A stretch of 34,302 bases of DNA, taken from NCBI GenBank assembly GCA_903867225.1, contig CAIPQN010000041.1, forward strand, positions 1 through 34,302, in the 5' to 3' direction. This document shows, in pieces, positions 1 to 34,302 of this stretch. Source of the stretch: an uncultured Pseudomonadota bacterium (lineage in GTDB: Bacteria; Pseudomonadota; Gammaproteobacteria; Methylococcales; Methylomonadaceae). A program made the position numbers and the translations under genes. Under the pieces are notes generated by a model that saw nothing but the letters and a program-made list of their open reading frames with translations, made no database searches and was not told the DNA's origin. Each line of letters opens with the position of its first letter. Position 1 is the stretch's first letter.

Positions 1-2
1 GT

Positions 3-806
3 GGCAAACAAACTCGCGCGGTAATTGAAGGTTTGCAAGCCGATGTGGTAACACTTGCATTGTCTTACGACATCGACCAAATCCACGAAAAAGCGAATTT
101 ATTACCCAAAGATTGGCAAACAAAATTACCGAATAACAGCACGCCTTACACTTCAACGATTGTGTTTTTGGTTCGTAAAGGCAATCCGAAAGCGATTAAA
201 AATTGGGACGATTTGGTTAAAGATGGCATTTCCGTTGTCACACCGAATCCAAAAACATCAGGCGGCGCACGTTACAACTATTTAGCGGCATGGCGATTTG
301 CTGAAAAGAAAACAGGTAACGAAACGGGTGCAAAAGATTTTGTGACCAAATTACTTAAAAATGTTCCCGTTTTAGATTCAGGCGCACGCGGTTCGACAAC
401 GACATTTGTTGAACGTGAAATTGGTGACGTGTTAATTACTTGGGAAAACGAGGCGCATTTAGTTTTAAAAGAATTTGGTGCAGACAAATACGAAGTAGTT
501 ACGCCGCCATTTAGTATTTTGGCTGAAACACCTGTTGCCGTTGTTGAAAAAGTCGCCAAGAAAAATGGCACAACCGATTTAGCCACCGATTATTTGAATT
601 ATCTTTACACCAAAGAAGCCCAAGATATTATTGCGAAAAATTATTATCGTCCGATTGATAAAGACGTAGCAGCGAAATATGCCAAACAATTTCCAACATT
701 AGAACTCGTAACGGTTAAAGATTTAGGTGGCTGGGCAGCTGTTCAGGCGAAACATTTCAATGACGATGGCATTTTTGATCAAATCGTTACGGCAAATAAC
801 AAATAA
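3..806 (+). CDS. sbp: Sulfate/thiosulfate-binding periplasmic protein Sbp (3' part)
   Basis: This is the C-terminal part of the substrate-binding protein of the sulfate ABC transporter; the 5' end lies outside the window. The frame is open from base 3 and reads [10 protein letters not shown] then [13 protein letters not shown], which matches the conserved sulfate-binding region of Sbp. Further hallmarks are [59 protein letters not shown] and the C-terminal NYYRP. In the family the mature protein binds sulfate in the periplasm and delivers it to the CysT/CysW permease and CysA ATPase. Those partners lie more than 12 kb downstream (13064-15826) instead of next door, so the usual sbp-cysTWA unit is split here. 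The apparent TTG start at 33 is not real, because homologous sequence continues upstream of it. A hairpin terminator follows at 851. Confidence 0.97.
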
Positions 807-850
807 TTCATTTTTCATTGCCTTAATTCCTAAAAGTACCTCTCCTGTTT

Positions 851-892
851 GCTCAACAATCGTTAAAATTTAAAGGTTGTTGAGCTTTTTTT
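851..892 (+). terminator. Rho-independent terminator of sbp
   Basis: A 9-bp perfect stem, GCTCAACAA pairing with TTGTTGAGC, encloses an AT-rich loop and is followed directly by a run of seven T. It starts 44 bases after the sbp stop, so sbp transcription very likely ends here and the next gene has its own promoter. Confidence 0.9.
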
Positions 893-919
893 ATCCCATT
901 TTTCCTTATCTGATTTGAG

Positions 920-972
920 CATAGATCTATCTAAAAATACCGTTTCATTTCCTCAAAGAACTTCTTTAGCAT
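920..972 (+). promoter_or_regulatory. Sulfur-locus promoter module, copy A (PAS-GGDEF-EAL gene)
   Basis: The half-sites CATA and TATC are separated by 4 bp (920-931). After 11 bp comes a -35-like TTTCAT (943-948), then 18 bp and a -10-like TAGCAT (967-972), 32 bp before the ATG at 1004. The same elements with identical spacing occur at four other promoters in the window. A palindrome just upstream of a poor -35 box is the usual position for a LysR-type activator. I infer CysB (15829-16728) as the binder; this is untested. Confidence 0.7.
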
Positions 973-1003
973 GAGGCTATAGCAAGCAATCAAAGGAACA
1001 ATC

Positions 1004-2752
1004 ATGCTAAATACTTATGCACAACCTCACCTTTTTACGCATTTAGAAAATAAAATTTCGCGGCTGGAACATTTGCTTTCCTCCGCCCCGTTGACGATTT
1101 ACACCCGCAGTCCATTCAATCCATTTTCAATTACATTTGTATCGAACAGCGTCAAAGAGCTACTTGGATACTTCGATGATGATTTTTTGGATTCGGCTAA
1201 TTTGTGGATTGAAAATGTGCATCCCGAAGACATTGAACAGGTTCTTGCTAATTTGCATCGCGTTTTATTGGGCGAACCGATTATTCATAAATACCGTTTT
1301 AAAACTAAAAGCGGCGAATGGAAATGGATACGCGACCGCGCTAAATTGATTACAGATAAAACGACGGGCAAACCGCTTGAAATTATTGGTGGCTGGACAG
1401 ATATGTCGGAGCTGATTCATGCTGAAAACGCGCTTATTAAATCACAAGAAAAAATTCACCATCTCGCGCATTACGATTCACTGACGCATTTGCCGAATCG
1501 TGTGCTAATTACGGAACGGATTGAGCAAGCGATTCTTTTTTCAGATCGTGAAAACTGGAATTTCGCGTTGTTATTTTTAGATTTGGATGATTTCAAAGTC
1601 GTCAATGATTCTCTCGGTCATCACTACGGCGACGAATTATTGCGTCAAGTGGCAGCGCGTTTAGAAAATAGCTTGCGTGAAGTTGATACGGCGGGTCGTT
1701 TAGGCGGTGACGAATTTGTGGTGATTTTGAGCAATACCACCGCACATGGCGCAGAAAATGTCGCTCGAAAAATTATTAGCAGCTTCAAAGAACCGTTCAA
1801 CGTCGAAGGCAAAGTGTTGTCGGTTCAAACTAGCATTGGCATCAGCATTTATCCTGAAAACGGGCGCGACAGTAATATGCTCACACGCCACGCCGATATT
1901 GCGATGTATCAAGCAAAAAGTGCGGGACGCGGACAATACTGCTTTTTTAATTTCAAAATGAACACGCATCTCGAATACCGCTTGGCGATGGAACGTGATT
2001 TACGCGAAGCCATTCATGAAAAACAATTTTTACTGTATTACCAACCACAAATTGATTTGGTGACGCGAAAATTGATTGGCGTAGAAGCTTTGATTCGTTG
2101 GCAACATCCACAACGAGGCATGATTTCGCCTGTCGATTTTATTCCGATTGCTGAAGATGCGGGCTTGATTAACCCGATAGGCGAATGGGTTTTACAACAA
2201 GCCTGCGATGACATTAAAACGTGGGAAAGAGCAGGATTTTCAGGTTTCAAAGTTGCGGTAAATCTATCCTTACGTCAATTACAAGCGGGTAAACTGTTTG
2301 AGAAAGTCAGCGCGATTCTGCAACAAACTGGCGTTGATGGCAGTCGGTTGGAATTAGAATTAACCGAAAGTGTAATGATGGAAAATCATGCTGAAACATT
2401 GGATTTCATGACGCAATGTAAAGATTTAGGGATTCATTTTTCGATTGATGATTTCGGCACGGGTTATTCGTCGTTGAGTTATTTAACGAAATTGCCTTTG
2501 CTCGACATCTTAAAAATTGACCGTTCCTTTGTTCAGGAAATTTCAAAACACAGCGACGCAAATACGATAGTCAGCGCAATTGTGAATATGGCAAAAAGTC
2601 TGCGTTTGAATGTGATTGCAGAAGGTGTGGAAACGCTTGAACAACTGGATTATCTAACAGAATGTGGTTGCGATACGGTGCAAGGTTTTCATTTTAGCCG
2701 CCCTTTGAATTACGAAACGTTGACAGCGTTTTTACAAAAAGAACAAACGTAG
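1004..2752 (+). CDS. PAS-GGDEF-EAL bifunctional c-di-GMP cyclase/phosphodiesterase
   Basis: The 582-residue protein has three domains: a PAS/PAC sensor (about 24-137), a GGDEF domain (about 150-315) and an EAL domain (about 330-578). The GGDEF signature at 234-238 is intact, and REVD at 225-228 sits five residues before it, which is the position of the RxxD inhibitory site. The EAL motif (361-363, in GVEALIRW), DDFGTG (482-487) and AEGVET are also intact. By family knowledge it should be able to make and degrade c-di-GMP, with the PAS domain sensing an unknown cue. No membrane segment or signal peptide is visible, so it is probably cytosolic. Its promoter carries the module shared with cysT, epsC and the rhodanese, which suggests it is expressed with sulfur genes. 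The FadL-type gene starts 47 bp downstream and may be co-transcribed. Confidence 0.93.
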   Translation: MLNTYAQPHLFTHLENKISRLEHLLSSAPLTIYTRSPFNPFSITFVSNSVKELLGYFDDDFLDSANLWIENVHPEDIEQVLANLHRVLLGEPIIHKYRFKTKSGEWKWIRDRAKLITDKTTGKPLEIIGGWTDMSELIHAENALIKSQEKIHHLAHYDSLTHLPNRVLITERIEQAILFSDRENWNFALLFLDLDDFKVVNDSLGHHYGDELLRQVAARLENSLREVDTAGRLGGDEFVVILSNTTAHGAENVARKIISSFKEPFNVEGKVLSVQTSIGISIYPENGRDSNMLTRHADIAMYQAKSAGRGQYCFFNFKMNTHLEYRLAMERDLREAIHEKQFLLYYQPQIDLVTRKLIGVEALIRWQHPQRGMISPVDFIPIAEDAGLINPIGEWVLQQACDDIKTWERAGFSGFKVAVNLSLRQLQAGKLFEKVSAILQQTGVDGSRLELELTESVMMENHAETLDFMTQCKDLGIHFSIDDFGTGYSSLSYLTKLPLLDILKIDRSFVQEISKHSDANTIVSAIVNMAKSLRLNVIAEGVETLEQLDYLTECGCDTVQGFHFSRPLNYETLTAFLQKEQT

Positions 2753-2799
2753 AATTTGGCGGTTATAGTTCAAAATTTTAAAACAACAGAGGAAACATA

Positions 2800-4083
2800 A
2801 TGAAATCCCCCTTACTCAAAACATTTACCGTTTTTATGCTCTTATCGCCTATGGTTGCCCAAGCAACTAACGGTTATTTTGCACATGGTTACGGCGTTCG
2901 GAATAAATCAATGGGCGGCGTAGGTGCGGCATTATCACAAGATGCCATCACGGCAGCGGTCAATCCCGCAGGCATGGCATTTGTTGATAATCGGCTCGAT
3001 GTCGAATTAGAAATGTTTAGTCCGCATCGTGAATACACGGTGAGTGGCACGCCCACGTTAGCATCTGGTGCATTTCCATTAGAAAACGGGACACGCGAAA
3101 GTGGTGACGATTATTTTGTTGTGCCAACCATCGGCTGGAATCATCGTTTAGACGAATCGCAAACCGTTGGATTGACGGTTTATGGCAATGGCGGCATGAA
3201 TACGACTTACCGTAATTTTGAAAACCCACTTTGCCAAGGTGGCGGAAGCGGCACGTTTTGCGCGGGTAAAACAGGCATTGATTTAATGCAGGCATTTATT
3301 GCTCCCAGCTACGCAAAAAGTTTTTTTAATCAGAAATTTTCACTCGGCATCGCGCCGATTTTCGCGCTGCAATCGTTCAAAGCGAAAGGCTTAAATTCAT
3401 TTGGTGGCTTTTCAACCGACGCGGGAAATTTATCCAACACGGGACGCGATTATTCTTATGGTGCGGGCGTTCGTGTGGGCGCACAAGCTGAAGTTTTACC
3501 ACGGGTGAAATTAGGTTTTTCATACAAAAGTCGCATTTTTATGTCGCCCTTTAACTATTACAAAGGATTGTTTGCCGAGCAAGGCGATTTTGATATTCCA
3601 GAGAGTTTTAACGGCGGCATCGCGTGGCAAGTCAACGACGATTTAACCGCCGCGTTTGACGTAGAACACATCAATTACAGTTCCGTGGCATCTGTTGGTA
3701 ACTCATTATTGCCGAATTTACAAACTGCCAAATTGGGCAGCAATGGCGGCGCGGGATTTGGCTGGCAGGATATGACGATTTACAAATTCGGTGTGCAATG
3801 GAAGCAAAATCAAGATTGGACGTGGCGCGGTGGATTTAGCTATGGGCAGCAACCCATTCCAAGTTCTGAAACGTTGTTTAACGTTCTCGCACCAGGGGTT
3901 CAACAATGGCATCTCACAGCGGGTTTAAGTCATGAATTAACGAAACACGATGAGTTGAGTGTGGGTTTGATGTTCTCGCCTAGCGAAACCATTTCAGGTA
4001 CCAATCCATTAAGTCCATCTCAGTCAATTGCCGTAGAAATGTATCAGGTTTCAGTTCAAGCAGGCTGGTCGCATCGTTTTTAA
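2800..4083 (+). CDS. FadL/OmpP1/TodX-family outer-membrane transporter
   Basis: This 427-residue protein has a signal peptide (MKSPLLKTFTVFMLLSPMVAQA) followed by NGYFAHGYG and NPAGMAFVDNR, which are typical of the start of mature FadL-family barrels. It ends in an aromatic residue (QAGWSHRF), as expected for BAM-dependent insertion. The family imports hydrophobic substrates (long-chain fatty acids, aromatics) across the outer membrane; the substrate here cannot be read from sequence. A ribosome-binding site (agaggaaacata) precedes the ATG. It follows the PAS-GGDEF-EAL gene by 47 bp on the same strand, so co-transcription is likely. Given the sulfur context, uptake of a hydrophobic organosulfur compound is conceivable, but that is inference only. 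Confidence 0.9.
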   Translation: MKSPLLKTFTVFMLLSPMVAQATNGYFAHGYGVRNKSMGGVGAALSQDAITAAVNPAGMAFVDNRLDVELEMFSPHREYTVSGTPTLASGAFPLENGTRESGDDYFVVPTIGWNHRLDESQTVGLTVYGNGGMNTTYRNFENPLCQGGGSGTFCAGKTGIDLMQAFIAPSYAKSFFNQKFSLGIAPIFALQSFKAKGLNSFGGFSTDAGNLSNTGRDYSYGAGVRVGAQAEVLPRVKLGFSYKSRIFMSPFNYYKGLFAEQGDFDIPESFNGGIAWQVNDDLTAAFDVEHINYSSVASVGNSLLPNLQTAKLGSNGGAGFGWQDMTIYKFGVQWKQNQDWTWRGGFSYGQQPIPSSETLFNVLAPGVQQWHLTAGLSHELTKHDELSVGLMFSPSETISGTNPLSPSQSIAVEMYQVSVQAGWSHRF

Positions 4084-4098
4084 TTAGTTGAATATTTT

Positions 4099-4137
4099 AA
4101 CCGCTTCCCATTTTTTTAAAACAGGAAACGGTTCTTT
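4099..4137. terminator. Bidirectional terminator between convergent fadL-type and rhodanese genes
   Basis: AACCGCTTCC pairs with GGAAACGGTT (one mismatch) around an AT-rich loop, with T or A runs on both sides. It lies between two convergent stop codons (4083 on plus, 4153 on minus), so it probably serves both transcripts. Confidence 0.75.
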
Positions 4138-4152
4138 TGTGGCATGTGGAAA

Positions 4153-4935
4153 TTATTTTTTAACCGTGTACAACGCGGGATTGAATAATTTTGAATTCAC
4201 TAGTTTTGTTTCAATTGGTAGACCTTGAAAATAAGCCCAACCATCTTTGTCATTGACATCAAAAACACCGTCGTGATTTAAATCAAGTTGCACGAATTTA
4301 TAAGGCAAACTGGTATCGCCTGTCCCGCTAACTGTTGGAACTGCGTTGGTGTAAGCATATTTTGGTTGCCCTTCATAACCTTCCCAAATGTTTTTAACTT
4401 GCGTGTAATCGCCGTATTTTACCAGTGCATTGGCGGCTTGTACGCTACGATGCCCCGTTTTGCACAAAAGGTAAATTGGTTGATTTTTATCTTTGACAAA
4501 ACGCTTAACGTGATTAACAAATTCATCAATTGGCAATGTGCCATCTTTACCATCAGCAGCTAAAAATCCAACTTCAGCATCAACAGAAACATCGTAACCA
4601 ATGTAGCCGTTTGTCGAGTCATTTGCTTTTGTTGGACTTCCTGTAACGTGAGGAAATGGAATGCTAAGTGCGCCAATTGGATGCCCCGTAATATATTCTT
4701 CAACACGACGAACATCGATAATTACAGGTTTTTTACCATTCTCATCTTTATTTTTGCTTAGGTTAATCCATGCTCTAGCTGCACTGATTTCTGATAAATA
4801 AAGTGTTGGATTACCGTAGCGATTACCTGTTGTCGCAATGACTGATGTATTCACTACATTAGCGGCAAAAGATGGCAGTGTAGCCGCTATAAATCCCAAT
4901 CCGATAACAGATTTTGCAATTTTAAGTGTTTTCAT
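4153..4935 (-). CDS. Exported rhodanese-like sulfurtransferase with EF-hand-like loop
   Basis: The 260-residue protein has a clear signal peptide (hydrophobic stretch ending LPSFA, about residue 24), so it acts in the periplasm or outside. A single rhodanese domain spans about 45-195: VIIDVRRVEEYITGHPIGAL is the conserved first half and CKTGHRS (158-164) is the active-site loop, with Cys158 the persulfide-carrying residue. Near the C terminus, DLNHDGVFDVND (218-229) fits an EF-hand or dockerin-type calcium loop, which is not a standard part of the domain. Rhodaneses move sulfane sulfur between carriers; the substrate here is unknown. Rhodanese genes are recurrent neighbours of Family 2A encapsulins, but this one is exported and cannot contact the cytosolic shell directly. 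Its minus-strand promoter carries the sulfur module (4995-5047). Confidence 0.92.
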   Translation of the reverse strand: MKTLKIAKSVIGLGFIAATLPSFAANVVNTSVIATTGNRYGNPTLYLSEISAARAWINLSKNKDENGKKPVIIDVRRVEEYITGHPIGALSIPFPHVTGSPTKANDSTNGYIGYDVSVDAEVGFLAADGKDGTLPIDEFVNHVKRFVKDKNQPIYLLCKTGHRSVQAANALVKYGDYTQVKNIWEGYEGQPKYAYTNAVPTVSGTGDTSLPYKFVQLDLNHDGVFDVNDKDGWAYFQGLPIETKLVNSKLFNPALYTVKK

Positions 4936-4994
4936 AATCTAAAAGCCTCTTGTGAATTTAAGTATTTTCACAGTATTTCTACTGCACGAAAAAA

Positions 4995-5047
4995 AGATTA
5001 AAAGAATTTTTAGAATTTTGGAAATGGTAAAAATAGATATAAATATC
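4995..5047 (-). promoter_or_regulatory. Sulfur-locus promoter module, minus-strand copy (rhodanese)
   Basis: Read on the minus strand, GATA-N4-TATC (5047-5036) is followed by 11 bp, TTTCCA (5024-5019), 18 bp, and TAATCT (5000-4995), 60 bp before the rhodanese ATG. The spacing is identical to the four plus-strand copies, and the 11-bp spacer keeps the TACC found in copies A, B and C. The -35 and -10 are weaker than in the other copies, so I am less sure of it. Confidence 0.6.
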
Positions 5048-5099
5048 AAAGGATTAAATATCGTTTTTTTAGATAGTGCTATCTAAAAATACCGTTTCA
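5036..5099 (+). repeat. 64-bp promoter-region repeat, copy 1
   Basis: This segment matches 6107-6170 at 59 of 64 positions with no gaps, counted by eye. It begins with the palindrome GATATAAATATC and ends at the -35-like element of the module. Copy 1 lies between the divergent rhodanese and EAL-like genes; copy 2 lies upstream of epsC. Confidence 0.9.
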
Positions 5100-5124
5100 T
5101 TTTGTGGAAGAATTTCTTTAGGAT
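5072..5124 (+). promoter_or_regulatory. Sulfur-locus promoter module, copy B (degenerate EAL gene)
   Basis: GATA-GTGC-TATC (5072-5083) lies within the 14-bp perfect dyad AGATAG-TG-CTATCT. It is followed by 11 bp, TTTCAT (5095-5100), 18 bp, and TAGGAT (5119-5124), 56 bp before the ATG at 5180. The palindrome centre is 36 bp from that of the divergent rhodanese module, so both promoters could share bound regulator. Confidence 0.75.
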
Positions 5125-5179
5125 AATACCTACTACGATTTAACAAAATTACTAACACAAAGAAATTAAGGAACTCATC

Positions 5180-6016
5180 ATGGCTTTAGTCGATTTAGTT
5201 GAATACTTCAACGACCGATTTGAACGGGAGCATCAGGCGCATTACCGTCCTTTATCCTTAGAAAATAATCGGGTGACAGGCGTTTTTGGACAATTAAACA
5301 TCAGCAGTGTTTTTTCACCATTAAGACAAACTGAAAACATCAGAAATATCTCTGGACACGCAGTGAAAATTAAAGTGTGTGCGAATGAATCGCCTTATTT
5401 ACACAGCTACGAAATGGACAATTTAACGTTGAATTCAAACGAAACCGCTATTCATTTTGAATCGGTGATTAACTTTGACCGTTTAGCACGAACGGTTCAC
5501 ATGTTGAATTATTTGCCTTTAGCGCAATCTAACAAAGTGCTGTTTTTAGAAGTCGATCCACGTCACATTTTAGGCATAAAAAAAGACCACGGAGCATATT
5601 TTGAAACTGTCATTGAGCAATGCGGGTTAATCACTCAAAACACAGTGATTGTTTTAGCGATTACTAACAACTATGTGAAATATAACGATGCGTTAATTCG
5701 AGGTTTGAGCAATTATCGTCAACGTGGTTATCAAATTGCCTTGCGTTTTGATCATTTGATTTCAGACAAACACGCTGCTGAACTCATTTTTAAATTAACA
5801 CCTGACTTCGTTAGCCTGTCAGTACGACAGATTGAAACAGTAAATGGCACAAATTCGTTAACAAAATTGCATTCACTAAAACGAATTATTTCAACAAACT
5901 CTGGCAAAGGGATTTTGAGACAAATTGACGGTAAGAACTCGGAAATTTTAGCGCGTGAAAGCGGATTTGAATTTGCACAAGGTAGTTATTATGAAAACTT
6001 AATAAGTAATTCATAG
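5180..6016 (+). CDS. Degenerate EAL-domain protein (probably non-catalytic)
   Basis: The 278-residue protein follows the layout of an EAL domain but lacks its catalytic signatures. GHAVKIKV (59-66) sits where the EAL motif should be, LFLEVDPRHI (121-130) replaces the family's metal-binding Asn motif, RFDHL stands in place of DDFGTG, and VSLSVRQI in place of the IKID motif. I therefore infer that it does not hydrolyse c-di-GMP. In the family, such proteins (for example YdiV) act by binding c-di-GMP or a protein partner. No signal peptide or membrane segment is visible. It is transcribed from its own sulfur-type promoter (copy B) and ends at a terminator, so it appears monocistronic. The alternative, an unrelated TIM-barrel-like protein, is less likely because the segment order matches EAL. 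Confidence 0.7.
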   Translation: MALVDLVEYFNDRFEREHQAHYRPLSLENNRVTGVFGQLNISSVFSPLRQTENIRNISGHAVKIKVCANESPYLHSYEMDNLTLNSNETAIHFESVINFDRLARTVHMLNYLPLAQSNKVLFLEVDPRHILGIKKDHGAYFETVIEQCGLITQNTVIVLAITNNYVKYNDALIRGLSNYRQRGYQIALRFDHLISDKHAAELIFKLTPDFVSLSVRQIETVNGTNSLTKLHSLKRIISTNSGKGILRQIDGKNSEILARESGFEFAQGSYYENLISNS

Positions 6017-6045
6017 CCTGTTGTCGTTTCTTTTTTTAAACATTA

Positions 6046-6083
6046 AAACCGCATCCTATTTTAAATAGTAATGCGGTTTTTTT
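6046..6083 (+). terminator. Rho-independent terminator of the EAL-like gene
   Basis: A 10-bp perfect stem, AAAACCGCAT pairing with ATGCGGTTTT, encloses an AT-rich loop and runs into seven T. It lies 30 bp after the stop at 6016. Confidence 0.9.
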
Positions 6084-6106
6084 ATGCAACCCAAATCTCA
6101 AAAAAA

Positions 6107-6170
6107 GATATAAATATCAAATAATTAAATATCATTTTTTTAGATGGTGCTATCTAATAATACCGTTTCA
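6107..6170 (+). repeat. 64-bp promoter-region repeat, copy 2
   Basis: This is the second copy of 5036-5099, with five substitutions. It retains the upstream palindrome GATATAAATATC although no minus-strand gene starts here, which suggests the whole rhodanese/EAL intergenic control region was duplicated to drive epsC. Confidence 0.9.
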
Positions 6171-6195
6171 CACAGGGTTTTATTTTAATTAAGAT
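6143..6195 (+). promoter_or_regulatory. Sulfur-locus promoter module, copy C (epsC)
   Basis: GATG-GTGC-TATC (6143-6154) is followed by 11 bp, TTTCAC (6166-6171), 18 bp, and TAAGAT (6190-6195), 34 bp before the epsC ATG. No terminator is seen before 10382, so this promoter could drive the whole run epsC - zinc-ribbon gene - encapsulin - cysteine desulfurase. Confidence 0.72.
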
Positions 6196-6228
6196 GCTTT
6201 ACGACATAACAAAAAATGGATTAAGAAA

Positions 6229-7134
6229 ATGAACAGTAAAGCAAATTGGGGAATTGGAACTCTCGTTAAACAATTGCGTGACATTCGAGTGCAATCGCTT
6301 GAAACACGCGAAAGACTTAACAAACCACCAAAATTACCTTCTCGAAAAACACTTGCCAGTATTTTAGAAAATTTCAGCGGTGCATTGTTCCCAAATCGTT
6401 TAGGTCGTCCAGATTTACACGATGAAGGTATTGATTATTTTGTTGGCTATACCTTAGATACTGCATTACGCGATTTGCATGAGCAAATTAGTCGTGAATT
6501 ACATTTCATGGCGGAACAAAACAGCGTGCCTCAAATTACTGAATATGATGCTAAAACGATTGTTCGTAAATTTGCTGCACAATTACCGCGCATTCGTAAA
6601 TTGCTAGATACCGATATTCAAGCCGCTTATCAAGGCGACCCTGCTGCCAGAACCCCCGATGAAACGCTCGTTTGTTATCCAGGGATTTACGCCATGATTC
6701 ATCAAAGAATCGCTCATGTTTTATATCAACTTGGTGTGCCTTTAACCGCTCGAATGATTACTGAATTGGCGCATTCTGCAACGGGAATTGATATTCACCC
6801 AGGCGCAAAAATCGGAGAAAGTTTTTTTATCGACCACGGCACAGGCGTTGTGATTGGTGAAACCACCGTTATTGGCAATCGGGTTCGTTTATATCAAGCC
6901 GTAACGCTTGGTGCAAAACGCTTTGAACAAGCTGCTGATGGCAGTTTAGTTAAAGGAAATGCACGACATCCGAACGTTGAAGATGATGTCGTGATTTATG
7001 CGGGTGCAACAATTTTGGGGCGAATCACTATCGGACGAGGTTCAGTCATTGGTGGAAATGTTTGGTTAACGCATGACGTGCCGCCAGAAAGTAACATTAC
7101 GCAAGCGTTGCTACGCAGTGAATTAACTGCATAA
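6229..7134 (+). CDS. epsC: Serine O-acetyltransferase, EpsC type
   Basis: This 301-residue enzyme transfers acetyl from acetyl-CoA to L-serine, giving O-acetylserine, the acceptor for sulfide in cysteine synthesis. An alpha-helical N-terminal region (about 1-180) precedes the left-handed beta-helix of hexapeptide repeats (about 186-290). DIHPGAKIG (188-196) and FIDHGTGVVIGE (200-211) carry the conserved histidines of the family, His190 and His203. RLYQAVTLGAKRF continues the CoA-binding part. The length and long helical front half fit the EpsC group rather than short CysE. Serine acetyltransferase genes are known recurrent neighbours of Family 2A encapsulins, where the desulfurase consumes cysteine. 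O-acetylserine and its isomer N-acetylserine are also the known inducers of CysB, so this enzyme may feed the regulator at 15829. Confidence 0.95.
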   Translation: MNSKANWGIGTLVKQLRDIRVQSLETRERLNKPPKLPSRKTLASILENFSGALFPNRLGRPDLHDEGIDYFVGYTLDTALRDLHEQISRELHFMAEQNSVPQITEYDAKTIVRKFAAQLPRIRKLLDTDIQAAYQGDPAARTPDETLVCYPGIYAMIHQRIAHVLYQLGVPLTARMITELAHSATGIDIHPGAKIGESFFIDHGTGVVIGETTVIGNRVRLYQAVTLGAKRFEQAADGSLVKGNARHPNVEDDVVIYAGATILGRITIGRGSVIGGNVWLTHDVPPESNITQALLRSELTA

Positions 7135-7164
7135 ACATAACGAATTGATTTAATTGGAAATTCA

Positions 7165-7596
7165 ATGGTCACTAAACATAGGTTGCAATCCGAAGTCATT
7201 CGTTGTCCAAAATGTCAATCTTCAGCGTTCACAAAAGATGGAATTATTAAAGAAAAACAACGATTTAAATGTAAAGAATGCGAGCATCGCTACACCGTAT
7301 TTCAACGAGGATTAAGTAAACAAATTAGAAGACAAGCTCTGCAATTGTATTTGGCAGGGTTGGGGTTTCGTTCAATTGGAAGACTACTTAAATGTAGTCA
7401 TGTCACAGTCGCACAATGGATTAACGAACATGGTGACACCATCAAATCTATCCGTGCTTCATCTGAAATAAACGTTATCAAAACAAATGATTTACACGCT
7501 TACATTGAAAATAACCATAAAGTTGTATTGGTGTTTGACATACAAAATGACAGTGCATCGCTGTGCATCCCTATTACCCCTAAAGAACAAAGATAA
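7165..7596 (+). CDS. Zinc-ribbon + HTH protein, IS1-type transposase stub
   Basis: The 143-residue protein has an N-terminal zinc ribbon with CPKC (14-17) and CKEC (36-39), then a helix-turn-helix (about 53-90, RSIGRLLKCSHVTVAQWINEHG) as in InsA-like proteins of IS1-type elements. The C-terminal part (about 100-135, NDLHAYIENNHKVVLVFDI) resembles the opening strand of the DDE domain, where related transposases have an acidic DELHTYI-like motif. Here that motif reads KTNDLHAYI, and the protein ends before the rest of the catalytic core. No flanking inverted repeats or target duplication were seen. It sits between epsC (31 bp) and the encapsulin gene (154 bp) on the same strand. It may be a broken transposase or a domesticated DNA-binding regulator; I cannot decide between them. 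Confidence 0.75.
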   Translation: MVTKHRLQSEVIRCPKCQSSAFTKDGIIKEKQRFKCKECEHRYTVFQRGLSKQIRRQALQLYLAGLGFRSIGRLLKCSHVTVAQWINEHGDTIKSIRASSEINVIKTNDLHAYIENNHKVVLVFDIQNDSASLCIPITPKEQR

Positions 7597-7638
7597 TGTT
7601 CACTTTTTTAAACCTATATAAATTTACCACCAGTAGTT

Positions 7639-7688
7639 AATAGATTGATTTTAAAAGACTATAAGTTGACGTTTTCTTAAAATCTATT
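7639..7688 (+). promoter_or_regulatory. Inverted repeat in the encapsulin leader
   Basis: AATAG plus ATTTTAA (7639-7643 and 7648-7654, with a 4-base bulge) pair with TTAAAATCTATT (7677-7688), giving 12 AT-rich pairs around a 22-base loop. It lies 63 bp upstream of the encapsulin ATG. No T-run follows, so it is not a terminator. It may be an operator or an mRNA leader structure. I found no convincing -35/-10 pair here and no copy of the sulfur module. Confidence 0.35.
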
Positions 7689-7750
7689 GAAAACTATAAA
7701 GGTAAAAAAGCAGTATTTTTCAAATCTAACTATTCAAAAGGAAACAAAAA

Positions 7751-8674
7751 ATGTCAGATATTCATGATGCACACACAGCGTTAGGCGATGTTGCCGCGCG
7801 TACACTTTCAAATGCAACAAAAACCGTCCCAATGCTTTCAACCATCACACCACGTTGGTTGACTCACTTGTTGCAATGGGTGCCTGTTGAAGCGGGTATT
7901 TACCGTGTCAACAAGGTTAAAAACGAAGCAAATTTAGCGGTTGATTGTTCAAGTTTAGATGAAAAAATCTTGCCACAAACATTTGTTGATTATGAAGAAT
8001 GGGGTCGTGAATACCGTTTAAATGCAGTGAATACAGTTTTAGACGTTCACACGCGCGTTGCGGATTTGTATAGCAGCCCTCATAACCAAACCAACGAACA
8101 ATTACGTTTAACCATCGAAACAATTAAAGAGCGTCAAGAAAGCGAATTGATTAACAACGCTGAATACGGCTTGTTAAACAACGTTGCGCCAAATTTCAGA
8201 ATTCAACCACGCAATCCATTAGGCTCACCAACACCTGACGATTTAGACGAATTGATTGCCAAAGTTTGGAAAGAGCCTGCATTTTTTTTAGCGCACCCAC
8301 AAGCGATTGCAGCGTTTGGTCGTGAAGCAACTCGTCGTGGAACACCTCCGCCAACTGTTAGCTTATTCGGTTCACAATTCATCACATGGCGCGGCATTCC
8401 GTTAATTCCTTGCGATAAAGTTCGCGTCGTGAACGGTAAAACTAGCATCTTGTTATTACGCACAGGCGAAAGCCGTCAAGGTGTTGTTGGTTTATACCAA
8501 CCGAATTTAACAGGCGAATTAAGTATGGGCTTGTCGGTACGTTTCATGGGCATTAACCATAAAGCTATCGCGTCTTATTTAGTATCGCTTTACTGTTCAC
8601 TCGCCGTATTGACTGAAGACGCGCTCGGCGTGTTAGAAAACGTCAACGTAGGCAACTATTATGACTATAAATAA
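7751..8674 (+). CDS. Family 2A encapsulin shell protein (SrpI-like)
   Basis: The 307-residue protein closely follows the SrpI-type shell protein: LSNATKTVPMLSTITPRWL near the N terminus, VPVEAGIYRVNKVKN, NTVLDVHTRVADLYS, then IKERQESELINNAEYGLLNNVAP, DDLDELIAKVWKEPAFFLAHPQAIAAFGRE, GSQFITWRGIPLIP and SLYCSLAVLTEDALGVL. Family 2A encapsulins have the HK97 phage-capsid fold and assemble into a cytosolic protein compartment. They package a cysteine desulfurase, and published work links them to sulfur storage. The length is typical, and I see no inserted cyclic-nucleotide-binding domain, which marks Family 2B. An aggaaac ribosome-binding site precedes the ATG. The stop overlaps the start of the cargo gene by 14 bp, consistent with translational coupling. 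Confidence 0.97.
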   Translation: MSDIHDAHTALGDVAARTLSNATKTVPMLSTITPRWLTHLLQWVPVEAGIYRVNKVKNEANLAVDCSSLDEKILPQTFVDYEEWGREYRLNAVNTVLDVHTRVADLYSSPHNQTNEQLRLTIETIKERQESELINNAEYGLLNNVAPNFRIQPRNPLGSPTPDDLDELIAKVWKEPAFFLAHPQAIAAFGREATRRGTPPPTVSLFGSQFITWRGIPLIPCDKVRVVNGKTSILLLRTGESRQGVVGLYQPNLTGELSMGLSVRFMGINHKAIASYLVSLYCSLAVLTEDALGVLENVNVGNYYDYK

Positions 8675-10382
8675 TCTTACGCCTGAGTATTCAACCGATA
8701 TTGCGGCGATGGAAAAGCAATTGACGCAATTGGCAAATCAGATTTTTTCTGAATTGCCAACGTGTGATGGTTCGCGTTTAGGACTTGCGACGAATGCCGC
8801 GTCGCAAGCGGAAATTTCTGCGGATTTGCCGAAAGCGTTGCAACAATTTGCAACGCCAAATGTTAGCAGTTTCACGCCACCGCAACATTTTGATATTCCA
8901 GCCGATGCAGATATTCAAAAATTAGCAGGAGCGCAAAGCGTTTCAGGTTTTACACCAAATAGTTTGTCATCAGCGCGTGCGCCGATTCCGAGTGAATTTA
9001 ATTTGCCACAAGAAGCGCAAATTCAAAAATTGATTACGCCACGCAATTTACCGTTGGACATTTCAAATTTGAGTTCGCAAGGTTCACCGTTTTATTTTTT
9101 GAATGACGTGAAAACCTTTGAGCAACCGCAATCGCTTTACACGCCACAAACGCATCACAGCGCGTTTGATATTCATGCGGTACGTCGAGATTTTCCGATT
9201 TTGAATGAGCGAGTGAATGGGCATCAATTGGTTTGGTTTGATAACGCGGCAACGACACAAAAACCACAGGTTGTGATTGATAGAATTTCGTATTTTTACG
9301 AACACGAAAACTCCAACATTCACCGCGCGGCACACGAATTGGCTGCACGTTCAACTGATGCTTATGAAAAAGCGCGTCAAACAGTGGCGAAATTTATCAA
9401 TGCGCCGTCGCCTGACAACATCATTTTTGTGCGTGGCACAACCGAAGCGATTAACTTAATTGCCAAAAGTTGGGGCATTCAAAACATTGGCAAAGATGAT
9501 GAGATTGTTATCACTTGGCTAGAGCATCACGCCAACATTGTACCTTGGCAACAATTGTGTGAAGTAACTGGCGCAGTTTTACGGGTCGCACCTGTTGATG
9601 ATAATGGTCAGGTTTTGCTTGATGAATACCAAAAATTGCTCAATGCAAAAACAAAACTCGTGTCATTTACCCAAGTTTCAAATGCGCTCGGTACAATTAC
9701 GCCAGCGCATGAAATGATTGATTTAGCGCATCGTGTTGGCGCGAAAGTGTTACTCGATGGCGCACAATCGGTCTCTCATATTTCTGCGGATGTACAAAGT
9801 TTGGATTGTGATTGGCTGGTTTTTTCAGGTCATAAAATTTTTGCACCAACAGGTATTGGCGTGGTTTATGGCAAAGCTGATTTGCTTGAAGCCACACAAC
9901 CTTGGCAAGGTGGTGGCAATATGATTGAAGATGTCACGTTTGAACACACGCGCTATCAACCAGCACCTGCAAAATTTGAAGCAGGAACGGGAAACATTGC
10001 TGACGCAGTGGGTTTAGGCGCAGCGTTGGAATATGTTCAAAAAATTGGCATTCAAAACATTGCCGTTTATGAACACGATTTGCTGGCGTATGCCATGGAA
10101 GCCTTGCGCCGTATTGATGGTTTAACCTTAATTGGCACAGCAAAAGAAAAAACCAGCGTGTTGTCGTTTGTGTTGAAAGGTCATACCACAACTGAAATTG
10201 GTGAAGCCTTAAATAAAGTTGGTATTGCGGTTCGCAGTGGACATCATTGCGCCCAACCGATTTTGCGTCGTTTTGGTTTGGAAGCAACGGTTCGTCCTTC
10301 GCTTGCATTTTATAACACGCACGATGAAGTTGACCATTTAGTAAGTACGGTTCGTAAAATCAAAAGCGGTTCTTCATTTTAA
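8661..10382 (+). CDS. Encapsulin cargo cysteine desulfurase (SufS-like) with N-terminal docking region
   Basis: The 573-residue protein has a low-complexity N-terminal extension (about 1-168) followed by a full SufS/CsdA-type, PLP-dependent cysteine desulfurase (about 169-573). The catalytic domain shows FDNAATTQKP, HHANIVPW, LLDGAQSVSH, SGHKIF with the PLP lysine Lys392, and SGHHCAQP with Cys530, the persulfide-forming cysteine. It converts L-cysteine to L-alanine, leaving sulfur on the enzyme. The extension is what targets such enzymes to the inside of Family 2A shells. It contains two similar blocks, FDIPADADIQKL (77-88) and FNLPQEAQIQKL (113-124), plus FTPP and FTPN, likely shell-binding motifs. 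The ATG lies inside the encapsulin gene (14-bp overlap), so shell and cargo are probably made together. Confidence 0.96.
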   Translation: MTINNLTPEYSTDIAAMEKQLTQLANQIFSELPTCDGSRLGLATNAASQAEISADLPKALQQFATPNVSSFTPPQHFDIPADADIQKLAGAQSVSGFTPNSLSSARAPIPSEFNLPQEAQIQKLITPRNLPLDISNLSSQGSPFYFLNDVKTFEQPQSLYTPQTHHSAFDIHAVRRDFPILNERVNGHQLVWFDNAATTQKPQVVIDRISYFYEHENSNIHRAAHELAARSTDAYEKARQTVAKFINAPSPDNIIFVRGTTEAINLIAKSWGIQNIGKDDEIVITWLEHHANIVPWQQLCEVTGAVLRVAPVDDNGQVLLDEYQKLLNAKTKLVSFTQVSNALGTITPAHEMIDLAHRVGAKVLLDGAQSVSHISADVQSLDCDWLVFSGHKIFAPTGIGVVYGKADLLEATQPWQGGGNMIEDVTFEHTRYQPAPAKFEAGTGNIADAVGLGAALEYVQKIGIQNIAVYEHDLLAYAMEALRRIDGLTLIGTAKEKTSVLSFVLKGHTTTEIGEALNKVGIAVRSGHHCAQPILRRFGLEATVRPSLAFYNTHDEVDHLVSTVRKIKSGSSF

Positions 10383-10400
10383 AAATAACTGTGAAAAAAC

Positions 10401-10437
10401 AAACGAGGTGCAGATTTAAAATCTGTTACCTCGTTTT
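10401..10437. terminator. Terminator after cysteine desulfurase
   Basis: AACGAGGT pairs with ACCTCGTT, with an inner CAGATT/AATCTG stem, and six T follow on the plus strand. It lies between convergent genes (stops at 10382 on plus and 10444 on minus) and may also end the minus-strand transcript. Confidence 0.88.
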
Positions 10438-10443
10438 TTGCAT

Positions 10444-10725
10444 TTATCTCGATTCATCGAGTTCATTCAACCGATGTTGCATCTCAAGCTCAAAGCGAGT
10501 TTGATTTGATTCGTCGATGATGTCATCAATTTCACGCTGATTTTTTTCACGACGGTCTTCGTAATCGTGCAGATATTCACGCGAACGTTGCTCGCGTCGT
10601 TCCCAATCTGCTTTGCGTTCAATGTCGTTAACTTTTCGTTCCAATTCCAGCTGTTTGAGCCTATCTGAAAAATCGGCGAAGGCGGGAGTGGAAAACAAAA
10701 ATATGAGACAAATTAAAAATTTCAT
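10444..10725 (-). CDS. Small exported charged protein
   Basis: This is a 93-residue protein starting at the ATG at 10725; the TTG six bases further upstream is an unlikely start. It has a short signal peptide (MKFLICLIFLFSTPAFA) followed by a highly charged helical segment rich in Glu, Arg, Lys and Asp (KQLELERKVNDIERK, then YEDRREKNQREIDDI), likely a coiled coil in the periplasm. There is no cysteine in the mature part and no recognised domain. The ATG lies just after the stop of the glycosylase-like gene (10728), so the two are probably co-transcribed. I do not know its function. Confidence 0.7.
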   Translation of the reverse strand: MKFLICLIFLFSTPAFADFSDRLKQLELERKVNDIERKADWERREQRSREYLHDYEDRREKNQREIDDIIDESNQTRFELEMQHRLNELDESR

Positions 10726-10727
10726 GG

Positions 10728-11504
10728 TCAAAAACTTTGTAATTTTTTAAGCAACAACGCTTTATTTGCATCCATCTTTTTCGTATCAACTTTATCAGAT
10801 GGATTTTGTTTTTGTCCCAGAAAATAAGCAACCCTTTCAGCATTTGCACCAGAAGGGTGAGGTATTTCACCGATAACACGCTTTGCGTCCATTTTTCCAC
10901 TATTAACTAACCAATTCAAAGCACTTGCAACATTGGAACCTAATGCTAAAAACATTGCATTTGGCATCTTTTCAACATCTTCTAAAAAGTAATTTTCAAT
11001 TTGTTTTTGAAGCAATGAATTTTTTGTCATTGATGGCGTGCTACCGCTGTAATCTTTGTAATCGCCTGTTTTAGTGTCTTTGATTTGGACAGGCATTTTC
11101 AATATAGACGTAAAATGAGCGTGTCTAATTTGTGTTGAAAACAATTCAGAACAAGAAGAAAGCCCCAACTTTTTATTCATTTCAATTGCATCAAGCATTT
11201 CAACAAGTTTTGGTCGCATCGTACCGCTGAAACTTGCATTAGATTTGACTAATCGGAGAATTTCCTCCGTTGACATGGTTGCATCGTGATTTAACAACTC
11301 ATGTGCTTTATTAAGAGCGTTTAAAGCCTGTTGTTTTCCTGGCGTAATCCCTACAATTACTAACTTCGCATCTTTGTTTCTGTATTCAAGTGGCGCGTAA
11401 TAAACTCTGATTTTTCCATCGTCTTCTAACAAGAGCCGTTGTGAGAGTTGTGCAAAATTGGAATTTTTGATTTCGTTTTTGTAACGATCGAATAAAACAG
11501 ACAT
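10728..11504 (-). CDS. Uracil-DNA-glycosylase-fold protein
   Basis: The 258-residue protein shows the two signature segments of the uracil-DNA glycosylase superfamily: LVIVGITPGKQQ (48-59), matching the GxxPG loop near the start of the fold, and IPHPSGANAER (214-224), matching the HPS loop near the end. Between them, MFLALGSNVASAL resembles the central strand and helix of the family. Members excise damaged or modified bases, but divergent ones have other roles, including antiphage defence. The usual catalytic Asp or Asn after the GxxPG loop is not evident, so activity on uracil is uncertain. It is on the minus strand, directly upstream of the small exported protein and 295 bp downstream of the double-HTH regulator. 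The organisation suggests an accessory module rather than core repair. Confidence 0.72.
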   Translation of the reverse strand: MSVLFDRYKNEIKNSNFAQLSQRLLLEDDGKIRVYYAPLEYRNKDAKLVIVGITPGKQQALNALNKAHELLNHDATMSTEEILRLVKSNASFSGTMRPKLVEMLDAIEMNKKLGLSSCSELFSTQIRHAHFTSILKMPVQIKDTKTGDYKDYSGSTPSMTKNSLLQKQIENYFLEDVEKMPNAMFLALGSNVASALNWLVNSGKMDAKRVIGEIPHPSGANAERVAYFLGQKQNPSDKVDTKKMDANKALLLKKLQSF

Positions 11505-11535
11505 CTTTGTTACCTCTTATGTGAAATTAAATTTA

Positions 11536-11556
11536 GTCGCGCCACAAAAGCGCGAC
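11536..11556. other. Strong hairpin upstream of the glycosylase-like gene
   Basis: The 7-bp GC-rich arms GTCGCGC and GCGCGAC enclose a 7-base loop, 31 bp upstream of the minus-strand start at 11504. There is no T-run on either side, so it is more likely a leader or regulatory RNA structure than a terminator. Confidence 0.5.
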
Positions 11557-11604
11557 AATCAAGTTAAAAATTACGTCATTCAACAAACCAGCACCATTAC
11601 TAGA

Positions 11605-11748
11605 ATGTCAAAATTGGCGGTAGATTCACGACTGACTATTTTTGCTATTTTCATAGCGGGGGTGAGCTGTCTCATCGGTCTACTGCAAGCTGTTTTGTAT
11701 GAACACCCTACCTGCTTGCTGAGAGTGTCTAAACTACAAGGCTTTTAA
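11605..11748 (+). CDS. Possible 47-aa membrane peptide (type I toxin-like candidate)
   Basis: This short plus-strand ORF would encode 47 residues: a charged front (MSKLAVDSR), one hydrophobic segment (LTIFAIFIAGVSCLIGLLQAVL) and a polar tail. Its stop lies inside the perfect palindrome GGCTTTTAAAAGCC (11739-11752), which is followed by a CCC...GGG hairpin. It sits alone against two minus-strand genes in an otherwise empty 295-bp gap. A single hydrophobic span, small size and stable 3' hairpins recall type I toxin mRNAs, but I recognise no family and no good ribosome-binding site. The same stretch could instead encode a minus-strand structured RNA. Low confidence. Confidence 0.25.
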   Translation: MSKLAVDSRLTIFAIFIAGVSCLIGLLQAVLYEHPTCLLRVSKLQGF

Positions 11749-11799
11749 AAGCCAACCCCGTTTAGCAGGGCAAAATAAAGCAAAAACGTTTTTAAAAAG

Positions 11800-12804
11800 T
11801 TAATCTGATAAATTTTGTTCGGTGGCAGTTCTTTTTTGCTGCCAGTTAAAAACTTCAAGTTCTGATCCCATATTCAATTTTGATTTGAAAAATGCCAATT
11901 GAAATTTATCTGTACTTGCACCTAATAAATTGGCAAGTTCTTCTAAATGAAAAATTCTCATGTAATCTTTGAAAAAAACAGTCGTGTCTTCTTCTAAAAT
12001 GTCAGCTAATTTTTTGACTTGGTTGATATTGATTCGGTCAATGCCTTTTTCTAAATCAACAATTATTTCTAAATCAACATTAACCGCTTCTGCAACAGAT
12101 TCATGCGTTAATTCCAATTCATTTCTTTTGAATGCAACGAAATTTCCAAAGCCTAATTCGTCAGTAAAATATCGCGGAGAATTGATAATTTTGTTTTCGA
12201 TATATTGCGTTTGTTTAAAATCTGGGCGGCGACTTAACCAACGAATTGCTTCGGAATTTTTGATTATCGTAGATGCACCAGATTTTTCGATAGTTAAACT
12301 GTTTTCGTCTTTTGAACTGGAAGAGTTTCTGATGGTTCTTTCGTCAACGCTTGCTAGCAGTGCAATTTCTTTGATAGTTAAATCTTCTCCGAAATCTAAA
12401 TTTTGACGAGCTTTGCTTAAATCGTGAATTAGTCCATATTTAGAATCCAATCTTTTCATTGAATCTTCAAACAAATCATAAAATTGCTCCATTCCGTCAA
12501 GAAACCATCCATTATCAGATTCCCTTGCCCCACAACCTGGATCAAGTAATACCTGACCATCTTTCGTATAGTGATATGCGTAATAAGCATCCGTAGCGGG
12601 CATTGAATTTTTAATATCTTCAGGGGTAAATTTTCTGTAGGTCTCTACAGGCTCGCCATTTAGCGAAATTAGAGAATCATCTTTAATTGCCAAACAAAAG
12701 TCATCTCCAAAACTTTCGTAAATGTCGTTGTTCAGCATATTTGCGAAAGACTCAATTTCTTCAACAAGTTCTTCATAAGTAAAATCTACTTTTTTGAGTG
12801 CCAT
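11800..12804 (-). CDS. Regulator with two helix-turn-helix segments (XRE type)
   Basis: The 334-residue protein has an acidic N-terminal region of unknown fold (1-135), a first HTH-like segment (about 140-190, LTIKEIALLASVDERTIRN then SEAIRWLSRRP) resembling a MerR or excisionase-type winged helix, and a C-terminal XRE-type HTH (about 221-275, LELTHESVAEAVNVDLEIIVDLEKG). It is transcribed on the minus strand from a promoter with a perfect TTGACA, overlapped by inverted TGATAATTTT sites, so autoregulation is likely. It lies upstream of the glycosylase-like gene in the same direction. The start is supported by aggaaaa upstream of the ATG. The ligand or target is unknown; it may be the control gene of the accessory module. 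Confidence 0.75.
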   Translation of the reverse strand: MALKKVDFTYEELVEEIESFANMLNNDIYESFGDDFCLAIKDDSLISLNGEPVETYRKFTPEDIKNSMPATDAYYAYHYTKDGQVLLDPGCGARESDNGWFLDGMEQFYDLFEDSMKRLDSKYGLIHDLSKARQNLDFGEDLTIKEIALLASVDERTIRNSSSSKDENSLTIEKSGASTIIKNSEAIRWLSRRPDFKQTQYIENKIINSPRYFTDELGFGNFVAFKRNELELTHESVAEAVNVDLEIIVDLEKGIDRININQVKKLADILEEDTTVFFKDYMRIFHLEELANLLGASTDKFQLAFFKSKLNMGSELEVFNWQQKRTATEQNLSD

Positions 12805-12839
12805 GATATTTTTCCTGTGAAATTCGATAACGTGGCGAT

Positions 12840-12868
12840 AGTTTATTATGATAATTTTCCTTTGTCAA
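12840..12868 (-). promoter_or_regulatory. Sigma-70 promoter of the double-HTH regulator
   Basis: On the minus strand, TTGACA (12868-12863) is followed by a 17-bp spacer and TAAACT (12845-12840), 36 bp before the start codon. The -35 is perfect and the -10 matches at 4 of 6 positions. Confidence 0.65.
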
Positions 12869-12903
12869 ATATCATGTGATAATTTTTTATGGAAAATTAT
12901 CAT
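12848..12903. promoter_or_regulatory. Inverted-repeat operator array over the regulator promoter
   Basis: TGATAATTTT (12877-12886) and AAAATTATCA (12893-12902) form a perfect 10-bp inverted repeat around six bases. A further copy, ATGATAATTTTCC (12848-12860), lies within the -10/-35 spacer and mirrors GGAAAATTATCAT (12891-12903). The sites flank and overlap the promoter, as expected for an autorepressor. Confidence 0.6.
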
Positions 12904-12920
12904 TTTTGAAATTTAGGCAC

Positions 12921-12951
12921 AAAAAAAGCCCGCTTTGAAACGAGCTTTTTT
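12921..12951. terminator. Terminator-like hairpin upstream of cysT
   Basis: AAAAAAGC-C-CG pairs with CG-A-GCTTTTTT (one mismatch) around CTTTGAAA, with A and T runs on both sides. No plus-strand gene ends nearby, so it looks orphaned, possibly left when the accessory block was inserted. Confidence 0.55.
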
Positions 12952-12973
12952 AATTTTTCAAATCGAATTTTTA

Positions 12974-13026
12974 GATACTACTATCGAAATTCATCGTTTC
13001 ATTTCTATGTAAATTTTCTTTATTAT
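12974..13026 (+). promoter_or_regulatory. Sulfur-locus promoter module, copy D (cysT operon)
   Basis: GATA-CTAC-TATC (12974-12985) is followed by 11 bp, TTTCAT (12997-13002), 18 bp, and TATTAT (13021-13026), 38 bp before the cysT ATG. This copy precedes the sulfate transporter operon, classically CysB-regulated in gammaproteobacteria, and so anchors the sulfur interpretation of the other four copies. Confidence 0.78.
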
Positions 13027-13063
13027 TCAAAATAATACAATTTACACAAGGAAATAAAAACTC

Positions 13064-13891
13064 ATGAGCCAAAGTCGCATCATGCCCGCATTTCGTCCAA
13101 CAATTAGCTTTACTTTGCTTTATTTAAGTTTGGTCGTTTTGATTCCACTTAGCACGCTGGTGTTTAAAAGTTTTCAACTCAGTTTCGATGATTATTTAAA
13201 CATCATTACCAATAAACGTGTGGTCGCGGCATTTCGAGTCAGTTTTGGTACAGCATTAGGTGCAGCAGTAATTGCGAGTTTCTTTGGTTTCATTGTGGCG
13301 TGGGTATTGACGCGCTACACCTTTTCGGGGAAACGATTTTTTCACGCTTTGATTGATTTGCCTTTCGCACTTCCTACAGCTGTCGCGGGTATTGTGCTGG
13401 CGACTATTTTTCAACCAAGCGGAATGCTCGGTAAATTTTTGAAAACAAATTTCGATTTACAAATTGGTTTCAAACCCGCTGGTATTGTGGTTGCGCTAAT
13501 TTTTATCAGTATTCCCTTTGTTGTGCGAACCGTTGAACCCGTATTGCAAGAATTTGATTCACGCATGGAAGAAGCCGCTTCAAGTTTAGGTGCAACACGC
13601 TGGCAAGTTTTCACAAAAATCATTTTTCCCAACATTTTTCCCGCCTTACTAACAGGTTTTGCATTGTCGTTTGCACGCGGTGTCGGTGAATACGGTTCGG
13701 TGATTTTTATCGCAGGCAATTTGCCTTATGTATCTGAAATTGTACCGCTACTGATTATCACGAAATTAGAACAATACGATATGCCAGGTGCAACCGCGAT
13801 TGCGCTGACGATGCTTGTGATTTCGTTTGTGTTATTGCTGTTTATTAACTTATTGCAACATTGGGTTCGCAAACGTTCTGGACAACTTTAG
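13064..13891 (+). CDS. cysT: Sulfate/thiosulfate ABC transporter permease CysT
   Basis: This 275-residue inner-membrane protein has about six hydrophobic segments. It carries the ABC-permease EAA loop (EEAASSLGATRWQVFTKIIFPNIFPALLTG, about 170-199), which contacts the CysA ATPase, followed by SFARGVGEYGSVIFIAGN, a signature of CysT/CysU. With CysW it forms the channel for sulfate delivered by Sbp. An aaggaaat ribosome-binding site precedes the ATG. It is the first gene of cysT-cysW-cysA-cysB; cysW begins 9 bp after its stop. Confidence 0.96.
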   Translation: MSQSRIMPAFRPTISFTLLYLSLVVLIPLSTLVFKSFQLSFDDYLNIITNKRVVAAFRVSFGTALGAAVIASFFGFIVAWVLTRYTFSGKRFFHALIDLPFALPTAVAGIVLATIFQPSGMLGKFLKTNFDLQIGFKPAGIVVALIFISIPFVVRTVEPVLQEFDSRMEEAASSLGATRWQVFTKIIFPNIFPALLTGFALSFARGVGEYGSVIFIAGNLPYVSEIVPLLIITKLEQYDMPGATAIALTMLVISFVLLLFINLLQHWVRKRSGQL

Positions 13892-13900
13892 GAATTATTT

Positions 13901-14764
13901 ATGAGTGCTGCTATTTCAAGAACTGTGCATCAATCAACGCTAGATGATGCAAATTGGGTGCGCTGGAGTTTAATTACCATCGCGCTCGGATTCATCATTT
14001 TATTTTTATGCGTGCCGTTGGCATTGGTGATTATTCAAGCATTTGCAAAAGGATTTGATGCCTATTTATCAGCATTGAGCCAGCCAGATATGCAAGCCGC
14101 CATGCGTCTGACATTACTCACCGCGTTGATTACTGTGCCATTAAATACCGTTTTTGGAGTTGCTGCGGCGTGGGCAATTACCCGTTTTGAGTTTCGTGGA
14201 AAAAATTTGTTGATTACGTTGATTGATTTGCCATTTTCAGTGTCGCCTGTGATTTCAGGGCTAATTTTTGTATTGCTATTTGGAACACAAGGCTGGATGG
14301 GCGAATGGTTTTTGGAACACGATATTAAAGTTATTTTCGCTGTGCCTGGAATTGTTTTAGCAACGTTGTTTATTACCTTCCCCTTTGTCGCACGTCAGTT
14401 GATTCCGTTAATGCAAGAAATGGGAAGTGAAGAAGAGGAAGCGGCTTTATCACTAGGTTCTAGTGGTTGGCGAATGTTTTTCTTAATCACATTGCCAAAC
14501 ATCAAATGGGCGTTGCTTTATGGTGTATTACTTTGTAATGCTCGTGCAATGGGCGAATTTGGCGCAGTATCTGTAGTTTCGGGACACATTCGTAGTTTAA
14601 CCAATACCTTACCGCTACACGTTGAAGTCAGTTACAACGAATACGACAGCGTTTCAGCGTTTGCAGGCGCATCAATTTTAGCAGGACTGGCTGTTGTGAC
14701 ATTGATTCTAAAAACGTTTTTAGAATGGAAACAAAAAAATGAACGCGCAACTGCGTCACTTTAA
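13901..14764 (+). CDS. cysW: Sulfate/thiosulfate ABC transporter permease CysW
   Basis: The 287-residue protein has six predicted membrane segments and a CysW-type EAA loop (EEEAALSLGSSGWRMFFLITLPNIKWALLYG), followed by ARAMGEFGAVSVVSGHIR, a strong CysW signature. It pairs with CysT to form the membrane channel. It starts 9 bp after cysT and ends 18 bp before cysA, so the three are clearly one transcript. The N-terminal extension before the first membrane span (about 30 residues) is normal for the family. Confidence 0.96.
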   Translation: MSAAISRTVHQSTLDDANWVRWSLITIALGFIILFLCVPLALVIIQAFAKGFDAYLSALSQPDMQAAMRLTLLTALITVPLNTVFGVAAAWAITRFEFRGKNLLITLIDLPFSVSPVISGLIFVLLFGTQGWMGEWFLEHDIKVIFAVPGIVLATLFITFPFVARQLIPLMQEMGSEEEEAALSLGSSGWRMFFLITLPNIKWALLYGVLLCNARAMGEFGAVSVVSGHIRSLTNTLPLHVEVSYNEYDSVSAFAGASILAGLAVVTLILKTFLEWKQKNERATASL

Positions 14765-14782
14765 ATAAACGAGTAAAAAAAT

Positions 14783-15826
14783 ATGAGCATTGTACTTTCA
14801 AATATCAGCAAAAACTTTGGCGATTTTTCCGCGTTACACGACATTGATTTGGAAATTCCCGAAGGCGAATTGGTTGCACTTTTAGGACCTTCTGGCTGTG
14901 GAAAAACCACACTTTTACGCATTATTGCAGGGCTTGAACAAACCGATAAAGGACAAATTTTATTAAACGGTGAAGACAAAACTCAACACCATGTCAGTCA
15001 ACGCGGGATTGGTTTTGTGTTTCAACATTACGCACTATTTCGACACATGACCGTTTTCGATAATGTGGCATTTGGAATGCGTGTGAAAGACAAAAAAGTA
15101 CGTCCAAGTGAATCTGAAATTGCTAAAAAAACGCACGCACTGTTAGAACTGGTGCAACTGGATTGGTTACATAATCGTTTTCCAGACCAGCTTTCAGGTG
15201 GACAACGTCAGCGTATTGCATTGGCAAGAGCTTTAGCCGTTGAACCTTCTGTTTTATTGCTTGATGAACCGTTCGGCGCGTTAGATGCCAGCGTGCGAAA
15301 AGATTTGCGCCAATGGTTACGAAATTTGCATCATGAATTAAATGTGACCAGTATTTTCGTGACGCATGACCAAGAAGAAGCGATGGAAGTTGCCAGTCAA
15401 GTCGTTGTGTTAAATAAAGGACGAATTGAGCAACAAGGCTCACCCGCTGACATTTATGATTATCCAGCGAATGCGTTTGTATCGAAATTTATTGGTCAAA
15501 CTAACGAATTTCAACTTTCACATTTTTCTACGGATTGGTTTGATAAAGTCGGTTTGTCGATTTCAAAAGAAGTCACAAAAGATTCTATTGCTCACGTTCG
15601 TCCGCACGATATTGAGATTACTAAAACGACAAACGACACACCTGTCACGCTCAAAGATTGGCAACATTTAGGCGCGTTAATTCGGATTGAACTAACTAAA
15701 AACTTGCCGAGCGGAAAGTCAAAAGCCGTGTTTGCTGAAATGCCAAATGAACAATTTAAACGTTTGCAACTGAGTCGCGGCGATAAAGTGGATTTGAAAA
15801 TCCGTCATGCACATTGGTTCCATTGA
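14783..15826 (+). CDS. cysA: Sulfate/thiosulfate ABC transporter ATPase CysA
   Basis: The 347-residue ATPase powers sulfate import. The Walker A motif GPSGCGKT (35-42), the LSGGQ signature (137-141), Walker B LLLDEP (158-163) and the switch histidine in VTHDQEEAM are all present. The region after about residue 240 is the regulatory C-terminal domain, with [10 protein letters not shown] typical of CysA. Its stop precedes the cysB ATG by only 2 bp, so the regulator is in the same transcript. Confidence 0.97.
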
Positions 15827-15828
15827 TT

Positions 15829-16728
15829 ATGAATTTAAGTCAGATTGAATTATTACGAATTTTGCAGGAAACAGACTTTAGTTTGTCGCTTGCTGCTGAA
15901 AAAATGAACATTGTGCAATCAGCAGTTAGTCGGCAATTGCAATTATTTGAAACAGAAATTGGCTCACCATTATTTGAACGTCAAGGCAAAAAAATCGTTG
16001 CCATGAATTCGCTCGGTTTGCGAATCATGGAAGAAGTCAATGCAATTAACCAAGCGAAAACAAACATTCAAACGCTTGCCGCCGATTATCTTGATAGTGA
16101 ACATGGCGTTTTACATATCGCTACGACACACACCCAAGCGAAGTATTTTTTGCCAAAACCGATTTTGCGTTTTCGAGAAAAATATCCAGGTGTGCGAATT
16201 TATATGGACGAAGCCTCGCCTGAGCAATTGATTAACAAATTGCACACGCATAAAGCAGACATTGCGATTTGCACTGAAAAAGTCGCCGACGATACTTATT
16301 TGATGGTTAAACCTTGTTATGAATGGCATCACGTCGCGGTTGTACCTAAAGGTCATCCGCTTACCGAAGGTGAAATTTCATTAGATAGATTAGCGTCATT
16401 TCCGATTTTGACTTACAGCTTTGGTTTTACAGGACGTTCAAATATCGAAATGGCGTTTAAAAATTCAGTGAGTGAACTCGATATTATTTTGTCGGCAGCC
16501 GATACGGATGTGATTAAAAGCTACGTTCGATTAGGTTTAGGTGTGGGAATCATTGCAGGCATGGCTTATGACGAAAAAATTGATACAGATTTTGTTGCCA
16601 GAGATTTATCGCATTTAATTCCGAGTTCAAGAACCAAAATTGCTTATTTGAAAAACAATTATTTGCCGCTTTATGGGCAGCATTTTATAGACGAGTTGAT
16701 TTTTGCCGCCGAAGAAATGCGTTTTTAA
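15829..16728 (+). CDS. cysB: CysB-type LysR regulator of sulfur assimilation
   Basis: The 299-residue protein has an N-terminal LysR winged HTH (about 15-60, LSLAAEKMNIVQSAVSRQLQLFE) and a ligand domain with CysB hallmarks: ATTHTQAKYFLP, where the Thr/Gln residues bind sulfate or acetylserine in CysB, PCYEWHHVAVVP, TYSFGFTGRSNIEMAF and SAADTDVIKSYVRLGLGVGIIAGMA. CysB activates cys genes with N-acetylserine or O-acetylserine as inducer and is opposed by sulfide or thiosulfate. I choose the ATG at 15829; an upstream in-frame ATG at 15814 overlaps cysA and adds five non-conserved residues. The protein is shorter at the C terminus than the E. coli protein. It is the natural candidate to bind the five GATA-N4-TATC modules in this window, and copy D lies at its own operon. 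Confidence 0.93.
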   Translation: MNLSQIELLRILQETDFSLSLAAEKMNIVQSAVSRQLQLFETEIGSPLFERQGKKIVAMNSLGLRIMEEVNAINQAKTNIQTLAADYLDSEHGVLHIATTHTQAKYFLPKPILRFREKYPGVRIYMDEASPEQLINKLHTHKADIAICTEKVADDTYLMVKPCYEWHHVAVVPKGHPLTEGEISLDRLASFPILTYSFGFTGRSNIEMAFKNSVSELDIILSAADTDVIKSYVRLGLGVGIIAGMAYDEKIDTDFVARDLSHLIPSSRTKIAYLKNNYLPLYGQHFIDELIFAAEEMRF

Positions 16729-16758
16729 TTTGCACAATTTGAATGTAGGAGAAATATC

Positions 16759-17886
16759 ATGTTAATTGGCATTCCAAAAGAAATTAAAGATAACGAAAAT
16801 CGCGTTGGCATCATTCCAAGCACTGTTAAAACCTTAACCCAAAGTGGACATCAAGTTTTAATTGAAGCAAACGCTGGTGTAGGCAGTTCAATTACCGATG
16901 CAGATTACGTTTTAGCAGGTGCAACTATCGTTTCAACTGCAAAAGAAGCCTGGTCTGCTGAACTTGTTATCAAAGTGAAAGAACCGATTGCGAGCGAATA
17001 CTACTATCTTCGCTCCGATTTGATGTTGTTCACTTATTTACATCTCGCATCAAATCAACCGTTGACGGAAGCACTATTGCAATCGAAAACGACAGGCATT
17101 GCGTATGAAACGGTTCAAACAGCAACGGGTGCATTGCCACTGCTTACACCGATGAGTGAAGTTGCAGGACGCATGGCAACTCAAATTGGGGCAAATTATT
17201 TACAAAAAAACAATGGTGGGCGAGGTATTTTACTCGGTGGAGTACCAGGTGTTTTACCTGCGAATGTTGTGATTTTAGGTGCAGGAATTGTTGGCGCAAA
17301 TGCCGCGCAAATCGCTGTTGGAATGGGGGCTAAAGTCACTATTTTGGATATAAATCACGACCGTTTAAAACAGTTAGATGATATTTATCGAGGGCGGTTA
17401 CAAACGTTAACAAGCAATCTTTATAACATTCAAGAAGCGGTTTATGCCGCAGATTTAGTCATCGGTGCAGTGTTAATTCCTGGGGGGCGTGCGCCTTATT
17501 TAATTACTAAAGAAATGTTGCCATTTATGCGTAACGGCAGCGTGATTGTTGATGTGGCAGTTGACCAAGGCGGGTGCGTTGAAACCACAAAAGCCACTAC
17601 GCACAGCGACCCAACTTACAGCATTGATGGTGTATTGCATTATTGCGTGGCGAATATGCCAGGAGCGGTGCCGCATACGAGTACGTTTGCGTTAAACAAT
17701 CAAACGGCACCTTTCATAATTCGTTTAGCACAAGAAGGCATAAATGCTTTGCGTAAAGACGGGGCATTATGCCGTGGCTTGAATACTTTGGCACATCAAG
17801 CAGTAGCTCAAGCATTTAACCTTGATTTACCGTTTAATAATCCCGCCACCCTACTTGAGATTGAAAATGACTCTGCTCGCATTTGA
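16759..17886 (+). CDS. ald: Alanine dehydrogenase
   Basis: This 375-residue NAD-dependent enzyme catalyses the reversible oxidative deamination of L-alanine to pyruvate and ammonia. The N-terminal MLIGIPKEIKDNENRVGI and KVKEP, the LFTYLHLASN segment with the catalytic histidine, the NAD-binding VVILGAGIVGANAAQIAVGMGA, and VIVDVAVDQGGCVET with the conserved aspartate are all typical. A taggaga ribosome-binding site precedes the ATG. It lies 30 bp after cysB on the same strand and its 3' end overlaps the next gene by 20 bp. Alanine is the by-product of cysteine desulfurase, so I infer that it recycles alanine made by the encapsulated enzyme at 8661. Confidence 0.96.
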   Translation: MLIGIPKEIKDNENRVGIIPSTVKTLTQSGHQVLIEANAGVGSSITDADYVLAGATIVSTAKEAWSAELVIKVKEPIASEYYYLRSDLMLFTYLHLASNQPLTEALLQSKTTGIAYETVQTATGALPLLTPMSEVAGRMATQIGANYLQKNNGGRGILLGGVPGVLPANVVILGAGIVGANAAQIAVGMGAKVTILDINHDRLKQLDDIYRGRLQTLTSNLYNIQEAVYAADLVIGAVLIPGGRAPYLITKEMLPFMRNGSVIVDVAVDQGGCVETTKATTHSDPTYSIDGVLHYCVANMPGAVPHTSTFALNNQTAPFIIRLAQEGINALRKDGALCRGLNTLAHQAVAQAFNLDLPFNNPATLLEIENDSARI

Positions 17887-18925
17887 CGAATTACAGTCAC
17901 GTTCTCTAACGCTTTCGGTTCGTGCTACAGCATTAGTTTTTGATGACCCCGTTTCAAAACGGTTGCTTGACCAAATTGAACGCATTGCGCCAAGTGATGC
18001 AACCGTTTTAATTATGGGTGAAACTGGAACAGGTAAAGAGCTTGTTGCAAGGCATATTCATGCCTTGAGTAACCGCAGTAAAAATACGTTTGGTGCGTTA
18101 AATTGCGCGGCATTGAGTGAAAATTTAATTGAAAGTGAATTATTCGGACACGAAAAAGGTGCATTCACAGGAGCAATTAACAACAAAGACGGCTGGTTTG
18201 AAACCGCTAATAAAGGCAGTTTATTTCTTGATGAAGTCGGGGATTTACCGTTAGGTTTGCAAGCCAAACTTTTGCGTGTTTTACAAGAACGTGAAGTAGT
18301 AAAAGTGGGATCACGCCAGCCAATTCCTGTAGATGTACGAATTATTGCCGCAACAAACGTTAATCTTGAAGAAGCCGTTGCTGCGTCCCATTTTCGTGCA
18401 GATTTGTATTACCGTTTCAACGTAGCGACAATTCAGCTTACGCCATTGCGTGAAAGACCTGGTGATATTTTGCCGCTCGCGCAACATTTTTTGAAAATTT
18501 ACGGAGATAGGTTGGGCTACAAAAATGCCACGCTTACGCCAGCGGCTGAATTAGCATTATTGCATTACGATTGGCCAGGCAATATCCGTGAATTAGAAAA
18601 TGCAGTGCATCGCGCGTTATTGGTTTGCCCTGGAAATCATTTGCGCCCAGAAGATTTTAAATTATCAGGCATTCGCATTTCACAAAATAGTCCCGCTATT
18701 TCAACCAGTTCGCTCGAAAATGCGTTGGCAAATTTGTTTGAAAAAGCACCACCAAAATTACACGAAATTATTGAAGAAACGGTAATTCGTACCGCATTTA
18801 ATTTCTGTGAAAAAAACCAAGTACAAACCGCAAAACTTTTAGATGTTAGTCGTAACGTTTTACGACATAAACTTAATTTATACGGAATGTTGCCAACGCC
18901 GACAAAAAGCCGAGCTGCCGCATAA
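17867..18925 (+). CDS. SfnR-like sigma-54-dependent activator without sensor domain
   Basis: The 352-residue protein is a sigma-54 activator made only of a AAA+ domain (about 20-265) and a Fis-type HTH (about 311-345). Walker A GETGTGKE (51-58), the sigma-54 contact loop GAFTGA (98-103) and Walker B LFLDEVGD (119-126) are intact. The opening LSVRATALVFDDPVSKRLLDQIERIAPSDATVL closely resembles SfnR, the regulator of sulfone/sulfonate use under sulfate limitation in pseudomonads. There is no receiver, PAS or GAF domain, so control must come from expression level or a partner protein. I choose the ATG at 17867; the longer reading runs back into ald without a better start. It overlaps ald by 20 bp. 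I found no clear sigma-54 promoter in the window, so its targets may lie elsewhere. Confidence 0.88.
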   Translation: MTLLAFDELQSRSLTLSVRATALVFDDPVSKRLLDQIERIAPSDATVLIMGETGTGKELVARHIHALSNRSKNTFGALNCAALSENLIESELFGHEKGAFTGAINNKDGWFETANKGSLFLDEVGDLPLGLQAKLLRVLQEREVVKVGSRQPIPVDVRIIAATNVNLEEAVAASHFRADLYYRFNVATIQLTPLRERPGDILPLAQHFLKIYGDRLGYKNATLTPAAELALLHYDWPGNIRELENAVHRALLVCPGNHLRPEDFKLSGIRISQNSPAISTSSLENALANLFEKAPPKLHEIIEETVIRTAFNFCEKNQVQTAKLLDVSRNVLRHKLNLYGMLPTPTKSRAAA

Positions 18926-18936
18926 CTAATGCGGCA
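18916..18936. terminator. Hairpin enclosing both convergent stop codons
   Basis: The perfect 8-bp arms TGCCGCAT and ATGCGGCA enclose AACTA, which contains parts of the stop codons of both convergent genes (TAA ending at 18925 on plus, TAG at 18928-18926 on minus). There is no intergenic base. It may work as a shared terminator or mRNA 3' block, although no strong T-run follows. Confidence 0.5.
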
Positions 18937-19612
18937 AATTCACGTCTTTTTCAAATGGTGTCACTTTTAAATCGTCTAATTTAAATTGGTAATTTTGCAG
19001 CGTATTTTGCGTTTCAACATTGCCAATTCCCGTAAAAGGTTCGATTTCACTAAGCGTCGCCCACGCACTTTTACTTTGATATTTCGCGCTAAGTTCGTTT
19101 GCCGCCGCAATCACATCACGATTTTTTTCACCACAACTGCCAATCCAACGTTCACGTTCTTGCACGGCTGAAACGAGTATTTGATTATCAGCTTGAGTTA
19201 ATTTGTTTTGTGCAATTGTGTCTTGCAATTTTTTATTCAATTCGCGTTCGTTTGCTTGCAAACGTGAAAGTTGCGAATTTAACGCGCCGTTTATATTTCG
19301 CAAAGAATCTGCGGTCGATTTTTGCGCCGCAACCTCGGCTTGTAAAGGTGAAAGCTGTTTTACTGTATTTTCGAGTTTTTCAACTTGCGATTGCAACGCT
19401 GTTTTGTCAGCTGATAATGCTGTTTTTTCTTGCACTAAAGCATTTTTTTCAGCTTCAATTGTGGCTTTTTCTTCGTTTAATTGTTTCAAAACGCCTTGTG
19501 CTTTTTTCAAGGCTTGTTGCGCGGCATCGCTTTGTTTGGGTTGCACCGCAAATGTTGGCGACGAAAATATCACTGCCAACATTAAAACTGAAAAGTGAAA
19601 TGAATTTTTCAT
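18926..19612 (-). CDS. Periplasmic coiled-coil protein (last gene of exoprotein operon)
   Basis: The 228-residue protein has a signal peptide (about 1-22, ending SSPTFA) and then a long heptad-rich helix (about 30-150) full of Glu, Lys, Gln and Ala (LKQLNEEKATIEAEKNAL, then LENTVKQLSPLQAEVAAQK). The C-terminal 75 residues are not coiled-coil and contain one cysteine (RWIGSCGEKN). I recognise no enzyme domain. It starts 10 bp after the porin gene and is the last of six same-strand genes, so I infer a periplasmic scaffold or spacer role in the same machine. The antisense ORFs over this gene are shadows. Confidence 0.8.
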   Translation of the reverse strand: MKNSFHFSVLMLAVIFSSPTFAVQPKQSDAAQQALKKAQGVLKQLNEEKATIEAEKNALVQEKTALSADKTALQSQVEKLENTVKQLSPLQAEVAAQKSTADSLRNINGALNSQLSRLQANERELNKKLQDTIAQNKLTQADNQILVSAVQERERWIGSCGEKNRDVIAAANELSAKYQSKSAWATLSEIEPFTGIGNVETQNTLQNYQFKLDDLKVTPFEKDVNLPH

Positions 19613-19622
19613 ATTTTCACCT

Positions 19623-21431
19623 TTACAAACGCACGTTCAAATCAAGCGTAACCGTATCAATACTAAGCGGTTGTTTTTGCACATCTTCAATGCTTTCGGT
19701 GCTAAACCAACGTAAATTGAGCCAAGTATTTTTTGCAATACCGTAATTTGCTCCCAAAATCCAACCTTTCGCATTCGTGCCACCTTGATGAAAAATCGAA
19801 TCGGTATAAGCATCAAAAACCGCATCACGTTCTAAATAACGATACGAAACAAACGTACTCCAATCATTTAAACGTTTAATTTCAGGATTACCCACATCTA
19901 AACGAACTTGATAAGCGTTAGTTTTTGGCGTGATATTTTGTTTGAATTCTTTAAGAATACGCGCTTGGTCAAAGCCTAAATTTTTTGCGTAATCGGCAGT
20001 AAATAAAACGTGCGTATCACCAAAACCTGAAAAATCATACATTGCGGTCGCGTTGAAAATTTTGAATTCTGATGCTAAACCATACAAACACGCTTGACCT
20101 GTCGAACTTTGTGCATCAGTGCATCGGTTGTTAAAGCCATCATTTACGTTAATGGGTACCAACGAATTACCTTTTTGCATAAATTGGGGGGCAGTCCAAT
20201 CGTTGGTGAAGCTGTTACGTTTATTGCTTCGTGCATTCACATTTTCATAATCATAATAAGCTGCGGCAACTTTCAAACGGTCATCATTTCTAACTAGCCA
20301 ATCTACGCCAATTTGACCACCGAACAACCATTTATCAGCCGTTGAAAAATTCGATTCTTGCAATGGAAATGCACCCAGTGTCATAAAGATGGTGTCTGGG
20401 GTTTGTGGACCTTGTTGCAATCCAAAACGCGCTGATGGGTCATAAGCATGAAAATGTTTAATGTTCAAATCACTTTGGTTAAATCGCCAGCGAAATGTTC
20501 CAGCAACGCCTTCAAAACTCAAGTCTGGGCTGTAAAGCAAATCCGTAGACATCCAAGGGTTTGCGATGCGTCCCGCGTAAATACTGAACCAGTCGGTTTT
20601 ATTTTTGTCCAAGAAATCATAATGAATATAAGCGCGGTCGATGGCAACTTGAAACGATTGCCCAGTGTTTCCCAGCGTTTGATTACTTGAAACTGGACTT
20701 AATTGATTTGTCGTCGATAAACGCACACCTGCTTTTAATTCGTCAGTCACTTGCGCGTCGATGCCTAAACGAAAACGCTCACGAAAACGCAATCTGTCTG
20801 CCGAGGTATTTTGCAATTCTTCATTTTTACTACGCGCGGCTAAATGTCCGCCATCTTTGTTAATTGCCAAATAATCGTAATACGGATTATTCAACACATT
20901 TTGATTTGGATTATTATCCGCATAAAAATCCTCTTGCGCTCGTAAACGTGCATCACCTGTGATTTTAATGCGATTTATCCAATCAGGTAGTGCGGCAGGA
21001 ACGCCCCACGCTTCTTCTTTTGCATCAGCTTTGACTTCGGCAACGACTTCACCTTTTAAATCCAAAATCACTTGTTTGCGAATTTCTTCTTTTACAAAAT
21101 CAGGCACATAAGTTACACGCACACGTTTTGGATTTTTTGTGGCATCTTCGACGACTTGCGACGCTTCTTTGGCTAATTCTTGTTTTGTTGTCGCTTGTGC
21201 TTTGGTTTCAGCAGCTTTCACCAATTGCGATGCTTTATCTTTATCGAGCAAACCTTGCTGCACAAAGACATCAATCAAATTTACCGTCGTATTTTTGAGC
21301 GTTAATAATTCTTCGCGTTCACTCGAAATTTCTTTTTTCAAATTGAGCAATTCATCTTTTTCATCAGCCGCCATTACTGGCGTAATCAACGAACTGGCAA
21401 GCAACGCCGCGATTGTTTTTTTAGTTATCAT
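19623..21431 (-). CDS. Porin_5-type outer-membrane protein with N-terminal coiled coil
   Basis: The 602-residue protein has a signal peptide (about 1-21, ending TPVMA), a helical N-terminal region (about 22-100, LLNLKKEISSEREELLTLK) and then a beta-barrel region (about 150-602). The barrel opens with INRIKITGDARLRAQ and RLRFRERFRLGIDAQV, followed by FSIYAGRIANPW, which fit the putative porin family Porin_5. It ends in a short beta strand, VTLDLNVRL. Such proteins form outer-membrane channels of largely unknown substrate; the periplasmic helical part could reach cell wall or partner proteins. It starts 15 bp after the TonB-like gene. Given its neighbours it may be the outer-membrane element of an energised assembly, replacing or adding to a TpsB (FhaC-type) pore. 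That is inference. Confidence 0.85.
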   Translation of the reverse strand: MITKKTIAALLASSLITPVMAADEKDELLNLKKEISSEREELLTLKNTTVNLIDVFVQQGLLDKDKASQLVKAAETKAQATTKQELAKEASQVVEDATKNPKRVRVTYVPDFVKEEIRKQVILDLKGEVVAEVKADAKEEAWGVPAALPDWINRIKITGDARLRAQEDFYADNNPNQNVLNNPYYDYLAINKDGGHLAARSKNEELQNTSADRLRFRERFRLGIDAQVTDELKAGVRLSTTNQLSPVSSNQTLGNTGQSFQVAIDRAYIHYDFLDKNKTDWFSIYAGRIANPWMSTDLLYSPDLSFEGVAGTFRWRFNQSDLNIKHFHAYDPSARFGLQQGPQTPDTIFMTLGAFPLQESNFSTADKWLFGGQIGVDWLVRNDDRLKVAAAYYDYENVNARSNKRNSFTNDWTAPQFMQKGNSLVPINVNDGFNNRCTDAQSSTGQACLYGLASEFKIFNATAMYDFSGFGDTHVLFTADYAKNLGFDQARILKEFKQNITPKTNAYQVRLDVGNPEIKRLNDWSTFVSYRYLERDAVFDAYTDSIFHQGGTNAKGWILGANYGIAKNTWLNLRWFSTESIEDVQKQPLSIDTVTLDLNVRL

Positions 21432-21446
21432 TTCTTTTAGTTCCTT

Positions 21447-22121
21447 TTACAATTCCGACGTAAGGAGAATTTTTAATGGTTGTGGCATATCCTCACGAGG
21501 ATTTTCTTTTAACGTAATTTGTAATTTTTTTAGAGCTTCACGAATTTCATTATCGACTTCGCCATCTCCGCTAGAACCATTCAATCTTGCTTCTTTAATT
21601 TGTCCTTCTGGGCTAATCCAAATGCTAATTTGCACGCTGTAACTGGTTTCTCGCGCTTTACTGTCTTCTGTTAAAAGTTTGTCTAAATTATCCAGCACGG
21701 CATTTCTGACTAATCCGCCGTAATACAACGTTGCATTACCGTTACCGCCTGCACCACTTCCGCCAGGTTCACAATTTTCACCAGGTGGGCAAGGTTCACC
21801 TGAATCACCGCCTTTTTCATTTCCTGAATTGGTACTTTTATCGCCTTTGGGTGGTGGCTCATCATCTTCTTTTCGTTGTTTTTCAGGTTGAACAACTTTT
21901 TCAGGTTCTGGCTCTGGTGGCTTTTGTTCAGGTGGAGGCGGAGGAGGCGGCGGTGGTGGTGGAGGCGGCTGAATCATCGTAATTTGTTGCACCTGCTTTT
22001 TTGCTTGAGCAGGTTTTTCAAACATACTTTGCAAAAAATACACGCCCACGCCAATGATTACCGTGCAAATTACGCCAATAATTACAGGCAATCGACGCAG
22101 AAATTGTGTTTTTTTATCCAT
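21447..22121 (-). CDS. TonB-like energy-transducing protein
   Basis: The 224-residue protein has one N-terminal membrane segment (about 11-30), an uninterrupted run of 13 prolines (52-64) followed by a Pro/Glu-rich spacer (EQKPPEPEPEKVVQ), a Gly-rich linker with a CPPGENC pair, and a C-terminal domain (about 145-224) with VQISIWISPEGQIKEARL, resembling the TonB C-terminal fold. TonB spans the periplasm and transmits the proton-motive force harvested by ExbB/ExbD to outer-membrane proteins. It lies 3 bp after exbD and 15 bp before the porin gene. The cysteine pair in the linker is unusual and could form a disulfide or bind another protein. The partner could be the porin or the giant exoprotein. 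Confidence 0.87.
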   Translation of the reverse strand: MDKKTQFLRRLPVIIGVICTVIIGVGVYFLQSMFEKPAQAKKQVQQITMIQPPPPPPPPPPPPPEQKPPEPEPEKVVQPEKQRKEDDEPPPKGDKSTNSGNEKGGDSGEPCPPGENCEPGGSGAGGNGNATLYYGGLVRNAVLDNLDKLLTEDSKARETSYSVQISIWISPEGQIKEARLNGSSGDGEVDNEIREALKKLQITLKENPREDMPQPLKILLTSEL

Positions 22122-22124
22122 CGT

Positions 22125-22535
22125 TTATTTCACCAATTTTTGCGTAACTAAACCTAATTGATTGATGCCCAAACGTGTTACAACATCCAGCACAGAAACG
22201 ACTTTGTCATATTCCACCGCGCCATCTGCTTTCACAACTACAGGCAAATCAGGTGTTGCGGCTTTGTATTGTCCTAAACGTGTTTCAAGTTCTTCGATTG
22301 AAACGGGATAAGTATCTAAATAAATCGCGCCTTCTTTCATAATTGAAATGGCTCTTGTTTTCGGTTTTGACAACGCTGGCGCAGGTTTGTTGCTAGGTTT
22401 AGGTAAATTAACCGTAATGCCTTGCACGCTCGCTGTCGTCATAATGATAAAAATGAGCAACAACACATACGCGACATCAAGCATCGGTGTAATGTTTATG
22501 TCGTCATAAACTTTCCCTTCTTCACCGACTTTCAT
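22125..22535 (-). CDS. exbD: ExbD/TolR-family proton channel subunit
   Basis: The 136-residue protein has one membrane segment (about 18-38) with the signature DINITPMLDVAYVLLLIFII. Asp20 matches the conserved membrane aspartate that carries protons in ExbD/TolR. A periplasmic domain follows (about 45-136, VVVKADGAVEYDKVVSVLD). With ExbB it forms the motor that powers TonB. Its ATG overlaps the stop of the ExbB-fusion gene by four bases, so expression is coupled. Confidence 0.93.
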   Translation of the reverse strand: MKVGEEGKVYDDINITPMLDVAYVLLLIFIIMTTASVQGITVNLPKPSNKPAPALSKPKTRAISIMKEGAIYLDTYPVSIEELETRLGQYKAATPDLPVVVKADGAVEYDKVVSVLDVVTRLGINQLGLVTQKLVK

Positions 22536-24415
22536 TGTGCTAATCCTCGTTGTTGTTCGATGACACGTTTGCTAATCGTTGCAATGAATTCGTCGGTTAA
22601 AATGATGTATTTCGTATCGTCTTCGCGTTGACGGTCAGCAACACGTTTTGTAATAACCGCTAAAAATTCATCGGTGAAAACTTGCATATCGGCGGTGATT
22701 TCTTTGATGCGCGTGAGCAAATAGTTGTAAGCAAATAACGCAGGAATCGCCACAGCTAAACCTGCAACCGTCGCCGCTAACGCCCCTGAAATACCTGGTG
22801 CGATGGAGTTGATATTAACATCGCCTGTCGCGGCAATTACAGCAAAGGTAATCATTACGCCCATTACCGTTCCCAATAATCCCAAAAAAGGACCTCCCGA
22901 AATTGCAATCGTTAGTAAAACCATATTTTTGTTAATTTTTTGGCTTTCACGCACAACGGCGGCATCTAAACGAGTACGAACTAAATTTAATGCTTCATCG
23001 CTCAACACCAAATTATTTGAACTGCCAAACGTCTTTTTGAGTTCTTGAACGCCAGCGTGATAAACGTGATAAATCGGTGAACCTTGAAAATGGTCGTGTT
23101 TGCCAACCAATGCGCTTAAAAATTCCGAATTACTGAGTTCTTGTTCTTCGGTCGTTTCGTCGCGGTCAAGTGAGCCAATATCTTCTGAATCTGCGTTGCG
23201 ATATTGTTTTAAAAAGGCTTCATTGTCTTTTGCTGCGCGATTTAATCCCACACTTTTGCCCACGATGACGAGGGTACTAATCACAAACATTACGCCGCAA
23301 AGTGCAATCACCACCCAGCCGTCAAACGTCAAACTTTGCAAAATGATTAGAAAGTAATTTGGTTCATTCGCTGACGAATTCGATTCGTCACCACCAAAAT
23401 TTAAAATCGTAAAATCAGGACTTTGTGAACGTTGCGCGAATTTAATCCAATCTGCGCTACGCGCTTGTTTTGAAAGTTGAACTTCATCGAGTTCGCCCGT
23501 AAAATTTTGCCCACTTTCGGAACTGCCAATAAACACAGTTGGATTTAACGTGCTTAATTGAATCGATGAATTTGCCGCAAGTTGTCCATCTAAATAAAGT
23601 TCTAATTTATCTTTGTTTACAACAACCGCGACATGTTGCCATTTGTCAGCGGTAAAATTGACGGGAGAAGTGCTGACGTTTTGATAACGTGCGACTAATG
23701 CGCCGCCTTGTACGAGTAATTCTAATTTTGCCGTACCGCTGAGTTCTAAAATTGTCGCATTTTGAGGCTGTGAAATTTTTGCCCAAGTGCTAAACGTAAA
23801 ACCATTTTCAGAATTGATTTCTAACGCAGGATTCGCATTGATTTTAATGCCGCCGTTGCTAAATTGCGCCGATGAACCAATCCAACCTGCTGGCGAAATA
23901 ATCGCTTTCGATTCGTTGGCATGATTTGCATTTACTGTCGCATCTTGTGGCAAGGTTTCGCCATCTTTGAAATGGAAAACTAGCGATTGATTTGCGTCAT
24001 AAATTCCTTTGCTGTCCGAATCATCAACTGCATTGGCATTTCCGTAATACATCGAAAGCGTGTCGGTGCTAATTCCACCTCGAACGGTTGGTAATTTAAT
24101 CCACGCAAAACCAATTTCTGCCAACGCATCGACTTTTTCAATCGAATGTTTTAACGGCGTTTTATCATCAAGCGCAAAACGTAAATCTTTGCCGTTTTCT
24201 GCTAATTCTGTGAAGAAACCAAAATTGCCCGTGTGCAAACGCACTAAAACGGGAACGTCAGAAAGTGAGCCTTGAATATCTGCGCCTGTTGCACCAGCAT
24301 CAACGGTGATTTCTTTGCGTGATGACCAATCGTTATTCCACCAAGCAAACGCCACCATCGGCATGAGTAACAAAAGCAAACCTAATTTTGAAATGACATT
24401 TTTCATTATTTTCAT
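22532..24415 (-). CDS. DUF2341-LamG-ExbB/TolQ fusion protein
   Basis: The 627-residue protein joins an extracytoplasmic sensor-like part to a proton-channel subunit. After a signal peptide (about 1-24) come DUF2341 (about 25-130, WWNNDWSSRKEITVDAG, LSMYYGNANAVDDSD), a LamG/concanavalin-like domain (about 160-330, FTFSTWAKI, KLELYLDGQLA, GELDEVQLSK), a membrane segment (about 355-378), and a MotA/TolQ/ExbB domain (about 440-600) with two more spans (ISGGPFLGLLGTVMGVMITF and GALAATVAGLAVAIPALFAYN). DUF2341 and LamG are usually found in secreted carbohydrate-binding or surface proteins. ExbB works as a pentamer around ExbD, so five such binding heads would ring the motor. It lies 21 bp after the exoprotein gene and overlaps exbD. 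The tail repeats a short pattern, TDEFLAVITKRV and TDEFIATISKRV. Confidence 0.9.
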   Translation of the reverse strand: MKIMKNVISKLGLLLLLMPMVAFAWWNNDWSSRKEITVDAGATGADIQGSLSDVPVLVRLHTGNFGFFTELAENGKDLRFALDDKTPLKHSIEKVDALAEIGFAWIKLPTVRGGISTDTLSMYYGNANAVDDSDSKGIYDANQSLVFHFKDGETLPQDATVNANHANESKAIISPAGWIGSSAQFSNGGIKINANPALEINSENGFTFSTWAKISQPQNATILELSGTAKLELLVQGGALVARYQNVSTSPVNFTADKWQHVAVVVNKDKLELYLDGQLAANSSIQLSTLNPTVFIGSSESGQNFTGELDEVQLSKQARSADWIKFAQRSQSPDFTILNFGGDESNSSANEPNYFLIILQSLTFDGWVVIALCGVMFVISTLVIVGKSVGLNRAAKDNEAFLKQYRNADSEDIGSLDRDETTEEQELSNSEFLSALVGKHDHFQGSPIYHVYHAGVQELKKTFGSSNNLVLSDEALNLVRTRLDAAVVRESQKINKNMVLLTIAISGGPFLGLLGTVMGVMITFAVIAATGDVNINSIAPGISGALAATVAGLAVAIPALFAYNYLLTRIKEITADMQVFTDEFLAVITKRVADRQREDDTKYIILTDEFIATISKRVIEQQRGLAQ

Positions 24416-24436
24416 CTATTTTTTGTATGTTGAAAT

Positions 24437-27400
24437 TTAACTGCCGCAACCTTTTTTATGTTCCCTTACATCACCGATGCTACAGTTTCCGTAACCAACG
24501 ACATCTGTTTTTAGTGAACTTTTAGTGCGTTTTTTCTTCTTTTTATCGTCATTCTCTTTCTTGGTATTTTCATTAAAATTTTGTTTTGGTGAGTTGTCAG
24601 TGACTTGCGTTGCCGATTTTGCTGCACTTGCCGCCGCGCTACTTGCTGCACCTGAAACCGAAGGCGTAGGCACAGCTGTTGGAACGCCAACACTTCCACC
24701 TGATGCTGAAATGTTCGACGCACCAACAACCGCATTTGCCGCAATCACAATTTTGCCGCCGCTAATTCCCGCCTCGCCTGCATCGACGATGCCTGAAGGT
24801 GCTGCAAGATAAACGTTGCCTTGTTTAGCGTTTTCAATTTGTGGAGTGATGGTTTGAATCCCGCTACCCGAAACGACAGGCGGGAAAATTGTGACAATGT
24901 TGCCTTGTGAATCAATTGATGTAATTGGTGCAGGGGCTGAAATGGCTGATTTCGCGCCTTTTCCTGCGTCGATATTTCCTTGTGATGACCAAATTGCAAT
25001 ATCACCTCCGCCCATTGTGAAAACACGCGATTGATTAACATTGAAATTTCCAGATGTGAAGGCGTTTAAATCGCCAGATTGTTGCGCCACGATGCCGAGT
25101 TTATCCGCACCTTTTTTGATACCACCAAGAGAACCAGCTAAACCGACGTTCACTTCGCCATTTGGTACAGCTAAGTTGATGTCGCCACCTGCTAAGGTTT
25201 TGACTTGACTGAAAACCAGTGACACATTGCCGCTTGCGGCTTCGGCTTTTTTAGGAAATAACAACTCGATTGCGTCATAGCCTTTTTGATAAAGGGCTTT
25301 GCGGTCTTTATCTGAAACTACCGCCGCACTTGCCGCAGAATCTTTGATTGTTTCAAAAAGTGACGTTAATTCTGATTTTTCAACGGAGTTCGTTGAACCT
25401 GCAATCAGCGAAATGCTTGCACCTTCGGACGATAAAACCGTGTTTTTAGTGTTACCAATCGTGTTAATCCCCGCCGAGCCACCTAAACTGATATTTCGCC
25501 CTGCTTGTACTTGCAATTCACCTGCGCCTGCAAGTTCAAATTGTTTGTCATTGGCTTGTACGTTGCCGTTTTCATCGACAATCGCATCGAAGGTAATATC
25601 ACGTCCTGCGCTGACTTTGGTGATGTCGCTTGCATTTAAATTTTGTCCCGCAAAACTCAAGTTTTGAATATCTTGCCCCGCGCTAAATTCAGCGGCTTTT
25701 GGTAAGAAAAACGTCACATCAGAATTGGATGAAAACGCGATATTGCCTGATTTAGCGATAATTTTCGGCGTACTTTCGTTATTCAAATACAACGATTTTT
25801 CAGCGTGAATTAAACGCGGATTCGGCGTTGAAGCGTCGAGATATTCGCGTGTGCGAATCAAACCGTCACTTAAACTGCCTTCTATTTGTTGGGTTGGACT
25901 TTGCACCGATGGTAATAATGCTGCGTCAGCGTCCGACATGTTGATTGAAATGACCTGTCCTGCTGTTTCATCGGCACCGATATTATTGCCAGCAAGTAAT
26001 TCCAATTTCCCATTCGCAGCAGGTAATAAAGTCATCGAATGGTCTAAATTTACGTCACCTGACAACGCAGAAACTTTTAGCGAAGCGGGATAAACAGCAT
26101 ATTCAAAACCTGTTTCTGAATCATTTTCACGTCCTTTAGCCGTTTTTATCGCGGCAATATCGTTTTGCACGGTGATATTTCCAGCCGTTGATGAAAGTGA
26201 AACGCCGCTATTTTCGCCATAAGTGAAAAAGCGCGAATCGCCGCTACGATTTGGCATCACGGTCTGTTTTAAAACGGTTGGATTGAAAACCGAACCAATA
26301 ACAACATTTTGTCGCGCTTGAATGTTGAAGTTTGCGTCACCGAGTTGCACCAACGCACCTAGATTTGCATTGTCAGAACCTAAAACACTGCCGCCTGCAT
26401 TTAGTTTTGCCGTCCCCAATGCCACAAAATACTCGCCGCCAAGAATGTTGTTGCCAGCGTTAATCGTTAAATTGCCACCGCCATTGATAATGGTGCCTGT
26501 TTGCGTCCATTGATTTGTAGATTCGTTGCTAAGTTTGCCAAACGGTTTGCCTGTCGTTGGCAACATGGCGGATAAATTTGAAATATCGCCGCCCGCGTTA
26601 ATCGTGACGTTGCCACCACCTAATGCGCCGATATTTTGATTGAAAAAGTGAACACCTTTGTCGCCATTTGCGCTATCGCCGCGGAGGTTGATTCCCCACG
26701 CAGTTGGACGATTATTTTCAGAAATAACTCCGCTACGCACGAGCCAATCGCTGATTTCTTGCCCCGTGTTGATGCCTGAAATGTTTTTGCCTGCGTTTAA
26801 TGAAACTGAACCGCCTTGCGTTGGATATTCAGCAACACGGAATTGCAGACCGATTAAATTTTCATCGACATAACCGTAACGTAAAAGCGCGTTCATTTGG
26901 TTTGGATCTAAACGATTCAAATAATCGGCTTCGCTTTCGCCTGCTTTTTGAGCGGGAACACCTGCAATTTCACCGTTTAACAATTGCGTTTTGGTAAATT
27001 CAGCGGGTTTGCCTGCGGTGTAAATTGCTGCGGAAGCCTTCGCATTTTCTGCATTTTTCACAAATTCAATATTGCCACCTGCTGAAACAGCAATGTTGCC
27101 TGTTCCCGTTCTAATAACGACTTGCGAAGGGTCATAAGCAGGTTCGCCAAATTCATCAAGTGGGAAATAAGAGTTTGCTAATTTGACATCGTTACCCGCA
27201 GCAATTTTGTAATTCCATGACGCGCCTGTTTGCAAAACGTCTTGATAAATGTTTTCTGGGTCTGTGCCAAGCAACGCGCCATTTGCAAACGCATCGGTGA
27301 GCGAAGCGTTAATTAACACGTCGCCTTTTGCATTGAGCGTTAAAAAGCCTGCTACATTTTTATTGCCTTGCCCGTCGTCAAAACGCCAGTTTGCAGTTAA

Positions 27401-30400
27401 TACGCTTGTTTCTGCGTTGGTTGTTTTACTTTCAAAATCCCACGTTGTTGAAAGTGTTAAATCGCCGTCGCTACGAAGTTCAACGCCTGGTGAAAGTGAA
27501 ATTTTCGCACCCGAATTATTTTGCAAACGTGGCGCGGCATTCATGAATGCGGTGGTGTCGGTTTGAATTGCAGCAATCGTTTCGTTGTTGATGTCACTTT
27601 GATTTTCATAAACGTGGGTGGCTTCTAACACCACATTTTCACTTTTGATTGCGGTGTTGATTACGCTGACATTCATGGTTTTTGCATCGTCATTTCTGCC
27701 TGTGCGTAAATGAACAGTTGTGGCATCGATGCTGCCTTTTGCTGATAAATCTAGCAAACCACTACCAGCATCATTTTGATGCACTGTGTCTAACGTGACA
27801 TTGCCGTCTGTCGCTAAAATTTTGCCTGAAAGTGATACACCGTCGTCACCATAAATGCGAACATTTTTTGCTTCAATTGTGCCATTAACTGCAACGTTGC
27901 CTTGATTCACGGCTAAATTAAATTCGTTTGCTTTGATTTTATCTGTTGTAGAAATCGTGACATTTCCAACATTTTGAGTTAAATCGATTTTGTCGGAAAA
28001 ACCAGCGGCGGCGACTTTCGTATTCAATGTTGAAAAATCACCCAAATTGTTAGCATTTAATTCAAGTGAACCTTGAGGTGCGGTGATTTTGCCAGCCCAG
28101 TTAAATTGCCCTTGTGGTGCTGAAACGCTTAATGTCCCCGTGTTTAACGTTGCCGAATTTGCAAACGTGACATTGTTTGCCGCATTTAATTCAATTTTTC
28201 CAGCAGGAGAATTTTGTTTTGATGAACCAAATTCAATTTCACGTCCGCTGACATCGATTGCGCCGCTATTTAAGGCAATATCACCTTTTTTCGCGCTGAG
28301 TTTGACGATTCCCGAAGGCAAATCAAAGTTTGCCAAGCTGTCGATTTTATCGGCTTGAATTTCCCACAAACCGCCTAAACCTGCGACTTGCGCGGCTTCA
28401 TTTTTTGCCGTTACAGAATTGAATTTAACGGCAAAACCTGAGGCATCAATTTTCGTCGTTGCACCGTTGCCGCTGATAAATTGCGGCGCAGAAGCATTTA
28501 CATTTGCCGCAATTTGAACGTTTGCCGCGTCACTTAAAATGCTGTTTCCTGTTTTGGGCGCGAAAGTTTGCCCGATGCCTTTGATGCTTTCGCTCGCGTT
28601 GAAATTCACGGTTGAAAATCCGCTAATTCCATAATCGCCGCTACTGAATTGAATAGTTTTTGCGTCGAAAACGAGCGTTCCTGAACCACTGCCATTTTTT
28701 ACAACAGAAGGCGCATGTGAATTCGATAACGTTAAATTATCCGCACTCACAGTGGCGGTTTTACCCAAATTGTCAAAACCGCGCATTGCCACACTGTCGA
28801 GTAATAATTCTTTGGTTTTTAATTCCACCGCACCATAAATATCAAGGCTGGTGCGGCTGTTTAATTTCAATTCATCGAGCGTGAATTTTGGCGAGTTTAA
28901 AACTAAGCCTTCGGTTTTTACGGGTGCGTTACCGAGGCTGATTTTGTTGGCATTTAACGCAAGTGAGCCGCCGTCCATTTTTATCTCGCCTGCAAAAACC
29001 GTGTCTTTGCTTGCATCAAGCAACATCGAATTTTCCGACTGTAAAACTGCGCCTTTTTCAACAGTTAAAATGCCCGTTTCGCCCGTATTTTTACCTGTAC
29101 GAACAAGTTGCGTTTGACCTTGTGACGAGACACGCAAAAACGCACTATTGCTTGAATTGACTACGTTTTCAGTTTCGCTGCCAAATTCATCGGTGATAAT
29201 TTCGGTAATTTGTTTGTTTGTGGTTAATTCCAATGTTTGCGGTGCAGAATCACTTTTGCCTGTGCTTTGGATTTCTGCGTTTGCTGAAATTTTGAGCGAG
29301 TCGGTTGCTGCTAAAAGTAAGTCCTCGCCTTTTAATTTCGCCTCTTTTGCAATCGTTAAATTTTGCGTACTGACGGTGATAACTTGCCCATTTTTATTTT
29401 TGCTGCGCGAGCCACCGAGTAACAAACTTGGCGCGTTTAAATTGTTCAAATCCTCAACAAATAAACTCACCACATCAGATTTGCTACTGGCAACGTCTTC
29501 GCGGCGCGACACAATCGCTAAATTATTCGCGCTAATATCAACAAAACTGCCTTTGCCTTTGTTTTCAGGCGTTGCAAATAAATTGGCGTTCAGCGTCAAA
29601 CGAGTTTGCGCGTTGAGCGCAAAATTTCCTGCATCTTTGGGTAATTGTTGTGACACGCTTTCAATAGCTTTTGTGGCTTTTTCAGCAAAAAAATCATTTG
29701 CAAAATAATCGGTATATTCCGAATAAGTGCGAGCAACTTTGCCAGATTCGACTGCGAAACCTTGCCAACGTGGATTTTTAATATCGGCATTCGCGTTGCC
29801 ATAACGCCCTGCAACAATCGTTGTACCTGCGATATTTTTCGCAGTTTGCGTTGGCGACCAATCTTTCGTATGTGCAACAGGTGTGACTAAATACGCATTT
29901 GGCAACAATGCGTAATGCGCGGGCAAAATCGTGTACCAACCTGCTTTTAAATCTGATGTTGCATTCAAATAAACGCTATCACCAACTTTGATGTTTACAT
30001 TCGTAGATTCGAGCGGGTCATAAGGCGTAAGCGCGTGACCTAATTCGGGAACAACTGCGAATTTTTCAGGTGAATTTAAAACGTCTTTGCTGCCGCCAAT
30101 GCCTGGAATAAATTCGTAGGCGTACAAATCACCGCCGCCGTTTAAATTCACTTTCGCGCCTTTGTCGAGTAACACTTCTTTGCCCGATAACGCTAAACGT
30201 TTTTCAGATGGCTTATCGATAACCAGCGCGATACTTCCTGTTTCATCAAACGGATAAAGCCAATTTAAACCGCCCAAACCTTTGCCAAATAAAACGGTTG
30301 CGCCATCGCCTGAAACTGAAGTCACGCTGCCGTCGGCAAGTTGTAATTTATTTGCCGCGTTTAAATTTAACGTGCCAAAAGGGGCTTTTAACGTGCCGCT

Positions 30401-33400
30401 TTGAATGATATTTGCCGCGTTAATTGTCAAATTCCCTGCCGCTGAATAAACAGGGGTGGTTTTCGCGCCGCTGTTTTGAATTTGAACGGTGCTATTTTCG
30501 CCAGCGATGGAAAATTTATAATCGCTTAACGTAGCTGGATAAATTTGTGCTGCTGAAAGCGTTAAATCACCGTCTAATTTGAATTCACCTAAATAATCTT
30601 TGCTGTCAGAGCGAACGCGAATGCCTGTTACACGCAAATCGTTTTCACTGTTTAAATTGACGCGCCCGAAGTTTTTGAAACTCAAACCGCCAATTAAATC
30701 GATATTTTTTGCTAAAACGCTTAATTGTCCATTTCCGCGAATGGAATCAGGTGCAAGTGTGGTTGAAAATGTGCCATCGCCTAAATCGGTATCTAAACGA
30801 CTTTGCGTTGAACCCAACGCCGCATAAGCGGTATTTAAAATAACTTTGCCATTGATGGTTTGAATTTGGGGCGTATCGAGGGTAATTTTTTCTGGTGCGT
30901 TTAAAGTCACATCACCGTTAAATAACACGCCGCCTGCATAATCGCCGTTTGCGTTAATCACGTCAGTTTTGAAATTTAATGCCCAAAATCCCGCATCGTT
31001 TAATTGTGAATTGTTAAAAAATGCGCGTCCACTTTGCGTGGTTAAAACAGGTGCGGTTTGAGTGCGAATTTCGATAATTTTTTCTAACGCGCTGTTTTCA
31101 TCGTCGGGGAATAAACCTGTGTCGATAGCAATATCGGGTTTGCTTCGCAAGCCGCTATTTAATTCAACGTTAAGCGTGCCGCCGACGACACCGTTTGCGA
31201 GTAACTGACCATCAGCAACAATGCCTTCGCCTGCTTTTAGTGAAATTGCGCCGCCGCGTGCGGGAATGTTGCGTTTGCTAAATTGCTGCTGTCCATTTTC
31301 GACTTGAACAAAATCTAATTCTTTTTGCGTGCCTGAAACGTCGATTGTTGATTTTGTATTGGTGACAACATAGCCGCGTTTGGCGATTAAATTGACGTTG
31401 CCGCCTTTTAACACGTCGCCCTGCGTTAAATTAAGCGGGTTAAATTCAGGTTTAAAAACACCTTTCGCGCTAAGTTCTGAGCCTTCATTTAACCAAATGC
31501 CTTGCGTAGCAAAAAAACCGCTATCGCCTGTACTCGGTGGCTCAATCGTTAAATTGATATTTCCCGCAGGTGCATCAATTTTGCCATTTACTAAAATTGA
31601 AGTGTCAGAATTGAGGTTAATCGTCGCTTGAGTTTCGCCTTGAATTTGCGCGTTTTTGCCAATTGTTAAAACGCTGTCGCGGTTTTGCAAAAGCGTTTGA
31701 GAAACTGAAAGCGTTAAATTTGTGGGTTTTCGCACTTCATCTGGCAAAGTTACGATTTCGCCAACATCTTGCAAACGTTCGCCCGTTGGCTGAGAACTAG
31801 CGTTACTTTTGAATTGGATATTTTGTTGTTGCAGTTTGATTTGCGAATTATCGGCAACCGTTACGCCTTTGAGATAACTGGTCGCGCTGTAATTGGCAAA
31901 GCCGTTTTGATTGAAAAATTCAGGATTTAAAAGCAGCGACGTGGTTGTTTTATTTTCAGTTTTTGAATCAATCACAACTTCATTGCTACTTAAATCTAAC
32001 GTTCCGCCTTGCGTTGCTCCGTAGCCTTGCAATTTTCCGTTTAACAAAAGACTTGAAATGTTGCCGCTTGCGTCGTGACTTTGTGCATCTAAATGAATTG
32101 TGCCGCCGTGACCTGAAACAATTTGATTGTGTCCATCAATTGCAGAGCCTCCACTAACATCGATGCGGCTATTTTTGCCAAGCGTTAAATTTCCTTGTTC
32201 AGCTTGCAACGCAACCGTGCCGCCATTTAACGCTAACTGACTGAGCATTTTGCCGCTTTCAAAGTCGGTTAAATCATTCACCCAAAAGCCTGCGACATCA
32301 ATTGCCGACGATTCACCTAGTGTCAACGCGCTAGGCAAAAAGATTCCATCAACTTTTACAGGATGTAAATCGACGTGACCTGAAGGCGTGGTGATTTGCC
32401 CTTGAATATCAAAATCTTTCGCGGCAATTGTTAAAGAGCCAAAATTTGGTAGCTTGATTTTTGTATCTTTAGCGAGTGAAACTGCGCCATTGGTTTTGAT
32501 TTGAACGTTGCTAATGCCTGAATTTTTTAAATTTTGCGTTGATAAAACCAGTTTTTCATTAGTTGAACCTGTTGAATTTTCCGCAAAACTTACGCCTTGT
32601 TTGCTAAGTAAATTATTACGGCTTAAATCTATATTTAAAGAACTACCCACCACAGCTTTCGCTTCACGTTGATAAATGCCTGAAACGGTTTCACCTTTGA
32701 ACGCTCCGTCTAATTTCGTTTCGTAGGTTTCGACGTTTAAACTGCCGCCAGCTTTGCCTTCAACGTAGCCTTTTGCTTCGTATTTTTCAGTCAAAATACC
32801 GTCGTATTTCAAATCGGGGTCGGCTTTTTCAATCGCAAACGCTTGACCGTTTGAAGTGAGTTGCGTGGTTTCGATTGTGCCGTCTTGATAGTTGATTGAA
32901 CCACCTGAAAAATCGACTTTGCTATTTTGTTTTGCAATTACATCGCCACTCGATTTGAGCGTGATTTTTCCGCCCGTTGTTGAACGTTCATCGATATTAC
33001 GTTCAATTCTATCGACTGCACCTTTAATGTCAGCAACAGGAATGCTCGCGCTGGTTACATTGCCGTCAGCGTCATGTTTTACAGTAGCTTCGCGCAAATC
33101 TACAGCCACTTTTTTGCCGTATAAAATTCCATCACGTTGCAACGGCGCGTCGCGTAATTCGTTTTTGCGCGTTTCAACGACGACAACATTTTTTGAAACT
33201 GGCAATTCAACATCTTTCACACCTGAAACGTCGATGTTGCTGTTTTCGTCTAGCGAAATTCGGGCTGTGCCTTTTTCGAGCGGATCATTGACGTTGTCGA
33301 TAGCTTCAATTTTAACGTTGCCCGACTTGGCTTGAATCGTGGCGTTTTTTTGCACATCAACATCGTGTGCGCTGATTTCGACAGTTGACGGCGTTTGAGC

Positions 33401-34171
33401 TTGTGCATCGATAGCGGTTTCGGTTTTATCTGTTGCTAAATCAACGCTCGTTTTACTGTTTTCGCTTAATGTCACAGCGGCATTTCTGCCTAAACCGTCG
33501 CCTTCGTCTTCTGTTCGGGTTGTCGTTGCGGGTAATAATTTTCCACCTGTTGCGGATTTATCTTGAATGCCTTCACGCGCAAGTAAGCGAACTGAGCCGT
33601 TTAATTTCACCGACGTAGTTGCAGAAACAATGCCTTTTTGATTGACCGCAAAACCGAGCAAACTTGCGTTTCCGCGTTCAGCTAATACTTTGCCGACATT
33701 GTTGACTTCACCGCCTTTGCCGACTTCAACGACTAAACCGCGCGTACTGGAATCTGCGCCTGCTTCTTGCAAATAGACTTTATCTTTTGATGCAGCGAGA
33801 ATTGCTTGACCGTCTGGTGTTTCAATGTCGCCTTCGTTGGTAATTACGGGGGCAGCAAGAATGACACGCCCGCCGTTAGCGTTGGTTTTAATGTTCGCGC
33901 CTTTGGCAACCAAAATTTCAACTTTAATCGGATTGCCGTTTACATCTTTGAGCGTGTTTCCCACCGCATCTTTTAAAACAACATTTCCACCTTCTAACGC
34001 CGCAGAACCATCGATATTAAACGCATTGGCAATGCCTTTTTGAAATACTGCATCTGAAATTCCAAGCGTTGAGGCGACTAACGAATTCACATTGACTTGC
34101 GAATCTTTGCCAAACACAAAACCATTTTGATTAACCAAATAAACCTGTCCATTCGCCGTGAGTTTACCAAA
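24437..34171 (-). CDS. Giant TPS-type (FHA/HMW-like) beta-helix exoprotein, 5' end cut by IS200
   Basis: At least 3244 residues are readable on the minus strand. The available N terminus, FGKLTANGQVYLVNQNGFVFG then VNVNSLVAS, is the middle of the two-partner-secretion domain, so the signal peptide and first part are missing. An IS200/IS605-type end abuts at about 34172. The apparent TTG start at 34138 is not the real one. The bulk is beta-helix repeats with recurring GNLTINA, GGNVTINAGGDI and GDVLINA strands. The C terminus has an Ala/Ser/Pro-rich segment, a Lys-rich linker and GNCSIGDVREHKKGCGS, two cysteines 11 residues apart. In HMW1-type adhesins a C-terminal cysteine pair holds the protein on the surface; the same may apply here. 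No TpsB (FhaC-type) gene is in the window. The gene is the first visible one of a six-gene operon, 21 bp upstream of the ExbB fusion. Confidence 0.9.
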   Translation of the reverse strand, partial: FGKLTANGQVYLVNQNGFVFGKDSQVNVNSLVASTLGISDAVFQKGIANAFNIDGSAALEGGNVVLKDAVGNTLKDVNGNPIKVEILVAKGANIKTNANGGRVILAAPVITNEGDIETPDGQAILAASKDKVYLQEAGADSSTRGLVVEVGKGGEVNNVGKVLAERGNASLLGFAVNQKGIVSATTSVKLNGSVRLLAREGIQDKSATGGKLLPATTTRTEDEGDGLGRNAAVTLSENSKTSVDLATDKTETAIDAQAQTPSTVEISAHDVDVQKNATIQAKSGNVKIEAIDNVNDPLEKGTARISLDENSNIDVSGVKDVELPVSKNVVVVETRKNELRDAPLQRDGILYGKKVAVDLREATVKHDADGNVTSASIPVADIKGAVDRIERNIDERSTTGGKITLKSSGDVIAKQNSKVDFSGGSINYQDGTIETTQLTSNGQAFAIEKADPDLKYDGILTEKYEAKGYVEGKAGGSLNVETYETKLDGAFKGETVSGIYQREAKAVVGSSLNIDLSRNNLLSKQGVSFAENSTGSTNEKLVLSTQNLKNSGISNVQIKTNGAVSLAKDTKIKLPNFGSLTIAAKDFDIQGQITTPSGHVDLHPVKVDGIFLPSALTLGESSAIDVAGFWVNDLTDFESGKMLSQLALNGGTVALQAEQGNLTLGKNSRIDVSGGSAIDGHNQIVSGHGGTIHLDAQSHDASGNISSLLLNGKLQGYGATQGGTLDLSSNEVVIDSKTENKTTTSLLLNPEFFNQNGFANYSATSYLKGVTVADNSQIKLQQQNIQFKSNASSQPTGERLQDVGEIVTLPDEVRKPTNLTLSVSQTLLQNRDSVLTIGKNAQIQGETQATINLNSDTSILVNGKIDAPAGNINLTIEPPSTGDSGFFATQGIWLNEGSELSAKGVFKPEFNPLNLTQGDVLKGGNVNLIAKRGYVVTNTKSTIDVSGTQKELDFVQVENGQQQFSKRNIPARGGAISLKAGEGIVADGQLLANGVVGGTLNVELNSGLRSKPDIAIDTGLFPDDENSALEKIIEIRTQTAPVLTTQSGRAFFNNSQLNDAGFWALNFKTDVINANGDYAGGVLFNGDVTLNAPEKITLDTPQIQTINGKVILNTAYAALGSTQSRLDTDLGDGTFSTTLAPDSIRGNGQLSVLAKNIDLIGGLSFKNFGRVNLNSENDLRVTGIRVRSDSKDYLGEFKLDGDLTLSAAQIYPATLSDYKFSIAGENSTVQIQNSGAKTTPVYSAAGNLTINAANIIQSGTLKAPFGTLNLNAANKLQLADGSVTSVSGDGATVLFGKGLGGLNWLYPFDETGSIALVIDKPSEKRLALSGKEVLLDKGAKVNLNGGGDLYAYEFIPGIGGSKDVLNSPEKFAVVPELGHALTPYDPLESTNVNIKVGDSVYLNATSDLKAGWYTILPAHYALLPNAYLVTPVAHTKDWSPTQTAKNIAGTTIVAGRYGNANADIKNPRWQGFAVESGKVARTYSEYTDYFANDFFAEKATKAIESVSQQLPKDAGNFALNAQTRLTLNANLFATPENKGKGSFVDISANNLAIVSRREDVASSKSDVVSLFVEDLNNLNAPSLLLGGSRSKNKNGQVITVSTQNLTIAKEAKLKGEDLLLAATDSLKISANAEIQSTGKSDSAPQTLELTTNKQITEIITDEFGSETENVVNSSNSAFLRVSSQGQTQLVRTGKNTGETGILTVEKGAVLQSENSMLLDASKDTVFAGEIKMDGGSLALNANKISLGNAPVKTEGLVLNSPKFTLDELKLNSRTSLDIYGAVELKTKELLLDSVAMRGFDNLGKTATVSADNLTLSNSHAPSVVKNGSGSGTLVFDAKTIQFSSGDYGISGFSTVNFNASESIKGIGQTFAPKTGNSILSDAANVQIAANVNASAPQFISGNGATTKIDASGFAVKFNSVTAKNEAAQVAGLGGLWEIQADKIDSLANFDLPSGIVKLSAKKGDIALNSGAIDVSGREIEFGSSKQNSPAGKIELNAANNVTFANSATLNTGTLSVSAPQGQFNWAGKITAPQGSLELNANNLGDFSTLNTKVAAAGFSDKIDLTQNVGNVTISTTDKIKANEFNLAVNQGNVAVNGTIEAKNVRIYGDDGVSLSGKILATDGNVTLDTVHQNDAGSGLLDLSAKGSIDATTVHLRTGRNDDAKTMNVSVINTAIKSENVVLEATHVYENQSDINNETIAAIQTDTTAFMNAAPRLQNNSGAKISLSPGVELRSDGDLTLSTTWDFESKTTNAETSVLTANWRFDDGQGNKNVAGFLTLNAKGDVLINASLTDAFANGALLGTDPENIYQDVLQTGASWNYKIAAGNDVKLANSYFPLDEFGEPAYDPSQVVIRTGTGNIAVSAGGNIEFVKNAENAKASAAIYTAGKPAEFTKTQLLNGEIAGVPAQKAGESEADYLNRLDPNQMNALLRYGYVDENLIGLQFRVAEYPTQGGSVSLNAGKNISGINTGQEISDWLVRSGVISENNRPTAWGINLRGDSANGDKGVHFFNQNIGALGGGNVTINAGGDISNLSAMLPTTGKPFGKLSNESTNQWTQTGTIINGGGNLTINAGNNILGGEYFVALGTAKLNAGGSVLGSDNANLGALVQLGDANFNIQARQNVVIGSVFNPTVLKQTVMPNRSGDSRFFTYGENSGVSLSSTAGNITVQNDIAAIKTAKGRENDSETGFEYAVYPASLKVSALSGDVNLDHSMTLLPAANGKLELLAGNNIGADETAGQVISINMSDADAALLPSVQSPTQQIEGSLSDGLIRTREYLDASTPNPRLIHAEKSLYLNNESTPKIIAKSGNIAFSSNSDVTFFLPKAAEFSAGQDIQNLSFAGQNLNASDITKVSAGRDITFDAIVDENGNVQANDKQFELAGAGELQVQAGRNISLGGSAGINTIGNTKNTVLSSEGASISLIAGSTNSVEKSELTSLFETIKDSAASAAVVSDKDRKALYQKGYDAIELLFPKKAEAASGNVSLVFSQVKTLAGGDINLAVPNGEVNVGLAGSLGGIKKGADKLGIVAQQSGDLNAFTSGNFNVNQSRVFTMGGGDIAIWSSQGNIDAGKGAKSAISAPAPITSIDSQGNIVTIFPPVVSGSGIQTITPQIENAKQGNVYLAAPSGIVDAGEAGISGGKIVIAANAVVGASNISASGGSVGVPTAVPTPSVSGAASSAAASAAKSATQVTDNSPKQNFNENTKKENDDKKKKKRTKSSLKTDVVGYGNCSIGDVREHKKGCGS

Positions 34172-34183
34172 AATTCCGCAAAG

Positions 34184-34204
34184 CCCCGTCTCTTCAGGTC
34201 GGGG
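34184..34204. other. Subterminal hairpin of the IS200-type end
   Basis: CCCCG (34184-34188) pairs with CGGGG (34200-34204), extended by a C-G pair after an A-A mismatch. In IS200/IS605 elements such end hairpins are recognised by TnpA. It lies about 35 bp after the tnpA stop. A second imperfect hairpin (GCCC...GGGC, 34225-34250) overlaps the tnpA stop. Confidence 0.6.
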
Positions 34205-34239
34205 ATGTAAGGAATATCGGCGTAGCCCCGCTTTAAAAT

Positions 34240-34302
34240 TTAAGTAGGGCGTTGCTGTTGTTCAATATACTGTTTCAGAACGGATAAAGGTGCACCACCA
34301 CA
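34240..34302 (-). CDS. tnpA: IS200/IS605-family transposase TnpA, C-terminal 20 residues
   Basis: The minus strand reads CGGAPLSVLKQYIEQQQRPT and then a stop. GGAP(I/L)SV(I/L)(K/R)QYIEQQ is the usual C terminus of IS200-type single-strand transposases (Y1 HUH enzymes), placed after the catalytic tyrosine helix. Only this tail is in the window. It is read toward the interrupted exoprotein gene. Confidence 0.85.
   Translation of the reverse strand, partial: CGGAPLSVLKQYIEQQQRPT

Follow-up and report, generated by a model that had tools for sequence, protein, structure and literature searches.

Which regulator governs five promoters of one rigid layout in a Methylococcales lake methanotroph? 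In the window (the whole stretch of 34,302 nucleotides analysed here), a sequence-only reading had described a candidate sulfur regulon motif consisting of a GATA-N4-TATC palindrome, 11 bp, a TTTC-type -35, 18 bp and a TA-type -10. When the sequence was read back, all five sites were present at the coordinates given, with both spacings exact at each of them and with copy A carrying the half-site variant CATA and copy C the variant GATG, as claimed; the 32-60 bp quoted to the start codon was right within one base (measured gaps of 31-59 bp). The pattern [CG]AT[AG]-N4-TATC-N11-TTTC-N20-TA-N3-T matched exactly these five sites in the window and was never encountered in 200 dinucleotide shuffles. 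GATA-N4-TATC alone, with at most one mismatch, occurred 20 times against a mean of 7.0 expected, only about a 3-fold enrichment, so that significance resides in the whole layout. The elements of the motif thus stood, and a further fixed element had been missed: in each of sites A to D, GAT is preceded at a distance of exactly 12 bp by an ATC, for which the minus site has ATT. The 18-bp spacing depends on hexamer assignment since the -35 is equally readable one base later, for example as TTCACA-17-TAAGAT at site C.

Two profiles were used: R1, built from 13 cysT promoters of relatives with the window excluded, and R2, whose training included window sites (e.g. A and the minus site). Of the five window sites R1 recovered four, namely D, B, A and C, each in the register first proposed (for site C, E 5.5e-4 in the window search and 0.074 in the genome search). 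The minus site was not found in that register by R1 in the window search; the sole R1 minus-strand match near it (5090-5023, E 0.0033) begins in the palindrome of B, contains a 10-base insertion and has a different layout. Under R2 the minus site reached E 0.0017 only, despite being in the training set.

Table 1. Predicted promoter sites and genes of the locus. First and second boxes are probable LysR-type boxes; gaps are from site to start codon.
Feature	Position	Strand	Parts or identification	Context and scores
Site A	908..972	+	ATC-N9-CAT 908-922; palindrome 920-931; second box 929-943; -35-like 943-948; -10 TAGCAT 967-972	PAS-GGDEF-EAL gene, gap 31 bp; R1 23.8 bits; R2 37.5 bits (site in R2 training)
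Minus site	4995..5059	-	ATT-N9-GAT 5059-5045; palindrome 5047-5036; second box 5038-5024; -10 TAATCT 5000-4995	Rhodanese gene, gap 59 bp; weakest of five; 3 mismatches
Site B	5060..5124	+	ATC-N9-GAT 5060-5074; palindrome 5072-5083; second box 5081-5095; -10 TAGGAT 5119-5124	Dead EAL gene, gap 55 bp; R1 E 1.5e-9; R2 match
Second palindrome of shared B/C stretch	6107..6118	-		No recognisable promoter behind
Site C	6131..6195	+	ATC-N9-GAT 6131-6145; palindrome 6143-6154; second box 6152-6166; -10 TAAGAT 6190-6195	epsC, gap 33 bp; upstream half common to B region; R2 match
Site D	12962..13026	+	ATC-N9-GAT 12962-12976; palindrome 12974-12985; second box 12983-12997; -10 TATTAT 13021-13026	cysT, gap 37 bp; R1 E 9e-18; R2 match
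PAS-GGDEF-EAL protein, 582 aa	1004..2752	+	Pfam	Target of site A
FadL/TodX outer-membrane protein	2800..4083	+		Starts 48 bp behind PAS-GGDEF-EAL gene
Rhodanese-domain protein	4153..4935	-	Pfam	Target of minus site; putatively exported (sequence-only reading)
Dead EAL-fold protein, 278 aa	5180..6016	+	Pfam; fold model	Target of site B
Serine O-acetyltransferase, EpsC type	6229..7134	+	NCBIfam NF041874 over cut-off	Behind site C
Small zinc-ribbon/HTH protein	7165..7596	+	Pfam	
Family 2A encapsulin shell protein (SrpI-like)	7751..8674	+	PF19307, E 1.4e-103	
Class-V aminotransferase, long N-terminal extension	8661..10382	+	PF00266 at residues 191-560	
cysT, cysW, cysA (sulfate ABC transporter)	13064..15826	+	NCBIfam	Behind site D
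cysB	15814..16728	+	Recognition helix with VQSAVSRQLQ	Start overlaps cysA end
Alanine dehydrogenase	16759..17886	+		Methylobacter tundripaludum homologue (ald) 71% identical, own site
Sigma-54 activator, NorR/SfnR kind	17822..18925	+	NCBIfam best NorR, below cut-off	

Such repetition might be a local duplication artefact, one promoter having been copied with no shared regulator behind it. The stretches upstream of B and C (5036-5098 and 6107-6169) are identical at 58 of 63 bases, and at 16 of the next 42, hence B and C are not independent events; the second palindrome of the shared stretch probably survives as a remnant from the divergent B region. Pieces carrying sbp and porin genes also exist in more than one copy in the genome. 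Yet A and D lie outside the B/C duplication, the layout of D is kept in the cysT promoters of 14/14 close relatives (L004-L017) while their central 4 bases vary, and the layout stands upstream of several mutually unrelated genes across 20 of 29 genera. Because of this conservation a copying artefact is already largely refuted, and we give it next to no credence.

The palindrome had been placed where a LysR activator would contact RNA polymerase. LysR-type control is supported, but the LysR box is probably not the palindrome as such. The probable box is ATC-N9-GAT, which overlaps the left half of the palindrome and fits T-N11-A, and GATA-N4-TATC would then arise where the inner halves of two neighbouring LysR-type boxes abut. 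T-N11-A is found in sites A to D, and positions T2, C3, G13 and A14 of the box are invariant in the 13 cysT promoters. If transcription starts 7 bp after the -10 hexamer, the two boxes are centred at -64 and -43. A T-N11-A near -65 and a divergent regulator gene are described in PMC4834489 as the standard LysR layout, divergence being the common but not the sole arrangement; LysR activators make a second contact near -35.

Alternatively, GATA-N4-TATC could be the site of a different dimeric, non-LysR regulator acting alongside CysB at sulfur genes or replacing it. Its inner palindrome is conserved at least as strongly as the outer ATC and has an even symmetry not usually seen in LysR boxes, and three genomes (G190, G221 and G229) carry sites but no CysB reaching 60% identity. 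The upstream ATC would however be superfluous to a reader of the palindrome; it is present in 12 of 13 cysT promoters, a set selected and aligned by the palindrome (the other has TTC), and in 66 of the 67 full-length new sites, which a model containing ATC had found. Since the sites moreover co-occur with cysB and pair divergently with it, as detailed below, we consider such a regulator unlikely.

The scan of the genome and relatives proposed by the sequence-only reading showed enrichment before sulfur genes. Elsewhere in the same genome, the layout precedes sbp, a TauE/SafE gene, an SfnR-like sigma-54 activator and a porin-sbp unit. R1 scored the TauE promoter at E 0.0014 and the SfnR-like promoter at E 0.0022, and gave one unexplained match (on contig C73, E 0.015), absent from the R2 list. 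The ten R2 matches at E<0.002, eight of them in R2 training, all stand before sulfur genes except one at a contig end and those of the GGDEF-EAL and dead-EAL genes; cysDNC/HIJ promoters were not among the own-genome matches. In M. tundripaludum the six matches at E<1e-4 fall inside a span of about 110 kb and serve the dead EAL gene, FadL (67% identical to the FadL/TodX protein of the window), a porin, ald, an SfnR-like gene and one receptor-like gene. SfnR-like homologues of the window's sigma-54 activator, which we so name by resemblance, are 81-84% identical on contig C88 and in M. tundripaludum and have their own sites.

Among family genomes, 70/91 sites lie before reference genes, for the most part sulfate-uptake and cysteine genes together with genes that regularly neighbour them (65/86 once sites identical to training sites are removed), though this is not a blind count as the reference set was chosen partly from genes seen behind sites. 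For 18 of the 91 there was no reference gene nearby. At the cysT loci of distant Methylococcales (L018-L057), R1 gave no match at E<=1 in 18/40. A genome of another family showed matches before cysH (by Pfam) and cysDN (identified by eye), and a pattern match next to the gene of a 49% CysB whose recognition helix has the same core.

Target genes, co-occurrence with CysB and divergent pairing together support a sulfur regulon under CysB, which appears as the best-supported regulator of the sites. As had been pointed out, cysB belongs to the same locus; in the window it is part of the cysTWA run and not divergent. Its product has CysB proteins as best solved relatives (E 9e-59) and CysB models as best NCBIfam matches, below their cut-offs. 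Among 61 family genomes, sites and CysB occurred together in 36, sites only in 3, CysB only in 3 and neither in 19 (Fisher 6e-10; related genomes are not independent, and the line for presence, at least 60% identity, was set after seeing the bimodal table). By genus, in the same order, the counts were 20/0/2/7 (p 2e-5). The three genomes with CysB only carry weaker copies, which lie next to cysB or upstream of EAL, porin or sbp genes. With laxer filters, CysB-free G193 gave a partial match (E 0.0035) about as strong as the best in CysB-only genomes (E 0.0029), so that these are separable by context only. Among the genomes with sites only, G190 gave no CysB match, G221 one of 37% with a stop, and G229 one of 38% plus a 49% fragment with a stop. 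Finally, cysB diverges from a site 16-50 bp away at 9 sites in 8 family genomes, and all 8 such cysB-linked sites examined serve the dead EAL gene.

Could another LysR-type protein be the binder? Besides cysB, a single LysR-type gene of the genome (C32:43432-43605) passes the Pfam cut-off; a further one could be missing, the genome being 94.9% complete. This sole other gene is a candidate, as is the 35-40% CysB paralogue of relatives, since G221 and G229 carry sites with the paralogue and, in G229, the broken fragment. But C32 is a separate contig with no R2 match at E<=3, and no site at E<=0.001 was found in nine paralogue-only genomes (G187, G206, G218, G228, G232, G239, G241, G242 and G244). 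The CysB of G075 has the same helix core, QSAVSR, as the family CysBs that were read, whereas the G075 paralogue has QSGVSK. Either candidate is thus very improbable.

We are therefore confident in reading the five sites as CysB-dependent promoters of a methanotroph sulfur-starvation regulon, each with two LysR-type boxes. Under sulfur shortage, acetylserine-loaded CysB would activate them: its tetramer would bind both the strong upstream box ATC-N9-GAT and the weaker downstream ATC-N9-C(G/A)T, contacting RNA polymerase at the poor -35 element. Sulfate uptake (sbp, cysTWA, porins), serine acetyltransferase, rhodanese and EAL proteins would be turned on, as would encapsulin and its cysteine desulfurase if the operon extends that far. 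Serine acetyltransferase makes the inducer precursor, which would close a positive loop.

The protein behind site B had rightly been called degenerate: EAL, DDFGTG, KID and EGVE are lost in it and in the homologues shown. The EAL fold is retained in the model, with YkuI as best fold match (E 7.8e-11), and another core (V-PR...HG-YF and DRL-R...LNYL) is kept in the homologues aligned. Its gene is the commonest target of the motif in relatives, and a catalytically dead EAL protein in that position appears to be new. The gene, preceded by a predicted CysB site, is paired divergently with cysB or neighbours cysTWA. We tentatively propose, with more doubt than confidence, that the protein is a dedicated CysB partner which binds CysB, the sulfate transporter or encapsulin and sets the strength of the sulfur-starvation response; a c-di-GMP-type fold would then have been recruited into methanotroph sulfur control. 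It differs from known catalytically inactive EAL proteins in the motif losses and the other core described above and in the link to cysB and cysTWA. A conserved dead EAL protein is thereby singled out as the most frequent sulfur-regulon member in freshwater methane consumers; in fresh water, sulfate is often limiting (PMC8049743).

The run behind site C resembles known family 2A encapsulin (SrpI) systems in its SrpI-type shell (PF19307) and desulfurase-type gene (PF00266 from residue 191), recognised here from genes alone, and in having serine acetyltransferase and rhodanese as neighbours, the most enriched accessory genes according to PMC8346489. The class-V aminotransferase is expected to be the cysteine desulfurase cargo. 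SrpI is induced by sulfur starvation in Synechococcus (PMC8049743). No regulator is named in the passages of PMC8346489 and PMC8049743 dealing with such operons, whereas here a CysB-type site precedes one. An encapsulin-cysteine desulfurase run behind a predicted CysB site seems to be new, and offers a concrete regulator to test for this gene run.

As in the enteric regulon of E. coli, Salmonella and Klebsiella, a LysR-type CysB would here preside over sulfate uptake and cysteine genes. The enteric activation site is centred 50-60 bp upstream of the start and has 19-bp half-sites of very weak consensus (PMC11329422), and according to one paper a distinct CysB motif is absent from proteobacteria (PMC3773388). 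The motif had been held to differ from the E. coli CysB site, and R2 indeed failed to match the examined E. coli cys promoters convincingly: nothing at cysP, cysK, cysJ or cysD, a best match of E 0.11 (cas region) in the three regions searched and, nearest a sulfur gene, E 0.49 about 230 bp before tauA. The recognition helix differs as well, with QPGISKQ in the enteric CysB chain and QSAVSRQ here. Pseudomonas putida has a CysB-SfnR hierarchy, and here too an activator of the NorR/SfnR kind lies under a sulfur site. Against the weak consensus of the literature a sharp CysB motif would be new, and its fixed spacing, with the matching difference in the recognition helix, would make a clean substrate for learning how a CysB tetramer reads DNA.

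Five promoters had been proposed in the window from its sequence, each with GATA-N4-TATC, 11 bp, a TTTC-type -35, 18 bp and a TA-type -10, and reading the positions back confirmed all of them: sites A, B, C and D on the plus strand and one site on the minus strand. The strict layout matched five places in the window and nothing in 200 dinucleotide shuffles. It is shared by all five copies; B and C are, however, partly one event, with 58/63 upstream bases in common, and their likeness ends at the -35, only 16 of the 42 following bases being identical. The 63-bp stretch in question, part of the divergent rhodanese/EAL promoter region, recurs before epsC, where it carries a second palindrome with no recognisable promoter behind it. 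The palindrome as the whole site was rejected as the best reading, because an ATC 12 bp upstream is about equally conserved. The exact pattern CTATC-N5-WWNCCGTTTCA was too strict, matching only three window copies. Allowing 3 mismatches gave 34 matches against 10 for a backward control, several of those with 2-3 mismatches falling inside genes; evidence from the looser pattern was therefore limited to intergenic matches with 0-2 mismatches.

The window is contig C41 of a 2.64 Mb assembly (94.9% complete, 110 contigs). Its cysT protein shares 88-100% identity with its counterparts at the 14 nearest loci, most of them in lake MAGs labelled uncultured proteobacterium, Methylococcaceae or Methylococcales, and about 80% with Methylobacter; the window thus belongs to a freshwater methanotroph of Methylococcales. 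The first genes after the sites encode a rhodanese (minus site), a degenerate EAL protein (B), a serine acetyltransferase (C) and CysT (D), and a FadL-type outer-membrane protein gene lies behind the PAS-GGDEF-EAL gene of site A. Three genes follow that for the acetyltransferase: one for a small HTH protein, one for the shell of a family 2A encapsulin (SrpI, E 1.4e-103) and one for a class-V aminotransferase, the domain of which begins at residue 191, as expected for an encapsulated cysteine desulfurase. It is plausible that the genes from acetyltransferase to aminotransferase would lie on a single transcript from site C; a simple terminator scan found none between them and one past the last gene, weak evidence as the scan yields fewer than its shuffles. 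Behind cysTWA follow cysB, an alanine dehydrogenase gene and a sigma-54 activator gene. The left-edge gene, for a solute-binding protein (sbp), apparently runs on to contig C69; the first 131 bases of C41 recur without change at the end of that contig, and the same promoter layout precedes the solute-binding gene on C69. Several sbp genes occur in this genome: a truncated porin remnant precedes that on C69 and a full-length porin that on C25, and the copy on C88, a 71% homologue, adjoins an SfnR-like gene. The long DUF3739 protein of the window is followed by ExbB/lectin-like, ExbD, TonB-like and Porin_5 genes.

Coordinates of features in the window, in other contigs of its genome (G000) and in related genomes and loci
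Feature	Coordinates	Strand
Solute-binding protein gene, left edge	window 1-806	
Stretch of the divergent rhodanese/EAL promoter region	window 5030-5100	
Recurrence of this stretch before epsC	window 6100-6170	
Second palindrome in the recurrence	window 6107-6118	
3233-aa protein, DUF3739 filamentous-haemagglutinin-type domain near C-terminus	window 24437-34138	-
sbp genes on other contigs	L141 = G000:C69; L140 = G000:C25; L138 = G000:C88	
Profile match near contig end	G000:C46:6340-6377 (L086)	
Second cysB-like stretch	G000:C101:181-735	
Dead EAL gene directly before cysT, same strand	L043:3090-3968	
Dead EAL gene directly before cysT, same strand	L019:3040-3858	
Family site left out of target survey	G235:C37:410 (training site L037:410)	
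Motif before apparent fatty-acid-hydroxylase family gene	G221:C35; G227:C11; G203:C59	
Small DUF2292 protein between motif and porin	G245:C1:282284; G222:C2:273510; G195:C1:3044067; others	

In the cysT promoters of the nearest loci (L004-L017), GAT(A/G)-N4-TATC and identical spacings were found in 14/14, with variable central four bases. Thirteen of these promoters, all except the window's and that of the near-identical L005, went into a profile, R1. Within the window R1 recovered D (E 9e-18), B (1.5e-9), A (1.3e-6) and C (5.5e-4), and the minus site was not recovered in its register. Genome-wide, the values were 6.9e-16 for D, 3.1e-6 for B, 2.1e-4 for A and 0.074 for C, with additional matches in the promoters of a TauE/SafE gene (C67, E 0.0014) and of the SfnR-like activator on C88 (0.0022), at the end of C46 (5.8e-5), on C73 (0.015, unexplained) and on C58 (0.17). 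The C46 match precedes a cut reading frame which by eye resembles a transposase start. The C88 SfnR-like gene (L138, L151) is split into two frames, one of 107 and one of 222 aa, but aligns as a single 342-residue stretch with the window activator; it is a broken copy or an assembly error. Among the 40 more distant cysT loci (L018-L057), R1 matched at E<=1 in 22, with a cysT, sbp, porin or EAL gene behind the match, and gave no match at this threshold in 18. A second profile, R2, was trained on 43 sites, 8 of them from this genome, so that its scores there arise by construction; its ten own-genome matches with E below 0.002 stand apart from opposite-strand palindrome shadows and from matches below 14 bits, and include C88 and C46 though these were absent from the training.

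Scanning the genome and its relatives, the check proposed by the sequence-only reading, placed matches before sbp-type, TauE/SafE, SfnR-like, cysT, cysM and porin genes. In Methylobacter tundripaludum SV96 (4.8 Mb), which has an 83%-identical CysB, six R2 matches with E below 1e-4 all lie inside about 110 kb. One each stands before the degenerate EAL gene, before a gene of FadL type (67% identity to that of the window, with cysM diverging), before the porin that lies upstream of the sbp-cysT locus, before the genes for alanine dehydrogenase (71%) and for an SfnR-like activator (84%), and before a gene read by eye as receptor-like, divergent from the EAL gene. Across the family (61 genomes including our own), at least one match at E<=0.001 was found in 39 genomes and 20 of 29 genera. 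Across the class (185 genomes), matches occurred in three only: our own genome, G075 from another family, and G116, whose match falls inside a reading frame and was taken as noise. The G075 match precedes cysH (Pfam) and a second one (E 0.006) precedes genes read by eye as cysDN; a pattern match there adjoins a CysB-like gene of 49% identity.

We surveyed the targets of the family sites that have E<=1e-4 and lie outside our own genome, covering 91 of 92 (36 genomes) and reading about 800 bp behind each; the site left out is by coordinates a training site before a porin. Reference genes stand behind 70/91 sites (65/86 after removal of five identical to training sites), the 70 being: degenerate EAL (23, in 21 of the 36 genomes, the commonest target), alginate-export porin (17), OprO-type porin (6), cysT (6), sbp (5), SfnR-like (4), cysM (3), TauE (2), FadL-type (2), GGDEF-EAL (1) and serine acetyltransferase (1). 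At three additional sites the reference gene comes later (EAL at one, cysM at two, where the first gene is serA-like by Pfam or serC by eye). The remaining 18 showed no reference-set gene in the region behind the site; by eye or Pfam they include fatty-acid-hydroxylase-family, TatA-like and cupin-like genes and contig ends. As the reference set was drawn partly from genes seen behind sites, the 70/91 is descriptive and does not amount to a blind test of enrichment; evidence of the blind sort comes from R1 and the class survey. The motif precedes what appears to be a single fatty-acid-hydroxylase (sterol desaturase) family in three genomes (by Pfam for the one in G227), and a small DUF2292 protein lies between motif and porin in several others (Pfam on the G245 one only).

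The commonest target is a dead enzyme. The window protein scored 20 bits with the Pfam EAL model, below the cut-off of 31.3, and its predicted structure (mean pLDDT 80.8, from 8 sequences) best matched EAL domains (YkuI, E 7.8e-11). Catalytic motifs are lost in this protein and in the homologues shown in its alignment, and the core V-PR...HG-YF and DRL-R...LNYL is retained in the eight proteins aligned. At least seven genomes have the gene in divergent orientation to cysB. The oddest feature of the finding is that a dead enzyme has been retained so consistently under the control of a sulfur regulator.

CysB as the regulator was examined by co-occurrence. Orthologues were defined by at least 60% identity, a line set after viewing a bimodal table. 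In the 61 genomes, both sites and CysB were present in 36, sites only in 3, CysB only in 3 and neither in 19 (Fisher 6e-10), and by genus the counts were 20, 0, 2 and 7 (p 2e-5). The site-only genomes G190, G221 and G229 count against the CysB reading. With laxer filters, the three CysB-only genomes showed weaker layout copies, which adjoin cysB or precede EAL, porin or sbp genes. The same search in six CysB-free genomes gave no match at E<=0.5 in two and 11 matches together in four; the best (G193, E 0.0035, partial) about equals the best in the CysB-only genomes (0.0029), and therefore context decides. Three CysB-free matches were inspected and none precedes a reference gene, though in G205 a homologue of a desulfurase (28%) flanks the match on its opposite side. 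Only two LysR-type genes exceed the Pfam cut-off in our own genome, cysB and one on C32, and two weaker matches resemble, we presume, ModE. A second cysB-like stretch with an internal stop, 89% identical to residues 120-304, is either a relic of a former copy or the product of strain variation within the assembly. By eye comparison of listed coordinates, a divergent cysB lies 16-50 bp from nine sites in eight genomes, and the eight of these sites examined all serve the dead EAL gene. A divergent regulator gene is the commonest LysR arrangement, according to PMC4834489.

At these promoters, ATC-N9-GAT would be centred at -64 and ATC-N9-C(G/A)T at -43, with a putative start placed 7 bp behind the -10 hexamer. 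The two boxes, 21 bp apart, would be separated by two helical turns and GATA-N4-TATC would be their junction, next to a poor -35 of the sort that activator-dependent promoters have. PMC4834489 describes the primary LysR site as T-N11-A near -65, with a second contact reaching the -35 box. For CysB, PMC11329422 places the centre of activation sites 50-60 bp upstream, calls the consensus very weak, names N-acetylserine as inducer and describes a structure that two pairs of shorter half-sites account for better than half-sites of 19 bp. The present sites are consistent with this proposal of two shorter pairs. The acetyltransferase under site C would supply the inducer precursor, giving positive feedback. 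CysB binding, activation and start sites at these promoters are predictions from sequence. By titles and opening lines of abstracts, a literature search found nothing on a CysB motif in methanotrophs, on CysB with an EAL protein or on a CysB-controlled encapsulin; subscription papers fell mostly outside its coverage, which makes this weak evidence of absence.

An E. coli-type CysB site was rejected, the motif and the E. coli promoters showing no convincing match. In line with the sequence-only reading, the motif differs from the published site: R2 had no match at E. coli cysP, cysK, cysJ and cysD, and its nearest match to a sulfur gene (E 0.49) stands some 230 bp ahead of tauA. The window CysB has QSAVSR as the core of its recognition helix. 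The core is the same in each of the 22 survey CysB loci, out of 30 (L278-L307), that the search pattern could read, in 22 of 56 scanned loci (L004-L059) and in the G075 CysB, whereas a G075 paralogue carries QSGVSK and enteric CysB chains carry QPGISK, a difference that fits the failure of R2 at the E. coli cys promoters. The observation of the five promoters is confirmed, and its interpretation as a sulfur regulon under CysB is supported, with the palindrome reread as a probable junction of boxes; the five sites very probably belong to a CysB regulon, a kind already known, in which the sharp site and some of the members are new.
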